DNA from: a virus
Length of the DNA: 55,163 nt
Direction: 5' to 3' (one strand)
IMG/VR virus record: IMGVR_UViG_3300048919_000553
Location: 1-55,163 of that record
Shown in pieces: positions 1-55,163 of the stretch. Under the pieces are notes generated by a model. That model was not told the origin of the DNA. It saw only the letters and a list, made by a program, of their open reading frames with translations, and did not search any database. Every line of letters begins with the position of its first letter. Positions within the stretch are counted from its first letter, which is position 1. Both the position numbers and the translations under genes were made by a program.

Positions 1-291
1 ATGATGACGGATATGACAGTGACGGATGAGGCTCCGTTGAGTATCGACGCCGCGGCCTGCCACGCCCGCCGCTCCCGCTCAACGATCGAACGCGCAATCC
101 GGCTACACCGCGGCAGTGACGGATGCGAAGGCCTCCGCAGTCGGCGGGCCACTCCCCGAGAGCAGAACGCGCTGGCCTCGGGGGAGACCGGTCCGCGGAT
201 CACTGTGGTGATCGACCGGGCCGACCTGGACCGCTGGCTCGACGGCCTACCCCCACTGCCGGCCACCGAGGGCGTGCCGGTCGCTGCCTAG
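1..291 (+). CDS. Excisionase-like HTH DNA-binding protein
   Basis: Protein of up to 96 aa. Residues about 13-34 (LSIDAAACHARRSRSTIERAIR) look like a MerR/AlpA-type helix-turn-helix. The C-terminal stretch (ITVVIDRADLDRWLDGL) matches the DNA-edge strand and final helix that end many excisionase-like proteins ('xxvRvdradLdaWL'). The start is uncertain because the window begins on an ATG with no upstream sequence. GTG at 19 is an alternative, since two copies of the element-wide octamer TGACGGAT (5-12 and 20-27) overlap the first codons and normally sit upstream of genes. Likely role: control of early transcription or excision. A second AlpA-like gene lies next to the integrase at 53374, so this one may be mainly regulatory. 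Confidence 0.6.
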   Translation: MMTDMTVTDEAPLSIDAAACHARRSRSTIERAIRLHRGSDGCEGLRSRRATPREQNALASGETGPRITVVIDRADLDRWLDGLPPLPATEGVPVAA

Positions 292-316
292 GTTTCCGCT
301 GCCCTGGCCACGGCCG

Positions 317-407
317 CCCGCGCTAACGCGGGGCGTGGCACCCGGGCGGGGCAGCGGAGCAAACCCGGAAGACGACGACACCCGGCTGTCCAAAGACAAC
401 CGGGTGT
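317..407. terminator. Two hairpins after the first gene
   Basis: A perfect CCCGCG-CTAA-CGCGGG hairpin (317-332) is followed by ACACCCGG/CCGGGTGT arms (378-385 and 400-407) with an inner TGTC-CAAA-GACA stem. There is no long U tract, so this could be an actinobacterial I-shaped terminator or a 5' UTR structure of the next gene. Confidence 0.4.
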
Positions 408-481
408 GCGCCGTGTTTCCCCTTCACCCGCCGGCCGCGCCCCACGCGTGCCGACGCCACCCAGTATGGAGCACCGACCCG

Positions 482-838
482 ATGAGTTTCCCCCTCAACC
501 CGCAGCGACCCCCGGCCTGGCGCCTCGCCCAGGCCGACGCGTCACTGGCCGTCCTGCGCGCCGCCGAACTCGACCACGACCTCGACGCCCAGGCCGCGTT
601 CATCGCAGACCTGACCCCCACCGAGCAGCCGCAGGTCATCACCGCCGCCGTGTCGATGCTCGTCACGCAGGTCCAGATGACCGCGATTCTCACCGGCAGC
701 CCGATCGGCATGTTCACCGCCGCCTACGTCGACGGCCTGCGCTACGCCCTACGGCACATCATCGCGACCGGCGCCGAATGCCCCACCTGCCTCGACAACC
801 CGCACCTGTGCCCCGACCTCACCCGGGCCCGGCCGTGA
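482..838 (+). CDS. Conserved small phage protein, unknown
   Basis: 118-aa protein starting at ATG 482 (MSFPLNPQRPPAWRLAQAD). An in-frame start at 335 would add an Arg/Pro-rich leader that lies over hairpins and is unlikely to be coding. The body is mostly helical, with a hydrophobic segment (TAAVSMLVTQVQMTAILTG) followed by a C-terminal CPTCLDNPHLCPDL segment containing three Cys, possibly a partial zinc site. Its stop overlaps the GTG of the resolvase gene, so the two are probably translationally coupled. Family not recognised; early-operon position suggests a DNA metabolism accessory. Confidence 0.65.
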   Translation: MSFPLNPQRPPAWRLAQADASLAVLRAAELDHDLDAQAAFIADLTPTEQPQVITAAVSMLVTQVQMTAILTGSPIGMFTAAYVDGLRYALRHIIATGAECPTCLDNPHLCPDLTRARP

Positions 839-1326
839 CGGTTACCCACCCGTGGACGGCCGCGGTCGTCCAGCTGTACGGCCCGCCTGTCCTCGACGTC
901 ACCGTCCCCACGATCCCGGCCGGCCAGGGGTCGATGAAGTCGATCGGCCCGGGGAAACCTCTGGTACCAGACTCATCGAAGCTGGAGCCCTGGCGTGACG
1001 CGGTCATCATGCTGGCCAGGTCCGGGTGGCGTGGGCGGCCGACGCTGACCGGCCCCGTCGAGGTCCACGTCCTGTTCGCCCTGCCGAAGCCGGTGTCCGC
1101 CCCGAAGAACTGGCGTGAGATCCCGGACGAGCAGTACCCGACGCGGCACGGCACCGGCGACGTAGACAAGCTCGCCCGCGCCATCCTCGACGCCCTCACC
1201 AAGGCGAAGATCTACAAGGATGACGCCGGCGTCACCGACCTGGTCGGCCGCAAGCGGTTCGCCGACGGACCCGGCTGCCACCTGACCGCGCCGGGTGCGC
1301 ACATCCTGCTCTGGCCACTCCCATGA
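835..1326 (+). CDS. RusA-like Holliday junction resolvase
   Basis: 163-aa protein starting at GTG 835, which overlaps the previous TGA. RusA-family enzymes are Mg-dependent dimers that cut four-way junctions during phage recombination. The diagnostic motif is at residues 107-140: GTGDVDKLARAILDALTKAK followed by YKDDAGVTDLVGRK. This supplies the expected acidic residues (D109, D111, D129/D130) and the downstream Lys (K140). The N-terminal part (VLDVTVPTIPAGQGSMKSI, then VEVHVLFALPKP) fits the family's beta-strand core. Length is slightly above the typical 120-150 aa. It probably works with the Cas4-like nuclease (2865), the SSB-like protein (5633) and the SF1 helicase (51423). Confidence 0.88.
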   Translation: MTVTHPWTAAVVQLYGPPVLDVTVPTIPAGQGSMKSIGPGKPLVPDSSKLEPWRDAVIMLARSGWRGRPTLTGPVEVHVLFALPKPVSAPKNWREIPDEQYPTRHGTGDVDKLARAILDALTKAKIYKDDAGVTDLVGRKRFADGPGCHLTAPGAHILLWPLP

Positions 1327-1469
1327 CGCCAGGGAGACACCGCGCGCGCCGCCGCCAGCTCCCGTGGCCGCCAGCCGCCTGGGTCGTCCCCGGCATGTTC
1401 ATCGTCGGCCTGATCTCCTGCGTCACGGCGCTCACCTGCCTGACCGTGATGAGCGCCGGGATCATCTGA
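1323..1469 (+). CDS. Small single-TM membrane protein
   Basis: 48 aa (MTPGRHRARRRQLPWPPAAW, then a hydrophobic helix VVPGMFIVGLISCVTALTCL). Its ATG overlaps the RusA stop and its TGA overlaps the ATG of the next gene (TGATG), a spacing typical of real genes in this operon. The strongly basic N-terminus predicts N-in topology. Function unknown. Confidence 0.55.
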   Translation: MTPGRHRARRRQLPWPPAAWVVPGMFIVGLISCVTALTCLTVMSAGII

Positions 1470-2272
1470 TGTTCATGGATCACCGGCATAGCGCCGCCGG
1501 CTACCAGACCGATAAAACCTGCCCGGAATGCCGAGACCTGCGGAACGCCGCCGACCGGCGCCGCAACCATCGCAAAGGCTACGGCCAGGTTCTCACCGTT
1601 CCCACCGAACCCGCCCGCGCCCATGTCCGCGACCTGATGGCCCAAGGGATGGGACAGCACCGCATCGCCGAGAAGGCCGGTGTTCTACACGGCACGCTAA
1701 GCCGGCTGCTCTACTGGAATCCGCCGCTGCGCATCATGAAAAAGGAGAACGCGGATCGGCTCCTTGCGGTCCGCCTCGACACTGTCTATATCGATTCGGG
1801 GCCGTCGCGGCGGTTGATATGCGGAATGATGGCGGCCGGCTGGCCGTTGCGGTGGATTTCCGCGCAGATGGGTGTTCAGAAGCTGACGATCGGCCCGACG
1901 ATGCGCCGCGACCGGGCCGACCAGATCGCCGCCGTGGCCGAGAAGGCCGCGGCCAACGGGCCTGGCCCCTCGGACCTCACCCGCGCCTACGCGGCCCGCC
2001 ACGGCTGGACCGTCGACCTCCTGTGGGAAGGCCTCGACGGCACCCCCGGCGACGACGAAGACGAGCCGGTCGACTGGGTCGCCGTTGAACGCGTCGCCGC
2101 CGGCAAACGGCCCGACCACCGGCTACGCCCGGCGACCCGCGCGGCCGCCATCGACCTGCTCATCGACCAGGGCCTGTCGATCACCGAAATCGGACGTCGC
2201 CTCGGCACCTCCGGCACCGACATCAACCGCCACCTCGCCCGCCGCCACCAGCCCCAGGAGTCCCCTTCATGA
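1469..2272 (+). CDS. Multi-HTH DNA-binding protein
   Basis: 267 aa from ATG 1469 (TGATG overlap). It opens with a CPEC pair (residues 18-21) followed by a basic helix. Three helix-turn-helix-like segments follow: about 50-82 (LMAQGMGQHRIAEKAGVLHG), about 113-140 (MMAAGWPLRWISAQMGVQ) and about 221-260 (LLIDQGLSITEIGRRLGTSG). This layout of serial HTHs that resemble DNA-binding modules of sigma-like or transposase-like proteins is common among unassigned actinophage DNA-binding proteins. It could regulate early genes or help at the origin, and is one candidate to recognise the repeated sites listed elsewhere in this annotation. No enzymatic motif seen. Confidence 0.7.
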   Translation: MFMDHRHSAAGYQTDKTCPECRDLRNAADRRRNHRKGYGQVLTVPTEPARAHVRDLMAQGMGQHRIAEKAGVLHGTLSRLLYWNPPLRIMKKENADRLLAVRLDTVYIDSGPSRRLICGMMAAGWPLRWISAQMGVQKLTIGPTMRRDRADQIAAVAEKAAANGPGPSDLTRAYAARHGWTVDLLWEGLDGTPGDDEDEPVDWVAVERVAAGKRPDHRLRPATRAAAIDLLIDQGLSITEIGRRLGTSGTDINRHLARRHQPQESPS

Positions 2273-2868
2273 CGACGCCCACCGACACCGACCCGGAACC
2301 GGTGGCGCCACCGTCACACCTCGCCCGTGTCATCGCCCTGGCCACCCTGCACGAGATGGTCACAGATCTGGGCACCCTCGACCCGATCCTCAACCAGGCC
2401 CTCACCGACGCGGGCATCAAGCAGGCCGCCGTGCTGCTGCGCCGCATCGGCGACGCCCAGCAGCTGCTGGCCACGCTCAAAGAGATGGTTGAGCGCCATC
2501 TGACCAGGCTGACCGGCGCCAACGGTGTCTTTCCCCTCGGAAACGGCGAGGTCATCGAGCGGGCAGGGGGCCGGTCGACCAGCCGGCGCAAGGCCTGGGA
2601 CCGGCCACGGCTTGCGCCGCTCGTCGCGAAGAAGGCCGCGGCGCTCGCCTGGCAGACCGTCGGTGTCGAACCCGAACCTAGCAGCGTGATGCTCGCAGTC
2701 TCCGAGCTCGCGGCCACGTTGGCGCTCGGCTGCGTCCCCTCCGACTGGCGAATCCCCGGCCTCCGCGCCCTCGGCCTCGACCCCGAACGCTATTCCGACG
2801 AGGCCGCACCCAGCCGCACCACGTTCACCATCCGCCCCGCCGACGAGGCCCCGGACGACACCGAATGA
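2269..2868 (+). CDS. Hypothetical protein coupled to the Cas4-like nuclease
   Basis: 199 aa. ATG overlaps the upstream stop (ATGA) and its own stop overlaps the nuclease start, so it is tightly coupled on both sides. The middle is helical (VIALATLHEMVTDLGTLDPI; LLRRIGDAQQLLATLKEMVE), followed by a basic stretch (RAGGRSTSRRKAWDRPRL) that could bind nucleic acid, and an acidic C-terminus (DEAPDDTE). Family not recognised. In many actinophages a protein in this position accompanies the exonuclease, so a recombination accessory or nuclease partner role is an inference from position only. Confidence 0.65.
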   Translation: MTTPTDTDPEPVAPPSHLARVIALATLHEMVTDLGTLDPILNQALTDAGIKQAAVLLRRIGDAQQLLATLKEMVERHLTRLTGANGVFPLGNGEVIERAGGRSTSRRKAWDRPRLAPLVAKKAAALAWQTVGVEPEPSSVMLAVSELAATLALGCVPSDWRIPGLRALGLDPERYSDEAAPSRTTFTIRPADEAPDDTE

Positions 2869-3653
2869 CCGACGGCCTACGCACCTACAAGCCACAGCCC
2901 GGCGACGTCGTCGACCCGCACGGCGCCCTGGCCGCCGTCGACGCCGCCCGCCCCCGCTCCTCATCCGGCCCCGGGCCCTCCTCCTTTTTCAGCTGTCCCC
3001 GCCAGGTGGGCATGGACTTCCGCGGTGACCCGCGGCAACGCCCACCGGGTCAGGACGACAAGCTGCGCGCCCTCATCGGCACCGCGCTACACCACGCGTT
3101 GGAAAACGCATTGGAAGGCAACGGCACACAGGAAATCACAGTCCGCTATCGCGGCCTCGTCGGCCACACCGACTGGCTACCCCCCGAAGACGGCCCCGAC
3201 GGAGACGTCGTCGTCGACTGGAAAAACACCACCCTCAAGAAAATCGAACAGATCCTCAAATACGGAATCTCGCTCACCTACGAAGCCCAGGGAAGTTTCT
3301 ACGGCGTGGGCACCGGCCGCAAGCGTGTAAAGCTCGTCTTCATCCCCGTCGACGGCGGCAAAGACGACATCCTCATCGTCGAATTCCCCGTCAACCGACC
3401 ACTCGTAGACCAAGCCGTCGACTGGCTACACGCCATCAAAACCGAAGCACGAGAACACGGCCGAGTGCCACTACCCGACCCCGTGTGGAAGCCGTCCAGG
3501 AAGTGGCCAGACCCGCGGGTCCTCTGCGAACGCTACTGCTCCTACTTCAACCCGGCGGCGGACATCACGGGGGAGCGGCGCGACGGCTGCCCCGGACCCA
3601 CACCCACCACCCCAGCCGCGCCCGCACAGTCCGGCCCCTTCACCACCATCTAA
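2865..3653 (+). CDS. Cas4/RecB-like PD-(D/E)XK exonuclease with Fe-S cluster
   Basis: 262 aa. The catalytic core is easy to see: GTALHHALE (His76/His77), GHTDW (D103), VVVDWK (D118 and K120, the D-x-K half of the PD-(D/E)XK motif) and YEAQGSFYG (Q142, the RecB-type QxxxY motif). Four cysteines are arranged as in Cas4/AddB: C44 (FFSCPRQ), then C221, C225 and C242 (CERYCSYF ... GCPG), predicting a [4Fe-4S] cluster. Expected activity: processing of DNA ends to single strands for recombination. No Cas genes or CRISPR array are present, so this is a phage recombination nuclease and not an adaptation protein. Its C-terminal end is GPFTTI, a motif also found in the SF1 helicase N-terminus. Confidence 0.87.
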   Translation: MTDGLRTYKPQPGDVVDPHGALAAVDAARPRSSSGPGPSSFFSCPRQVGMDFRGDPRQRPPGQDDKLRALIGTALHHALENALEGNGTQEITVRYRGLVGHTDWLPPEDGPDGDVVVDWKNTTLKKIEQILKYGISLTYEAQGSFYGVGTGRKRVKLVFIPVDGGKDDILIVEFPVNRPLVDQAVDWLHAIKTEAREHGRVPLPDPVWKPSRKWPDPRVLCERYCSYFNPAADITGERRDGCPGPTPTTPAAPAQSGPFTTI

Positions 3654-3664
3654 GGAACCCCACC

Positions 3665-3949
3665 GTGAAGATTCGCCGCCCCATTTTCGGCGCGCTCGCC
3701 GCCGCCCTCGCGCTCGTCGTTGCCACTAGCGGCTGTTCCCAGAAGTACAAGGAGTACCGCCGGGACGCACCCGTTGCCTCACGCAACGACAAGCCAGCCG
3801 ACGTGTTCACCATGCCCGACGGCTTCTCCAACTTCGCCGCCAAGTGCGACGGGCCGAACCGTGTGTACGTCGCCTTCCACGGCGACGACAACTACGCGGC
3901 CATCGCCGTCGTCGCCAACGACCCCCGCTGCACCACCCCAGCGCGGTGA
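3665..3949 (+). CDS. Predicted lipoprotein
   Basis: 94 aa from GTG 3665. Basic n-region (VKIRRP), hydrophobic core (FGALAAALALVVA), then the lipobox TSGC, giving a lipid-modified Cys on the outer face of the membrane. The mature part is about 70 aa, ends with two more Cys (FAAKCDGP ... NDPRCTTP) that could form a disulfide, and contains a small beta-rich segment (RVYVAFHGDDNYAAIAVVAN). Phage lipoproteins of this size often act in superinfection exclusion or alter the lysogen surface; that role is an inference here. It lies inside the early operon between the nuclease and unknown genes. Confidence 0.75.
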   Translation: MKIRRPIFGALAAALALVVATSGCSQKYKEYRRDAPVASRNDKPADVFTMPDGFSNFAAKCDGPNRVYVAFHGDDNYAAIAVVANDPRCTTPAR

Positions 3950-4497
3950 GCACGCTGGTGGCGGTCGACGCCGACCAGATTCGCCGTGCCGTGGCCGCAT
4001 TCACCGCGGTCGACGACCGGATGGACCCACGCTCCGGAGCCGCCGCAGGCTGCTGGGAGGCCGCGCTCACCGCCGCGGGCCTGCCCGAAGCGCTCGCCCG
4101 GGTGGCCCTGCTGGAAGCCAACCGGGCCGCGTTGCTCGACAGGATCAGCGAGCTGAGCCGTGGCTGGCATGACGTGTGCTGCACGCTGCGGCCCGGCCAC
4201 GACAAGTCGCACCGTTCGGTTGACTCGATCGGCCAGCCGTCCAGATGGGTGACCATCCACGCCACCGAAGAACACGCCGCAGAGCAGGTCGCTGGCGAGC
4301 TCACCGAGATGGCCGCCCGGGCCGAGGCCGCGAAGAAGGGCCTGCGCGACCTCGACTGGGCGATTCGCCAGGCCCTCGTCGTCGACGTCGCCACCGGCTA
4401 CCCGGGCGAGATAGCGCGCGCCCGCGAAGCCGGCCGTAACCGGGTGGCCGCGTCGGTACTTCGGACGCTCGACGCCAACAAGACGGCCACCCAGTGA
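3946..4497 (+). CDS. Hypothetical helical protein
   Basis: 183 aa starting at GTG 3946, overlapping the lipoprotein stop (GTGA). Mostly charged helices (e.g. QVAGELTEMAARAEAAKKGL). A central WHDVCCTLRPGHDKSHRS segment with Cys and His residues might bind metal. Family not recognised. The same overlap style as its neighbours supports it being translated. Confidence 0.6.
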   Translation: MSTLVAVDADQIRRAVAAFTAVDDRMDPRSGAAAGCWEAALTAAGLPEALARVALLEANRAALLDRISELSRGWHDVCCTLRPGHDKSHRSVDSIGQPSRWVTIHATEEHAAEQVAGELTEMAARAEAAKKGLRDLDWAIRQALVVDVATGYPGEIARAREAGRNRVAASVLRTLDANKTATQ

Positions 4498-4610
4498 CCC
4501 TGCGACGTTGCACCTGCGGCCATCGGCGCAGGGCCCACCGGCACCTGCGGCCCGGCTCCGACTGCTGCTTCTGTCCATGCCTCCGCTTCTCCCGCTGGCG
4601 GCGACGGTGA
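4494..4610 (+). CDS. Tiny Cys-rich (zinc-ribbon-like) protein
   Basis: 38 aa (VTLRRCTCGHRRRAHRHLRP, then SDCCFCPCLRF). CTCGH near the start and CCFCPC near the end give a plausible zinc site. Start GTG overlaps the previous stop and its TGA overlaps the next GTG, so the gene fits the operon exactly. Short and hypothetical. Confidence 0.5.
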   Translation: MTLRRCTCGHRRRAHRHLRPGSDCCFCPCLRFSRWRRR

Positions 4611-4933
4611 ACGTCGCCGACGTTGTCGACTGGGACGACGTCCAGCGAGCGATGCCCGAAGGCGTCACGCTCGGCGAGATCTTCCCGACGGCCTGCCCGG
4701 TCCAGATCGTCGGCGACATCGTCGGTCAACCGTTCTACTTCCGTGCGCGCGACGGGGTTGTGACGCTCGGTGTCGGCGGCTCCGATCCGGTCGCCAACCC
4801 GCTCTGGTACGGATGGCGCGAGGACGCGGATGCCGGCTGGCTCACCCCAGCGGAGACGGCCGGTTACCTGGTCGAACTGGTCGACGAGTGGCGGCGGCGG
4901 CCGGTGCTGCCTAACACGTCAGTCGTGTCATGA
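4607..4933 (+). CDS. Hypothetical protein
   Basis: 108 aa starting at GTG 4607. Contains VVDWDDVQRAMPEGVTLGEI, a beta-rich middle (FYFRARDGVVTLGVGG) and a C-terminal helix (AETAGYLVELVDEWRRRP). Acidic and soluble, with no recognised family. Overlaps both neighbours by 4 bp. Confidence 0.6.
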   Translation: MNVADVVDWDDVQRAMPEGVTLGEIFPTACPVQIVGDIVGQPFYFRARDGVVTLGVGGSDPVANPLWYGWREDADAGWLTPAETAGYLVELVDEWRRRPVLPNTSVVS

Positions 4934-5385
4934 GCGTCCCATATACGACGCGCAGGCTCCGGGCCCTCGCGGAGCTGCTCGACGCGTTGCCGCCGCTGCG
5001 CACCGACGAGCCGCTGGACATCGTCGCGGCAGGCGACATCACCATCAGCCCCTGGCCCGGCGTCAGCTCCCACCGGCGGGCCGAGTGGCTCGCCCAGATC
5101 TGCGCCGCCTCCGGCCGCGGCTACCGCGCCCTCGACGCCCGAATCCGCACCGACAACCACCCGTGGCAGGGCTGGTACTACCAGGTCGAGCTGGTCTACA
5201 CGACCTGGCTCGGCCCCCGTGGCGGCTCCGAAACCCGGATCCGCGCACGCATCGTCGACCACCTCAGCCGGGCGCCCGGTGAGTTCTGGGCCCGCGTCGA
5301 CGAGATCCGCGCCGAACAGACCACCCCGCCAACAGACCGGGCGCCCGAACCGGCGGCCGCAGTCCCCGCCTCCACCCTGTTCTGA
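4930..5385 (+). CDS. Hypothetical protein, last gene of the first early operon
   Basis: 151 aa. A helical start (LRALAELLDALPPL) is followed by a mixed alpha/beta body (WYYQVELVYTTWLGPRGGSE) and a Pro/Ala tail ending in STLF. No recognised domain. A terminator-like hairpin starts 22 bp after its stop, so it closes the transcription unit that begins near 482. Confidence 0.6.
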   Translation: MSVPYTTRRLRALAELLDALPPLRTDEPLDIVAAGDITISPWPGVSSHRRAEWLAQICAASGRGYRALDARIRTDNHPWQGWYYQVELVYTTWLGPRGGSETRIRARIVDHLSRAPGEFWARVDEIRAEQTTPPTDRAPEPAAAVPASTLF

Positions 5386-5406
5386 CCGGCCCCCCTCGCA
5401 CCTGAT

Positions 5407-5443
5407 GACAGCCCTTCCTGCCTGCGTGGTGGGAGGGGCTGTC
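5407..5443 (+). terminator. Hairpin terminator after the first early operon
   Basis: GACAGCCCTTCC pairs with GGGAGGGGCTGTC around a short loop. There is no U tract, as is common in actinomycetes. It sits directly upstream of the TGACGGAT array and new promoter. Confidence 0.6.
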
Positions 5444-5455
5444 GCGCGTTGTGCG

Positions 5456-5503
5456 TGATGGATGATGACGGATGTTGACGGATGAGGGGGATCGGTGAAG
5501 ACT
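5456..5503 (+). promoter_or_regulatory. TGACGGAT array with overlapping promoter
   Basis: Three octamers spaced exactly 10 bp apart: TGATGGAT (5456), TGACGGAT (5466) and TGACGGAT (5476). The last overlaps a -35-like TTGACG (5475-5480); 17 bp further is a weak -10-like AAGACT (5498-5503). A regulator binding one DNA face could block or activate this promoter for the SSB-like gene. Confidence 0.55.
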
Positions 5504-5512
5504 GATGCCCAG

Positions 5513-5581
5513 CGGCCCCGGGGCCGGGACCTGCACCAACCGTCACAGGCAGGCGCAGACCCCTCCCCGGCCCCGGGGCCG
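5513..5581 (+). repeat. Perfect 16-bp inverted repeat in the 5' UTR
   Basis: Arm CGGCCCCGGGGCCGGG (5513-5528) is perfectly complementary to 5566-5581. Each arm contains the self-palindrome GGCCCCGGGGCC, so the arms can pair with each other or fold separately. It lies between the promoter and the GTG at 5633, so an RNA switch, attenuator or protein-bound leader is possible. An inverted TGACGGAT copy follows at 5604-5611. Confidence 0.55.
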
Positions 5582-5632
5582 CCACCACAACCCCCACTCC
5601 CTCATCCGTCACCCGTCAGGAGACCCACACCC

Positions 5633-6475
5633 GTGACCCATCCGAACCCGTTCACGACCGCCGGTTCCGCCGGCAGCCTCGTCAAGATCGCCGATCTTGA
5701 GAACTGCCTGTGCATCTTCCGGCCCCGCGCCGTCGACACGTTCCCGACCAAGGACTACGGACCCAAGCGGGCCACCGTCGTCGCCATCCACGTCATCTAC
5801 TCGCCCGCCGGCCTGCCCGACCCGGCCAACCCGGCCGCGCCCCGTCAGGCCACCGTCGACAACCCGATCAACTACCCCGAGCTGCTGATCTTCAACGGGC
5901 CGATCCAGGGCCAGTTCCGCCAGCACCTCAACCCCGACGGCGCGAGCCTGATCCCCGGCTGGATCATCAAGGGCGCGCCGCTCAAGGCCGGGCAGCAGCC
6001 CCCGTGGATCCTCAACGGCGAACTGTCCCCAGACGCGCAGGCGCTGGCCAACCAGTGGCACGCCACGTTCGGCGCCACCCTGCCGCCGCTGCCGCCGATC
6101 CCGACCCCGCAGCCCCTGCCCCAGGCCCCAGCCGGCCCGGCCGGCTACCCCCCGGCTCCGCAGGCGCCGTATGGCTACCCGCAGCAGCAGGTCCCGGCCG
6201 GCTACCCGCAGCAGCCGCAGGCGCCGTACGGCTACCCCCAGCAGCCCGCGCCGGCCGTCCCGCAGCCCCAGTACGCCCCCGCCCCTGCGGCTCCGGCGTA
6301 TGCCCAGGCCCCGGCCATGGCCCCGCAGTATGCCCCCGTTCCGCAGGCCCCGGCGGCGGTGCCGCAGCCCCAGTACGCCCCGGCACCCGGCCCGGCTGCG
6401 CCGGTCGCCCCGCCGGCCGGTGCCCCGGCGCCGCAGCCGGTCGCCGCCGGCGGCGTCCCCGCCCCGCCCTTCTAG
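5633..6475 (+). CDS. Candidate ssDNA-binding protein with Pro/Gln/Tyr-rich tail
   Basis: 280 aa from GTG 5633, chosen because AGGAG lies 9 bp upstream; the open frame upstream covers a UTR hairpin. Residues 1-155 form a compact beta-rich domain (SLVKIADLENCLCIFRPRAV; ATVVAIHVIYSPAG; LLIFNGPIQGQF; PPWILNGELSPDAQALANQW) of a type common in actinophage replication regions. The remaining 125 aa are low-complexity with GYPQQ/QAPYGYPQ repeats and end in PAPPF. A structured core, a Pro/Gln-rich linker and a Pro-Phe tip are the layout of bacterial SSB, whose tip recruits partner proteins. SSB function is therefore inferred from architecture and neighbours, not from a diagnostic motif. An NPFTTA motif near the N-terminus recurs in the nuclease and helicase. 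Confidence 0.6.
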   Translation: MTHPNPFTTAGSAGSLVKIADLENCLCIFRPRAVDTFPTKDYGPKRATVVAIHVIYSPAGLPDPANPAAPRQATVDNPINYPELLIFNGPIQGQFRQHLNPDGASLIPGWIIKGAPLKAGQQPPWILNGELSPDAQALANQWHATFGATLPPLPPIPTPQPLPQAPAGPAGYPPAPQAPYGYPQQQVPAGYPQQPQAPYGYPQQPAPAVPQPQYAPAPAAPAYAQAPAMAPQYAPVPQAPAAVPQPQYAPAPGPAAPVAPPAGAPAPQPVAAGGVPAPPF

Positions 6476-6497
6476 AAGGCCTGTCCTCCCCCTGATC

Positions 6498-6550
6498 GCG
6501 CCCCCGGCCCCGCCGCCTCGTCCCCCGAAGGCGGCCCGGGCCGGGGGCGC
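6498..6550 (+). terminator. Long GC-rich hairpin after the SSB-like gene
   Basis: GCGCCCCCGGCCC (6498-6510) pairs perfectly with 6538-6550, with a nested GCCGCC/GGCGGC stem. It lies in the short gap before the gene at 6590. Terminator or processing signal. Confidence 0.55.
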
Positions 6551-6589
6551 ACCCCTTTCACCCCACACCCCACAGGGAAAACCACGATC

Positions 6590-6901
6590 ATGCTGCAGGA
6601 AGACGCGCACCAGGCGGCCATCGACGCCGCCCGCCCACACCTCGCCAAGAACCAGCCGTGGCGCGCCATCAACGCCGCCGTCGACGCCACGTTGACCACG
6701 GCCATGCTCGCCCAGGTCAAAACCCATGATCTGTGGCTGGAAAACCTGCCCGACCAGATCCGCGCCGGCAACCTGCCCACCGGCCTGGTCGCCGAAATCG
6801 CCGCCGCCTGCGCCACGGTCACCGCCGACGCCCCCACCGTCCTGCTCCGGCTGCCGTCGCGCGCCGAGCTGGACCCGGTCACCGTGGACGTGCCCGCATG
6901 A
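6590..6901 (+). CDS. Hypothetical protein
   Basis: 103 aa, ATG start. Helical N-terminus (AAIDAARPHLAKNQPWRAIN) with DATLTTAMLAQVKTHDLWLE and a C-terminal strand (APTVLLRLPSRAELDP). Stop overlaps the next ATG (ATGA). No family recognised; it begins the primase operon. Confidence 0.6.
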   Translation: MLQEDAHQAAIDAARPHLAKNQPWRAINAAVDATLTTAMLAQVKTHDLWLENLPDQIRAGNLPTGLVAEIAAACATVTADAPTVLLRLPSRAELDPVTVDVPA

Positions 6902-7341
6902 CCGCCACCGCCGCCGAGCAGGTCACGGGCAGCGCGATGGCCGACGACGTGTACGAGATCTGGTCCCAGCTCGACGAGCCCGACTACGAACGGCCCGTGC
7001 TGGTCACGATCTCCGTCACTCACCTCGTCTGGGTCGACGCCGGCTACACCACCAAGGAACTGAACCGCCAGGGCAGCCTCTACGAGGACTGCCACGCCGA
7101 GAACGCGGTCGACTGGAGCGACTCCGTCGACGACCCGTACGACGGCTACGAATGGTCCTCACGGGTCTACCCGGACGAGACCGAATGGGGCCCGCAGGAC
7201 CGGATCGAAGGGCCCACCTGGCGCTGCCCCGGCGATCCCTGTCCCGGGTTCCAGCCCGTCGGAGCGTCCTGGTCCCGCCGGCATAGCGCGGCCTGCCCGC
7301 TCGCCCCGCTCCCGCCCATCCCCGCCGAATCGGAGGCGTGA
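6898..7341 (+). CDS. Hypothetical acidic protein
   Basis: 147 aa. ATG 6898 overlaps the upstream stop. Very acidic and aromatic in the middle (DWSDSVDDPYDGYEWSSRVY). The C-terminal part (WRCPGDPCPGFQPVGASWSR then HSAACPLA) has three Cys and a His that may bind zinc. Overlaps the primase start by one base (TGATG). Function unknown; possibly a regulator of replication or a DNA mimic, given the high Asp/Glu content (speculative). Confidence 0.6.
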   Translation: MTATAAEQVTGSAMADDVYEIWSQLDEPDYERPVLVTISVTHLVWVDAGYTTKELNRQGSLYEDCHAENAVDWSDSVDDPYDGYEWSSRVYPDETEWGPQDRIEGPTWRCPGDPCPGFQPVGASWSRRHSAACPLAPLPPIPAESEA

Positions 7342-8180
7342 TGTCCGAGGTGAAGATGTCGATGTCGGAGCCGAGGATCACGGCTGCGCAGCGGCCGGTT
7401 GAGGCCGAGGCGCGGGTGCTGTTCGACAGGTGGGTGCCGGCCAGCCTCGCCCTCGATATGGCGATGGCGGGCATGTCCCGCGTCGGTGATCTTCTGGCTG
7501 ATCTGGGCCGGCACTTCGACCCGGCGAAGTATGCCGAAGACGACAGTGTGATGGGGCAGTTCCGTCGCCTGGTCGACGCGGCCGTCGCCGACGCGATCGT
7601 CGAGGCGCCTCCGTATGACGATCCGACGGTGCTCGGCCGGATGGCCCACTGGTACGCCGAGACGCTCAGGTGGCCGGTGTTCCCTCTGCAGCCCCGCTCG
7701 AAGGCGCCCTACCCGGGGTCGCGTGGTGTGGACGATGCGACAACGGACCTGGCCATGATCACGGCCTGGTGGCAGCACGCCCCCGACTCGAACATCGGAT
7801 TGGCCTGCGGCCACACCATCGACGTCATCGATCTTGACGGACCGGCTGGCATGGCCGCCATGCTCCAGATGAAGGCCACCGGCCAGTTGCCGCCCACGGT
7901 GGGCATCGCGGTGACCGGCGCCGGCTGGCACCTCTACTACCCGGCCCAGCCCGGCCGCCGCAACACGGTCAACCATGTGCACCGCGGCGACGGGGAAATC
8001 GGCGGCGTCGACACCCGCGCGCTCGGTGGCTACGTCGTCGCCCCACCGTCGATCCACCCGAAGGGCATGCGCTACCAGTGGCGACAGGCCCCCTACCAGA
8101 CCGAACCCCCCTGGCCGGTCGCCCGGCCGATCACGATCCCTGTTCTTCAGGTGGACACGGCCCAGGGGATCGCCGCATGA
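7341..8180 (+). CDS. Bifunctional DNA primase/polymerase (prim-pol)
   Basis: 279 aa. ATG 7341 is chosen over the GTG one codon earlier because GGAGG lies at 7332-7336. An N-terminal helical region of about 100 aa is followed by the prim-pol fold: HWYAETLRWPVFPLQPRSKA, then ITAWWQHAPDSNIGLACG, then the metal-binding IDVIDLDG motif (about residues 163-168) and a later GGVDTRALGGYVVAPPSIHP block, all typical of the PF09250 family. These enzymes start DNA synthesis de novo in plasmids and phages. The usual fused helicase is absent and is instead encoded separately at 9188. Confidence 0.88.
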   Translation: MSEVKMSMSEPRITAAQRPVEAEARVLFDRWVPASLALDMAMAGMSRVGDLLADLGRHFDPAKYAEDDSVMGQFRRLVDAAVADAIVEAPPYDDPTVLGRMAHWYAETLRWPVFPLQPRSKAPYPGSRGVDDATTDLAMITAWWQHAPDSNIGLACGHTIDVIDLDGPAGMAAMLQMKATGQLPPTVGIAVTGAGWHLYYPAQPGRRNTVNHVHRGDGEIGGVDTRALGGYVVAPPSIHPKGMRYQWRQAPYQTEPPWPVARPITIPVLQVDTAQGIAA

Positions 8181-8566
8181 CCGAGCCAACCACCGAACCG
8201 GTGCTGTACGAGAGCCTGATCGCGGCGGACCTGGCCGACCTGCTCGACGCGCTCGGCAAAGGTGCGGTCATCACCGAGGTCACCGTCCGCACCGCACGTG
8301 GACGCACCATCACCATGAACGACCCCGAGCAGCCTCCCGCGCTCGTCGACACCGCGATCGGCACAGTCTCGAAGATCCCGGAAGGCCGCTGGTCGGAGAT
8401 CCAGTTCGTGCGGTACGCCACCGAGGGCGGGGCCTGCTGGTTTGGCGAAGACCCCGCCGCGCGCCGGGAAGGCCGTGACGGCGAAGCCACACGATGGGCT
8501 AAGACAGCCGACCTGGTCCAGCTCGGCGCCGTCGTCATCTCCCTGCCCCGGCCGGTCGAACCATGA
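8177..8566 (+). CDS. Hypothetical protein
   Basis: 129 aa from ATG 8177 (ATGA overlap with primase). Pattern of strands and a helix (LIAADLADLLDALGKGAVIT; VTVRTARGRTITMND; EIQFVRYATEGGACWFGED). No family recognised. Tight coupling between primase and small zinc proteins suggests a replication accessory. Confidence 0.6.
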   Translation: MTEPTTEPVLYESLIAADLADLLDALGKGAVITEVTVRTARGRTITMNDPEQPPALVDTAIGTVSKIPEGRWSEIQFVRYATEGGACWFGEDPAARREGRDGEATRWAKTADLVQLGAVVISLPRPVEP

Positions 8567-8700
8567 CCGCCACGCCGGTGAAGAAGTGCCGGGCTGGGTG
8601 TGGGCGGCCGGTGGCGGTCGGGCGGCGCCGTTACTGCGACGACCCCTGGTGCGAAAAACACCAGCGGTGCCGCAAACGCGCCGCCCTGGTCGCCGCATGA
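8563..8700 (+). CDS. Small zinc-finger-like basic protein
   Basis: 45 aa (MTATPVKKCRAGCGRPVAVG, then RRRYCDDPWCEKHQRC). C-x3-C, then C-x4-C, plus a nearby His and Cys, form a likely treble-clef or zinc-ribbon site in a strongly basic protein, so nucleic-acid binding is plausible. Both ends overlap neighbouring genes by 4 bp. Confidence 0.55.
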   Translation: MTATPVKKCRAGCGRPVAVGRRRYCDDPWCEKHQRCRKRAALVAA

Positions 8701-8900
8701 GCCGCATCGTCGTTCTCACCGTGACCTGCGACGGCTTCTACCACCTGGGGGAGCCAGCCCCACTGACCGTCAAGGCCCTGAACATGAAGGCCGCCCGGGC
8801 GGGGCTTCGCCGCGGCGGCTGGTCGTTTCCCCGCGGCGGTGCCGTCTACTGCCCCACCTGCACCAAGACCCGGAACACCGTCAACCCGAAAGCCATCTGA
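8697..8900 (+). CDS. Small zinc-ribbon-like protein
   Basis: 67 aa (MSRIVVLTVTCDGFYHLGEP ... VYCPTCTKTRN). One Cys and a His near the N-terminus and a CPTC knuckle near the C-terminus give a complete four-ligand site, with a helical middle (LNMKAARAGLRRGG). Small proteins of this build are common in actinophages. Stop overlaps the next ATG. Confidence 0.55.
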   Translation: MSRIVVLTVTCDGFYHLGEPAPLTVKALNMKAARAGLRRGGWSFPRGGAVYCPTCTKTRNTVNPKAI

Positions 8901-9142
8901 TGGGCGGCTTGGACTGGTCCGGCAACTCCGGGCCCCGGGCCACGCTCGGCCCGCCGCAGCCCTGCACCGCCGGCTGCGGCGGCCTCGCCCTCCTCCGCGC
9001 ACCCATCTCCCGTGCACCCCTGCACAAGGTGTGCGCCGAACTGCATCCCGACCTGGCCGCCCACTGGGCCGGGGCTGTTCCTGGCGTCGCGCGGGCGGCC
9101 ACGTACGCCGCGAGGTTCGCCGACGACCCCGCACCCTTCTAA
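8900..9142 (+). CDS. Hypothetical small protein ending in DDPAPF
   Basis: 80 aa from ATG 8900 (TGATG overlap). It has a CTAGCG Cys pair, a third Cys and a His (HKVCAELH). The last residues FADDPAPF resemble the acidic-hydrophobic tip of SSB proteins, which could be a docking peptide. Otherwise unrecognised. Confidence 0.5.
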   Translation: MGGLDWSGNSGPRATLGPPQPCTAGCGGLALLRAPISRAPLHKVCAELHPDLAAHWAGAVPGVARAATYAARFADDPAPF

Positions 9143-9187
9143 CCCGCCTTTCCCCTTGCTGCTGTTGATGTTTTGGAGGCTGTGACC

Positions 9188-11347
9188 GTGTCGCTGGACC
9201 CGACCCACACCAGCGACCCGGCCACCCCCGCCAGCGTGGACCACGATGTTGACCAGGCGATAGCGACACTCGCCGGCTGGATCAAACCCACCACCGGCCC
9301 CAAGCTCATCGCCGCACCAGCAGCCCCCGTCGTCCCCCTCCGCCCCGCGGCCCGGCCCGCCAGCGCCGGTGTCAGTGCCTATGGGGCCGCGGCGCTCGCC
9401 GGCGAAATCGCCGAGCTCGCCGTCATGGGCCCCGGCTCTGGCCGCAACCACCAGCTCAACCTGGCCGCCTACAAGCTCGCCGGCTGGATCACCACCGGCG
9501 ATTTGACCGAGCAGGCCATCGCCGACGGGCTGTACGACGCGGCCGTCCGTAACGGCTATGTCGCCAAGGACGGCGAGCGCGCCGCCCGGAACACCATCCG
9601 CTCCGGCCTCTCCGCCGGCGCCACCGCACCCCGCGCCAAGGGCACCCTCGAGGCGCCGACGCCGACCGTCCCGCCGGTCACCCTGCTGCCCCCGCCGCCG
9701 GCGCCTGCAGCTGGCGATCCGGCACCCGAGTCCGCGCCCACGCCGGCCGCGCCGACCGATGAACCCGTGACGCCCGCGCCCGTCCCGAGTGAAAAACCGG
9801 GGATTGATGTGTCGGGGGGTGATGCGGCCGCGATCCGCGCGCTGCACGACGCGATCATCGATCAGAGGGTTCCTGACCTGTTCGTGACGAACGGCGAGAT
9901 CGTCCGCTTGGAACAGGTTTCCGGTGATGTTGCCACCGCCCGTAGCGGCTGCGCGGCCCCGGTCGCCGCCCGGACGCTTGCCCCGGACAGTTTTGCGTCG
10001 CTGCTCGCCCGCCGCACCTACACGTATGTGTCAAAGATCGACCAGGAGACGAAGAAGCGGCGAGTAGCCGAGATAGTGCCAGCGCCGAGGTTGCTTGCCT
10101 CGACGCTGGCCGACCAGCACTGGCCCGGTGTCCGCCCGCTCCACGGCATCGTCGCCACCCCTGTTCTCAGGCCGGATGGGAGCCTGCTGCAGCAGCCCGG
10201 CTATGACCCGGCCACCGGCCTGTTCTACAGCGCGAAGGTCGCCATGCCGACCATTCCCGCCACACCCAGCGGCGAAGAAGTCGCCACCTCGCGTGCCTTC
10301 CTCCTCGACGAGCTGCTATCCGGTTTTCCGTGGGTCGAGCAGGCGGATCTGGCGAACTTCGTCGGGCTGCTCGTGTCGCACATCCTGCGCCCGTACCTGG
10401 ACACGCTCACCCCGTTCGGCCTGATCACCGCCACCACCGCGTCATCCGGAAAGTCCCTGCTGACGGAGCTGCTCGGCGCGCTGTACAGCTCCCGGATCGT
10501 CACCTGGCCCCGCGGCGACGACGCCGAACTGAGAAAAGCCATCACGGCGGTGCTCGGCGAACCGGCCGCCGTCATCGTCTGGGACAACCTCCGCGAAGGT
10601 TCTGTCCTTGATGCGCCGGTGCTCGCGCAGCTGCTCACCGCCCAGGTCTGGTCAGACCGGCAACTCGGCCTGTCGAAGAACATCTCCACGCCCAACGACC
10701 GGCTGTGGCTCGCCACCGGCAACAACCTGCGCCTGGGCGGCGACATGGCCACCCGCACCGTCCTCGTCCGCCTCGACCCGAAAATGCCCCACCCCGAGGA
10801 ACGCACCGGTTTCGCGATCCCCAACCTGGACCAGTGGATCCGCGGACAAGACGCCCAGCGAACCGTGCTGTACCACCTGCTGGTGCTGGTCGCCGACTGG
10901 ATCGCCACCGGCGCTCCCCGCAGCACCCAGGTGATGCGGCAGTTCACCAGCTGGGCCCAGGCCGTGGGCGGCCTGCTCGACCACCACGACATCCCAGGCT
11001 TCCTCGCCAACGTCGACGCCATCCGCGCGATGGACGACGACGACAACGAATGGGCCGTCTTCCTCACCAAGTGGCATGAGCTCCACGGCGACAAGCCACT
11101 GACCGCGGCCGAGCTCCGACGCTCCGCCGACGTCGACTTCACCCCCTTTGGCGGCGCCGTCGACCGGTGGGACGGCGCGTTCCTCGTCGACGGCCGCAAC
11201 GGCCTCCCCGTCAACGCGAAAAGCCTCGGTCGCCGCCTGGCCGGGCAGGTCGGCCGGTTCCACGGCGACTACGTCCTGCACCGCGGTGTCATCTCCCACG
11301 GCCCCGTCACCATCTGGTCGGTCCACTGCACCGACACCACCCAGTAG
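9188..11347 (+). CDS. Replicative helicase / AAA-type ATPase
   Basis: 719 aa. GTG 9188 is chosen because GGAGG (9175-9179) lies 8 bp upstream; GTG 9182 is the alternative. An N-terminal module (about 55-140: LAGEIAELAVMGPGSGRNHQ ... GDLTEQAIADGLYDAAV) resembles the helical domain usually found at the C-terminus of prim-pol proteins. A Pro/Ala linker follows. The ATPase core has Walker A ATTASSGKS (about 415-423), Walker B AAVIVWDN (about 460-467) and a sensor-like WLATGNNLRLGGD with downstream arginines (TRTVLVRLD). It probably acts with the prim-pol at 7341; primase and helicase are split genes instead of the usual fusion. A strong hairpin and an iteron-rich gap follow. Confidence 0.82.
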   Translation: MSLDPTHTSDPATPASVDHDVDQAIATLAGWIKPTTGPKLIAAPAAPVVPLRPAARPASAGVSAYGAAALAGEIAELAVMGPGSGRNHQLNLAAYKLAGWITTGDLTEQAIADGLYDAAVRNGYVAKDGERAARNTIRSGLSAGATAPRAKGTLEAPTPTVPPVTLLPPPPAPAAGDPAPESAPTPAAPTDEPVTPAPVPSEKPGIDVSGGDAAAIRALHDAIIDQRVPDLFVTNGEIVRLEQVSGDVATARSGCAAPVAARTLAPDSFASLLARRTYTYVSKIDQETKKRRVAEIVPAPRLLASTLADQHWPGVRPLHGIVATPVLRPDGSLLQQPGYDPATGLFYSAKVAMPTIPATPSGEEVATSRAFLLDELLSGFPWVEQADLANFVGLLVSHILRPYLDTLTPFGLITATTASSGKSLLTELLGALYSSRIVTWPRGDDAELRKAITAVLGEPAAVIVWDNLREGSVLDAPVLAQLLTAQVWSDRQLGLSKNISTPNDRLWLATGNNLRLGGDMATRTVLVRLDPKMPHPEERTGFAIPNLDQWIRGQDAQRTVLYHLLVLVADWIATGAPRSTQVMRQFTSWAQAVGGLLDHHDIPGFLANVDAIRAMDDDDNEWAVFLTKWHELHGDKPLTAAELRRSADVDFTPFGGAVDRWDGAFLVDGRNGLPVNAKSLGRRLAGQVGRFHGDYVLHRGVISHGPVTIWSVHCTDTTQ

Positions 11348-11373
11348 CCCCGGCGCCCCGCGCGCACCCCTTC

Positions 11374-11409
11374 GACGCCCCCGCCCGGCAGCTCGCCGGC
11401 GGGGGCGTC
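11374..11409 (+). terminator. Hairpin terminator after the helicase gene
   Basis: GACGCCCCCGCC (11374-11385) pairs perfectly with GGCGGGGGCGTC (11398-11409). No U tract. Confidence 0.65.
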
Positions 11410-11413
11410 CGCG

Positions 11414-11772
11414 TTGGCGGGTTTGCCGCCAGTCCTAAACCCGCCAAACCCGCCAACCGGCCTCCGGCCCGCCGGCCGGGGCGCTGACCTGCGGAGCCAC
11501 CCAGCTGGGGCGGGTTTCCAAACCCGCCAGATCAGGGGTGACATACTCCAAACCCGCCAAAGATCAACATGTAAATGTGCAGGTCAAAAGGGGTCTTGGC
11601 GGGTTTGGAGTATTTGGAGTATTTAGATCTGACCCTGACGCACGAGACCAGCCGAACCAGACACACACACGAGAGAAGGGTGGGATCCAAACCCGCCAAA
11701 CCCGCCAAACCAGCCAGCACCCGCCCTGACCTGCGCAAACACGTGGCAGGTTTGGCTGGCGCAAACCCGCCA
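11414..11772. repeat. AAACCCGCCAA iteron array
   Basis: About nine copies of AAACCCGCCA or its complement: inverted at 11414, direct pairs at 9-bp period at 11437/11446 and about 11690/11699, a GCGGGTTT-CC-AAACCCGC palindrome at 11510-11527, and a perfect 18-bp inverted repeat (ATACTCCAAACCCGCCAA at 11543-11560 against 11596-11613) around a 35-bp A-rich centre. A further direct copy is at about 11762. This is a typical layout for initiator-bound iterons beside an unwinding element. Confidence 0.7.
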
Positions 11773-11808
11773 CGACATCCGCCACACCAGCCGACACCTG
11801 CCACCAGG

Positions 11809-11837
11809 TAGTTGCCGACGCAACAAACAGGCACAAT
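11809..11837 (+). promoter_or_regulatory. TAGTTG-N6-CAAC operator and leaderless promoter
   Basis: TAGTTG (11809-11814), 6-bp spacer, CAACAA. A -10-like CACAAT (11832-11837) lies 17 bp after TAGTTG and 6 bp before ATG 11844, so the transcript would be leaderless. Same palindrome as at 17751, 22081 and 29895. Confidence 0.55.
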
Positions 11838-11843
11838 CGGCCC

Positions 11844-12089
11844 ATGACCAGCGACGACACACCACCCGTCGCACCCCGCCACGCCGACGACCAAGCCGTC
11901 ATCGACGCCCTCCTCGACGAACTCCACGCAGCCCACGCCGCACAGCGAACCGACGCCGAAGTCATCCACGCGTTGACCGGCGACCTCGAGCAGCTGCGCG
12001 AGCGGATCCGCATCCACGTCTCCGGGCGCCGCGCAGGCTGGGTCGACCTCGACCAGCTCCGCCACCAGATCCTCGGAACCAGCCGATGA
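11844..12089 (+). CDS. Small helical protein preceding terminase
   Basis: 81 aa. The centre (ALLDELHAAHAAQRTDAEVI then LTGDLEQLRERIRIHV) is likely a coiled coil. ATG sits about 6 bp from a -10-like box, so translation is probably leaderless. Stop overlaps the small terminase ATG. Function unknown; possibly a packaging accessory or DNA-end factor by position. Confidence 0.6.
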   Translation: MTSDDTPPVAPRHADDQAVIDALLDELHAAHAAQRTDAEVIHALTGDLEQLRERIRIHVSGRRAGWVDLDQLRHQILGTSR

Positions 12090-12652
12090 CCGAACCCCAA
12101 GCCGCCCGAACGGGACCCGCCCGCGGACCAGGCGGACGCTTCCGTTCCAGCACGGCGACGGCGGCGCGTGACCGGCTCGCCGCCGAACTCTGGGCGGCCG
12201 GCCAGTCCTACCGGGAGATCGGCCAACACCCGGACGTCGGCCTGTCGTCGAAGTCGGCGGTGAAGGACGCCGTCGAGCGCGGTCTCGCTGAGGTGCGCCG
12301 GCCGGATGCGGAGGTGCTCGACGCTGCGAAGGCCCGGCTTGTCGAGTCCCGTCGGGTCGCCGCGGAGATGGAAGCCGAGGCGCGGGCAGTCATCGCTGGG
12401 CGGCATCTGGCCTTCAACCAAAAGGGTTTGATCTACGACCCGGCCGACCCTGAGGGGAAGCGGGTGCTGGTCGACTCTGGGCCGAAGCTGGCCGCCATCG
12501 ACCGGGTTCTGGCGGCCCGAAAGTTGATGTTGGCGCTTGATGAGCGGGAGGCGAAGCTGCTCGGCCTGGACGCGGAGGAGAAGATCGCCGTGTCGGGTGG
12601 GGTGATCTACGAGATCGTTGGCGTCGACCCGGCTGACATCATCGGGCCGTGA
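12086..12652 (+). CDS. terS: Terminase small subunit (putative)
   Basis: 188 aa. An N-terminal basic tail (AARTGPARGPGGRFRSS) is followed by a helix-turn-helix at about residues 28-70 (LAAELWAAGQSYREIGQHPD then SSKSAVKDAVERGL), a long helical oligomerisation region (DAAKARLVESRRVAAEMEAE) and a short C-terminal beta/acidic tail. Small terminases bind the packaging site and load the large subunit. Assigned from HTH-plus-coil layout and from lying directly upstream of, and overlapping by 4 bp, the large subunit. Sequence identity alone would be weak evidence. Confidence 0.72.
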   Translation: MTEPQAARTGPARGPGGRFRSSTATAARDRLAAELWAAGQSYREIGQHPDVGLSSKSAVKDAVERGLAEVRRPDAEVLDAAKARLVESRRVAAEMEAEARAVIAGRHLAFNQKGLIYDPADPEGKRVLVDSGPKLAAIDRVLAARKLMLALDEREAKLLGLDAEEKIAVSGGVIYEIVGVDPADIIGP

Positions 12653-14016
12653 GGTCGCTGGGGCCTGCGGATCCGGTACGGGTCCGGTTCGAACCACGCG
12701 CCGCCGCGGCCGAGATGCTCCTCGCCAAGGATGATCTTGTGTTGATGTCGGGGGCTGCGGGGACGGGCAAGTCGGTGCCGGCGCTGCTGAAGCTGCACAC
12801 CATCTGCTCGAAGGTCCCCGGCGCCCGCTGCCTGCTCGTCAGGAAGACGCTCACCTCGTTGACGAGCTCGACGCTGGTGTCGTTCCGGGAACGGGTCGCC
12901 AAAGAGGCCATCCGCGCCCGCCAGGTGCAGTGGTACGGCGGTTCGCAGGCTGAGCCGGCCGCGTACAAATACCCCGGGACGGGGGCTGTGCTGGTCGTGG
13001 GCGGCCTGGACAAGCCCACCAAGCTGCTGTCCACCGAGTACGACGTTGTGTTCCTCGACGAGGCTGTCGAGGCGACCGCCGACGACGTCGACACCATCCT
13101 GTCCAGGCTGCGGAACGGGAAGCTGCCCTACCAGCAACTGATCATGGCGACCAACCCGGGCGCACCCACCCACCCGCTCAAACAGCGCGCCGACGCCGGC
13201 GGCCTGCGCATGCTCTACTCGAAGCACGAAGACAACCCCTGGCTGTACTCCCAGGGAGAGTGGACGGCGGACGGTCAGTCCTACCTCGCCCGGTTGGACA
13301 AGCTGACCGGGCACCGCTACCAGCGGCTACGCCTCGGCAAATGGACATCGGCCGAAGGCATCGTCTACACCGACTACGACCCCGCCACACACCTGCTCGA
13401 CCGTTCTCTTCAGGTGGGTGGAGAAGAACAGTTCCGCATCCCCGACAGTTGGACCCGCTATTGGGCGGTCGACTTCGGCTACACCAACCCGTTCGTCTGG
13501 CAACACTGGGCCACAGACCCCGACGGCCGCCTTTACCTGGTCGACGAGATCTACCAGACGAAAACCATCGTCGAAGACCACGCCAAAGCCATTCTGAAAA
13601 TCGTGGCGCCGGGCGGCGTGTGGAAAGTGCCGAAGCCGCGGGCCGTCATCTGCGACCATGACGCCGAAGACCGCGCCACCCTAGAACGTCATCTTGGGCT
13701 GGGCACGGTCGCCGCGCACAAGACGGTGTCCGATGGCATCCAGGCCGTCCAGGCCCGGTTCCGGCCGGCTGGTGATGGCCGGCCACGGCTGTACTTCCTC
13801 CGCGACGCGGTCGCCCGCCGGGATCCCGAACGGGTCGACGCCGGCCGGCCCGCCTGCACCGCCGAAGAGATCGACGGCTACGTGTGGGAAACCTCCGCCG
13901 ACGGCAAACCCGACAAAGACCGCCCGGTCAAAGTCGACGACCACGGCATGGACGCCATGCGCTACATCGTCGCCGAACTGGACCTGGCCCCCCGCCCCCG
14001 CGTCCGCTTTTTTTAG
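12649..14016 (+). CDS. terL: Terminase large subunit
   Basis: 455 aa from GTG 12649 (GTGA overlap). ATPase domain: Walker A SGAAGTGKS at about 34-42, adenine-binding/coupling region, Walker B YDVVFLDEA at about 131-139, motif III around IMATNPG. Nuclease domain (RNase H fold): first Asp in AVDFGYTNP (about 275), second in AVICDHDAED (about 335) and third in DDHGMDAMRY (about 435). The enzyme powers DNA into the prohead and cuts concatemers. Length is typical. It ends in RVRFF just before a bidirectional hairpin, so the rightward transcript stops here and the portal is not co-transcribed from the same unit. Confidence 0.95.
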   Translation: MRSLGPADPVRVRFEPRAAAAEMLLAKDDLVLMSGAAGTGKSVPALLKLHTICSKVPGARCLLVRKTLTSLTSSTLVSFRERVAKEAIRARQVQWYGGSQAEPAAYKYPGTGAVLVVGGLDKPTKLLSTEYDVVFLDEAVEATADDVDTILSRLRNGKLPYQQLIMATNPGAPTHPLKQRADAGGLRMLYSKHEDNPWLYSQGEWTADGQSYLARLDKLTGHRYQRLRLGKWTSAEGIVYTDYDPATHLLDRSLQVGGEEQFRIPDSWTRYWAVDFGYTNPFVWQHWATDPDGRLYLVDEIYQTKTIVEDHAKAILKIVAPGGVWKVPKPRAVICDHDAEDRATLERHLGLGTVAAHKTVSDGIQAVQARFRPAGDGRPRLYFLRDAVARRDPERVDAGRPACTAEEIDGYVWETSADGKPDKDRPVKVDDHGMDAMRYIVAELDLAPRPRVRFF

Positions 14017-14126
14017 GTGGAGGGGAACGTCTCGACGTGGCTATGATCAGTCGCGGTCAGGTCGGCGACACAGGTGTTCGGCGGGGCCCTGAGCGCAGAT
14101 GCCCGCTGAAGGTGGCCGGTGAGGAA

Positions 14127-14233
14127 GTGGCCAACGCCCGCGCCCGGGCGGCCACTAGGTGTCAACTCCGGCCCACCGGCCTGGCTCGGAACGCGGCGCG
14201 GCCCCGTCCTCCTGGTGGAAGACGGGGCCGCGC
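14127..14233. terminator. Bidirectional terminator between terL and leftward gene
   Basis: GCGCGGCCCCGTC (14196-14208) pairs perfectly with 14221-14233 between two convergent genes. A second hairpin with AGTGGCC/GGCCACT arms lies at about 14127-14157. The 230-bp gap (14017-14246) shows no convincing gene. Confidence 0.65.
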
Positions 14234-14246
14234 GCCGAGTGAAGAA

Positions 14247-14825
14247 TCAGAAGGGTGGTTCGGCTGCCAGCTCGGCGTCGGTCGGCGGCGGGTAGGTGAC
14301 GCAGTGGCAGGTCTCGCCTTCCTGGCCGTCCGGGTAGTTGACGGGGACGCTGCCGGTGCCGAGGCAGTCCGGGCATTCGAGGTTGGGGCCGTACTGCTTC
14401 TCCGTGGTCGTCCGCGAGGTCCGACGCTGCCGGTCCACCTTGACCGCGGCGAGCGCGAAGCCGGCCAGCAGCTCCCCGTCACGCGCCGACGGCGGGACCT
14501 GCATGTCGAGCAGGTACCGCGACGTCGTCTGATCGGTCGCGTGGTCCATGTGCAGGTAGTTCACGCCGACCGTGCAACCCCACGTCGCCGGCGGCTGCGG
14601 ATACGAGTGGATCAGCCCGCCGCCGATCCCGTAGCAGCCATCCGGGTCGTCCGGGAACGTGCCGTAGATGACCTGGGAGAGCAGGTCGTTCGGGTTGTAG
14701 TCGCGCACGTCGGCGCCGAGCTCGCGCAGTCCGGCGACGACCGCGAAGCCGAACGCGTCCTCGATCGGAGTGGACAGCGTGCGGTACTGGTCGAGGGACG
14801 CCTGGTAGATCGGGTTGTCGAGCAT
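14247..14825 (-). CDS. Hypothetical protein with DnaJ-like zinc motif
   Basis: 192 aa. ATG at 14825 is preceded by GAGAGGA. The first 130 residues form an unrecognised globular domain (SLDQYRTLSTPIEDAFGFAV; GLIHSYPQPPATWGCTVGVN; NYLHMDHATDQTTSRYLLDM). The C-terminal part has CPDCLGTGSV and GETCHC, a DnaJ-type zinc knuckle pair, then an acidic end AELAAEPPF. Leftward, downstream of the SWIM/HTH gene and probably co-transcribed with it. In the cargo island between terminase and portal; may be expressed in the lysogen. Confidence 0.65.
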   Translation of the reverse strand: MLDNPIYQASLDQYRTLSTPIEDAFGFAVVAGLRELGADVRDYNPNDLLSQVIYGTFPDDPDGCYGIGGGLIHSYPQPPATWGCTVGVNYLHMDHATDQTTSRYLLDMQVPPSARDGELLAGFALAAVKVDRQRRTSRTTTEKQYGPNLECPDCLGTGSVPVNYPDGQEGETCHCVTYPPPTDAELAAEPPF

Positions 14826-14854
14826 GACGGGCGATGATCCTCTCGTAGCTGGGC

Positions 14855-14882
14855 GGCCGGGCCGCGACGACGCGGCCCGGCC
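14855..14882 (-). terminator. Hairpin between the two leftward cargo genes
   Basis: A 12-bp stem with arms CCGGGCCGCG and CGCGGCCCGG around ACGA. It could lower expression of the downstream gene (attenuator) or protect mRNA ends. Confidence 0.5.
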
Positions 14883-14893
14883 CGGGGGAGCGG

Positions 14894-15727
14894 TCAGGCG
14901 CCGGTGGGGATGCCTTTCCACGAGTCGGCGGCCTGACGCATCGGCAGCGCCTCGCCGATCTGCGCGTAGTGGGCCTTTACCGCCGCCGCGTCCTGGATCA
15001 TCCGGCCGGCCACGCGGACCAGGTCGAAGTCCGCGCCGTCGCCGCGGCCGGGGCCGAACTGGTCGGCGACCGGGCGGGCGGTGTCCTTCAGCAGCCTGGC
15101 GGCCTTCTCCAGTTCGGCGGCCAGGGCGAAGGCCTGCGCGGCCAGGCCCCGCGACGGCTCCGACTCCAGCTTCCCGACGAGTCGGGCGGTGTGGGCGCCG
15201 AACGAGTCGTCCACCACCTTCGGGGCCGGGGCGGGGAGGAACCGGCCGCGGGCGCCGCGGGTCCGCTCGCGGCCGGTGGCGCGCTGCTCGGCGTAGGCGC
15301 TGATCGACGCGGCCGAGATGCCACCGTCCAGGCGGGCCAGCTTGCCGGCGGCCAGGTAGCGGCGCACCGTGGCCGGCTTCACGACGAGCAGGTCGGCGGC
15401 GGTGGCCACGGTGACCGCATGGTCAGCCGGGGTCGTGAACTCGGCGGCCATCTCGTCGGTGCGCTCGGCGAACGCGGTGTCGAGGCCGGCGAACGGGTCC
15501 GCCACCGGCGCGGCCGGGGTCTCGGTCTCGTCGGCCTGGAGCAGGGCGACGGCGTCGAGGTGGTAGCAGCGGCGGCCGTTGAGGCCGGCGGGGCAGTCGC
15601 AGGTGGAGGCGCTGGTGCGGTAGGCGGCGCCGCGGGAGCCGGTGACGCGGTAGACGCGGGCGACGCCGGTGCCGTGGTCGAGGACGATCCGGCCGGTGAG
15701 GATGAGTTCGGTGGCGGGCATCGCCAT
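14894..15727 (-). CDS. SWIM zinc-finger and HTH protein
   Basis: 277 aa. ATG 15727 has AGGAGG six bases upstream. Residues 43-56 read CDCPAGLNGRRCYH, a perfect SWIM zinc finger (C-x-C-x8-C-x-H) in a small beta domain (LTGRIVLDHGTGVARVYRVT). A helix-turn-helix follows at about 103-150 (TVATAADLLVVKPATVRRYL then ISAASISAYAEQRA). The C-terminal half is helical with coiled-coil character (FALAAELEKAARLLKDTARP). SWIM domains bind DNA or protein, so this is a likely DNA-binding regulator or recombination modulator. It is divergently transcribed from a ribbon-helix-helix gene with shared operators, and its promoter has -35 TTGCAC, 17 bp, -10 TAGGGT. Confidence 0.75.
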   Translation of the reverse strand: MAMPATELILTGRIVLDHGTGVARVYRVTGSRGAAYRTSASTCDCPAGLNGRRCYHLDAVALLQADETETPAAPVADPFAGLDTAFAERTDEMAAEFTTPADHAVTVATAADLLVVKPATVRRYLAAGKLARLDGGISAASISAYAEQRATGRERTRGARGRFLPAPAPKVVDDSFGAHTARLVGKLESEPSRGLAAQAFALAAELEKAARLLKDTARPVADQFGPGRGDGADFDLVRVAGRMIQDAAAVKAHYAQIGEALPMRQAADSWKGIPTGA

Positions 15728-15764
15728 TGGGTGCCTCCTGGGTGTTTCACCGGCCTGCCCGGTG

Positions 15765-15867
15765 GGTGTAGGTACACCCTACACCCGTAGTCCCGACCGT
15801 GCAAACACCACGTACCTACACCGTAGGAGGGTCGGTAGGTGTCACAGATACCTACCGCCGCTACACT
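15765..15867. promoter_or_regulatory. Divergent promoters with GTAGG/CCTAC operators
   Basis: Leftward promoter: TTGCAC (complement of 15799-15804), 17-bp spacer, TAGGGT (complement of 15776-15781). Rightward -10 TACACT (15862-15867) is 7 bp from ATG 15875, so leaderless. Three inverted repeats of one half-site: GGTGTAG/CTACACC (15765/15779), CCTAC-ACC-GTAGG (15815-15827) and GGTAGGT/ACCTACC (15834/15850). The first covers the leftward -10, the last the rightward -35 region. Autoregulation by the adjacent RHH protein is likely. Confidence 0.7.
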
Positions 15868-15874
15868 GACGGCC

Positions 15875-16075
15875 ATGCCGACCAAAGGCACCACCACCCG
15901 CCAGGTCCGCGTCGACCCCGACCTGTGGACCGCGGTCGGCCAGGCCCTCGCCGACGCCGGTGAGGTCGACCGCTCCGCAGCGATCCGCCTGTTCTTCCGC
16001 TGGATCGAACGCGACGCGACCGGCGCTGTCGCCGCGGCCCGCGCCGGCGCCCAGCAGCAGAGGACCGACGCATGA
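15875..16075 (+). CDS. Ribbon-helix-helix transcriptional regulator
   Basis: 66 aa (MPTKGTTTRQVRVDPDLWTA then AGEVDRSAAIRLFFRWIERD). A short basic beta-strand TTRQVRVD followed by two helices separated by a turn is the Arc/CopG/MetJ fold; the strand pair of a dimer reads the major groove and usually binds tandem short inverted repeats, as present upstream. Start ATG 15875 follows a -10 by 7 bp and is probably leaderless. Stop overlaps the next ATG. It likely represses the divergent SWIM gene and itself. Confidence 0.75.
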   Translation: MPTKGTTTRQVRVDPDLWTAVGQALADAGEVDRSAAIRLFFRWIERDATGAVAAARAGAQQQRTDA

Positions 16076-16530
16076 GGACGAGCGAAGATTCCCAGGCGGA
16101 TCTGAGGTCGATGCGGCAGACCGCGCAGCGGCTGCGCGCGGACCGTCAGCTCGACCTGGCAATCCAACTAGAAAAGATCATCGCCGAGCGGGAGGCTGAG
16201 CTTGCTGCGGCTGTTCCTCTGCTGCCGTTCACGATCGCCGAGCTGGCCCACACTGTGGATCACGACCACGGCAGCGAGAGCATGACAATCACGTCCGGTC
16301 GTGACGGTGTCCTCGTCGAGATCACCGCCACCACCTACGGCGAGCACGCCCAGGCCCGCGCCGGCTGGCAGGCCCTCAACCGCGCGATCGAGCTGCTGGC
16401 GTCCGTACCGCGCAGCGAGGTCATGCCTCATCACCGGCGGGGCATGCGGATCATCGAGAGTTGGGTCTGGTCGGCGCCGCTGACCGGTGACGGCAAGTGG
16501 GTCATGGACACGGCGAGGCGCGAATCATGA
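16072..16530 (+). CDS. Hypothetical protein
   Basis: 152 aa, ATGA overlap with the RHH gene. N-terminal helices with coiled-coil bias (MRQTAQRLRADRQLDLAIQL), then a beta-rich part (ESMTITSGRDGVLVEITATT) and a C-terminal helix. No family recognised. Part of the rightward cargo operon 15875-17289. Confidence 0.6.
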   Translation: MRTSEDSQADLRSMRQTAQRLRADRQLDLAIQLEKIIAEREAELAAAVPLLPFTIAELAHTVDHDHGSESMTITSGRDGVLVEITATTYGEHAQARAGWQALNRAIELLASVPRSEVMPHHRRGMRIIESWVWSAPLTGDGKWVMDTARRES

Positions 16531-16943
16531 TCCTGATCATTGATGGGACTATCCGGCACCAGATCACCTGGGATGGGACGGCGGAGGAGTTGCGCCGCCA
16601 AGCCCACCAGTGGATCACCCGCGGCGAGCTTGGCATCCTCCCGCTCGCAGCAGGCAGCACCGTCGCCATCAACTGGCGCGCGATCCGGACTCTTCAGGTG
16701 GTGGAGCCCGCCGCGCTCGTCGAGGACTTCTCGGCGGCGCAGCCCATGCACCCGGCCGACTGGCTGCTCCTGCACGGCACCGGCGATGGCCAGTCGCTGG
16801 ACAGTCTCGGCGAGGGTGAGCGTCCCAGCTTGTGCGTCGTCAAGGTCGACGGTCGGGACACGGAGGCTGTGCCGATCAACCGCTGGGGAGTGCGGGAGCA
16901 TTTCGGCGGCGGCTGGAGTCCGATGCCGCCCGGTACCGCGTGA
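16527..16943 (+). CDS. Hypothetical protein
   Basis: 138 aa from ATG 16527, overlapping the previous TGA. It begins with strands (ILIIDGTIRHQITWDGTAEE), then a helix and TVAINWRAIRTLQVVEPAAL. An upstream in-frame start would overlap the previous gene by 34 bp and is less likely. No family recognised. Confidence 0.6.
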   Translation: MILIIDGTIRHQITWDGTAEELRRQAHQWITRGELGILPLAAGSTVAINWRAIRTLQVVEPAALVEDFSAAQPMHPADWLLLHGTGDGQSLDSLGEGERPSLCVVKVDGRDTEAVPINRWGVREHFGGGWSPMPPGTA

Positions 16944-17110
16944 TCATGGATGAGGATGATGACGGCTGGTGTGACATCTGCGGTGAGGACTACTCGGGCG
17001 AGAGCCATTACCACTGCGGGAACTGCGGCGAGGTGACCGGGATGTTCGGCCACTTCAACCCGGAAGCCGAAGGCTTCTTCTGCCAGCCGCGCGACGAGAT
17101 GTCGCGGTGA
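16940..17110 (+). CDS. Small zinc-ribbon protein
   Basis: 56 aa. GTG 16940 overlaps the previous stop, ATG 16946 is the alternative. CDICGEDYSGESHYHCGNCG gives two C-x2-C knuckles 12 residues apart plus His, a clear zinc ribbon, followed by an acidic/aromatic tail. Likely a protein- or nucleic-acid-binding adapter. Confidence 0.6.
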   Translation: MIMDEDDDGWCDICGEDYSGESHYHCGNCGEVTGMFGHFNPEAEGFFCQPRDEMSR

Positions 17111-17289
17111 GCCTGTCGGCGGTGTTTCGTGGCGGCGGGCCGCGCGACGGCGACGAGGTCGACCTGCCTACGACGCCCGACCTCTATGAGACGGTTTCGG
17201 CGGGGCAGATCTGGGTGTATGAGCGGCGGCCGGGCACGGATGATCCGGTGGTCTACACGCTGAGGTCACACCGGCCGGCGTCGGGCTGA
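17107..17289 (+). CDS. Hypothetical 60-aa protein
   Basis: Starts at GTG 17107 (GTGA overlap). Sequence VSLSAVFRGGGPRDGDEVDL ... IWVYERRPGTDDPVVYTLRS looks like a small beta-barrel-type phage protein. Its last 24 bp overlap the end of the convergent gene at 17266. Confidence 0.55.
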   Translation: MSLSAVFRGGGPRDGDEVDLPTTPDLYETVSAGQIWVYERRPGTDDPVVYTLRSHRPASG

Positions 17290-17700
17290 GTCCACGGTGC
17301 AGGCGACCGCCCCCGCGGGCGGAATGGTCGCCGCGACGCCTCGGACCGTGGCCTGTTCGGTCGCGCCCGGCTGGACGAAGCCGACCGTGGCCGCCACGGT
17401 TGTGATCTTGTGCCCGTCGGTCGTGGCGAACCTGATGTTGATCGTGTAGGTTGCCGTCGCCGCCGCGCTGTTGGTCACGGTCAACTGGCCGGTGAGCGCG
17501 CCGAACCTGGTGGCCGTGCAGCCGCCGAGCCGGACGTCTTCGCGGTGTTGCTCGGCCGCCGCCCGGACAGCCAGCCGGTGCACCCCCGCGATGAACAGGC
17601 CTGCGACCGCCGAGAAGAGAACCGCGGCGGTGAGGATGACGGCGATCGCGAGCCGCGGCCGTTTCGGTTTGCGGGTGAGGATGTTGCGGATTCCGGGCAC
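17266..17700 (-). CDS. Membrane-anchored protein with extracellular beta domain
   Basis: 144 aa. Basic N-terminus (RKPKRPRL), one TM helix (AIAVILTAAVLFSAVAGLFI) then an outside domain: LTGQLTVTNSAAATATYTIN ... TVAATVGFVQPGATEQATVR. That pattern (vt.N.s.....Y.i.i.f ... l.pG....a) is the FxLYD/DUF-type immunoglobulin-like fold seen in actinobacterial membrane proteins. The start (GTG 17700) has no good ribosome site. Leftward and isolated, so probably a lysogeny-expressed moron acting at the cell surface. Confidence 0.65.
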   Translation of the reverse strand: MPGIRNILTRKPKRPRLAIAVILTAAVLFSAVAGLFIAGVHRLAVRAAAEQHREDVRLGGCTATRFGALTGQLTVTNSAAATATYTINIRFATTDGHKITTVAATVGFVQPGATEQATVRGVAATIPPAGAVACTVDSARRRPV

Positions 17701-17750
17701 GGGTGATCACGCTAGTGATTCGGACATCGGGCGGAAAGCCCTGGACCTGG

Positions 17751-17779
17751 TAGTTGTGTGTGCAACTAGCCGGTACCGT
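17751..17779 (+). promoter_or_regulatory. TAGTTG-N6-CAACTA operator and leaderless promoter
   Basis: Perfect palindromic arms TAGTTG (17751-17756) and CAACTA (17763-17768). A -10-like TACCGT (17774-17779) lies 6 bp before ATG 17786, the same 17-bp spacing from TAGTTG as at 11809. Confidence 0.6.
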
Positions 17780-17785
17780 GACGGC

Positions 17786-17977
17786 ATGCCGCACATCTCG
17801 CCCGGTCTGCTCTCCCTCGTCGGGCTGGCTGTGTTCGTGGGCCTGGTCGTCGCCGCTGTCGTCCTGCTCGCTGGCCTCGGCTGGGCGCTGCTCGCCGCCG
17901 GTGTTCTCGGTGGCCTGGCGTGCTTCGCCGCCGAGCTCGTCCTGCTCGACGAGAAAAAGGAGCCGGGCCGTGGATGA
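17786..17977 (+). CDS. Small two-TM membrane protein
   Basis: 63 aa. Two adjacent hydrophobic helices (LLSLVGLAVFVGLVVAAVVL and AGLGWALLAAGVLGGLACFA) and a charged C-terminus (LLDEKKEPGRG). Likely leaderless (ATG 6 bp from -10). Size resembles small phage membrane proteins that alter the host envelope; a holin role is possible, but it is far from the lysis genes. Confidence 0.6.
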   Translation: MPHISPGLLSLVGLAVFVGLVVAAVVLLAGLGWALLAAGVLGGLACFAAELVLLDEKKEPGRG

Positions 17978-18353
17978 CCGGACTGAGCTGCCCGTTGGTT
18001 TCACCATGCGTCGCACCAAGAACGGCCACACGATCACCGATGTGACAGGCCGGGACCGCGCCTCCGGTCATCGCCGGCCCGAGGACGCGATCGCTCACGC
18101 ATGGCAGCTCCACGACGGCCCCAGTAGCACGACCCGCGCAGCACAGCCAACGCCGATCACCTTCGACCAGGCCCTCACCGTCGAACTGGCACCCGGTACC
18201 ACCGTCGTCCTGTCCACCACCCGGCCGGTGACCGCCCAGCAGCTCGACGAGGCCAGCGCCCAGTGGGCGGCTCGGTTCCCCAACAACCCGCTGGTCATCC
18301 TCGACGGCTTGGCCCTCGACAGCGTCATCGCCGCCCGGGAGCAGGCGCTGTGA
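17970..18353 (+). CDS. Hypothetical protein upstream of portal
   Basis: 127 aa from GTG 17970, overlapping the membrane protein gene by 8 bp. Contains FTMRRTKNGHTITDVTGRDR and ITFDQALTVELAPGTTVVLS then LDEASAQWAARFPNNPLVIL. No recognised family. Its stop overlaps the portal GTG, so it is probably co-translated with portal. Confidence 0.6.
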   Translation: MDDRTELPVGFTMRRTKNGHTITDVTGRDRASGHRRPEDAIAHAWQLHDGPSSTTRAAQPTPITFDQALTVELAPGTTVVLSTTRPVTAQQLDEASAQWAARFPNNPLVILDGLALDSVIAAREQAL

Positions 18354-20470
18354 GGTCGTTGGTCGCCGCGCTACGCCGCACCGAAGCGCAGACGGTCACC
18401 CCGGTCCCATACACGGCCCGGCAGGCGGCCAGCTCCGGGACGAGTCTGGCGATGCCAGCAGGTCGGGAGTCGCAGATCCATTCGCTGGGCGCGAACGGCA
18501 CCCTGTTCGCGATCGTCAACAAATATGCCGCCGGTGTCGCCGCCGTCCAGTGGGAGATGAACCGCCCGCCAACCCGGCCCGGCGACGATCCGACGCCGGT
18601 TCTTTCCCACGCTGCGCTCGACGTGTGGAACAAGCCGAACGCTTTTTACACCCGGCAACGGTTCGTGAAAACCTTCCAGCAGCACCGGGAGCTGGTCGGT
18701 GAAGGTATCTGGCTGGTCGTCAAGGTCGGGTCTTTGCCGATCGAGCTGTGGCCGATCCGGCCCGATCGGATGGAACCGGTACCCCATCCGACACAGTTTT
18801 TGGCAGGCTGGATCTACCACTCGCCCGGCGGTGAACGCGTCCCGCTGCTACCCGACGAGGTCATCCAGGTCCAGCAGGCACCCTGCCCGTGGGACCCGTA
18901 CCACGGCATGGGCGCGGTCCAGACCATCCTGACCGATCTGCACTCGGCGGCGGCGGCGGCCGAGTGGAACCGCAACTTCTTTCGCAACTCGGCCGAGCCG
19001 GGCGGCATTATCCAGGTCGACCGCCGCCTCGACGACGAACAATTCGAAGAAATGAAGCTACGGTGGAACGAGCAGCACCGCGGAGTTAACAACGCCCACC
19101 GGGTCGCTATCCTCGAAACAGCCGAATGGGTCAACAACGCGTTCTCCATGCGTGACATGCAGTTCGTAGAACTACGCGCAGCCTCCGCACAGCAGATCCG
19201 CGAAGCATTCGCCTTCCCGAAAACAATGCTCGGCGATATCGCTGACGTGAACCGGGCGAGCGCGGAAGCGGAACACTACATTTGGACCAGCGATCACATC
19301 GTCCCCCGCGCCGACGATATCCAAGGTGAACTCAACGGCCGGCTGGTCCCCATGTACGGCTCGGGACCCGGGCAGGACGCCGAATTCAACTACGTGTCCC
19401 CAGTCCCCGAGGACAAGGAAGCGGACGACCGGACCCGGACGTCGCGCGCCGGCGCGGCCGCGATCCTCGCCGGCGCCGGCTGGGACCCCGACGGCGCTTT
19501 GAAGTGGGCGGGTATCCCGCCGATGTCGTGGAAGGCGCCCGCTTTCAAGGTGAAGACGCCGGTGTCTGAGCCGACCACTGCCCGTTGGACACGCCCCGTC
19601 TGGGCCTCTCGGGTGGTGGAGGGCGTCATCGCCGATGCGGGCTGGGAACTGCCGGACTGGGCCCAGCCGGCCGCTATCACCGCGGCCTCTCCACCTGAGA
19701 ATCCGGATCTGGCTGGGGTGCGGGAAGACGTCGACACGGCCACCGCGTCGCTCGAGGCCGACTACCAGCCGACCGTCGACAAGCAGACCGACGACCTGGC
19801 CGCCCAGGCTCAGAAGGCGGTGGACGACAACGTCGACACTGAGGCTGACGATGGGGGAGCGGTCGCGGTGCTCGCCGCCCTGGCCCTGCTCGCCGTCCCC
19901 GTTTCTTTGCTTGGGTTGGCGACGCTCACCGCAGCCGCCGGGACCATGGCCACCGCTGCGGCGCGGCGGGCGATCAGCGAGGTCGCCGACGCCGGCGTGA
20001 CCGTCACCCTGGCCGTGGTGCAGAAGACCATCGACCTCAGCATCGACGTCCTGAACGCCGCCGCCGAGGCCACCGCCCGGCTCGTCGCCGACGCCCTGGC
20101 CGGCTCGGCCGCCCGCGAAGCCGTCCGCCTCTGGACCCCCGGCACCTCCGGAAAAGACCTCGGCGACCTGGTCAGCATCCACCTGACATCCCTCACAGGC
20201 GCTGACCGTCAGGCCCAATTTGGTGGCCTCCTCCACCGGGCCACCAACCTCGGCCGCGGCGCCACCTTCCAGGCGGCCGACGAGGCCAAACCCGACATGA
20301 AGATCTACGCGTCGGAGACCAACGACACCAACCGCTGCGAGCCGTGCACCGAATTCGACGGCCACCAATTCGCCACGCTCGCCGAGGCGCAGGACACCTA
20401 CGTGTTCGGCTATCCGGACTGCGAGGGCGGCATCCGCTGTAGGGGCACATTCAGAGTGGAATGGGACTGA
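18350..20470 (+). CDS. Portal protein fused to MuF-like head morphogenesis domain
   Basis: 706 aa from GTG 18350 (GTGA overlap). Residues about 1-430 are an HK97-type portal: NGTLFAIVNKYAAGVAAVQW, GIWLVVKVGSLPIELWPIRP, HGMGAVQTILTDLHSAAAAA, and AFAFPKTMLGDIADVNRASA (the clip/crown region before the C-terminal helices). After a linker, residues about 455-706 form a helical segment ending in KIYASETNDTNRCEPCTEFD ... YPDCEGGIRCRGTFRVEW, the Cys-pair signature of MuF/SPP1-gp7-type minor head proteins. These are usually separate genes; here one reading frame carries both, with no internal stop. The portal forms the 12-mer vertex for DNA passage; the MuF part would sit inside the capsid. Confidence 0.9.
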   Translation: MRSLVAALRRTEAQTVTPVPYTARQAASSGTSLAMPAGRESQIHSLGANGTLFAIVNKYAAGVAAVQWEMNRPPTRPGDDPTPVLSHAALDVWNKPNAFYTRQRFVKTFQQHRELVGEGIWLVVKVGSLPIELWPIRPDRMEPVPHPTQFLAGWIYHSPGGERVPLLPDEVIQVQQAPCPWDPYHGMGAVQTILTDLHSAAAAAEWNRNFFRNSAEPGGIIQVDRRLDDEQFEEMKLRWNEQHRGVNNAHRVAILETAEWVNNAFSMRDMQFVELRAASAQQIREAFAFPKTMLGDIADVNRASAEAEHYIWTSDHIVPRADDIQGELNGRLVPMYGSGPGQDAEFNYVSPVPEDKEADDRTRTSRAGAAAILAGAGWDPDGALKWAGIPPMSWKAPAFKVKTPVSEPTTARWTRPVWASRVVEGVIADAGWELPDWAQPAAITAASPPENPDLAGVREDVDTATASLEADYQPTVDKQTDDLAAQAQKAVDDNVDTEADDGGAVAVLAALALLAVPVSLLGLATLTAAAGTMATAAARRAISEVADAGVTVTLAVVQKTIDLSIDVLNAAAEATARLVADALAGSAAREAVRLWTPGTSGKDLGDLVSIHLTSLTGADRQAQFGGLLHRATNLGRGATFQAADEAKPDMKIYASETNDTNRCEPCTEFDGHQFATLAEAQDTYVFGYPDCEGGIRCRGTFRVEWD

Positions 20471-20518
20471 CTGGGCTGCGGCTGCTCGTCGCGGACGGCG
20501 TACAGGGGTAACGGAAAA

Positions 20519-20536
20519 AGCCCCCCGAGGGGGGCT
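20519..20536 (-). terminator. Intrinsic terminator for the leftward gene
   Basis: AGCCCCCC-GA-GGGGGGCT with five A upstream on the plus strand, i.e. a U tract after the hairpin in the leftward transcript. It can also slow the rightward portal transcript. Confidence 0.75.
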
Positions 20537-20549
20537 GCCTCCGAGGCGT

Positions 20550-20753
20550 CTACCGGCCCATGTCGGCGAGCCACTCGCGGTTGGCCACGCGGCGAGCCTC
20601 TTCGTAGTCGAAAGTGCGGTGCAGGGTGAAGTGGTGGTTCCGGTCGTACCGGGTGACCGCGTAGAAGGTGCCCTTGACCGTGCCCTGCGAGGTTCCGCTG
20701 CGGAGTGCGATGCCGTAGCCGTTTCGGGTGGCGGCGGTCTTGATGGTGGTCAT
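20550..20753 (-). CDS. Small hypothetical protein under operator control
   Basis: 67 aa (MTTIKTAATRNGYGIALRSG then FYAVTRYDRNHHFTLHRTFD). Start ATG 20753 has a purine-rich site AGAGAGGGG 6 bp upstream. Its promoter shows -10 TATGCT (complement of 20782-20787) directly against the palindrome TGCCACGCATGCGTGGCA. The two-stranded start and final helix (YEEARRVANREWLADMG) suggest a compact alpha/beta protein. Function unknown; being divergent from a possible regulator gene it may be part of a small switch. Confidence 0.6.
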   Translation of the reverse strand: MTTIKTAATRNGYGIALRSGTSQGTVKGTFYAVTRYDRNHHFTLHRTFDYEEARRVANREWLADMGR

Positions 20754-20774
20754 TGGGTGCCCCTCTCTCTGGTG

Positions 20775-20863
20775 TGGCACCAGCATATGCCACGCATGCG
20801 TGGCAACGCAAGGGCTGAGAAAAGATTTCCCGTCATTCTGTTGCCACGTGTGCGTGGTAGGGT
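20775..20863. promoter_or_regulatory. Divergent operators TGCCACG-N4-CGTGGCA
   Basis: Perfect 18-bp palindrome TGCCACGCATGCGTGGCA (20788-20805), a second near-copy TGCCACGTGTGCGTGGTA (20842-20859) and a looser TGGCA/TGCCA pair (20775-20792). Each main palindrome abuts a -10: TATGCT leftward, TAGGGT (20858-20863) rightward. Palindrome centres are 54 bp apart, so two dimers could cooperate. Confidence 0.7.
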
Positions 20864-20869
20864 GGGGAT

Positions 20870-21145
20870 GTGGACCTGAAGACCGTGTGGGATGGCAGTG
20901 AGCCGACCGACTGGCGCCGCGCCGCCACCGACTGGCGCGGCCGGTGGGCCGACGAGCAGGCCGCCAGCCACCCCGGCGGCCGAGCCGGCCTCGCCGCCGA
21001 GCTCGGCTACGCCTCGGTATCGAAGCTCGGCACTTTGATCGGCGACTGGCGCGCCCTCACCGCCATGGCCCACGCCGGCGACCCCGACGCCCAGGCGCGC
21101 GTCCGCCGCGCGGAGACCTTCGGCCGCATGATCGACGCGGACTGA
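20870..21145 (+). CDS. Small helical protein, candidate regulator
   Basis: 91 aa. GTG 20870 lies 6 bp after the -10 TAGGGT, so the mRNA is probably leaderless; the ATG at 20868 is out of frame and stops after three codons. Mostly helical, with RAGLAAELGYASVSKLGTLI GD-type segment (AAELGYASVSKLGTLIGDWR) that looks like a helix-turn-helix (LAAELGYASVSKLGTLI). It could therefore bind the palindromes next to it. Followed by a strong terminator. Confidence 0.6.
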   Translation: MDLKTVWDGSEPTDWRRAATDWRGRWADEQAASHPGGRAGLAAELGYASVSKLGTLIGDWRALTAMAHAGDPDAQARVRRAETFGRMIDAD

Positions 21146-21172
21146 TCCGCCGACTGGTTATTTGACCGAGGG

Positions 21173-21203
21173 CCCCGCCGGGGAGCCTGGCCCGGCGGGG
21201 TTT
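21173..21203. terminator. Terminator after the 20870 gene
   Basis: CCCCGCCGGG (21173-21182) pairs perfectly with CCCGGCGGGG (21191-21200), then TTT. Also usable for the leftward small gene ending at 21205. Confidence 0.75.
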
Positions 21204-21204
21204 C

Positions 21205-21379
21205 CTACCTCGGTGTGGGGGCGGCAGGGTCCCAGTGATAGCGACTCTGGGCGTCGGCCGGCATGGTCACCAGGTAGCCGGACAGCCCAACCCTGAACGC
21301 CACCCCCTGCGGGCAGCTTGTGTGGGTGGTCGGCCCCGTCGCATCTGATCGTGCCCCGGCTTGGCAGGCCGGAGGCCAC
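21205..21379 (-). pseudogene. Frameshifted small leftward gene
   Basis: From GTG 21379 the leftward frame reads VASGLPSRGTIRCDGADHPH KLPAG; one base change of frame in the run of five C (21303-21307) joins it to FRVGLSGYLVTMPADAQSRY HWDPAAPTPR, which ends at a TAG facing the terminator. The two parts together give a plausible 57-aa protein with one knuckle-like CDGADH. Either a pseudogene or an indel in the sequence. Confidence 0.35.
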
Positions 21380-21451
21380 GATCTCCGTGGCCTCCCGGGG
21401 CGCGTGTGCAGGTGCGACAGGGCCTTACCCGAAAGCGTATCGAGAGTCTTG

Positions 21452-21518
21452 TGCGGGCGGTGGCTAGGCAGCGACGCGCTTTTTGAGAGCCGCGCTCTTA
21501 GGAGTCCACCCGCCCGCA
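21452..21518. other. Long imperfect hairpin, possible structured RNA
   Basis: TGCGGGCGGTGG (21452-21463) pairs with 21506-21518 with one bulged base. Inside are an AGAGC-CGC-GCTCT hairpin and a T run. It lacks the TTCGA T-loop, so it is not a normal tRNA. Could be an RNA element or DNA cruciform. Confidence 0.35.
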
Positions 21519-21603
21519 AGCTTTCGCCACTGGCGTCACGCCTTCCACACGTCCTGACGCGAACCCAGGGGCAGCCTAGCGCCAGCGGGCGGGCTGCTTG
21601 TGT

Positions 21604-21700
21604 GCGGATCGGCGCCTTCGCGGGCGTCCCCCGGGCTCACCACCACGGCTTGCCGCTCGGTCGCGCCAGCCGTTCGCGCGCTGGCTTGGCGCCGATCCGC
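21604..21700. ncRNA. Candidate folded RNA closed by a 13-bp stem
   Basis: GCGGATCGGCGCC (21604-21616) pairs perfectly with 21688-21700 and encloses a GCCAGC/GCTGGC hairpin (21665-21685). No coding pattern. Adjacent to a tRNA gene. Orientation and function unknown. Confidence 0.3.
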
Positions 21701-21819
21701 GTACCCCTGTTGGTCGGGCCGGGCAGGGTCCGGCGCTAAAGGCTCGGGTCCGTCGTACCGCGTCAGTGCCCCGCCCCGGTGTCGGGGGGAGCGCGGCCAG
21801 GGCGTGACCTCCGCCTTGC

Positions 21820-21891
21820 TGCGAGGCCAGGATTCGAACCTGGATCTCCGGGTCCAGAGCCCGGCCGACTGCCTGTTGTCTAGACCCCGCA
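21820..21891 (-). tRNA. tRNA-Gln(CTG)
   Basis: Leftward 72-nt gene. Acceptor stem TGCGGGG/CCTCGCA (7 pairs, one G-U), anticodon stem CCGGG/CCCGG with loop CTCTGGA (anticodon CTG), variable loop AGAT, T-arm CCAGG-TTCGAAT-CCTGG perfect. D-loop keeps GGCAG, but the D-stem is weak with a mismatch. CCA not encoded. It would read CAG, the main Gln codon here. Confidence 0.78.
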
Positions 21892-22080
21892 AGGTGCGTG
21901 CTGCGGTATTCACCGCTTCCCGGCCTGGCTACCGGCGGCCGGCACGCGCGACACCCGCAGCGGTCAGGGTAGCGCCCGTTGTAGCCACCGTCAGCATCCG
22001 TCTGCCGTCTTCTACGTCGCCCCGCGCCTGCCACCCCACGGCGCTCCGGAAGTTGTTGCCGATGCGCAGGTCAGCCTATG

Positions 22081-22129
22081 TAGTTGCGTGTGCAACTGTA
22101 TGATCCGGCGCAGACGACTGTTGACGGAT
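22081..22129 (+). promoter_or_regulatory. Head-operon promoter with operator and TGACGGAT
   Basis: TAGTTG (22081) N6 CAACTG, followed at once by a -10 TATGAT (22099-22104). A TGACGGAT copy (22122-22129), in the same TTGACGGATGAGGGGG context as at 5475, lies between the likely start of transcription and the GTG at 22143. Confidence 0.62.
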
Positions 22130-22142
22130 GAGGGGGCGCTGT

Positions 22143-23462
22143 GTGACCGACCTGGTGGTCCCCGTCCCACTCCCCGCGCAGCTGGCCCGGCTCCGCAACC
22201 ACACCGGCCCGGCCGCACCCGCCGGCGCCGAGCCGCGGTCCTGGTACGAGTTCCGCAACGCCGCCGGCGACCAGGGCGCCGACACCGCCGAGCTGCTGAT
22301 CTACGACGACATCGGCGACGGCGGCTGGTACGGCGGCGGCGTTTCAGCTGGCAGCTTCGCCGACGCGCTTCGCCAGGTCACCGCACCGAACCTCACCGTC
22401 CGGCTCAACAGCCCCGGCGGGGACGTCTTCGACGGCATCGCCGTCGCGAACCAGCTGCGCGCGCACCCGTCGAACGTGACCGTGGTCGTCGACGGCCTGG
22501 CCGCTTCCATCGCCTCGGTGATCGCCATGGCCGGCGACAAGATCGTCATGGCGCCGCAGTCACAGATGATGATCCACGACGCGATGGGGTCCACCTGGGG
22601 CGGCAACCCCGCCGACCACCGCGCCATGGCCGACCTCCTCGACCGCCAATCCGACAACATCGCCCAGGCCTACCGGGCCAAAGCCGGCGGCATGGCCAAG
22701 TCCTGGCGCACCCGGATGCAGGCCGAAACCTGGTACACGGCCGACGAGGCCGTCGCCGCCGGGCTGGCCGACAGCGTCGGCACCGTCCCCACCTCGACCG
22801 GCCCATCCCCGTCGACGGCCAACCCGAGCTCCGGCTACGACGACTGGTACGACCGGACGTCGAAGACCTTCGACCTCGCCGCCCGCTACCGGTTCGCGGG
22901 CCGGGCGCAGGCCCCAGCCCCGGACGGCGGACCCACCCGCGAGCCGATCTGGATCGGCAGTCAAGGCCCCGACCTGGTGGTTCTCCGGCCGGGTGACACC
23001 GTCCTCGACCCGGCCCAGACCCGCGCCGCGGCACAGCGGCGAACCGCGCTCGACGACATCGCCCAAGCGACAACCCCGGACGATCTCGAAGCCGCTGTAC
23101 GTCGCGTGGTTGCCGACCTGCACGGCGCGGACTTCGGCGGCTTCGACGCCGACGGCCGGCCCATGGACCAGCAGGCGCTGCGCGCCGCACTTACCCGTGC
23201 CGGTCTCCTCGCCGCTGCCGACGAGCCCGCAACTCCGGCCGACGAGCTGGCGCGACCCGCCGCCGACCAGGCGGCCGACGACGACCAGGCCCCTGCCGGA
23301 CCGGCAGCCGACGCCGCCGGCGACACGCAGGACCCAGACCCACCCGCGGCCGACACCCCCGCCGAGCCGCTCGACGGCTGGGCAACCGATCTCGCCCACC
23401 TGACCACCGACCCTGCCGAAGGCTGGGCGGCCGATTTCGCACACCTGACCGGAGGAGTCTGA
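22143..23462 (+). CDS. Head maturation protease, ClpP-like (S14)
   Basis: 439 aa. GTG 22143 is chosen because of the GAGGGGGC site at 22130; ATG 22128 is the alternative. ClpP fold: LNSPGGDVFDGIAVANQL (oxyanion region, 89-106), VVDGLAASIASVIAMAGD with catalytic Ser122, MMIHDAMG with His145. It cleaves scaffold/delta regions during HK97-type head assembly. The C-terminal 190 aa are unlike ClpP: Ala/Pro/Asp-rich, ending with two near-identical units GWATDLAHLT and GWAADFAHLT, likely a scaffold-like or self-cleaved tail. Confidence 0.9.
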   Translation: MTDLVVPVPLPAQLARLRNHTGPAAPAGAEPRSWYEFRNAAGDQGADTAELLIYDDIGDGGWYGGGVSAGSFADALRQVTAPNLTVRLNSPGGDVFDGIAVANQLRAHPSNVTVVVDGLAASIASVIAMAGDKIVMAPQSQMMIHDAMGSTWGGNPADHRAMADLLDRQSDNIAQAYRAKAGGMAKSWRTRMQAETWYTADEAVAAGLADSVGTVPTSTGPSPSTANPSSGYDDWYDRTSKTFDLAARYRFAGRAQAPAPDGGPTREPIWIGSQGPDLVVLRPGDTVLDPAQTRAAAQRRTALDDIAQATTPDDLEAAVRRVVADLHGADFGGFDADGRPMDQQALRAALTRAGLLAAADEPATPADELARPAADQAADDDQAPAGPAADAAGDTQDPDPPAADTPAEPLDGWATDLAHLTTDPAEGWAADFAHLTGGV

Positions 23463-23464
23463 GC

Positions 23465-24829
23465 ATGACGCCCAAGCTCGCCATCCCGAAGACGTCGGCT
23501 GAGCTCGGCGAGATGCTCGCCGACCCGACCCGCCGCCGCGAGATCTTCGCGACCGCCGAATCCACCCAGCAGTTCATCGACGACTACGCCGAGCAGCTCC
23601 AAGGCGAGGCGACCGACCTGCACCGGCAGATCGCCGACGAGACGCAGCGGCAGATCGCCGCCTACCTCCGCGAGCACGCCGCCAGCGGCACGTTGGACGT
23701 CCGCCGGCCGGACCTCAACCCGCAGAACCGGACGAAGATCACCCGCTCGTCGCATCAGCAGGGCGCCGCGCACAACCCCAACGCCCCCGGCGCCGCCCTC
23801 GACGGCGAGTTCACTGACATCTCCGACTACCTGCGCACCATCTGGCACAACAACCCCCGCGCCAACGCCGACAAGCTCGCCGCGCTTCGCAACGCCGCCG
23901 GCTCGATCAGCCCAGGCGACGGCGGTTACCTCGTCCCCGAGGTTCTGCGCGCGAACCTCCTCCAGCTGTCTCTCGAGATCGGCGTCGTCCGCCCGCGGGC
24001 CACGGTCATCCCGATGGACTCGTCCCGGGTGCCGTTCCCGATCCTCGACTCCACGTCCAACGTCTCCTCGGTCTACGGCGGGATGGTCGGCTACTGGGGT
24101 GAGGAAGGCGCCGCGTTCACCGACTCGTCCCCTCGTTTCGGCCGCATCGAGCTCGACGCGAAGAAGCTCACCGGCTTCTCCGCGGTTCCGAACGAGCTGC
24201 TCGCTGACTCGCTGATCTCGTTCGCGGCGCTGATCGAGACGCTATGGCCGAAGGCGATCGCCTTCTTCGAGGACAAGGGGTTCTTCGCCGGGTCCGGTGT
24301 CGGCGAGCCGTTGGGGTTCCTCGGTACGAACAACCCGGCGATGATCACCGTTGGGGCGGAGGCCGGTCAGGCCACCGCGACGGTCGTCCTCCAGAACATC
24401 GTGAAGATGTACTCCCGGATGCTCCCCGCGTCGCTCGGCAACGCCGTGTGGATCATCTCGCCCGACGTGATCCCGCAGCTGTTCACCATGTCGCTGTCGG
24501 TGGGCACAGGCGGCTCGGCCGTCTTCCTCCTCAACGCGGCAGCCGACGCGCCGATGACCCTGCTCGGCCGGCCCATCGTCGTCACCGAGAAGGCGAACAC
24601 GGTCGGCACCGCCGGCGACATCAACTTCGTCGACCTCTCCTACTACCTCGTCGGCGACCGCCAGCAGATGTCGATGTCCTCCTCGACGGACTTCCTGTTC
24701 GGCTCCGACAAGACGGCGTTTCGCATTTCGCAGCGCGTCGACGGCCGGCCGTGGATCAAGTCCCCGTTCACCCCGATGAACGGCGGCCCGACGCTGTCCC
24801 CGTTCGTGTCTCTCGCGGCCCGCCCGTAG
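23465..24829 (+). CDS. Major capsid protein, HK97 fold
   Basis: 454 aa. ATG is 2 bp after the protease stop with GGAGG upstream. Residues 1-110 are helical and charged (AEQLQGEATDLHRQIADETQ), a built-in scaffold/delta domain probably removed by the upstream protease. The mature part begins around DISDYLRTIWHNNPRANADK and contains GSISPGDGGYLVPEVLRANL, RVPFPILDSTSNVSSVYGGM, LTGFSAVPNELLADSLISFA and FFAGSGVGEPLGFLGTNNPA, all typical HK97 capsid blocks. Forms the icosahedral shell. Confidence 0.95.
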   Translation: MTPKLAIPKTSAELGEMLADPTRRREIFATAESTQQFIDDYAEQLQGEATDLHRQIADETQRQIAAYLREHAASGTLDVRRPDLNPQNRTKITRSSHQQGAAHNPNAPGAALDGEFTDISDYLRTIWHNNPRANADKLAALRNAAGSISPGDGGYLVPEVLRANLLQLSLEIGVVRPRATVIPMDSSRVPFPILDSTSNVSSVYGGMVGYWGEEGAAFTDSSPRFGRIELDAKKLTGFSAVPNELLADSLISFAALIETLWPKAIAFFEDKGFFAGSGVGEPLGFLGTNNPAMITVGAEAGQATATVVLQNIVKMYSRMLPASLGNAVWIISPDVIPQLFTMSLSVGTGGSAVFLLNAAADAPMTLLGRPIVVTEKANTVGTAGDINFVDLSYYLVGDRQQMSMSSSTDFLFGSDKTAFRISQRVDGRPWIKSPFTPMNGGPTLSPFVSLAARP

Positions 24830-24872
24830 CCCGCGACCACCCCCTGATCGTCACCATCCCAAGGAGAAGATC

Positions 24873-25313
24873 ATGTCGCAACGGGCCCTCGGCCGGCTCT
24901 TCGACTTCGTCCCCGCCGCCGCCGACAGCGTCTGGACCAGCCTGCGCGACGCCGGCGGTGTCACCTTCCTGTGCTACCTGGGCGGCGCCGCCGGCGACAC
25001 GTACACGGTCACCCAGGCCAAGGACGCCGCTGGCACCGGCGCGAAGAACCTCACCGTCGTCACGAACTACTGGACGGCGAAGGGCGACGGCTCCGACCAG
25101 TGGGTCGCCCAGACCCAGGCCGCTGCCGCCACGGTGACAACCACGGCGACCGCCGCTCAGCAGGCCGCCGTGTTCGAGATCGAGGGCACCTCCCTCGACG
25201 ACACGTTCGCCTACGTCAAGGTCACCTCGACCGGTGCCGGTCTGGTGACCGCGGTGCTGCGTGACCTGATGACGCAGCGGACTCCGGCGCTGCTGCCCGC
25301 CCGGGGGGTGTAG
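24873..25313 (+). CDS. Structural head protein, unknown (decoration candidate)
   Basis: 146 aa, ATG with AAGGAGAAG upstream. Contains WTSLRDAGGVTFLCYLGGAA GDTYTVTQAKDA-type segments (GGAAGDTYTVTQAKDAAGTG) and Thr/Ala-rich strands. Proteins of this kind directly after the capsid gene in actinophages are small virion proteins. Role inferred from position. Confidence 0.65.
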   Translation: MSQRALGRLFDFVPAAADSVWTSLRDAGGVTFLCYLGGAAGDTYTVTQAKDAAGTGAKNLTVVTNYWTAKGDGSDQWVAQTQAAAATVTTTATAAQQAAVFEIEGTSLDDTFAYVKVTSTGAGLVTAVLRDLMTQRTPALLPARGV

Positions 25314-25316
25314 CCG

Positions 25317-25787
25317 ATGCCCGGCTCATTCGTCCCCAACAGCGATCTGCGGTTCCTCACCTACGGCCGGAAGGTCGACCGGGCCGCGGCGACGATCCCG
25401 CAGACCGCCGCACAGACGATCTTCAACGTGACCGGTGGCCGGATCCTCGTCACCGCACTGGTCGGCACCGTCACCACCGTCATCGGCGGCACCGCCACCA
25501 CGCTGAAGGTCACCTCGACGCCGACGTCCGGCACAGCGGTCGACGTCGCGAGCGCGACGGCGATCACGTCGAAGGAAGTCGGCGCGATCGCGACCCTTCC
25601 CGGCACCGCCGGGTCGGCGCTCGTCGTGAACAACGCGGGCGGCGGCGGCCAGATCCCCGGCCACCAGCCCTACATCGTCCCCCCCGGCGCCCTGTCGGTG
25701 ACCACCTCGGCCAGTACGACCGGGGCGATGTCGTGGTCGTTGATGTACGTCCCGCTCGACGACGGCGTCACGGTCACCGCCGCGTAG
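25317..25787 (+). CDS. Structural protein, capsid-decoration-like
   Basis: 156 aa. Beta-rich, Thr/Gly/Val-rich (ILVTALVGTVTTVIGGTATT LKVT; GALSVTTSASTTGAMSWSLM) with GGGGQIPGHQPYIVPPGA loop; looks like a small beta-sandwich head or tail-surface protein. Three bp after the previous stop. Confidence 0.65.
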   Translation: MPGSFVPNSDLRFLTYGRKVDRAAATIPQTAAQTIFNVTGGRILVTALVGTVTTVIGGTATTLKVTSTPTSGTAVDVASATAITSKEVGAIATLPGTAGSALVVNNAGGGGQIPGHQPYIVPPGALSVTTSASTTGAMSWSLMYVPLDDGVTVTAA

Positions 25788-25790
25788 CCG

Positions 25791-26135
25791 GTGAACATCG
25801 TCCGGGTCATATGCGACACCGCGGGCTGCCGGGCCCGCGGTGTCGCCCGGGATGTGCAGCTCCCCCCGGCCGGCGTCGACGTCGTGTTCCGCCCGGCGAT
25901 CCTGTGCGCCGTCTGCGAGAGGCTCGTGAGGGAGATCCCCATGCCGAAGATCACTGTTCATGGTGGGCCGTCCAACGCCGCCGCCGAACCCGAGCCGGAG
26001 CCGAGTGAGACGCCGGCGGCGGCCGACCAGGTTGCCGAACCCGAACCGCCGGCGGCCGATACGTCCGAGGCCGAGGCGCCGCCGGCGCCCGCTCCCAGGT
26101 CGCGGACGCGCACCACCAAGACCACCAGCAGCTAG
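25791..26135 (+). CDS. Zinc-motif protein with Pro/Glu-rich tail
   Basis: 114 aa from GTG 25791. The first half has CDTAGCRARG and CAVCERL, a four-Cys site; the second half is a disordered Glu/Pro/Ala tail ending in basic RTRTTKTTSS. Unknown head-region protein. Confidence 0.6.
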   Translation: MNIVRVICDTAGCRARGVARDVQLPPAGVDVVFRPAILCAVCERLVREIPMPKITVHGGPSNAAAEPEPEPSETPAAADQVAEPEPPAADTSEAEAPPAPAPRSRTRTTKTTSS

Positions 26136-26144
26136 GGCCCGGCG

Positions 26145-26324
26145 GTGTCGTGGGAGCAGCTGCTCGCCATCACCCAGGAGGCAGCCGAGTCCGCAGCCCT
26201 GCCGTCGCCGACCGAGCAGAACTGCTGCCCCCGCGACGGCACCACCCTCGTAACGAACAGCGCCGGCATCCGCGGCTGCACGTTCTGCGGCTGGCGTACC
26301 GACCAAGGAGACCTCTGTCCGTGA
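26145..26324 (+). CDS. Small head-region protein with Cys knuckles
   Basis: 59 aa from GTG 26145 (VSWEQLLAITQEAAESAALP ... NCCPRDGTTL ... GCTFCGWRT). This 'xxCPxDGxxL ... CxFCGWR' pattern is common in a small actinophage protein between capsid and connector genes. Stop overlaps the next GTG. Confidence 0.65.
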   Translation: MSWEQLLAITQEAAESAALPSPTEQNCCPRDGTTLVTNSAGIRGCTFCGWRTDQGDLCP

Positions 26325-26785
26325 CCGCGAGACCCCGTCTCACCCGCCTGGCCGTCCTGCTCGGCCTCGCCCTGGTCGCCGCGATCGTCGCGCTCGCCGC
26401 GGCGCTCCCCGGCGCCGGCCCGGCCCGCGCGGCCACCTCGACCGACGGCAACCCGTGGACGTACACGGAGACGGACGCATCCCAGCAAGGGTTGGTCATT
26501 AACGCTGCGGCTGGGGCCAACGGCCAGCCGTTCATCGTCTACGACCACCTGCACCAGCCGATCGGATGGTTCAACCGGGCCGGGGGCCTCTACGTCGACG
26601 GCGACGACGTCAACCTGCTCCAGGGCGACGACATCTACCACTCCTGGGTCCGCCTCTCCGTCACCAACCCGGTAGCCGCCGACTGTGTCCGCACCGGTCA
26701 GCTCGTCATCGGCGGGTCGGCGACCTCCGCCGGTGGGCATATCTGGCGCTGTGTCGTCGGCCAGGGCTGGTGGCAGATCCTCTAA
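26321..26785 (+). CDS. Secreted protein with signal peptide
   Basis: 154 aa from GTG 26321. N-terminus VTARPRLTRLAVLLGLALVA AIVALAAALPGAGPARA is a classic Sec signal (likely cut after ARA). Mature part of about 117 aa is beta-rich and aromatic (NGQPFIVYDHLHQPIGWFNR; GGHIWRCVVGQGWWQIL) with two Cys. Unusual inside a head operon. It may be a tail-tip/adhesin-like or cell-surface factor made in the host; not a known morphogenesis protein. Stop shares one base with the next ATG. Confidence 0.65.
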   Translation: MTARPRLTRLAVLLGLALVAAIVALAAALPGAGPARAATSTDGNPWTYTETDASQQGLVINAAAGANGQPFIVYDHLHQPIGWFNRAGGLYVDGDDVNLLQGDDIYHSWVRLSVTNPVAADCVRTGQLVIGGSATSAGGHIWRCVVGQGWWQIL

Positions 26786-27945
26786 TGACCCGCAACGTCT
26801 ATCCCGAGGACCGCGACTTTTACCGGCCGCTGCCGTACTGGCGTGCTGCCCGGGCGAAGGCTCTGGCCGGCACCGGGAAGGCGCGTATCCACATCCTCGG
26901 CGCCTCCGTTGGCCGAGGCTTTTATGCGTCGGACATCGAGTCGACAGGCTGGGCGGCGCGTGTCCGCGCCGGTCTCCAAACTGCCTACGGTGATGGTGGC
27001 AGCGGCTTTCGCGGCATTTTCGACACGAAGCTGTTCTTGGACAATGCGGATGGAAACACGCAGAAGTCCAGCTACTACAGCGGCATCTCCAACAACCTGT
27101 GGACGATCACCGGCGCAGGCTGGTCGAACATCAACTACATTAGTGGGCCGACCGGCAAAGACGCCATCATCACCAACACGGCGGCGAACGCCGCGCAGAT
27201 CGTCGTCCGCGGCACCACTGTCACTCTTTATACGCTGGATGCTGGGGCTGGCACGGGAACCTGGACATATAAGATCGATGCCGCCGCGCCGGTCACCGTC
27301 AACGCCCCCGCCGTGTTCGGCATGCGCAAAACCGTCATCTCCGGACTGTCCGCAGGCAACCACACCGTCCTCTTCACCGTCACCTCCGGCTATCTGATGC
27401 TCTGCGGCGTGTCCGGAGAAAACGCCACCGGTGTTGTCGTCAACAACATTTCAAAATCGGCCACCGACGGTCCCCAATGGAACGGGACCGACGGGCCGCC
27501 GGTGTCCGCAGACTGGGCCGGCGGCGATTCTTACCCTGCCGACTTGGTTCTTTGGAATTTGTCGGAAAACGATGTCGAGGTCGGTGGTGCCTCCGTCGAC
27601 ACCGCCGTCCAAAACTGCCGCCTCTACTTTGACCGGGTCCGCGACACCGCCACCTCCGCCGGCCAGGTCGACATCGCCATCGTGTTGGACCATGCCGGTA
27701 CCTACGACTCCGGCGGCCACAAATGGCACGACCTGTCCGCGAAAATCCGCGCACTCGCCGCCACCTACAACGGTGTGGTCTTCGATTTTTGGTCTGCCGG
27801 CCGCAATTCTTGGAACTACTGGAACGGTCTCTCCTATTGGGGTAATGCGTCCAACCCTGCGACTGCCGGCACCGATACCGTGCACCCCTCGGACGGGGGC
27901 CACGCCTACATAGCCGGCAAAATCCTCGACGTCCTGACAGCGTGA
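26785..27945 (+). CDS. SGNH/GDSL-type hydrolase (esterase)
   Basis: 386 aa. Block I ILGASVGRG with Ser41 (GAS in place of the usual GDS), block III NLSENDV around residue 260, block V DTVHPSDGGHAYIA with Asp364 and His367. A beta-sandwich insertion of about 130 aa (VRGTTVTLYTLDAGAGTGTW; VNAPAVFGMRKTVISGLSAG) lies between blocks I and III, like carbohydrate-binding parts of rhamnogalacturonan acetylesterase-like enzymes. Expected to deacylate polysaccharide or lipid of the host envelope. It probably ends up on the virion, perhaps as a tail or receptor-processing enzyme. Codon usage is a little more A/T-rich than neighbours, hinting at later acquisition. Confidence 0.8.
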   Translation: MTRNVYPEDRDFYRPLPYWRAARAKALAGTGKARIHILGASVGRGFYASDIESTGWAARVRAGLQTAYGDGGSGFRGIFDTKLFLDNADGNTQKSSYYSGISNNLWTITGAGWSNINYISGPTGKDAIITNTAANAAQIVVRGTTVTLYTLDAGAGTGTWTYKIDAAAPVTVNAPAVFGMRKTVISGLSAGNHTVLFTVTSGYLMLCGVSGENATGVVVNNISKSATDGPQWNGTDGPPVSADWAGGDSYPADLVLWNLSENDVEVGGASVDTAVQNCRLYFDRVRDTATSAGQVDIAIVLDHAGTYDSGGHKWHDLSAKIRALAATYNGVVFDFWSAGRNSWNYWNGLSYWGNASNPATAGTDTVHPSDGGHAYIAGKILDVLTA

Positions 27946-27954
27946 GGTGACCCG

Positions 27955-29004
27955 ATGACAGTTAGCCGGCCCTGCTACGCCACCCGCGAGAGTGTGGCCG
28001 ACGCGCTCGACATCCGGCTCCCCGCCCGCATGCACGGGCAGATCGACCATGCGATCGAAGCGGCCACCGTCGACGTCGACACCGCCATCTGTAGCCGCAC
28101 CTTCACCCCGTGGCTCGGCTCGAAAACGTTCGACTGGCCGGCGCGCGACCGCGGGCTGACGTGGCGGCTATGGCTCAACCAACATGACCTCATCAGGTTG
28201 GACACGGCCACCGCCGGCGGCGTCACGCTCGATGTCGCCACCCTGGTCCGCTACCCAGCCGCCGGCCCGCCTTTCACTCGGATAGAAGCCAACCTCGCGA
28301 GCAGCACCGTTTTTCAGCAGGGCACCACCCCGCAACTAACCATCGTGCTCACCGGCCTGTGGGGATATCAGGACGTCCAAGCCGCCGCAGGATCTCTCAC
28401 CGCGGCCGTTGACGCCGTCACCACGGCCATGCCGATGTTCGACGCGGTCAACGCCGGCGTCGGCGACCTGGTCCAGGTGGGCAGCGAGCGAATGCTGGTA
28501 GTCGGCCGGCGCAGCGTCGACACCGGCCAGACCCTCGCCGCCGACCTCGCCCTCGACCGAGCGGCCACCACGGTGAGCGTCGCCAACGGCACCCTGTTCA
28601 CCCCAGGCGAAACGATCACTGTCGACGGTGAACGGCTCCGCATCGACGACATCACCGGCAATCTTCTGGTGGTGCGCCGGTCCTACGACGGCTCAAGCCT
28701 GGCCGCCCACACCACCGGCACCCACATCTACGCCCCCCGTCAGCTCACCGTGGTCCGCGCCGCGCAGGGCACCACCGCAGCCACCCACGCCCAAGGCGAC
28801 CAGGTCACCCGCCACGTTCCGCCCGCACTCGTCTCCGACTACACCGCCGCATCCGCCGGCGTGAGGGTCCTGCAGGGCCAGTCTGGTTGGGCCCGCACCG
28901 TCGGCACTGGGGACAGCCAGCGACAGGCCTCCGGCGCGGGCCTGAAGCAGCTGCGCGACCAGCTGGCAGCCAGCGACCTGGCCCGCGGCCCGAAAGCCCG
29001 CTGA
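27955..29004 (+). CDS. Head-tail connector protein with inserted beta domains
   Basis: 349 aa. The N-terminal 75 aa (CYATRESVADALDIRLPARM ... IDHAIEAATVDVDTAICSRT) match the start of HK97 gp6-type adaptor/connector proteins of actinophages. The middle holds a repeated beta pattern (TAMPMFDAVNAGVGDLVQVG SERMLVVGRR and TVSVANGTLFTPGETITVDG ERLRIDDI), so two copies of one small domain. C-terminus is helical. Probably forms the ring below the portal. Confidence 0.78.
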   Translation: MTVSRPCYATRESVADALDIRLPARMHGQIDHAIEAATVDVDTAICSRTFTPWLGSKTFDWPARDRGLTWRLWLNQHDLIRLDTATAGGVTLDVATLVRYPAAGPPFTRIEANLASSTVFQQGTTPQLTIVLTGLWGYQDVQAAAGSLTAAVDAVTTAMPMFDAVNAGVGDLVQVGSERMLVVGRRSVDTGQTLAADLALDRAATTVSVANGTLFTPGETITVDGERLRIDDITGNLLVVRRSYDGSSLAAHTTGTHIYAPRQLTVVRAAQGTTAATHAQGDQVTRHVPPALVSDYTAASAGVRVLQGQSGWARTVGTGDSQRQASGAGLKQLRDQLAASDLARGPKAR

Positions 29005-29405
29005 TGCCTTTCCTCGACGTCGACCTCGACCTGACCGGCCCGCTGTTCGACGGCAGCGCGGTGGACGCGATCCGCCGCTACGTCGATGATCTTCCACTCG
29101 AGGTCGCCAAAGCCGGCCTCGACGACTGGCTCGAGATCTACCGGTCGCAAGTGCAGCACCCCACCCCCTACTACGAGTACCTGGTCCACCCCGAACGCCA
29201 GGGCACCGCGGCAGCGCACCTGTGGGATGGCGGCGAAGTCGTCTACGGGCCGTGGCTGGAAGGCACCGGCTCGCGGAACAGCCCGCATACCCGGTTCGGC
29301 GGCTACCACTCCATGGAGCGCACCGCGGCGTTGCTCAACGCCGGGCAGGCCCAGGCGGTCGCCGACCGGCTGTTCGCCGACCGCTACCAGAACCAGGTGA
29401 ACTGA
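29004..29405 (+). CDS. Head-tail joining protein (gp10-like, putative)
   Basis: 133 aa. ATG shares one base with the previous stop. Sequence (DLDLTGPLFDGSAVDAIRRY; WLEIYRSQVQHPTPYYEYLV; RFGGYHSMERTAALLNAGQA) fits a small head-closure or tail-completion protein. Assigned mainly by position between connector and tail terminator. Confidence 0.65.
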   Translation: MPFLDVDLDLTGPLFDGSAVDAIRRYVDDLPLEVAKAGLDDWLEIYRSQVQHPTPYYEYLVHPERQGTAAAHLWDGGEVVYGPWLEGTGSRNSPHTRFGGYHSMERTAALLNAGQAQAVADRLFADRYQNQVN

Positions 29406-29406
29406 C

Positions 29407-29868
29407 ATGTCCGACGGCACCACCCTCACCTCCATTCAGGACGGGCTTGTCTCCCACTCCCAAGCGCTGGGCGTGTTCGACACGGTCGAAGATCACGCCC
29501 CGGCCACCGTTCCCGGCGCGGGCATCTGGTGCATCTGGGAGGTCACCGTCCCGTTCGCTCACGCGAGCAGCGGCCTGGCCTCCACCAGCGCCGTCCTGAC
29601 CTGGGTGGCGACGATCCTGGCGCCATTGACCACCGAGCCGGGTGGCGACATCGAACGCGACGTCCTACGCGCGGCCGACGCTCTCATCCGCTCGCTGATC
29701 GGTGACTTCGACCTGGGCGGCCTGGTGCGGTATGTCGATGTCCGCGGAAGTGAGGGCACGCCGCTGCGGGCGGACGCGGGCTATGCCTCGGTCAACGGGG
29801 TGCGGCTGCGGGTGGTCACGGTGGTGGTGCCGTTGATCGTGAACGACCTGTACGACGAGACTCCCTAG
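29407..29868 (+). CDS. Tail terminator protein (putative)
   Basis: 153 aa. Start with helix (LTSIQDGLVSHSQALGVFDT), central strands (GIWCIWEVTVPFAHASSGLA; VLTWVATILAPLTTEPGGDI), later GYASVNGVRLRVVTVVVPLI and end VNDLYDETP. This is the general layout of ring-forming tail-terminator (HK97 gp10/lambda U-like) proteins. It is the last gene before a promoter region and the tail genes. Confidence 0.7.
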   Translation: MSDGTTLTSIQDGLVSHSQALGVFDTVEDHAPATVPGAGIWCIWEVTVPFAHASSGLASTSAVLTWVATILAPLTTEPGGDIERDVLRAADALIRSLIGDFDLGGLVRYVDVRGSEGTPLRADAGYASVNGVRLRVVTVVVPLIVNDLYDETP

Positions 29869-29894
29869 CCCAGATTTGCCCTGGTCGGCCCTGG

Positions 29895-29943
29895 TAGTTG
29901 CGGATGCAACTATGCTGACGGATGGCAGCGGATGCTGCCGGAT
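29895..29943 (+). promoter_or_regulatory. Tail-operon promoter with TAGTTG operator and GGAT repeats
   Basis: TAGTTG (29895-29900) N6 CAACTA (29907-29912) overlaps -10 TATGCT (29911-29916). Then TGACGGAT (29916-29923) and two decayed copies, giving GGAT at 29920, 29930 and 29940, again a 10-bp period. Confidence 0.6.
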
Positions 29944-29963
29944 ACTGCAGCCAGGGAGGGCCC

Positions 29964-30719
29964 GTGAGCAAGCAGGGCGGCCTGGGCGACGGCTTCCTGA
30001 TCGACCAGTACCGGATCTCACCCGACATCTCCTCCGTCAAGCTGTCCGGCGGCCCAGCGCCGTGGGAGTGCACCGGCCTCGACAAGTCCGCCTACGAGCG
30101 CATCGGCCTGATCCGCGACGGCGACATGGAAGCCGTCGCGTTCTTCAACCCAGACCCGAACAACCTCGTCGGCGCCCACCTGGCCCTGTCGTCGCTGCCG
30201 CTGACCGACCGGACGCTGACCTACCAGCGCGGCACCGCATTGGGTAGCCCGGCCGCATCGCTGATCGCCAAGCAAGGCAACTACGACCCCGAACGCGCCG
30301 ACGACGGCAGCCTGACCATCAAGATCAAGGCTGAGGCCAACGGCTACGGATTGGTCTGGGGCTACCAGGCCACCCCGGGCGTACGCCACGACACGACTGC
30401 CACCAACGGCGCCTCCGTCGACGACACCGCCGGCAGCACCTTCGGCCTCACCGCTTTTCTTCATGTGACCGGCGTCGTCGGCACCTCCGTCACGGTGAAA
30501 CTGCAGGAAAGCTCGGACAACGGGGGTGCTGACGCTTTCGCCGACGTCGTCGGCGGCGCCTTCACCGCGGTTACCCCGGCCGGGCTGGGCGCGCAGCGCA
30601 TCCAGACCAGCTTGACGCAAACCGTGGAACGGTATCTCCGCGTCGTCACCACTGGCACCTTCACATCGGCTGATTTCTGCGTCGTCGTGTTCCGCCACCC
30701 CGTGGCGGTGACCTACTAA
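29964..30719 (+). CDS. Tail tube protein 1 (major tail-like), with extra C-terminal domain
   Basis: 251 aa. GTG 29964 is preferred because GGGAGGG lies just upstream and the N-terminus VSKQGGLGDGF then aligns with MAKQGGLGMSL of the paralogue at 31160. Residues 1-150 match the tube fold (WECTGLDKSAYERIGLIRDG ... AVAFFNPDPNNLVGAHLALS). Residues about 150-251 form a second beta domain (VTGVVGTSVTVKLQESSDNG; YLRVVTTGTFTSADFCVVVF) that resembles an Ig-like surface decoration. Upstream ATG 29922 would add 14 aa. Confidence 0.8.
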   Translation: MSKQGGLGDGFLIDQYRISPDISSVKLSGGPAPWECTGLDKSAYERIGLIRDGDMEAVAFFNPDPNNLVGAHLALSSLPLTDRTLTYQRGTALGSPAASLIAKQGNYDPERADDGSLTIKIKAEANGYGLVWGYQATPGVRHDTTATNGASVDDTAGSTFGLTAFLHVTGVVGTSVTVKLQESSDNGGADAFADVVGGAFTAVTPAGLGAQRIQTSLTQTVERYLRVVTTGTFTSADFCVVVFRHPVAVTY

Positions 30720-31150
30720 TGGTCAACCGCATCACCCCGCAGGGGCCGTCGCGCGCCTACCAGACGCATGAGGTACTCGCCCCGCTTGCCACCCACTGGC
30801 GGCGGGCCACCTGTGAGGAAATCGACTGCGGCGAATACCGCAATGGGTGGCGCCTCCGCGTCGACGCGCTGACCCCGAAGATGCTCGCCGACATTGATGA
30901 AGTCGGTTACCGCTACACCCGTTTGCCGGTCGCACCCGGCGAAACATATCTGATCTTCGAAGCCGGGCAGCCCTGCTTCAAAGCCTCGCAGCACCAGGCG
31001 CCACTGGGAAAGCCGGGCATCTACCGGGTGCGCCAGGGGGATTGGCGGATGCCAGTCGCCGGGGTGCACACATTCGCTACGCCAGAAGACTGGCGTGATC
31101 ATCTCGGCGAGCATCTGGGAAAAATCGCCGACCTTCGGCAGCGAGGATAG
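30719..31150 (+). CDS. Conserved protein between the two tail-tube genes
   Basis: 143 aa. ATG shares one base with the upstream stop. Segments ATHWRRATCEEIDCGEYRNG and CFKASQHQAPLGKPGIYRVR and WRDHLGEHLGKIADLRQRG. This family is common in actinophage tail regions but has no firm role. Two Cys (CEEIDC) close together. Confidence 0.68.
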   Translation: MVNRITPQGPSRAYQTHEVLAPLATHWRRATCEEIDCGEYRNGWRLRVDALTPKMLADIDEVGYRYTRLPVAPGETYLIFEAGQPCFKASQHQAPLGKPGIYRVRQGDWRMPVAGVHTFATPEDWRDHLGEHLGKIADLRQRG

Positions 31151-31159
31151 GAGCAGACC

Positions 31160-31564
31160 ATGGCCAAGCAGGGCGGGTTGGGCATGAGCCTGGCGGTCGA
31201 CGACGCCGCAGGCACAGCCCGCACCATCTCCAACGACATCGTCTCCCTGAAATTCGCGACGCCCCGCGACGTGTGGGAAGTCACCGGCCTCGACAAGTCG
31301 GCCATGGAACGCCTCCTGCTCCTCGCGGACATGACCGTCGAACTCGACGGCGTTTTCAACCCGACCACCAACGCCGGGCACACCGTCTTCTCCACCGTTC
31401 CGTCCACGTCGGTGCTGCGCACCGTGACCATCACCGTCGGCGGCAAGGTGCTAGCCGGCGAAATGCTGTTCACCGACTACGCGATCGAGCGCGACGACTC
31501 CGGCCAGCTCACCTACAAGGCGCCCGGCGTCCTGGGCGACGGCACCGTCCCCACCTGGGCATAA
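31160..31564 (+). CDS. Tail tube protein 2 (major tail protein)
   Basis: 134 aa. ATG with AGGATAGGAG upstream. The core (DVWEVTGLDKSAMERLLLLA; VELDGVFNPTTNAGHTVFST; GEMLFTDYAIERDDSGQLTY) is clearly homologous to the first part of the 29964 product (W-x-x-TGLDKSA-x-ER shared). Expected to form hexameric rings stacked as the tube. Which of the two is the main tube protein cannot be told from sequence; the shorter one is the simpler candidate. Confidence 0.82.
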   Translation: MAKQGGLGMSLAVDDAAGTARTISNDIVSLKFATPRDVWEVTGLDKSAMERLLLLADMTVELDGVFNPTTNAGHTVFSTVPSTSVLRTVTITVGGKVLAGEMLFTDYAIERDDSGQLTYKAPGVLGDGTVPTWA

Positions 31565-31575
31565 GGACACTTCAC

Positions 31576-32004
31576 ATGGCTGGCTTCACACTGCCCGACC
31601 TCGGCTACAACGTCGAGTTCACCGGACACAAGCTCCTCGACGGCCTGGTCGTGAAGGTCCGCTCGGTGTCGGTCGACGAGCTGATCGAACTGTCCGGCCG
31701 CGCCGATCTGGCTTCCGGGAGCGACATCGACCCGAAGGTCATGGGTGACCTGCTCGACATGGTCGCGGGGCTGATCGTCGGCTGGAACCTGGAAGCCGGC
31801 GATGGCACTCCGATCCCCGCCGACCGTGCGCAGCTTGGTCGCCTCGATCTTTCTGTCCTGCTCCCGATCCTCAATGGCGTTATTGGCGCCCTCAGCGGTG
31901 CCCTGAAAGACAGCGACCTGGGAAAAGGCTCACCCTCTGGAGAACCTTCGGAGGATCTGGCGTCACTGCCGACGGAAGCCCTCTCCGCAAGCCTTGGGAG
32001 CTGA
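31576..32004 (+). CDS. Tail assembly chaperone (G-like), zero-frame product
   Basis: 142 aa. ATG 31576. N-terminal part MAGFTLPDLGYNVEFTGHKL then VDELIELSGRADLASGSDID and VAGLIVGWNLEAGDGTPIPA is typical of lambda gpG-type chaperones of actinophages. At 31920 the mRNA has G GGA AAA in the correct phase for a -1 shift. After the stop at 32004 the -1 frame continues as a G-T-like extension. The chaperone binds the tape measure protein during tail assembly. Confidence 0.85.
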   Translation: MAGFTLPDLGYNVEFTGHKLLDGLVVKVRSVSVDELIELSGRADLASGSDIDPKVMGDLLDMVAGLIVGWNLEAGDGTPIPADRAQLGRLDLSVLLPILNGVIGALSGALKDSDLGKGSPSGEPSEDLASLPTEALSASLGS

Positions 32005-32138
32005 GAAGAGCGGAGATCATTCTCAGTTTGTGCCGCGAATTCCACCAACTCCCTTCCGCAATTTTGGCCGAGTCGGCGGAACTGCTGCGGCTCATGCAGA
32101 TCGAAGAACTCGGCGGGAGCAGACCAGCAGACCAGTAG
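31576..32138 (+). CDS. Tail assembly chaperone (G-T-like), -1 frameshift product
   Basis: Reading shifts at GGGAAAA (31920-31926) and continues to TAG 32136-32138, giving about 187 aa. The extension ends ...LRRAEIILSLCREFHQLPSA ILAESAELLRLMQIEELGG, the usual second-chaperone motif (helix then L-P-S-x-x-L-x-E-x-A-x-L-L-R). The -1 frame has no independent start with a good ribosome site, supporting expression only as a fusion. A small fraction of ribosomes should make this form. Confidence 0.82.
31920..31926 (+). other. Programmed -1 frameshift slippery site GGGAAAA
   Basis: Codons CTG GGA AAA GGC place the heptamer as G-GGA-AAA (X-XXY-YYZ), the lambda-type form. It is followed by a GC-rich stretch that could form a stimulating structure. 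Confidence 0.85.
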
Positions 32139-32150
32139 AAGGGGGTGACG

Positions 32151-35100
32151 GTGGCCAACAAGGTCGAAATCACCGTCACCGCCCGCGACAACGCGTCCAG
32201 CCCCGTCGACCGGATGGTCGCGTCGATCTCCGCGAAGCTGCGGGAGCTCCGCCGCCAGCTCGACCAGCTCGCCGGCGACACGCTGATCAACCTGCGCATC
32301 GAAACCAGCGGTACGGATCTGTCTCGGTTGCGGGCCGAGCTCGACAATCTGGCCCGCGACGTCGTCGCCCGCGTCCGCGTCGAAATCGACGAGGCCGGCC
32401 TCACCCGGCTGCGGGAGGATCTGGCCCGCGCCGCGCAGGACGTCACCGCCCACCTGCACATCGAGATCGACCCCGGCGCCCGCGACGAACTGCTGACCTT
32501 CCGGGATCTCCTTGATGCCGCCGGCGCGGACGTCACCGCCCACCTGCGCGTCGAGATCGACCCCGCCGACCTCGCCGAACGGCTGGTCCTGCTACGGACC
32601 GAGCTCGACGCGATCGGCCGGAACAGCACCACCCGGATCCGCGTCGACGCCTCCGGTTCCGACGGGCCGGCCGCGGCCCAGCGCGACGTGTCGCTGCTGT
32701 CGAACAGCCTGCGGAACCTGACGGGCGTCGCGGCGAACGCTCGGATCGGGCTGACCCGGCTGGCAACGGACGGGTTCCGCGCGCTGTCCACTGCTGCGCT
32801 GTCTGCGGTGACGGCGGCAACTCGGCTGGCGACCGCGACGCTCGCCGTCGGGGCCGCGGCTGCGGGGAGCGTGTCGGCGCTGGGCGCGGCACAGGCCATC
32901 CTGACCGCGATCGCCCCGGCCGCGCTGCTGGCGGTGCCAGCGGTGGCCGCGCTCGGCGAAGCATTCGGCGTCCTGCACCTGGCGCTCGGGAACATGAAAA
33001 AGGACTGGCCGGAGCTCTACGCGGAGCTGCAGAACGTCAAGAAGGGGTTGCAGGAGACCGCGCAACAGGGCATCAGCGCCGGACTGCATGACGCGCTGCG
33101 GATGCTGCAATCCGATCTTCCGACGGTTACCGCTGGTATCCGCGAGATGGCCTCGACGCTCGGCGACCTGGCCCGCGCTGCAGGGCAGGCGTTCTCAGGG
33201 GCCGGCTTTTCCGCCAACCTCGCGACGATCATGGATGCGAATGCGGTATCCATTCGCAACGCCGGCCAGGCGATCATCGAACTTGGCCGGGCGTTCGTCG
33301 GGATCGGCGCCGTCGCCGCGCCGATCCTCGCCAACCTCTCCGGTCTGCTCCTCGAAGGGGCGACGCGGATTCGCGAGTGGGTCGACGCGGGGATGGGCTC
33401 CGGCGCCCTCGCCACCTCGATCAACAATGCGTTGACGGTGCTGCGCGACCTCGCCGTCACCGTCATCGACGTTCTTTCAGGTTTGCACAACATTCTGCAG
33501 GCGGCCGGCCGTGACGCCGCCACGCTGGCGGCCGAGGCCCGTCAGGTCGCCGCCGCGTTCAACACCTGGACCAGCATCCCGGGCAACCTCGCTCCCCTCG
33601 TCGCCCTCGTCAACGGCTTCAAAGAGGGTTTGACGGGCTTCTTGCAGGCCTTCGCCGCCGCGGCCGGTCCCGGGCTGGGCGACCAGCTCGGCGCCCTGTT
33701 CACCACCGTCGGTACCAGCCTCGCGCAGCTGCTGCCCGCGCTCGGCACCCTGGCCGGGACGATCGTCTCCGTCCTGATCCCTGCCATGACCCGCCTTGTC
33801 CCGGTCGTGGCCCGCGTCGCGTCCCTGCTCGCCTCGACCCTGTCGTCGGCGATCTTGCAGCTCGGCCCGGCGATCGAACCACTGATCCCGATCATCGGCG
33901 CCCTCGCGACCACCCTGGCCACATCCCTCGGCCACGCGGTCACCGCGCTGGTCCCCGTGATCGGCGGGGTGGCGACCGCGTTCGGGCAGATCTTGACGGC
34001 GGCGCAGCCGCTGATCCCCGTGATCGCGACCGTCGCCGTCGGGATCGGCACCATGCTCGGCCAGGCGCTCACGGCCGTCGCCCCGCTGATTGAGGCGCTG
34101 CTGGGCGGCCTCGGGCAGATCCTGACTGCGGCGGCACCGCTCGTCGGTGTGGTGGGCCAGCTGGCGGGGATGCTCGCGACCACCCTCACCCCGGTGATCG
34201 ACGCGCTGGTCCCGGTGCTGTCCACGCTGGTCGGGATGCTCGCGACTCAGCTGTCGGCCGGGCTGACGACGCTCGGCCCGGTGCTCGGCCAGGTAGCCGG
34301 CGCCTTCGTATCGATCTTGGGATCTTTGCTGCCCCTCGTCCCAGTGATCCTGCAGTTCGCCGCGTCGATCCTCACCCTGGCCGGGCCGCTCGCCGAACTC
34401 GTCGCACAGGTCGTCGGCATGCTCGCGCCGGCGTTCGCCCAGCTCCTACCCACCGTCGCGAGCCTCGCGGTCACGTTGGGCGGTGTGCTGATCACCGCGT
34501 TCGGTCAGCTGTTCACCGCGCTCCAGCCGCTCCTGCCGGTGATCGTCCAGCTCGCGCAGACGCTCGCCACTCAGCTCATCCTGTCCGTGCAGGAACTCGC
34601 CCCACTCCTCACCCTGATCGTCACCGGGTTCGGTCAGGTGCTGACCGCGCTGCTACCACTCCTGCCGCAGCTGCTGCAGCTCGGGCTGACGTTGATGACC
34701 GACGTCGTCGGCGCGCTGATTGCGCTGCAGCCGTTGGTCCCGGCGCTCGCGACGGCGTTGACTCAGGTGCTGACAGCGATGGGACCTCTCATCCCACAGC
34801 TGATCATCCTGGCTCAGGACATCGGCGGTCTGCTCGTCACAGCGATCGTCGCCCTGATGCCCGGCCTCCTCTCACTGATCCAGGGCCTGGCGCGCCTCCT
34901 CGTCGCCGCGATGCCGATCATCACGGCGGTCATCTCGCTCACGGCACGGTTCGTGGAGCTCGCCACCGCCCTCATGCCCGTCGTCGCCGGGATCATCTCG
35001 GTCGCGGCGAACCTCATGGGCCTGCTGTACGGGGCGCTCACCACCATCGCCACGGTCGTCGGCCGGGTGCTGACCGCGATGGCGGCGTTCGCGGCCGAGC

Positions 35101-35594
35101 TGGCCGGGCCCGTCAACGCCGCCGTCGGCGCACTCGCCGGGGTGATCGGTGGACTGATTGGCCAGTTGAACGGTGTGGTTGGCGCGGCCCGTGCCGCGGC
35201 CGCCGCCGTCCGCGACTTCGTCTCAGCCGGCGCAGGCAAAGTCGCAGGGTTCCTCGGCCTTGCGACCGGTGGCATCGCCAGCGGGTTGGCCACCGGCGGC
35301 ATCTCGACCGCGGCGTCGGGTGGGCCGCGGGGCCGGCTGACGTGGGTGGGGGAGCGCGGCCCCGAACTAATGCAGCTACCGCCCGGCACCCTGGTCCACT
35401 CTGCGGCCACCTCCCAGACGATCGCCAACCGCACAGCTGGCAGCAGCGGCGGCGGGTTCACCTGGAACGGCGACCTGCAACTCACCCTCTACGGTCTCGC
35501 CAGCGAAGAGATCGTCCCGGCGGTCAAGGACGCCGTCGACGAGGCGCTCGAGGAGTTCATGGACCGCGTCGAGGCCGGGGCGGGCCGCCGATGA
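32151..35594 (+). CDS. Tape measure protein
   Basis: 1147 aa. GTG 32151 is preferred, 6 bp after AAGGGG; GTG 32145 is the alternative. Residues about 35-170 contain repeated units of about 40 aa around RVEIDEAGLTRLREDL / HIEIDPGARDELLTF / RVEIDPADLAERLVLL. A hydrophobic region follows and then many repeats of a PLIPVI/PLVPVL-x-LA-type unit from about 560 to 960. The C-terminus has GGIASGLATGG and VGERGPELMQLPPGTLVHSA, the usual actinophage tape measure ending. At about 0.15 nm per residue a tail near 170 nm is expected. It is also injected and may open a channel in the membrane. Confidence 0.92.
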   Translation: MANKVEITVTARDNASSPVDRMVASISAKLRELRRQLDQLAGDTLINLRIETSGTDLSRLRAELDNLARDVVARVRVEIDEAGLTRLREDLARAAQDVTAHLHIEIDPGARDELLTFRDLLDAAGADVTAHLRVEIDPADLAERLVLLRTELDAIGRNSTTRIRVDASGSDGPAAAQRDVSLLSNSLRNLTGVAANARIGLTRLATDGFRALSTAALSAVTAATRLATATLAVGAAAAGSVSALGAAQAILTAIAPAALLAVPAVAALGEAFGVLHLALGNMKKDWPELYAELQNVKKGLQETAQQGISAGLHDALRMLQSDLPTVTAGIREMASTLGDLARAAGQAFSGAGFSANLATIMDANAVSIRNAGQAIIELGRAFVGIGAVAAPILANLSGLLLEGATRIREWVDAGMGSGALATSINNALTVLRDLAVTVIDVLSGLHNILQAAGRDAATLAAEARQVAAAFNTWTSIPGNLAPLVALVNGFKEGLTGFLQAFAAAAGPGLGDQLGALFTTVGTSLAQLLPALGTLAGTIVSVLIPAMTRLVPVVARVASLLASTLSSAILQLGPAIEPLIPIIGALATTLATSLGHAVTALVPVIGGVATAFGQILTAAQPLIPVIATVAVGIGTMLGQALTAVAPLIEALLGGLGQILTAAAPLVGVVGQLAGMLATTLTPVIDALVPVLSTLVGMLATQLSAGLTTLGPVLGQVAGAFVSILGSLLPLVPVILQFAASILTLAGPLAELVAQVVGMLAPAFAQLLPTVASLAVTLGGVLITAFGQLFTALQPLLPVIVQLAQTLATQLILSVQELAPLLTLIVTGFGQVLTALLPLLPQLLQLGLTLMTDVVGALIALQPLVPALATALTQVLTAMGPLIPQLIILAQDIGGLLVTAIVALMPGLLSLIQGLARLLVAAMPIITAVISLTARFVELATALMPVVAGIISVAANLMGLLYGALTTIATVVGRVLTAMAAFAAELAGPVNAAVGALAGVIGGLIGQLNGVVGAARAAAAAVRDFVSAGAGKVAGFLGLATGGIASGLATGGISTAASGGPRGRLTWVGERGPELMQLPPGTLVHSAATSQTIANRTAGSSGGGFTWNGDLQLTLYGLASEEIVPAVKDAVDEALEEFMDRVEAGAGRR

Positions 35595-38500
35595 CCACCG
35601 TCACGATGCGGCCCAACGCCACCAACTACGCCGGCGTCTGGTCGGTCACCGGCGCGGCCAGCCGCCACGCCGCCACCTCCGACAACTCCGACTCCAGCTA
35701 CATCAGCCCGGCCGCGGGCGACTGGCTGTGCGTCCTCGATCTGACCACGCCGACGATCCCCGCGCTCGCGCAGATCCGGTCGGTGTCGGTGCGGCTGCGC
35801 CGCCTCGGCGACAGCAACAGTTCGATGGACGTCGCGATCGGCTACCAGCCCGCGACCGGCGGCGCCTACCAGTCGCAGATCATCGCCAAGGGTGATCGGC
35901 CCACGTCGACGTTGGCGACCAAAACTTACGGGTCGACAGTCAAAGCACCAGGCGGTGTCGCGTGGACTCCGCAGATTTTGAGCCTGTTGCAAATCGGGTT
36001 CGGGTCGGTCGGGTCGGCAATCCGTATCCACGAGGTCTACGTCGATGTCGTCTACGACTCGGCACCCTCTGTTGTTATTACCGCCCCCGTCGGTACGGTC
36101 CGCGGCTCGCAGCTCCCCGTCATCGTCGGCGCCTACTCCGACCCGGAAAACAGCCCCTGCGAACGCATCCACGGCAAGATCTTCACCAGTACGGTTGCGT
36201 CCGCCGCAGGCTTCTCCCCCTACACGTCGACGGCCGTCTTTGACTCTGAGGAGCAGCTGTCCACCGTCGCCCAGGTCGGCGTCGATTTTCCCCTCCCGGC
36301 TGGGAGCTATGTCGCCGCGCTGCGCGCGGCCGACGCCGGCTCCGGCGGACGGTTCGGCCAATGGGCGCTCGCGACATTCACCATGGGCGGCGAACTTCCC
36401 GCCACCCCGACGGTCACCATCACCCCCGAAGATGACCTACGCCGCGTCGCCCTCACCGCCGTCCAGACCGACAACCTTCTTTCCTACGACCAGTCGGTTG
36501 TCGGTGACGGCTGGGTACCCGCCGACTCCAACACGGCGATCACGTCGACGCCGACCACCGCCCCGCCGACGTCAGGCGGCGGACTCGGCCTCCTCGACTC
36601 GTTTACCGGCGCGAATGGCGCGCTCACCGCCGCCAACTCCGATCTCGACTGGACCATCGACTCCGGCACCTGGGCCGTCACCTCCAACACGCTGACCAGC
36701 TCATCCGGCGGCGGCTCGGCGACCACCCCACCATCCACCCTTCGCTCCGCGACCCAGGTCCTCAACAGTTCCGACCACTACGTGCAGCTGCAGATCACGG
36801 CGCTGCCGTCGACGACGGCGGCCAACGTGTGGCTGCGGATGTCCGCCGCCCACACCGGCTACATGATCCAGGTGACGGGCTGGGGCCAGTTCATCGTCGA
36901 ACGGTGGGCCGGCTCGGGAAACAAGTTTCCCATTTCAGGTGGGTTCCAGAACCTGCCGAAAACCCTTGTGCTGCCCGCGACGTTGCGCGGTGAGATTCAG
37001 GGCTCGCGGATCCGCGTCTATGTGCAGGGCGCCAACGACTCGGCGTCGCTGCTGCTCGGCGAATACATCGACACGACGATCACTTCCGGGGTGCAACCCG
37101 GCCTCGGCCTCTACAACGCCCTGTCCACCGCGATCGTCGACAACTTCGCCGCGGGCGAGCTCGCGCAGGTCGTCATCGGCGGCTCCGACTCCGGCACCGT
37201 CCTCGGCGCCGTCGCTCTCACCGCGGCCCGCCCCGGCGGTATCACTACCGGCGGCCCCGGCGGCGCTTCCACACCGATCATCGGCGGGGAGACAGTCACC
37301 GTCCGGGCGGCCGGCTGGCAGACCGCCAACGCTGCCCGCTCGCTGCTGCTGGACGCCGAGTTCGACGGGCTGTCCGGGCCGCTGGTCAACGCCACGTTCA
37401 CCGACCTGTGGGCGGGCACCGCCGGCGCGGCGTGGAACACGGGGAACTGGACTTCGAACCACCAGACTGGCGCCTCCGACTCGATCGCCTCCGGTGGTGG
37501 CGGCCAGCTCACCACCGGCGTCACCGCGAACACCACCCCGGCCCGCGAATACGCCTCCGGTATGACCGCCATTAGGGACGCGGAAATCCTCGTCCAGGTC
37601 AACCTGTCCAACGTGGCCGACACCCAGGCCCGCATCGGCCTACGCTCCAACGGCACTTTTAACGGGACCACCGGCCCCGGGCCGGCCACTGGCTATTTCG
37701 TTGCCATCGACGGGGCCAACAACGCGGTCATCGTCCGGAACGCCCCGACCACCGCATTGAACGGCGCCTCCGGCCAAAGCTTCACTCCAAAGGCTGCGGG
37801 CACGTGGCTGCGTTTCCGCGTCCGCGATCTCACCACGCTGGGTGTCACGCTTATCCAAGCAAAGTGGTGGGACGTTGGCGCCGACGAACCCACCCCCTGG
37901 AACTTCTCCGGTACAGATACCACCTGGTTCAACACCACCGGAAAGGTGGCGCTCTCCGCCTCGCAGACCACCGCCAACGCGCGCACCGTCACCTACCGGA
38001 CCCTGACCGTCGACACCCTGTCCAACCATTCGTTTGGCACGCCGTGGACGAGCAACACCGACGGTTCGTTGGCTGGGCAGGCCCGGAACGTGGTCACCCC
38101 GGGGGCCGCGGTCGGTGTCCGCCTCTACGCCACCGGTATCCCCACCGGCGCGGGCGAATCGTTCGTCTGGGCGGCAGCCGGCGTGCTCCCCGGCGCGGGC
38201 CGGGCCTGGTCCCGCGGCGGCTTGACCGTGCCCAATCTCCACACGGACGACGAGGCCCGCGGGGCGACCGGCTGGACCCCGTCCGCCAACGCGACGATCA
38301 GCACCGTCACCCAGCTCGCCGCCTGGGCCGGAACCGCCCTCCAGCTCGCTTGGAACTCCGGCGCGCAGGACATCGTCTACGCCACCGGCCCCGGGAAACC
38401 CGCCAGCCCGGCCGCCCTGTACGCGGTCGCGGCCAGGCTGGGCCGGTTCACCGGCGTGGCCTACGAGGCTCTCGGGTTGGAATTCCGGGACGTCACCGGG

Positions 38501-39391
38501 GCCGTGCTTGGGCGTTCGTTCGCCAACCCGGTCGTGCCCGTCGCCGGGGCGACTGCGCTGCTCGCCACCAGCCAGGTTGCTATCGCCCCCGACCGCACCG
38601 CCACGGTCCACGCCTGCCTCGCCTCGTCGGCCGCCGCACCAGCCGCCCAGATCACCCAGGTCGTCGTCGTACCGGGCAGCACCCTGCCCGTCACGTTCCA
38701 GCCCGGGCCCGCCGCCGCTGGCTACGCCCGCGCCGAATCATCGGACGACGGCGGCCAGACCTGGCAGCTCATCCGCGGCACCACCGGCATGCTTTTCGGC
38801 CCAGCCCGCACGGTGACCGTCTACGACAACGAAGCGCCCACCGGATCCGACCGGCTGTGGCGGGTATCCACCGCCGGCGTCGACTACGAACTCGACCCCG
38901 ACGGCGGCGCCCTGGTCGTCTCCCTGCCCGCCGGCCCCTTGATGACGACCCTGGCCACGCCCGGCTGGTGGCTACGCGACCCGCTCACCCCCTCCCGACT
39001 GCTCCCCGTGCACATCCCCGACGACCTGAACTATTCGTCGGACGATCCGCAGGAGGTGTATTCGCCGCTGGGCCGCCGCACCCCGATCATCGTCACCGAC
39101 GTGGTGAAAAGCGAAGTCTTCGCGTTGACCTTTCTATTCCAGACGGAAATTGACTGGCTCAAATTCGAGGAAATCCGGGGCGCCGGTGTACCGCTCCTGT
39201 TCGCCGGGCCGTCGGGCCGTCAGTGGTTTGTGCGCCTCGGTGCGACGCGCAAGGCGAAACTGCTGCGCTCGGCCGACCAGACCAATGCGCCGATCCGCAC
39301 CGTGACCATCAGCGCGACCGAGGTTGACCGGCCCGACCCGTCCATCGACCTGGCCGACCTTGTGACCGATCTCGTTTGGGAGACAGTCTGA
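35591..39391 (+). CDS. Minor tail protein with lectin-like domains
   Basis: 1266 aa, ATGA overlap with the tape measure gene. N-terminal beta domains (RSVSVRLRRLGDSNSSMDVA; VVITAPVGTVRGSQLPVIVG, Ig/Fn3-like). Two concanavalin/LamG-like units: LLDSFTGANGALTAANSDLD and FTDLWAGTAGAAWNTGNWTS with later YFVAIDGANNAVIVRN. The C-terminal 170 aa (LRDPLTPSRLLPVHIPDDLN; RTPIIVTDVVKSEVFALTFL; VRLGATRKAKLLRSADQTNA) form a conserved distal-tail module. Probably a tail-tip or fibre hub that binds surface sugars. Confidence 0.82.
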   Translation: MTTVTMRPNATNYAGVWSVTGAASRHAATSDNSDSSYISPAAGDWLCVLDLTTPTIPALAQIRSVSVRLRRLGDSNSSMDVAIGYQPATGGAYQSQIIAKGDRPTSTLATKTYGSTVKAPGGVAWTPQILSLLQIGFGSVGSAIRIHEVYVDVVYDSAPSVVITAPVGTVRGSQLPVIVGAYSDPENSPCERIHGKIFTSTVASAAGFSPYTSTAVFDSEEQLSTVAQVGVDFPLPAGSYVAALRAADAGSGGRFGQWALATFTMGGELPATPTVTITPEDDLRRVALTAVQTDNLLSYDQSVVGDGWVPADSNTAITSTPTTAPPTSGGGLGLLDSFTGANGALTAANSDLDWTIDSGTWAVTSNTLTSSSGGGSATTPPSTLRSATQVLNSSDHYVQLQITALPSTTAANVWLRMSAAHTGYMIQVTGWGQFIVERWAGSGNKFPISGGFQNLPKTLVLPATLRGEIQGSRIRVYVQGANDSASLLLGEYIDTTITSGVQPGLGLYNALSTAIVDNFAAGELAQVVIGGSDSGTVLGAVALTAARPGGITTGGPGGASTPIIGGETVTVRAAGWQTANAARSLLLDAEFDGLSGPLVNATFTDLWAGTAGAAWNTGNWTSNHQTGASDSIASGGGGQLTTGVTANTTPAREYASGMTAIRDAEILVQVNLSNVADTQARIGLRSNGTFNGTTGPGPATGYFVAIDGANNAVIVRNAPTTALNGASGQSFTPKAAGTWLRFRVRDLTTLGVTLIQAKWWDVGADEPTPWNFSGTDTTWFNTTGKVALSASQTTANARTVTYRTLTVDTLSNHSFGTPWTSNTDGSLAGQARNVVTPGAAVGVRLYATGIPTGAGESFVWAAAGVLPGAGRAWSRGGLTVPNLHTDDEARGATGWTPSANATISTVTQLAAWAGTALQLAWNSGAQDIVYATGPGKPASPAALYAVAARLGRFTGVAYEALGLEFRDVTGAVLGRSFANPVVPVAGATALLATSQVAIAPDRTATVHACLASSAAAPAAQITQVVVVPGSTLPVTFQPGPAAAGYARAESSDDGGQTWQLIRGTTGMLFGPARTVTVYDNEAPTGSDRLWRVSTAGVDYELDPDGGALVVSLPAGPLMTTLATPGWWLRDPLTPSRLLPVHIPDDLNYSSDDPQEVYSPLGRRTPIIVTDVVKSEVFALTFLFQTEIDWLKFEEIRGAGVPLLFAGPSGRQWFVRLGATRKAKLLRSADQTNAPIRTVTISATEVDRPDPSIDLADLVTDLVWETV

Positions 39392-40641
39392 TGCCTTCTC
39401 CGCTGCCTCTCCTCGAAATCATCAAGGCCGGGTCACGCAACCACCCGCTGCGGTTGTCGGACGCGAACTACTGGATCAACCGGCTCGCCGAGGTTGTCCA
39501 GCTCTCCAGCCAAGGCGCCGGCCAGCAATGGCTCTGGGTCATCCCCAACAGCCAGACCGGCAAGGGTCTGATCATCCAGTGCAACGCGACGTCGTTGTTC
39601 GCCGCCTTCGAGGTCCAGGACAAGAACGGCGCGAACATCTTCGATGTGCTGCCTTCGGGTGGCGCTGGTGTCACGTCGGCGAACGCGGGCGCGGATGGCC
39701 TGTGGGTGTCGAACAACGTCACCGGCCGCGCCGGGTTCTGGAACACCAACGGCGGCCTCAGGTTGGCCAAGGGCGACCCGGCTGGCGGCGTCGAGATCCT
39801 CGCGATCGGCGACGCCACCACCGCGCCGACCGGCAACCCCGACGGCAGCCACACTGCCGAGACGAACTTCGCGACCGTCGCCGGCGCGCTCATCTGGGGC
39901 CCGTCGACTTCAGGTGGGCGGCTGCACCTGCGGACCCGAGCCGGCCATGAGGTTGAGCTGGCTGACGTCACGATGCGCCGGCAGGCCCGCATCGACGCCC
40001 CCGGTGGCGGCACCACGCTCGTCGCCACCGGCACCGCACTTCCGACGGTCGCCACCACCAACATCACCGCCACCCCCGACGACACAGCGGCCGGCCCCGG
40101 GATTGCCTACACGACGACGGCAGCGACCTCAGTCGACGCTGGGTGGCTCTCCGCCTTCGGCATCATCCAGCCCAGGTGGGCCGCGTTCCTCTACACGAAG
40201 TTCACCACCGACGCCGCGGCCATCACCTCCACCCGCCTCGCCATCGGCCTCACGTCCGCCGAGCTGGCCGCCGACGCCGGCCCGGCGTCGACCGGGGCGT
40301 ACACAGCCGCGGCCGGCGCATGGTTCCGCTACGACACGTCGGTCGACGGCACCGCCTTCTGGCGCTGCGTCACAGGAAATGGCACCACCGCCACGGTCAC
40401 TACCACCACGGCGGCGATCGCCGCGGCGACCACCTACGAGCTGCGCATCGAAATCGACTCGACCGCCGCCACCGTCCGCTTCTACGTCAACGTCGCCGGC
40501 TCCGCCCCGGTGCTCGTCGCGACCCACACCACCAACCTGCCCGCCGCGTCGACCGCGCTCGGAACCATCGCCCGGCTGCGCACCCTCACGACCAGCGCCC
40601 GCGCGCTGCGCCTGGTCCGCCAGGCCTGGAGCTCCCTATGA
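39391..40641 (+). CDS. Minor tail / fibre protein
   Basis: 416 aa from ATG 39391, sharing one base with the previous stop. Segment DANYWINRLAEVVQLSSQGA then LWVIPNSQTGKGLIIQCNAT, repetitive Gly/Ala beta region, and a C-terminal half with Thr/Ala-rich strands (WFRYDTSVDGTAFWRCVTGN; TYELRIEIDSTAATVRFYVN) resembling a sugar-binding head domain. Likely trimeric receptor-binding fibre, by position and composition. Confidence 0.7.
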   Translation: MPSPLPLLEIIKAGSRNHPLRLSDANYWINRLAEVVQLSSQGAGQQWLWVIPNSQTGKGLIIQCNATSLFAAFEVQDKNGANIFDVLPSGGAGVTSANAGADGLWVSNNVTGRAGFWNTNGGLRLAKGDPAGGVEILAIGDATTAPTGNPDGSHTAETNFATVAGALIWGPSTSGGRLHLRTRAGHEVELADVTMRRQARIDAPGGGTTLVATGTALPTVATTNITATPDDTAAGPGIAYTTTAATSVDAGWLSAFGIIQPRWAAFLYTKFTTDAAAITSTRLAIGLTSAELAADAGPASTGAYTAAAGAWFRYDTSVDGTAFWRCVTGNGTTATVTTTTAAIAAATTYELRIEIDSTAATVRFYVNVAGSAPVLVATHTTNLPAASTALGTIARLRTLTTSARALRLVRQAWSSL

Positions 40642-41801
40642 GCTTTCAGGTGGTTGATGAGATCTCCGACCAGTTCCGCGCTGCGGTCACCCAGCCGTAC
40701 GCGCTCGCCGTGCAGGTCGAGGCGCGATACCGCGGCCTGACCACGCTTACGGACCTGTCGGTGGTCACCGGCACGGTGACCTGCACCCGCCTCGCCGACA
40801 CCCATCGCAGCCTGCGCTGCCGCCTCGCTGGCATCCCCACCGGGCTGCTTCCCCACGTCGGCGTCCGTTCACCGCTGGACCCGTTCGGCAACGAGCTGAC
40901 CGTCGCGGCCGGGGTCCGCTACTACGACGCCACCACCGAACTCCTTCCCCAGGGTGTTTTTCGGATTGCTACCAGTCGGATCGTCGACACGGCCGAGGGC
41001 GTCGCCGTCGACCTGACGGCCGTGGACCGGGCCGGCTGGATTTCTAAGTGCTCCCTGCCAACTGTCTGGCAAACCCCGGCCGGCACTACTGCCACCGGGG
41101 CTATCACCGCTCTTGTCTCCGTCTTCATCCCCGACGTCGAGGTCATCGACCTCTCTACTCGAGGTGCGGTCGACGCCTTCCCATCCCACGTGTTGGCGGA
41201 GCGGGCCAACCCGTGGACGGCCGGCGTCGACGTGTTCGCCGAAGCCGTCGGCGCCGAAGCGTTCTTCGACCTCCACGGCCGGCTGATCCTGCGCGATGTG
41301 CCCGACCCGGCAGGGCAGGCCGCAGCCTGGCAGTACGTCGAAGGCGCCACCTGCACCATGACCGAACTCGACACGGCCCTCGACGACTCGGCACCCAACG
41401 TGGTCGTCGCCGCGGGGGAGACCCCGGATGCTGCTGGTTTCCGCGCCTACGCGATCAACTCCGATCCGACGTCGCCGACCTACTACGGGCCGACGGTCGA
41501 CGACCCGGTCCCCGGCGGCTACGGCCCCCGCACCCTGTCAATCACGAGCCCGTTGATCACATCGCAGGGGCAGGCGCAGGCGATGGCCGACGCCCAGGGT
41601 CTGCGGCTGTTCGCACCCACCCAGCAGTCGGTGATCACTGCCGCGCCGAATCCGGGTGTGGTCGAGGGCGATGTGCTGCGGGTGCGCCGGGCCCGCGACG
41701 GCATCGACATCGCCGTCGTCGTCGACTCGTTTCCGCTTTCGCTGACCACGTCGGGGAGTCAGAGGTTGACGTGCACGCTCGCGTCGGTGACGCCGTCATG
41801 A
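40638..41801 (+). CDS. Minor tail protein, baseplate-like
   Basis: 387 aa, ATGA overlap. Starts FQVVDEISDQFRAAVTQPYA and contains LVVTGTVTCTRLADTHRSLR-like strands, GVFRIATSRIVDTAEGVAVD LTAVDRAGW and the block PRTLSITSPLITSQGQAQAM ADAQGLRLFAPTQQ. This pattern (evaporation of DUF5047-type proteins in actinophages) marks a central tail-tip component. VEGDVLRVRRARDGIDIAVV near the C-terminus is another strand-rich domain. Confidence 0.78.
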   Translation: MSFQVVDEISDQFRAAVTQPYALAVQVEARYRGLTTLTDLSVVTGTVTCTRLADTHRSLRCRLAGIPTGLLPHVGVRSPLDPFGNELTVAAGVRYYDATTELLPQGVFRIATSRIVDTAEGVAVDLTAVDRAGWISKCSLPTVWQTPAGTTATGAITALVSVFIPDVEVIDLSTRGAVDAFPSHVLAERANPWTAGVDVFAEAVGAEAFFDLHGRLILRDVPDPAGQAAAWQYVEGATCTMTELDTALDDSAPNVVVAAGETPDAAGFRAYAINSDPTSPTYYGPTVDDPVPGGYGPRTLSITSPLITSQGQAQAMADAQGLRLFAPTQQSVITAAPNPGVVEGDVLRVRRARDGIDIAVVVDSFPLSLTTSGSQRLTCTLASVTPS

Positions 41802-42118
41802 CCGGGCCGGCGGGCCGGCTCGGCGGCCAGGTCGCCGCCGTCGGCGGCGGCGTGCAGATGCGCATCTGGTGGGTGTGCGCGGTCAACACCGGGCCGCCGA
41901 AATCCTTGGACCTCGCGCCCACACGTGCCGACGCGATCGCGACCCCGCCAACAAACGTCGCCGCCGTCGCCGTGCGCTATCTGGCCTCCTACGCCGTTCT
42001 CGGCCCGGCGGTTGGTGATGGCGTGCTCGTCCTGCTCTCGCTGGGGGGCGGGTCGACGCGGGCGGGTGGCCGAGACCAGGGCGGCCTACCCATGGTGATC
42101 GACAAGGTGGCTGTCTGA
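41798..42118 (+). CDS. Small tail-region protein
   Basis: 106 aa from ATG 41798. Hydrophobic/beta (MRIWWVCAVNTGPPKSLDLA; VAVRYLASYAVLGPAVGDGV LVLLSLGG). Proteins of this size follow baseplate genes in related phages. Function unknown. Confidence 0.6.
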   Translation: MTGPAGRLGGQVAAVGGGVQMRIWWVCAVNTGPPKSLDLAPTRADAIATPPTNVAAVAVRYLASYAVLGPAVGDGVLVLLSLGGGSTRAGGRDQGGLPMVIDKVAV

Positions 42119-42435
42119 TGCACGACATTCTGATCGGCCTGGCTGTGACGGTCGGCGGCGCGCTGATCCTCGCCGTCGGCGCCGGTCTCTTCCGCAGCCT
42201 GACCCACCAGGGCCGCAAGCTCGACGCGATCTCCGACGTGGTCGTCGGTACGCCGGCGGATCCGATCCGCGGCACGAAGGCCATCCCGTCGGTTGCCGCG
42301 CGGCTCGGAACCATGGAAGAGACGGTCGCCAGCCTGCAGCTGACGGTTGCGGCCCGGGACGAGTTGTCCGCGCGGATCGCGGGCTGGGAGGCCTGGCGGG
42401 ACGAGCACATGCGGACCTGCAGCAGGTCCGCATGA
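42118..42435 (+). CDS. Membrane protein, DUF2746-like (holin-class candidate)
   Basis: 105 aa. N-terminal TM helix (ILIGLAVTVGGALILAVGAG LF) then a soluble helix with KLDAISDVVVGTPADPIRGT and a coiled coil (ARLGTMEETVASLQLTVAAR). This TM-plus-coil layout is found beside endolysins in many actinophages. Either a holin/antiholin partner or a tail-lysis adaptor. Confidence 0.7.
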   Translation: MHDILIGLAVTVGGALILAVGAGLFRSLTHQGRKLDAISDVVVGTPADPIRGTKAIPSVAARLGTMEETVASLQLTVAARDELSARIAGWEAWRDEHMRTCSRSA

Positions 42436-42713
42436 CCGCCCCCGACCGGCGCCGGCCGGACGACGAGACCCGGCTGATGCGTCCCGGTGACCTGTCCGAG
42501 GCGGCGGCGACGATGCGTTCCCGCGGCCGCTACCCGCGGCTCGAAGACGCTGAGCTCAGCCGGATCGACTACTGGGATGACGACCCGGGCGGCGCGCCGC
42601 CGCCGATCCGGGATCCGGATGCGGCCGCCTGGTGGGCCCGCGCCTGCCTGCTCGTCGTCGCGCTGGTGATCGTGCTCATCCTCTGCTGGGCCTGCGGGGT
42701 GCCACGGACATGA
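42432..42713 (+). CDS. C-terminally anchored membrane protein
   Basis: 93 aa. Charged soluble part (DETRLMRPGDLSEAAATMRS) then a C-terminal TM helix (ACLLVVALVIVLILCWACG). Overlaps both neighbours. Could be a spanin-like or holin-modulating protein by position; not recognised. Confidence 0.6.
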   Translation: MTAPDRRRPDDETRLMRPGDLSEAAATMRSRGRYPRLEDAELSRIDYWDDDPGGAPPPIRDPDAAAWWARACLLVVALVIVLILCWACGVPRT

Positions 42714-43645
42714 CCGACTTCGCTGACCTGGCGCACCCGTATCAGAAGGGTGCCGACCTGGGCGCCTACCGGGCCGGTGGCCACGACCGGGTCGTGCTGA
42801 AAGCCACGCAGGGCGTCGACTATGTGAATCCGCTCTATGCCCAGTGGGCGGCTCGCTGCGCGGCTTTGAGCCTGCCGTTTGGCGCCTACCACTATGCCAC
42901 TGGCGATGATGCCGAAACGCAGGTCGCTCACTTTCTCAGCACGCTGGATGCTGGGCATATGCCGTGGTGGCTGATCGTCGACTGTGAATGGAAGAAGCCG
43001 GCCGACACGACTCCGGCTGACGGCCGGCACGTTGCTGACACGCTCAACCGGCTGGCCAACCGAGGAGCCGAATTCGGCCACATTTACGGGTCGCCCGCGT
43101 GGATTGCCGCCGCGCAGCTGCTGCCCGCGATGGTGCCGGCCGGCTGGCGGGTCCTCTGGCTCGCGTCCTACGGCACCACCCAACTAAAAGTCCCGGCCGG
43201 GTGGGCGCCGGAAGCGGTCGCGGCCTGGCAGTACACGAACGCCGCGCCGACGGCCGGCGTCCCGAATCCCTGCGACCGCTCCCGCGTGATGCGCGAATGG
43301 CTCACGCCTTCTGGAGGTAGCGACATGGAACTGCCCGACCTCGACAAGGTCGCGACCGCGCCCGGGAAAAACGCCCCCGGGGAAAGCGGCTTCGGCAACA
43401 CGGTCATCGGCGCCTGTGTTGCCGCCGAGACCGCGGTCAACGTCAGCAACGCGGCCCGCGCGGACATCGCCACCCTCAAGACGATCCTGTCCGGTCTCCT
43501 GACCGCCGACCATCCGGCGCAGAACGTCATCACCGACCCCGTCGGCGACCTCATCACCCGGATCAGCGGCCTCGGCCTGCTCGACGCGACCCGGGTTCTC
43601 ACCGCGCTATCCAACCGGATGGCGCAGCTCATCCCCACAACCTGA
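42710..43645 (+). CDS. Endolysin, GH25 muramidase
   Basis: 311 aa. GH25 core at about 1-205: FADLAHPYQKG with the first Asp, VVLKATQGVDYVNP, FGAYHYATGDDAETQVAHFL, LIVDCEW with D91 and E93 (catalytic DxE), IYGSPAWI and AAWQYTN. Cuts the MurNAc-GlcNAc bond of peptidoglycan. The normally conserved Glu of KATEG is Gln (Q34). The last 100 aa (AAETAVNVSNAARADIATLK TILSGLL) form a helical C-terminal region in place of a usual cell-wall-binding repeat, perhaps for oligomerisation or membrane contact. Confidence 0.9.
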   Translation: MTDFADLAHPYQKGADLGAYRAGGHDRVVLKATQGVDYVNPLYAQWAARCAALSLPFGAYHYATGDDAETQVAHFLSTLDAGHMPWWLIVDCEWKKPADTTPADGRHVADTLNRLANRGAEFGHIYGSPAWIAAAQLLPAMVPAGWRVLWLASYGTTQLKVPAGWAPEAVAAWQYTNAAPTAGVPNPCDRSRVMREWLTPSGGSDMELPDLDKVATAPGKNAPGESGFGNTVIGACVAAETAVNVSNAARADIATLKTILSGLLTADHPAQNVITDPVGDLITRISGLGLLDATRVLTALSNRMAQLIPTT

Positions 43646-43659
43646 AAGGTCCCAGAACC

Positions 43660-44007
43660 GTGAACATCACCGCCATGCTGCTCACCGCGGCCATCTCCGC
43701 GCTCGTCCCCTGGCTCACCGCCGTCGTCGTCCACTGGCAAGCCCCCGAGGGCGTCAAGGCCGCCGTTTCCCTGCTGCTGACCACCGTCACCGGGGTGCTG
43801 ACCGGGCTCCAGACCGACAGCCACGACTGGCAGCACCTCGTCCTCTACGCGTTCGAAGGCTTCGTCGTCGCGACCGGCACCCATTTCGGTCTGTGGAAGC
43901 CGGCCAACATCACCGGCAGCCAGGGGGCCATCGCCAACACGTTCCCCGGCTGGTTCGGCCTGGGCTCCGACCGGGTCGTCGACGGCGAAGTCGTCGGCCG
44001 CCGATGA
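43660..44007 (+). CDS. Holin (putative)
   Basis: 115 aa from GTG 43660. Two hydrophobic helices (MLLTAAISALVPWLTAVVVH and VKAAVSLLLTTVTGVLTGLQ), then DWQHLVLYAFEGFVVATGTH FGLWKP and a hydrophilic tail. Size and position between endolysin and next gene fit a phage holin. It would make membrane lesions that let the lysin reach the wall. Confidence 0.78.
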   Translation: MNITAMLLTAAISALVPWLTAVVVHWQAPEGVKAAVSLLLTTVTGVLTGLQTDSHDWQHLVLYAFEGFVVATGTHFGLWKPANITGSQGAIANTFPGWFGLGSDRVVDGEVVGRR

Positions 44008-45215
44008 GCACCTTCGCCACCCTGCCCGCCTTCGTCGCCCGGCCGCGGTTCGCCCGGCCGCACGCGAGCGCTTCCCCGAAGCCGTTGACCGTCGGGCAGC
44101 TGGCGACCGCCTACCGCTGGCCGGCGACGGTCAACGGTGTCTCTCTCGACGGCACCGGCGTGACTGTCGCCATCCTGCAGCTGGGTGGCGTGTACTTCCC
44201 GTCGGACCTGGCCGCGGCGTGCGCCCGCAACGGCGTGAAAGTCCCGAAGATCGTCGTCGTCGAGGTGGCCGGCGCGTCGCAGGTCTCCGACCCGGGCGGC
44301 GCCGACGTCGAGGTCGCGCTTGACGTCCAGGTCGTCGCCGCCGGCGCACCCGGGGCGACGATCCTGCTCGTGTTCTGCCCGAACACGGAGGCCGGCTACG
44401 CCGCCGGCGTCGACGCGGCGGTCGAGCACGGCGCGCACATCATCACCACGTCGTGGGGCCTCGAAGAGGATCAGTGGTCCTCCGCCGGCCTGACGACGAT
44501 GGAGGCGTCGTGGGCCGCCGCTGAAGCCGGCGGGGTGGTCTGTGTGGCGGCGGCGGGCGACCAGGGTGCTGACGACGGGGGCCGGCGGGCGACCGCCGAC
44601 TACCCGGCCTCATCCCCGCATGTGATCGGCTGCGCAGGCACCCGACTGATCGTCGACCCGACGACCGGCGCCCGGCTGTCGGAGACGGTGTGGGACGACG
44701 GGCCGACGTCAGCGACCGGGGGCGCACCGTCGCGGATCTTCGCCCGGCCCGCCTGGCAGCCGGCCGCCGTCGGAAAATACCGGACGGTCCCCGACGTCGC
44801 ATCCAACGGCGACCCGGTGACCGGGGTGCTGGTCTGCTCGGGCGGTGTGTGGTCGACGGTCGGCGGAACGTCGATGGCCGCGCCGACCGTCGCGGCGATG
44901 CTCGCCCGGTTCATCCAGGGCCACGGCGGCCAGCGCATCACCGGCCTCGCCCCGCTGATCTACGGCAACGACGCGTGCTTCGACGTCACGACCGGCAGCG
45001 GCCGGGACACCGAGAAGGCCGCCGCCGGCTACGACGAGGCAGCCGGCCTGGGCGTCTTGGACGGCGTCGAACTGGCAACCCTGCTGGCGGCGACCGGGCC
45101 GACCCCACCGCCGGTCAACCCGCCGCCGCCGAGTTCGGGCACGCCGACGCTGGCGGAGGCGCGAGCGGCGTGGGCGACCGTTGAAGCGTGGGCGGTGGGC
45201 GCTGGGCTCGCCTGA
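44004..45215 (+). CDS. Sedolisin-family (S53) serine-carboxyl peptidase
   Basis: 403 aa, ATGA overlap with the holin. Catalytic residues of S53: Glu103 and Asp107 (DVEVALDVQ, E-x3-D), oxyanion Asp186 (AAAGDQGADDGG) and Ser290 (GGTSMAAP). Other family blocks: YPASSPHVIGCAGT, PDVASNGDP and the calcium-site-like GYDEAAGLGVLDG. S53 enzymes usually carry a large N-terminal propeptide and work at acidic pH; here only about 25 residues precede the catalytic domain and there is no Sec signal. A Pro-rich linker (TPPPVNPPPPSSGT) leads to a short helix. Lying in the lysis cassette, it may degrade surface proteins during lysis or be carried on the tail. Confidence 0.85.
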   Translation: MSTFATLPAFVARPRFARPHASASPKPLTVGQLATAYRWPATVNGVSLDGTGVTVAILQLGGVYFPSDLAAACARNGVKVPKIVVVEVAGASQVSDPGGADVEVALDVQVVAAGAPGATILLVFCPNTEAGYAAGVDAAVEHGAHIITTSWGLEEDQWSSAGLTTMEASWAAAEAGGVVCVAAAGDQGADDGGRRATADYPASSPHVIGCAGTRLIVDPTTGARLSETVWDDGPTSATGGAPSRIFARPAWQPAAVGKYRTVPDVASNGDPVTGVLVCSGGVWSTVGGTSMAAPTVAAMLARFIQGHGGQRITGLAPLIYGNDACFDVTTGSGRDTEKAAAGYDEAAGLGVLDGVELATLLAATGPTPPPVNPPPPSSGTPTLAEARAAWATVEAWAVGAGLA

Positions 45216-45224
45216 CCGTCCCAC

Positions 45225-45270
45225 GAAAAGGCCGGGCCGTCCCTCAACGTGGGACGGCCCGGCTCTTTTC
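45225..45270. terminator. Strong bidirectional intrinsic terminator
   Basis: GCCGGGCCGTCCC (45231-45243) pairs with 45251-45263, flanked by AAAAG and CTCTTTT. It closes the late operon and also serves the leftward gene ending at 45335. Confidence 0.85.
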
Positions 45271-45334
45271 GTTGATGCTCGCGCCCGTCCAGCACGCCGC
45301 TGGGCCGGACGGACGCGAGGAACAGGGGCCCGGG

Positions 45335-45562
45335 CTACATCTCCCGGCCGACGACGACGAAGAACTCGCCCGGTTGGAGTTCCATCGCGTCGGCGACGAG
45401 CTGCGCAGCCTCGGGGGTCAGGCAGATCACGCCGTCCACCGGCTCACCGCCGACCAGACGAACCAGTACGTACCGGTCACCCGGGTGCTGCCGGTTGCGG
45501 TAGCTGACGGCCATCTGGTGCAGTAGCCGGGCCCGCTCGGCGGGGGTCACTTCGGACCCCAT
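45335..45562 (-). CDS. Small hypothetical protein (leftward)
   Basis: 75 aa (MGSEVTPAERARLLHQMAVS; YVLVRLVGGEPVDGVICLTP EAAQLVADAMELQPGEFFVV). A compact alpha/beta protein with hydrophobic ends. ATG overlaps the end of the upstream leftward gene by 16 bp. Possibly lysogeny-expressed. Confidence 0.6.
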   Translation of the reverse strand: MGSEVTPAERARLLHQMAVSYRNRQHPGDRYVLVRLVGGEPVDGVICLTPEAAQLVADAMELQPGEFFVVVGREM

Positions 45563-45711
45563 CCGATCTCGCGTTTGTAGGCCTCGACGCCCTCATCGCT
45601 CCAGCACCAGTCGGACGGGATGACGGACTGGTGGTCCCACCCGGACAGCTCGGGGTCCGGGTCGGTTGGCCGATCGACCTGCGGCCCGTCGTCGGGCAAG
45701 ATGGCTTCCAC
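45547..45711 (-). CDS. Small hypothetical acidic protein (leftward)
   Basis: 54 aa from GTG 45711, with AGAGGGG 12 bp upstream; an ATG at 45798 would extend it to 83 aa. Contains LSGWDHQSVIPSDWCWSDEG VEAYKREIGWGPK, a Trp-rich end. Start uncertain; function unknown. Confidence 0.45.
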   Translation of the reverse strand: MEAILPDDGPQVDRPTDPDPELSGWDHQSVIPSDWCWSDEGVEAYKREIGWGPK

Positions 45712-45846
45712 AGCGGCGTGCGCCCCTCTACGGCGTTCGTCCACGGCCCTGTCCGCCGGGTGTGCAACCACCTGGACCCCGGACAGGGCCCTTTTCATGC
45801 GCCAGTAAGTGGCGCGCGGATCTCTCGGGCACCGTAGCGCGCCCGA

Positions 45847-45887
45847 GGGCATATGCCCAGAGCACCAGTCCGGGACAGGTGCTCTGG
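45847..45887. promoter_or_regulatory. Two palindromes upstream of the 45904 HTH gene
   Basis: GGGCATATGCCC (45847-45858, perfect) and CCAGAGCACC/GGTGCTCTGG (45857-45866 and 45878-45887, perfect 10-bp arms). They lie between divergent genes and suit an operator bound by the HTH protein. Confidence 0.5.
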
Positions 45888-45903
45888 ACTGAGCATCCCG
45901 GCT

Positions 45904-46188
45904 GTGACCAGCACCAGCGGCGGCCCCGACTTCGCGCACGCCGGACAGCTGATCACCTTCGGGCAGGTGCGGGCCCTGCTCGCCGTCGGCCGCAACCGGG
46001 CGTCGGCGATCAGCCACGACGCACGGTTCCCCCGGCCCTGGTTCGTCTCCGAGGACGGCAAGATCCGGCTCTGGCGACGCAAGCTGGTCGTCGCCTGGAT
46101 CGACAGCAACCGGCCGAGACTCGCCACCGAACTGGACGCCTCTCAGCCGGGGTGGCGCGACGACTCGCCATCGCCCGGGGAAGGGTAG
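45904..46188 (+). CDS. HTH DNA-binding protein (excisionase/regulator-like)
   Basis: 94 aa from GTG 45904. The core LITFGQVRALLAVGRNRASA then SEDGKIRLWRRKLVVAWIDS shows a winged-helix AlpA/MerR-type DNA-binding domain: helix-turn-helix, wing and final helix. Two palindromes upstream and a TGACGGAT array downstream make it a candidate regulator of the right-end operon or of lysogeny. Confidence 0.65.
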   Translation: MTSTSGGPDFAHAGQLITFGQVRALLAVGRNRASAISHDARFPRPWFVSEDGKIRLWRRKLVVAWIDSNRPRLATELDASQPGWRDDSPSPGEG

Positions 46189-46262
46189 TCAGCATCTCCG
46201 CCGCTGTGAGACTCTCGGCGGTATAGGGCCTCGGGTCCATCCGTCACAGGTCTTCCGGACGC

Positions 46263-46300
46263 TGACGGATGTTGACGGATACTGACGGATAGGCCAGTCT
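46263..46300 (+). promoter_or_regulatory. Three TGACGGAT repeats overlapping a promoter
   Basis: TGACGGAT at 46263, 46273 and 46283, exactly 10 bp apart. TTGACG (46272-46277), 17-bp spacer, CAGTCT (46295-46300), then 6 bp to GTG 46307, so a leaderless transcript. The 31-bp array is identical to the one at 51350. An inverted copy is at 46239-46246. Confidence 0.72.
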
Positions 46301-46306
46301 GGACGG

Positions 46307-46945
46307 GTGACCCTCACCCACCCAGACCCCACCCCCACACTCACCCCGCCGTCGCCGGGCGACCTCGCCCTCACCCTCACCGAGGTCCACGCCGCCGCCA
46401 CGTCCGGCGACCTCGACGGCTACACGACCGGTCTCCGCCTGCTGCACGGCCAGACCCGGGCCTGCCTGCACGCTGTCGGCGGCGCTTTCGAGTGCGAGGC
46501 CTGTGACACGCCGGTCGACCTCGACCAGCTTGCCGCCGCGCCGCTGATGCCGGCCGGGCCCCGGCCGCTGGCCCGCACCGCCGCCGCGCAGGCCTACCAG
46601 CTTCATGTCGCCGCGCATCTCGTCACGCTGCTCCCCGATGTCGAACTGTCCGTCAGCACCTGGCAGTTCCTCGACGGCGTCCGCGTGTCGGTGCACAGCA
46701 GCGAGAACGACAAGCCGCGGGCGGCCGAGCTGGAACTGGCCGGTTTTCGACAGCTCTGGTGGGTACTCGGTGGCGGCCCGGTCAACGTCGTCCAGCCGGA
46801 CTCCGGAACCGTGCACCTCGACATGTCCACCCAGTACGGGGATGTCGAAGTTCGCGCAGGGGTGATCCTCGCCCCGGTCGGCACCGTCCAGGACGACGCC
46901 CGAACCTGGGCGGCCACCACCCAGCCGCGCTCCGCCTCGTCATGA
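46307..46945 (+). CDS. Hypothetical protein, first gene of the right-end operon
   Basis: 212 aa from GTG 46307, probably leaderless. Contains a CEACDTPVDLDQL knuckle (about 62-74) after a helical part, and two beta segments (VELSVSTWQFLDGVRVSVHS; VHLDMSTQYGDVEVRAGVIL). No family recognised. Confidence 0.62.
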   Translation: MTLTHPDPTPTLTPPSPGDLALTLTEVHAAATSGDLDGYTTGLRLLHGQTRACLHAVGGAFECEACDTPVDLDQLAAAPLMPAGPRPLARTAAAQAYQLHVAAHLVTLLPDVELSVSTWQFLDGVRVSVHSSENDKPRAAELELAGFRQLWWVLGGGPVNVVQPDSGTVHLDMSTQYGDVEVRAGVILAPVGTVQDDARTWAATTQPRSASS

Positions 46946-47094
46946 TCCGGCTGCTGGTCGCCTTGGCCGTACTGCTCGCCATCTACCCGCCGGCTGCCCT
47001 GGCGCTCGCCATCGGCGGCGGGCTGCTCTCGGGTGGCCGGGCCCAGTGGCGGTTTGAGAAGTCCGGCCGGCCGCCGATGGGCTGGGGCCGATGA
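46942..47094 (+). CDS. Small membrane protein
   Basis: 50 aa (MIRLLVALAVLLAIYPPAAL ALAIGGGLL then basic SGGRAQWRFEKSGRPP). Two short hydrophobic stretches with a Pro-Pro break. ATGA overlap with the previous gene. Confidence 0.5.
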   Translation: MIRLLVALAVLLAIYPPAALALAIGGGLLSGGRAQWRFEKSGRPPMGWGR

Positions 47095-47123
47095 GTCTGC
47101 CCGAATCCGCCTGACATGAAGAC

Positions 47124-47161
47124 GGCCCCAGTCCTGCGCGCCAACGCAGGGGTCTGGGGCC
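47124..47161 (+). terminator. Nested hairpin terminator
   Basis: GGCCCCAG/CTGGGGCC (47124-47131 and 47154-47161) with an inner CCTGCG/CGCAGG stem. Lies in the gap after the small membrane protein. Confidence 0.6.
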
Positions 47162-47200
47162 TGGACCAGCCCGACCCCTCATTGCCCGAGGAGCCCTGAC

Positions 47201-47383
47201 GTGGCCGTACGACGCAGCATGCCGGATCCCGACCCTGGAATCCGGCCAATCCCACCAGGCCGACCCTGGCCGCACCTGCCGAACCCCGATGGCACAGCCG
47301 TGCCGGCCGATGACGACTGGTACTACGTGCCACCGCCCGGCCGTGGGCCCGTTCCGCCGCCCTACCCGGGGCGGCCCGCATGA
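47201..47383 (+). CDS. Pro-rich small protein
   Basis: 60 aa from GTG 47201 with GAGGAG upstream (VAVRRSMPDPDPGIRPIPPG ... YYVPPPGRGPVPPPYPGRP). Disordered, 30 percent Pro; may be a linker/adaptor protein. Overlaps the next ATG. Confidence 0.5.
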   Translation: MAVRRSMPDPDPGIRPIPPGRPWPHLPNPDGTAVPADDDWYYVPPPGRGPVPPPYPGRPA

Positions 47384-47574
47384 GCCGCGCGAGCCGTGCT
47401 GCCGCGCTCACCGCGGACGTGGCCGCCACCCGCCGCCGTCTCGACGACACGGTCGACGGCATGGCCGGGCTGCACGGCCCGGCGCTGAACCGGCAGGTGC
47501 GGGCGGCGGTCGCTTTGGTCAACGAAGCCGCCGACACCACCGCCAAGATCAAACTACTGGGAGGGGCCCGGTGA
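47380..47574 (+). CDS. Small helical protein
   Basis: 64 aa (MSRASRAAALTADVAATRRR LDDTVDGMAG; RAAVALVNEAADTTAKIKLL). Basic and alpha-helical; start and stop overlap neighbours by 4 bp. Confidence 0.5.
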   Translation: MSRASRAAALTADVAATRRRLDDTVDGMAGLHGPALNRQVRAAVALVNEAADTTAKIKLLGGAR

Positions 47575-47732
47575 GCCGCATCGACCCAGACCTCGACCAG
47601 GCCCGCCTGCGCGTCGAGGAACGGCGTGCCCTGCTGCCGCTGGCCCCGGCCGATCGTGTCGGTCAGGTGCAGGAGCAGATTGCCACGGCCGAGGCCGACC
47701 AGCCGCCCGCTGCCGGACCGGCCGGGCCGTGA
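47571..47732 (+). CDS. Small helical protein
   Basis: 53 aa from GTG 47571 (VSRIDPDLDQARLRVEERRA; RVGQVQEQIATAEADQPPAA). Likely coiled coil. Unknown; part of the FtsK-like gene operon. Confidence 0.5.
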   Translation: MSRIDPDLDQARLRVEERRALLPLAPADRVGQVQEQIATAEADQPPAAGPAGP

Positions 47733-48274
47733 GCCGTTTCCGACGCAGGTCGGACGGGCCCGGCGACGACTACCTGCGAACCGTCACCGGCCCGGCGGCC
47801 GTCCCCGCGGCTGAGCCGGACGAGTTTGGCGTGCCCGTCGACATCGTCATCGCGCCGGCCGCGTCCACCGTGGACGAGCTGCTATCCCGGCTCGACCGGC
47901 TACGCCAGGGTGGGCGGCTGGTCGGTCCGCACCGCATCGTCGTCACGACGATCACCACACCGGACCCCGTCCCGGTTTCGGAGCCGGCCCGACCCGACCC
48001 GGCCGATCGGGTCGGATCGGGTCCCGATCGGATCTCCGATCCAGCCGATCGGCCACCCGATCCGCAGCCCCTCGCACTCACCCCCAGCCCGGGCGGATCC
48101 GATCCGGCGCCGCCCACCGAAGAGGCGGTCGCGCTGCTGATCGGCCGGCTGAACGGCCGGCCGGTGACCGCCGACCAGCTGCGCCTCGGCCTGCGGATTG
48201 GCTCTGAAAAGGCCCGTGAACTGCGGGAACAGGTCAACGCCGAGCTGTACCCCCAGGCAGGTGACTCCCGATGA
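47729..48274 (+). CDS. Protein preceding the FtsK-like translocase, carries CCGATC repeats
   Basis: 181 aa from GTG 47729. N-terminal alpha/beta part (PVDIVIAPAASTVDELLSRL; RIVVTTITTPDPVPV), a low-complexity Asp/Arg/Pro middle (RPDPADRVGSGPDRISDPAD) encoded by DNA full of CCGATC-type sites, and a C-terminal winged-helix-like segment (AVALLIGRLNGRPVTADQLR LGLRIGSEKARELREQVNAE) that resembles DNA-binding tails of Tra/Spd accessory proteins. Probably a partner of the translocase. Confidence 0.62.
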   Translation: MSRFRRRSDGPGDDYLRTVTGPAAVPAAEPDEFGVPVDIVIAPAASTVDELLSRLDRLRQGGRLVGPHRIVVTTITTPDPVPVSEPARPDPADRVGSGPDRISDPADRPPDPQPLALTPSPGGSDPAPPTEEAVALLIGRLNGRPVTADQLRLGLRIGSEKARELREQVNAELYPQAGDSR

Positions 48275-48395
48275 CCACAGACGAGAGGACCCCAGTCGAC
48301 GTGCCGATCGGACAGACGACCCATCCGATCGAAGATCCGATCCGACCCGATCCTGAGCGGATCATCGATCGGCACGGCAGCCGGCTACCCGATCG
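48003..48395. repeat. Cluster of phased CCGATC/GATCGG sites
   Basis: Fifteen GATC sites with a CCGATCSG-like core. The first six start at 48003, 48013, 48024, 48035, 48045 and 48057, i.e. spaced 10-12 bp (one helical turn). A second group lies at 48304-48395 in the first codons of the FtsK-like gene. Resembles clustered recognition sites of TraB/FtsK translocases or a partition site. Confidence 0.6.
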
Positions 48396-50571
48396 CCGAC
48401 CGGCGGCGCGGGCGTTGGACCGGCGGTCAACAGCCTGGTGGCGGCCCGATGGCGACGGTGGCTGGCGTTACATCGTGTGGGGCCGGATCCGCCGCATCGA
48501 CGAGCCGCCCACTCCACGTCAACCCGCAGGGATTGCGGCCGGCCGGGCGGCGCGCCGCGCTCTCTACCGGATCTACCGCGGCCACATCATCCCGACCCGC
48601 CGAGGTTTCGACGCGCTCACGTTCGGGGTGATCCGCGAACAGATCCGCCACGCCCGCACGGCCGGCGACCAGGCCGCGCTCGCCGACTGGATCGACCGCC
48701 TGGAGCAGCTCCGCGACAGCCGCCGGGCCCGGATCCGCGACCTACCCCAGATCATCGCGTCCCTGGCCATCGCGGCGGCCGCCGGCGGCGCGGCCGTCAC
48801 CGTGCTGCTGCTGGGCGGCGGGATCGCGGTCGTGGTCACCCATCCGGCGGGCTGGGGCTGGAACGACTGGTTCACCTTCTGGGGCGGCCTCGTCGGCACC
48901 GGCATGACCGTCCTGGTCATCGGCCTACGGATCGGTGTGTGGATCGCCCCACTGGGCTGGCTGCTCGCGACCTGGCGGGCCGGCCGGCCTATCCCCGGCA
49001 GCGAACCCACCTGGATGCTCGCCCCGGCGCTACGCGCCGCCGAAACCGAACCGATCACCCCATCGCTCGTCGTCGTCGCCCTACGCGACCTGGGCCTGGC
49101 CCGGCTACGACGCTCGATCCAGGCGATGCCCGACGCCGGCGCGGCGATGCTCTCAACGATCCGAACCGCGGGCTGCGGCGTCGAACTCGAGGTACGCCTG
49201 CCCTCAGGCACCTCGACCGACGAGATCCAGGCCCGGGCCCGCAAACTCGCCGAGAACCTGTCCCGCCACGAACACGAGCTGAACATCTCGATCCCACCCG
49301 AGCAGGCCCGCACCGTGCGCCTGTGGGTGGCCGACACCGGCGCCCTCGACGAACCCGTCGGCCCGTCACCGCTGCTCCTCGACCCGGACCTGACCGCCGA
49401 CTACTACACCGCCCGGGCACCGCTGGGCCCGAACCTGCGCGGCGACCCGGTCGGCATCTCCCTGTTCCAACGGCACCTGACGATGACCGGCCAGTCCAAC
49501 CAGGGCAAAACCGCCTCCCTGCGGTCAATCGCCCTGTGGCTCGCGCAGGACCCGACGGTGGAGTTCCGCATCGGCGATCTGAAGGGGGTGGGCGACTGGC
49601 GGATGTTCACCGGCCTGGCCACCGTCCTGATCCAGGGGCCGACCGAAGCACACGTCATCGCGGTCACGGAGATGCTCGAGGCGGTTGTTATCGAGATGCA
49701 GCGGCGCATCGTCGCGTTGGAACAGTCCGGGGCCACTGACGGGGTCACCCGGGACATGGCCCACGCCCCTGGGTCTGGGTTCCATCCGATCGTGGCGCTC
49801 GTCGACGAGGCGCAGGTCCCGTTCATGTGCCCCGCCGTCGACGAGCTCAAGCGGCCGTACGGCGGGACCAAGGCCAACAGCCGGTTCTTCAAGGCCAGCC
49901 GGGAGATTCTCAACCAGGGGCGGGCCGTCAACGTCACCCTGTGGCTGGGCACGCAGGACCCGACGAACGCGAACTTCCCCGCGCTGATCCGCGAAGCCGC
50001 CCACATCCGCGCCGCCATCAAGCTCGGTACCGAGGAGCAGGCGCGGATGGCGAACGGCGACCCGGCCGTCGACAACGGCGCCGCCCCCCACAAGCTGCGC
50101 CTCGACCTCGACAAAGGCACCCTCGTCATCTCCGGCTCCGGGATCAAATTCCCACCCGGCCAGCTCTACGAAACGATCCGAGGGCATTACATCTCCGGCG
50201 CAGACGGCAACACGCTGGCCGAGCGGGCCAAAGCCCGCCGCCGCCCGGCGCTCACCGATGACGGCACCTTCGAAGACGACAACGAACCGCGCGACGCGTT
50301 GGCCGACGTCGAAATGGTGCTGGGCGTCGAACCGCGGGTCCTCACCCAGGAAGTCCTCGCCCGGCTGCGCGACCTCGCCCCCGGGGTGTACGGCGGCTGG
50401 ACGTTCCCCGACCTCACCGGGCTGCTCGCCGAATGGGGTGCCGAGCCGTACAAGTCCGACGGCCGAATGGTCGTCGGCCTCAGCAAGGTCCGCGCAGCCC
50501 TCACACGCCGTGACCAGACCGGCCAGGGAGGTGGCAGGGAGGCAGGGAGAACTCCCTACCCCACTCCCTGA
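48271..50571 (+). CDS. FtsK/SpoIIIE-like DNA translocase with two TM segments
   Basis: 766 aa. Basic N-terminal region, two membrane helices at about 161-190 (AIAAAAGGAAVTVLLLGGGI) and 201-235 (FTFWGGLVGTGMTVLVIGLR). Motor domain: Walker A TGQSNQGKT (about 405-413), RIGDLKGVGDWRMF, Walker B HPIVALVDEAQ (about 505-515), RAVNVTLWLGTQDPTNANFP and IRAAIKLGTEEQARMANGD, as in FtsK/SpoIIIE/TraB motors. A C-terminal domain (EVLARLRDLAPGVYGGWTFP DLTGLLAEWG then VVGLSKVRAAL) looks like the winged-helix gamma module that reads 8-bp DNA motifs. In actinomycete conjugative elements one such protein moves dsDNA between cells; in a phage it may aid partition, prophage transfer or genome entry. Confidence 0.88.
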   Translation: MTTDERTPVDVPIGQTTHPIEDPIRPDPERIIDRHGSRLPDRRPAARALDRRSTAWWRPDGDGGWRYIVWGRIRRIDEPPTPRQPAGIAAGRAARRALYRIYRGHIIPTRRGFDALTFGVIREQIRHARTAGDQAALADWIDRLEQLRDSRRARIRDLPQIIASLAIAAAAGGAAVTVLLLGGGIAVVVTHPAGWGWNDWFTFWGGLVGTGMTVLVIGLRIGVWIAPLGWLLATWRAGRPIPGSEPTWMLAPALRAAETEPITPSLVVVALRDLGLARLRRSIQAMPDAGAAMLSTIRTAGCGVELEVRLPSGTSTDEIQARARKLAENLSRHEHELNISIPPEQARTVRLWVADTGALDEPVGPSPLLLDPDLTADYYTARAPLGPNLRGDPVGISLFQRHLTMTGQSNQGKTASLRSIALWLAQDPTVEFRIGDLKGVGDWRMFTGLATVLIQGPTEAHVIAVTEMLEAVVIEMQRRIVALEQSGATDGVTRDMAHAPGSGFHPIVALVDEAQVPFMCPAVDELKRPYGGTKANSRFFKASREILNQGRAVNVTLWLGTQDPTNANFPALIREAAHIRAAIKLGTEEQARMANGDPAVDNGAAPHKLRLDLDKGTLVISGSGIKFPPGQLYETIRGHYISGADGNTLAERAKARRRPALTDDGTFEDDNEPRDALADVEMVLGVEPRVLTQEVLARLRDLAPGVYGGWTFPDLTGLLAEWGAEPYKSDGRMVVGLSKVRAALTRRDQTGQGGGREAGRTPYPTP

Positions 50572-50691
50572 CCCCTCGCCACCCGGCCTGACCTGCACAG
50601 GCAGGCCGCCAGGGAGTCGGAACACCGACCCATCCCTGACCCGCCGCGACCCCCAGACGGACACGGTCGGCAACCCAGACCGAGGTCCCTG
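50524..50691. repeat. CAGGGAG/CTCCCTG site cluster after the translocase gene
   Basis: CAGGGAG-type motif at 50524, 50535, 50543 and 50610, complementary CTCCCT or TCCCTG at 50552, 50564, 50633 and 50686. The gap 50572-50749 has no gene and includes a GGCCTG/CAGGCC hairpin. Could be a regulator, partition or translocase target. Confidence 0.5.
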
Positions 50692-50749
50692 ACCGGCAAC
50701 TACCCCCACTCACAGTTACCCACGCTGTCAACGGAAAGGATCGAGGAAC

Positions 50750-50935
50750 GTGAGATTCAAGAAAGGCGACCGCATTACAGGCGGCCGCGCCGGGTGGACA
50801 GCAAACGGAACCGTCAGCGGCATCCGCGATGAGAAAGAGTTCACCCAGGGCGAGGAGCGCACCGTATTCGTCAGATGGGACGGCACCACCTTCACCGAAG
50901 ACGAGATGGGAGTAAGTGAAGTCAAGCCAGAATAA
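50750..50935 (+). CDS. Small SH3-like beta protein
   Basis: 61 aa from GTG 50750 with GAGGA upstream (VRFKKGDRITGGRAGWTANG TVSGIRDEKE; RTVFVRWDGTTFTEDEMGVS). Strand pattern resembles a small KOW/SH3-type barrel. Function unknown. Confidence 0.6.
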   Translation: MRFKKGDRITGGRAGWTANGTVSGIRDEKEFTQGEERTVFVRWDGTTFTEDEMGVSEVKPE

Positions 50936-50956
50936 TCAAAGGTAAAGGAACAAGCT

Positions 50957-51145
50957 GTGAAGATCCCGAAACCTCGTCAGGGCGCAGCGCCCATGGGATG
51001 CTGCCCGGCCTGCGGCAACCCGTTCACCACCGCCGACCCAGCCACCCCGATCACCCCGCCGCCGGACTCGTGGTCGACCGGCAAGCCCGTTCACCGGTCG
51101 CACACCACCGACCCGCGCAGCGGCTTCTACGGCTGCGCCCAATGA
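50957..51145 (+). CDS. Small zinc-ribbon protein
   Basis: 62 aa from GTG 50957. GCCPACGNPF supplies a C-x2-C knuckle, HRSH and a late Cys (FYGCAQ) may complete the site. Overlaps the next ATG by 4 bp. Confidence 0.55.
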   Translation: MKIPKPRQGAAPMGCCPACGNPFTTADPATPITPPPDSWSTGKPVHRSHTTDPRSGFYGCAQ

Positions 51146-51315
51146 AGCGCCAAACACAGGCCGACCGTGACGCCGCGGTAAGGGCCGCGCACGAGGACAA
51201 CGTCGCCGACACGGCGGATGTCGCCGAGCAGTGGGGCGCAGACCTGTCCCAACTGTCGCCGGCCGATCGGAATGCGGTTCGCGCCGCCCGTGCGGCACGT
51301 GACAGCAGGCGCTGA
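51142..51315 (+). CDS. Small hypothetical protein
   Basis: 57 aa (MKRQTQADRDAAVRAAHEDN; AEQWGADLSQLSPADRNAVR). Helical. Ends 35 bp before the TGACGGAT array. Confidence 0.5.
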   Translation: MKRQTQADRDAAVRAAHEDNVADTADVAEQWGADLSQLSPADRNAVRAARAARDSRR

Positions 51316-51350
51316 CGGCCCGCTCCAGCCCGCCGGAGCCAACCGGAGAC

Positions 51351-51388
51351 TGACGGATGTTGACGGATACTGACGGATAGGGCAGTGT
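51351..51388 (+). promoter_or_regulatory. Three TGACGGAT repeats before the SF1 helicase
   Basis: TGACGGAT at 51351, 51361 and 51371 (10-bp period). TTGACG (51360-51365), 17 bp, CAGTGT (51383-51388). Same array as at 46263. Transcript start would be near 51395. Confidence 0.7.
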
Positions 51389-51422
51389 GCGGGTACCGCC
51401 CCACGCACCTGGGAGACCGCCC

Positions 51423-53171
51423 GTGTCCTCACCGTTCACCACCATCGGCCCCCCGCCGACCACCCCCGTCCAACCCTCCCCGTTCGTCACCCTCGCACCA
51501 CCAGCGATGCCACCGGCCAACGCGACGCCGGTGGCATCGCCATTCGTCACCCTCGCCACCCCGCCGACCGCGGCCGACACCATGCCGCCGGTGTCCATCG
51601 GTGGCGCGGTCGTTGACGAGCTGCGGCGCGATGGCCTCCTTCCCGCAGCAGCCCAAACCAGACCCGCGCCCACCGATGAGCAGGCTCGGGCCCGGGACCT
51701 CTACCTGACCGGCGGCAGCCTGGTCATCGAGGCCGGCGCCGGCACCGGGAAGACGACCACCCTGGCGCAGCTCGCCAACGCCGCGCCAAACCGCTCCGGC
51801 GTGTACATCGCGTTCAACAAGGCGATCGTCCAGGACGCCAAGCGCAGCTTCCCGCACCACATCGACCCGTCGACCGCCCACTCACTAGCCTGGCGGGCCG
51901 TCGTCGGCTCGCAGGCCTCCCCGTGGGCTGCCCGGCTCGCCGCGGCGCGGATGCGCTCATCGGAGATCGCGAAGATCCTCGGGATCACCGAGGGCATCCA
52001 GGTCGAGACGCCAGTCGGTCCGAAGACGATCGGCCCGTGGCGGCTCGCCGGCTGGGTAATCCGCGCGCTCGACAGCTTCTGCCAGACCGCCGACTTCGCG
52101 CCCACGGCGAAGCACTTCCCGCTGCTGACCGGTGTCGACCTGCAACGCGGCCCCTACCTCAACAACAAGCGGCTGGCCGCTGAGATGACCCCCTACCTGC
52201 TGCGCGCCTGGGTCGACACCAACGACCCCCACGGCCGCCTACCCTGGCCCCACGCCCGTTATCTCAAGTTGTGGCAGCTGTCCTCGCCCAACCTGGGCCG
52301 CCAGGTCGTCCTCTGCGACGAAGCCCAGGACCTCTCCCCGGTCATCCGCGACGTCGTCAACGGGCAGGTGTCCTGCGGATCCCAGGTCGTGTGGGTGGGT
52401 GACTCCGCCCAGCAGATCTACAGCTTCACCGGCGCGATCGACGCGCTCGCCCGAGCCGACGCGCAGCACCGCGCCCAGCTCACCCAGTCCTGGCGGTTCG
52501 GCCAGCCGATCGCCGACACCGCCAACCGCCTCCTCGACACGCTCGACGCGTCGCTACGCCTCACCGGCAACCCGACCAGGGACAGCACCCTCGGCAAGGT
52601 CTGGCACGACGACGACGGCCCAGGCCCCATCGCCGTGCTCACCCGCTCCAACGCCGCCGCCCTGCTGGAACTCATCGACGCACTCGACATGGGCATCCCC
52701 GCCCACCTCGTCGGCGGCGGGACCGAGCTGGCCGCGTTCACCCGCGCCGCCGACCAGCTCCAACAACGCAAGCGCGTCGACCACCCCGACCTGTGCCTGT
52801 TCGGCAGCTGGTCGGAGGTTCAGCACTACGTGGACACCGACGAGCAGGGCGGCGACCTGAAGCTCCTCGTCAACCTCGTCGACCGGTTCGGCCCGATCCG
52901 CATCCTGCGCGCCATCGAACAGATGCCCGCCGAGTCAGCGGCCCGGCTGGTCATCTCAACGGCCCACAAGGCCAAGGGCCGCGAATGGGACTTCGTCAGG
53001 TTGGCCGACGACTTCCCGACCGGCCTACACCCCACCACCGAACAGCCCGTACCCGTCGCCGCCGAGGAGCTCCGCCTGCTGTACGTCGCGGTCACCCGCG
53101 CCCGCAAGCGCCTCGACATCTCCGATGTGGAGATCTTCGGCCGGCTGGCGGATATCGAGGTGGCCTGGTGA
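51423..53171 (+). CDS. SF1 DNA helicase, UvrD/PcrA-like
   Basis: 582 aa. GTG 51423 is chosen because GGGAG (51411-51415) is 7 bp upstream and because it lies after the promoter. Motif I EAGAGTGKTTT (about 103-111), Ia region AFNKAIVQDAKRSFP, motif II LCDEAQDLSP (about 297-306), motif III WVGDSAQQIYSFTGA, motif IV SWRFGQPIADTANRL, motif V STAHKAKGREWDFV and motif VI LLYVAVTRARKRLD (about 552-565). Translocates 3'-5' on ssDNA; possibly an Fbh1/Srs2-type enzyme that controls recombination. N-terminal extension carries SPFTTI, SPFVTL and SPFVTL (residues 3-8, 19-24, 39-44), matching the C-terminus GPFTTI of the Cas4-like nuclease. Confidence 0.92.
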   Translation: MSSPFTTIGPPPTTPVQPSPFVTLAPPAMPPANATPVASPFVTLATPPTAADTMPPVSIGGAVVDELRRDGLLPAAAQTRPAPTDEQARARDLYLTGGSLVIEAGAGTGKTTTLAQLANAAPNRSGVYIAFNKAIVQDAKRSFPHHIDPSTAHSLAWRAVVGSQASPWAARLAAARMRSSEIAKILGITEGIQVETPVGPKTIGPWRLAGWVIRALDSFCQTADFAPTAKHFPLLTGVDLQRGPYLNNKRLAAEMTPYLLRAWVDTNDPHGRLPWPHARYLKLWQLSSPNLGRQVVLCDEAQDLSPVIRDVVNGQVSCGSQVVWVGDSAQQIYSFTGAIDALARADAQHRAQLTQSWRFGQPIADTANRLLDTLDASLRLTGNPTRDSTLGKVWHDDDGPGPIAVLTRSNAAALLELIDALDMGIPAHLVGGGTELAAFTRAADQLQQRKRVDHPDLCLFGSWSEVQHYVDTDEQGGDLKLLVNLVDRFGPIRILRAIEQMPAESAARLVISTAHKAKGREWDFVRLADDFPTGLHPTTEQPVPVAAEELRLLYVAVTRARKRLDISDVEIFGRLADIEVAW

Positions 53172-53374
53172 TCCGCCACCTGGTGAACCGCTACTGGGCA
53201 GCCGTCGCTGGGTTCGCCCTGGCCCTGTTCATCGCTGGCCTGCCGATCGGAATGGTAATCGAGGGCCGACACCAACACGCCGCACCGGCCGTGGTGCCCG
53301 CGGCGGTGACGTGCTCCGTTCCGGCCGTGCGGGACACCGGGTTGGTCGTCATCCCCGCAGGGATGATCGGCTGA
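53168..53374 (+). CDS. Small membrane-anchored protein
   Basis: 68 aa from GTG 53168 (VIRHLVNRYWAAVAGFALAL FIAGLPIGMVIE then extracellular-like AAVTCSVPAVRDTGLVVIPA). One TM helix. Sits between helicase and excisionase; stop shares one base with the next ATG. Unknown. Confidence 0.55.
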   Translation: MIRHLVNRYWAAVAGFALALFIAGLPIGMVIEGRHQHAAPAVVPAAVTCSVPAVRDTGLVVIPAGMIG

Positions 53375-53607
53375 TGGCGTCGCGTGTGAAGGCCCCGGCC
53401 GTCCGGCCGGCCGGGGAGCGCCGCGAACTGCTCACCCTGCTGCAGGTCTGGGACGAGCTGGGGATCTCCGAATCGACCTGGTACGAGTGGCGAGACCGCG
53501 GCGACATCCCCAAGACGATCAAGTTGCCGAACCGGCAGATCCGCGTCGACCGCGTCGACCTGAACGCCTGGCTCGACGGCCGCACCGTCGACCCCGAAGC
53601 CGCATGA
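53374..53607 (+). CDS. xis: Excisionase / AlpA-type HTH protein
   Basis: 77 aa. LLTLLQVWDELGISESTWYE WRDRGDIPKTIKLPNRQIRV DRVDLNAWLDGRTV is a MerR-superfamily winged helix, as in actinomycete Xis proteins (helix, turn, helix with W-x-x-R-G-D-I-P, wing, then R-V-D-L-x-x-W-L). Directly upstream of and overlapping the integrase start, the standard Xis-Int layout. It should bind arm sites at the attachment region and bias recombination to excision. Confidence 0.85.
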   Translation: MASRVKAPAVRPAGERRELLTLLQVWDELGISESTWYEWRDRGDIPKTIKLPNRQIRVDRVDLNAWLDGRTVDPEAA

Positions 53608-55163
53608 CCATCCGCCCCGGCGCCTCTTCCCCGACGGGGGAGGGGCGCCGCACCACGTTCGACGTCCGCGTCTGGGACATTCAGGAGCGTCCCCGCAAAG
53701 GCGGGTCGTCGTGGCTCGTTCGTTGGAAGGTGGCTGGCCGGGCGAAGCCCAACTCGCGGACGTTCCGGTCGAAGCGTGCCGCAGAGTCGCGGCACGCCGA
53801 GATCCTCACCGCGGTCCGCAAGGGCGAGGCCTTCGACGTCGACACCGGTCTGCCCATCTCCGAGCTACGCGAGCATCTCGCGGCGACGGCACCGCCAGAG
53901 CCGGCCGGCCGCAGCTGGTTGGAGGTGGCCCGCGACTATGCGGACAGCCGGTGGGATCTGCACCAGGCCCCGGGCACCCGGCATGCGCTCGCCGACGCGT
54001 TGGCGACCGCCACGCCGGCGCTGCTCGTCGACGAGCCGCCGGACGAGATCGCCGAGCTGATCCGTGAGGCTCTGTTCGGCTGGGTGTTCCGCTCCGGCGC
54101 CCGGCGTGCGGCGGATGGCCGTGGCGGCTGGGTCGAGAACGAACCGCCGCCGGAACTGGAAAAGACGATCGACTGGCTGGACGGTCACACCAAGCCGATC
54201 AGCGACCTCGCCGATCCGGAGATCGCTCGAGCGGTGGTGACCCTTCTCGACCACAAGATCGACGGGTCGGGGCCGGCCGCGGGCAACACGGCACGCCGCA
54301 AACGAGTCATGATCGCCGCAGCGTTGGCCTACGCGGTCAGCCGCGGTGATCTCGACGTTCATCCGTTCGATGATCTGGACGCGCCGGCGCCGAAGCAGGG
54401 CCGCGGCCAGGTCGACCGCCGCGCCGTCGTCAACCATGCCCAGGCCCGCCAGCTGCTCGCCGCTGTCAAGGCGGAGGCGCCACGGATGGTCGCCTGGTAC
54501 GGGACCATGTACTACGCGGCGTGCCGGCCCGGTGAGATGCGCGAGATCCGCCGCGACGACCTGATCCTGCCCCGGCGCGGCTCTGGCCGGTGGGGTGAGC
54601 TGCTCCTCGCCGGCAACGACCCGGAAGTGTCCGCGGGATGGAACGACGGCGGCGAGCGCACAGCCCGCCAGCTGAAGCACCGGGCACCCGAAGACCGCCG
54701 GCCGGTTCCCGTCCACGCGTACCTCGCCGACCTGTTCTGGGACCACCTCGACGAGTTCGGGACCGCCCCGGATGGGCGGCTGTTCTGGTCGCCCCGCACC
54801 GCCGGGGGGCAGATCGCGGGGAGTTGGCACATCGAGGTGTGGAAGCGTGCCCGGACCCGGGCGTTCACCCCGGCGCAGGTCGCGTCGCCGCTCGCCGCCC
54901 GGCCCTACGACCTGCGCCACGCCTGCCTGTCGGGCTGGCTGAACGACGGCGTCCCGGTCACCCAGGTCGCCGAGTGGGCGGGTCACAGCGTGGCCGTGCT
55001 GATGCACACCTACGCGCAGTGCATCGTCGGCCAGGACGAGATCGCCCGCCAGCTGATCGACAAAGCGCTACGCGCGACCATCCCCGCAGTGGACCCAATC
55101 CACACCCAGTCCACAGACCGTCGGAGCCCATCGGAGTCGCTGACGGATGAGTCGGAGGACTGA
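53604..55163 (+). CDS. int: Tyrosine site-specific recombinase (integrase)
   Basis: 519 aa, ATGA overlap with xis. N-terminal arm-binding type beta domain (SWLVRWKVAGRAKPNSRTFR SKRAAE), core-binding domain (about 100-270) and catalytic domain with Arg of YAACRPGEMREI, Lys-rich turn (QLKHRAP), RPYDLRHACLSGWL with H/R box II, AGHSVAVLMHTYAQ with second His/active Tyr. This full set supports an active enzyme. The protein ends with a Ser/Asp tail (SPSESLTDESED) whose DNA contains one TGACGGAT. The window stops here, so attP cannot be seen. Confidence 0.93.
   Translation: MTIRPGASSPTGEGRRTTFDVRVWDIQERPRKGGSSWLVRWKVAGRAKPNSRTFRSKRAAESRHAEILTAVRKGEAFDVDTGLPISELREHLAATAPPEPAGRSWLEVARDYADSRWDLHQAPGTRHALADALATATPALLVDEPPDEIAELIREALFGWVFRSGARRAADGRGGWVENEPPPELEKTIDWLDGHTKPISDLADPEIARAVVTLLDHKIDGSGPAAGNTARRKRVMIAAALAYAVSRGDLDVHPFDDLDAPAPKQGRGQVDRRAVVNHAQARQLLAAVKAEAPRMVAWYGTMYYAACRPGEMREIRRDDLILPRRGSGRWGELLLAGNDPEVSAGWNDGGERTARQLKHRAPEDRRPVPVHAYLADLFWDHLDEFGTAPDGRLFWSPRTAGGQIAGSWHIEVWKRARTRAFTPAQVASPLAARPYDLRHACLSGWLNDGVPVTQVAEWAGHSVAVLMHTYAQCIVGQDEIARQLIDKALRATIPAVDPIHTQSTDRRSPSESLTDESED

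Follow-up and report, generated by a model that had tools for sequence, protein, structure and literature searches.

Introduction

RDF operators consist of direct repeats one helix turn apart that are bound cooperatively in a head-to-tail manner, and phage 186 Apl uses such repeats both at att and for promoter repression (PMC7498355). Apl, P2 Cox and lambda Xis are small winged-HTH proteins encoded by temperate elements, and their one-turn direct repeats (10–11 bp for Apl) occur in several copies and overlap promoters (PMC7498355). Head-to-tail winged-HTH filaments at promoters have also been described for RdfS (PMC11963761) and for Streptomyces BldC, an actinobacterial MerR-like winged-HTH protein that occupies direct repeats of 9 bp, and some response regulators bind direct repeats as well (PMC5859096). 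The operators and stoperators of L5 are asymmetric, co-oriented and scattered over a temperate actinophage genome; each is a single 13-bp site for a monomeric two-domain repressor, without tandem phasing (PMC9283540). The start-associated sequences of cluster K phages, short conserved words that stand before genes mostly in one orientation, are 13 bp long (GGGATAGGAGCCC), stand 3–7 bp before start codons and are located in the half of the genome that holds the non-structural genes (PMC3203893). Repeats of 8 bp are recognised at clt by the TraB protein of Streptomyces plasmids (PMC4170104).

The window analysed here is the whole of a 55,163-bp virus record (70% G+C), in which the octamer TGACGGAT forms arrays. 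A preliminary description had likened these to the L5 stoperators and to the cluster K sequences, but the likeness is superficial, since both of those are single 13-bp sites and not one-turn tandem octamers (PMC9283540, PMC3203893). The octamer is asymmetric, co-oriented and scattered as the L5 sites are, yet it is an 8-bp word arranged in tandem arrays. Like the cluster K words it precedes genes mostly in one orientation; unlike them, its arrays end at least 16 bp from the likely starts, the main arrays sit on predicted promoters, and late genes are included.

Two features are shared with the RDF/Apl/Cox type, namely direct repeats at one helical turn (10-bp spacing in three arrays) and a small element-encoded protein of the winged-HTH kind (the excisionase at 53374–53607). 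The arrays also overlap predicted −35 boxes, where a bound protein would be expected to repress. The sites of Apl, Cox and Xis are, however, weak, variable and concentrated at att and a single promoter region, whereas the octamer of this record is near-invariant and marks several operons. BldC differs in its consensus, AATTXXXX(C), in its 9-bp units and in its host developmental regulon, as compared with TGACGGAT in units of 10 bp. On this comparison, the one-turn spacing fits the RDF/BldC winged-HTH class better than the L5 stoperators or the cluster K sequences.

Results

Composition of the element

The record carries structural and lysis genes (terminase, portal, capsid protease, major capsid, tail, tape measure and endolysin), replication genes for a Prim-Pol and a primase/helicase-like protein, and, at its right end, genes for an FtsK/TraB-like translocase, an excisionase and an integrase. 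The first gene of the replication operon (5633–6475, + strand, likely GTG start at 5633) belongs to phrog_870, a family without an assigned function, and its product is possibly an ssDNA-binding protein. On the same strand lie the genes for the Prim-Pol DNA primase/polymerase (7338–8180; PF09250, E 2e-37) and for the replicative primase/helicase-like protein (9173–11347; phrog_19930), which bears a distant likeness to phiAsp2 Pas55 by tblastn. The transfer-module operon, also on the + strand, begins with a gene to which no function was assigned (46307–46945) and includes the FtsK/SpoIIIE TraB-like DNA translocase (48271–50571), identified by domain and PHROG matches. A UvrD-like helicase gene (51423–53171, + strand; PF00580/PF13361) opens the helicase–excisionase–integrase operon, and the tyrosine integrase gene (53604–55163, + strand; phrog_1, E 7e-23) contains a copy of TGACGGAT (55141) within its last codons.

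The translocase is 53–54% identical to translocases of integrative conjugative elements, for example that of a 13.5-kb circle of Streptomyces NBC_00859. The excisionases and integrases of those elements share 37–47% identity with the ones encoded here. From this kinship, the element looks like an actinobacterial prophage that was apparently fused with the transfer and integration module of a conjugative element. The octamer was found across both the phage-like and the conjugative-like half. A junction joining both record ends was searched for in other viral contigs and not found.

Copy number and phasing of the octamer

Counting by position and strand, as the preliminary description had advised, gave 16 exact copies of TGACGGAT in the whole record, 14 on the + strand and 2 on the − strand, against 2.2 expected under an order-3 Markov model (z = 9.3). 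The word read backwards, taken as a control, occurred once. The copies on the + strand start at 5, 20, 117, 5466, 5476, 22122, 29916, 46263, 46273, 46283, 51351, 51361, 51371 and 55141, and those on the − strand at 5604 and 46239. The earlier list of copies outside the arrays (5, 20, 22122 and 55141, with inverted ones at 5604 and 46239) was thus correct, although it had overlooked 117 and the word TGACGGGT at 5611. When one mismatch was allowed, 55 words were counted as compared with 41.6 expected, a weak excess, and therefore the exact word alone matters.

Exact same-strand pairs less than 60 bp apart were always spaced by 10 or 20 bp, with the exception of the 15-bp pair at 5/20. No phased three-copy arrays appeared in six order-3 Markov sequences, and the tandem pair TTGACGGATNNTGACGGAT had no match among 395 Actinomycetes genomes. 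The arrays are neither a product of chance nor, because of this absence from Actinomycetes genomes, a host repeat. A host repeat or microsatellite was also considered through seven chromosomal triple-array matches, which were mostly simple tandem repeats from unrelated phyla, and was rejected.

By the gene calls made here, 14 of the 16 exact copies fall in non-coding DNA, two of them depending on the later start chosen for the first ORF, while non-coding DNA makes up 11% of the sequence. The same proportion, 14 of 16, is aligned with transcription, which says less than it seems to because almost every gene sits on one strand.

Description of individual sites

The 10-bp-phased arrays reported at 5456, 46263 and 51351 were all found. 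Upstream of the replication operon, the array at 5456–5483 (+ strand) reads TGATGGAT-TGACGGAT-TGACGGAT; as the unit at 5456 is the variant TGATGGAT, this array consists of two exact copies and one variant. Farther downstream, at 5604–5618 on the − strand, an inverted TGACGGAT (5604) and TGACGGGT (5611) overlap by one base just 5' of an SD sequence and the likely GTG at 5633. The two perfect three-copy arrays, both on the + strand and on predicted promoters, occupy 46262–46293 and 51350–51381, and an inverted copy lies at 46239–46246 (− strand). The two arrays are identical, as had been stated, over 32 bp and not 31, so the sample of independent arrays is small, two of the three being a 32-bp duplicate.

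Two late promoter regions on the + strand also carry the octamer. At 22081–22129, a TAGTTGC-N4-GCAACTG palindrome and TATGAT are accompanied by a lone TGACGGAT (22122), which precedes the SD sequence of the capsid protease gene and its GTG start (22143). At 29895–29943, before the major tail protein gene (29964–30719), a TAGTTGC-N4-GCAACTA palindrome is combined with a degenerate three-copy array of TGACGGAT (29916), CAGCGGAT (29926) and TGCCGGAT (29936). The decayed array recognised earlier by GGAT at 29920, 29930 and 29940 is therefore real. In both regions the octamer lies at or shortly past the predicted start, downstream of the palindrome (22081 and 29895).

Single copies of TGACGGAT stand at both record ends (5, 20 and 117, and 55141). 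The sequence TGACGGATGAG is common to the sites at 5476, 22122 and 20, and also to 55141 if the record ends join. It precedes an SD-like sequence and a start codon, from which the resemblance to start-associated sequences arises.

Placement on predicted promoters

The + strand was scanned with a simple hand-set sigma70/HrdB matrix, which yielded 4730 candidates. The three triplets ranked 1, 3 and 4 among these sigma70-like candidates, the site at 5475 being the first. All three predicted promoters combine TTGACG with a NAGNNT −10 box across a 17-bp spacer, in the forms TTGACG(5475)-17-AAGACT(5498), TTGACG(46272)-17-CAGTCT(46295) and TTGACG(51360)-17-CAGTGT(51383). TTGACG occurs 15 times on the + strand, and a positively scoring −10 box at 17 bp was present in the three triplets only; the chance of such a box was 0.0014, 0.009 and 0.016 for the three sites. 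The proposed role of TTGACG as a −35 box consequently holds for the triplets and fails at 22121, where no −10 box follows. As two of the three sites are duplicates, the promoter coincidence amounts to two or three independent cases.

The −35 boxes match the consensus, while the −10 boxes match it poorly, and because of these weak −10 boxes the three promoters were not listed by a stricter scan with the E. coli consensus. The predicted +1 positions are 5510, 46307 and 51395, that at 46307 being the GTG itself, so that a leaderless message is predicted there. Relative to the predicted promoters, the main arrays span −54 to −17. Octamers occupy −44 to −37 and −34 to −27 in all three cases, and the −35 contact of RNA polymerase would therefore be covered.

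Direct observation covers the existence of the arrays, how they are phased and oriented, their enrichment and, by consensus scoring, their place on promoters. Promoter placement, co-orientation and intergenic bias lend good support to the earlier view that the octamer serves the element as a regulatory signal for a regulon.

Candidate binding proteins

The leading candidate for the octamer binder is an excisionase/AlpA-like HTH protein encoded at 45904–46188 (+ strand; phrog_66, E 0.02), homologs of which weakly match HTH_17. Its gene stops 75 bp short of an array. The best homologs are 41–57% identical and occur in actinobacterial genomes. Directly 3' of one of them (54% identity, genome G528), five copies of TGACGGG were found within 75 bp, two of them 10 bp apart, without a recognisable −10 box. 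This was the only TGACGG cluster besides the record's own arrays in approximately 290 kb around seven homologs, and a TGACGG array stood beside 1 of 12 homologs. The G528 array is suggestive of a link between the protein and the octamer, and 45904–46188 would most likely encode the binder.

The second candidate is the excisionase (HTH_17/AlpA) at 53374–53607 (+ strand), which matched PF12728 (E 7e-12), PF05930 (E 3e-5) and phrog_66 (E 3e-10). The third is a small excisionase-like HTH ORF at 1–291 (+ strand), associated with the octamers at 5, 20 and 117, whose match to HTH_28 (E 0.0014) was below the cut-off and for which no useful relatives were found among 297 genomes. Single-sequence structure models of two candidate binders reached pLDDT values of 43 and 61, too poor to be used, and a comparison by sequence of the candidates other than the excisionase at 53374–53607 with a structure database gave no match.

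Distribution in related elements

No array was present in the structural relatives L119/G050 or in 39 other related loci, and a near-identical 5-kb fragment (L118) was the only structural relative that shared the copy at 22122. The suggestion of a signal for this phage group was not sustained, its structural relatives being without the array. Elements that share the excisionase and integrase (37–47% identity) likewise had no TGACGGAT array. When the literature was searched for the octamer, the 30 best matches were all unrelated.

A different repeat accompanies the translocase. A CAGGGAGG/GGGAGAACTCCC cluster, clt-like by its position, lies at 50523–50571 at the 3' end of the translocase gene and is kept in three related elements. 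At this place the record and all three related integrative conjugative elements have GGGAGG repeats that surround GGGAGAACTCCC or a near match to it, and a TGACGGAT array was absent from all three related elements. The octamer as a translocase recognition site was rejected, as the relatives conserve the GGGAGG cluster beside the translocase gene instead.

Replication origin

A candidate replication origin was located at 11405–11790, where the primase/helicase gene is followed by a non-coding gap with at least ten copies of the iteron AAACCCGCC in both orientations. Among viral contigs, the tandem octamer was found in 47 contigs of 36–67% G+C, as compared with 13 for the reversed octamer, several of the 13 being simple tandem repeats. 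A D5_N/DUF5906 helicase-primase of one family was encoded in 23 of the 47 contigs, and in most of these 23 the octamer cluster lay within about 250 bp of the stop codon of the D5-type gene. In approximately ten D5 lineages the octamer and its 10-bp spacing are identical to those of the record, in a single cluster just 3' of the D5 gene, frequently accompanied by a CGCGCG hairpin. When D5 loci were sampled independently of the octamer, a TGACGGAT cluster followed the gene in 3 of 52, and many other D5 loci combined this layout with another iteron word. The tandem-octamer search thus recovers D5 origins by construction, and TGACGGAT represents one of many iterons. In Lactobacillus phage phiadh, a rep_origin is annotated at the equivalent position after the D5-type gene.

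Unlike those origins, the origin-like cluster of the record has another sequence, AAACCCGCC, and another place. Pfam gave no D5_N match in the Prim-Pol or in the primase/helicase protein. No relatives of the record's primase were found in the scan of viral contigs, and phiAsp2, the best annotated match by primase, contains two scattered octamers. Because no D5_N match was found and the record has its own AAACCCGCC cluster after the primase gene, the arrays were not read as an origin, and TGACGGAT as the origin iteron of this record is disfavoured.

Discussion

The arrays are read here as a genuine operator system, tied to promoters and serving a regulator encoded by the element, which most probably belongs to the head-to-tail winged-HTH kind. 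The more specific reading, in which they are operators for a filament of a winged-HTH excisionase/Cox/Apl/BldC-type protein that jointly controls the predicted promoters of three operons, is given a probability of about 0.5. Each octamer would take up one monomer of a small element-encoded winged-HTH protein, neighbours following head to tail at a distance of one helical turn, and this short filament would cover the −35 region at 5475 (replication), 46272 (transfer) and 51360 (helicase–excisionase–integrase operon). The outcome would be joint repression, or a timed switch, of the three operons. The lone or degenerate copies past the late promoters (22122 and 29916) and the copies at the record ends (5/20/117 and 55141) may be weaker accessory or excision-related sites. 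We infer that a protein binds the sites, that it belongs to this class, and, as the arrays cover a consensus −35 box, that it represses rather than activates. The near-invariance of the octamers counts against the winged-HTH reading, RDF sites being usually weak and sequence-variable (PMC7498355, PMC11963761). So do the rarity of TGACGG arrays beside homologs of the 45904–46188 protein (1 of 12), the poor −10 boxes and the lack of arrays in elements that share the excisionase and integrase.

Alternatively, an immunity repressor could bind the asymmetric octamer as a monomer, the arrays serving as its operators and stoperators as in L5. The asymmetry and co-orientation of the word, its roughly 16 copies and its presence both at promoters and in transcribed regions (22122 and 29916) agree with this, and the multi-HTH protein encoded at 1469–2272 (phrog_1590) could be the repressor. 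This explanation is nevertheless unlikely: stoperators are 13-bp sites without tandem phasing, two copies of the octamer are inverted, and the Pfam, PHROG and NCBIfam scans, with ten candidate proteins per library, revealed no repressor. A factor of host or phage origin other than a winged-HTH excisionase/BldC-type protein, such as an OmpR/SARP-type activator on direct repeats across the −35 box, is an improbable reader of the arrays. Some response regulators do bind direct repeats (PMC5859096) and the weak −10 boxes fit activation, but the −35 boxes are already consensus-like, no such regulator was found among the scanned proteins of the record, and the lack of the tandem pair in 395 Actinomycetes genomes makes a host regulon unlikely.

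The possibility that the arrays are origin iterons for a phage initiator, as in phages with D5-type helicase-primases, draws on the 23 of 47 contigs described above and on the region 5456–5618, which has a '+ + + hairpin − −' geometry upstream of the Prim-Pol gene. It must be considered quite improbable for a record that has no D5 protein by Pfam and its own iterons right after the primase/helicase gene, with arrays at several distant loci on predicted promoters; the match to D5 origins is also partly ascertainment, as their octamers vary freely. A role as clt sites, which would give the element's TraB/FtsK translocase its direction, is the most improbable of all. Streptomyces TraB does recognise repeats of eight bases (PMC4170104), and the translocase gene stands between the two identical arrays, but the 53–54% identical translocases come with the GGGAGG/GGGAGAACTCCC cluster, also present in the record, and without a TGACGGAT array.

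To our knowledge, no RDF-like regulon covering an entire temperate element has been described. A wider role of the excisionase-type filament protein, as one master switch for replication, virion structure, conjugative transfer and excision of the hybrid, is doubtful. If the operator reading is right, the arrays would provide a testable operator and two to three small candidate proteins for the choice between staying, replicating, packaging and transferring in a phage-like, conjugative-like actinobacterial element. The phages with D5-type primases, with one origin layout and a lineage-specific iteron word, suggest that the pairing of origin and initiator is predictable from sequence, which may matter more widely.

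Origin Layouts and a Candidate Origin

Phages encoding a D5-type helicase-primase shared a common origin layout directly 3' of the D5 stop codon, consisting of tandem octamers phased at ~10 bp, a hairpin (CGCGCG-rich in many cases) and inverted octamers. This layout was seen in L016, L013, L030, L060, L063, L073, L090 and L106, among others. The octamer word varied by lineage, whereas the layout remained constant; the D5 proteins of L016 and L060 are 70% identical, yet their octamers differ.

In the window, a candidate replication origin was located at 11405-11790, adjoining the 3' end of the primase/helicase gene. Copies of CAAACCCGCCAA are repeated there on both strands, and the central part of the region is AT-rich.

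Other Sequence Elements

TAGTTGC-N4-GCAAC palindromes, likely late-promoter operators, were observed at 11809, 22081 and 29895, ahead of the terminase, capsid and tail operons. A tRNA-Gln (ctg) was predicted at 21818-21891 on the minus strand, opposite to the genes.

The stretch GGCGCGCGA...CACGCTAGCG at 45800-45860, 5' of the excisionase/AlpA-like gene at 45904-46188, also occurs upstream of its homologs in L213, L214, L219 and L220, and is possibly the promoter of this gene family.

At 50523-50571, within the 3' end of the TraB-like gene, GGGAGG repeats surround GGGAGAACTCCC; this cluster is kept at TraB-like gene 3' ends in L211, L205-L207 and L208-L210. A similar cluster was present in genome G528 (L226-L227), where no TraB homolog was detected with it.

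Record Ends and Integration Module

If the two record ends (55141-55163 and 1-39) were joined, bringing the integrase stop to the first ORF, a well-spaced Shine-Dalgarno sequence would result, GGAGGACTGA followed by ATG. The record may therefore represent a circle opened at a rotated position; this junction was not found in other viral contigs. The translocase-excisionase-integrase module at 48271-55163 of the prophage resembles those of integrative conjugative elements, which suggests that the element is a phage-conjugative hybrid.
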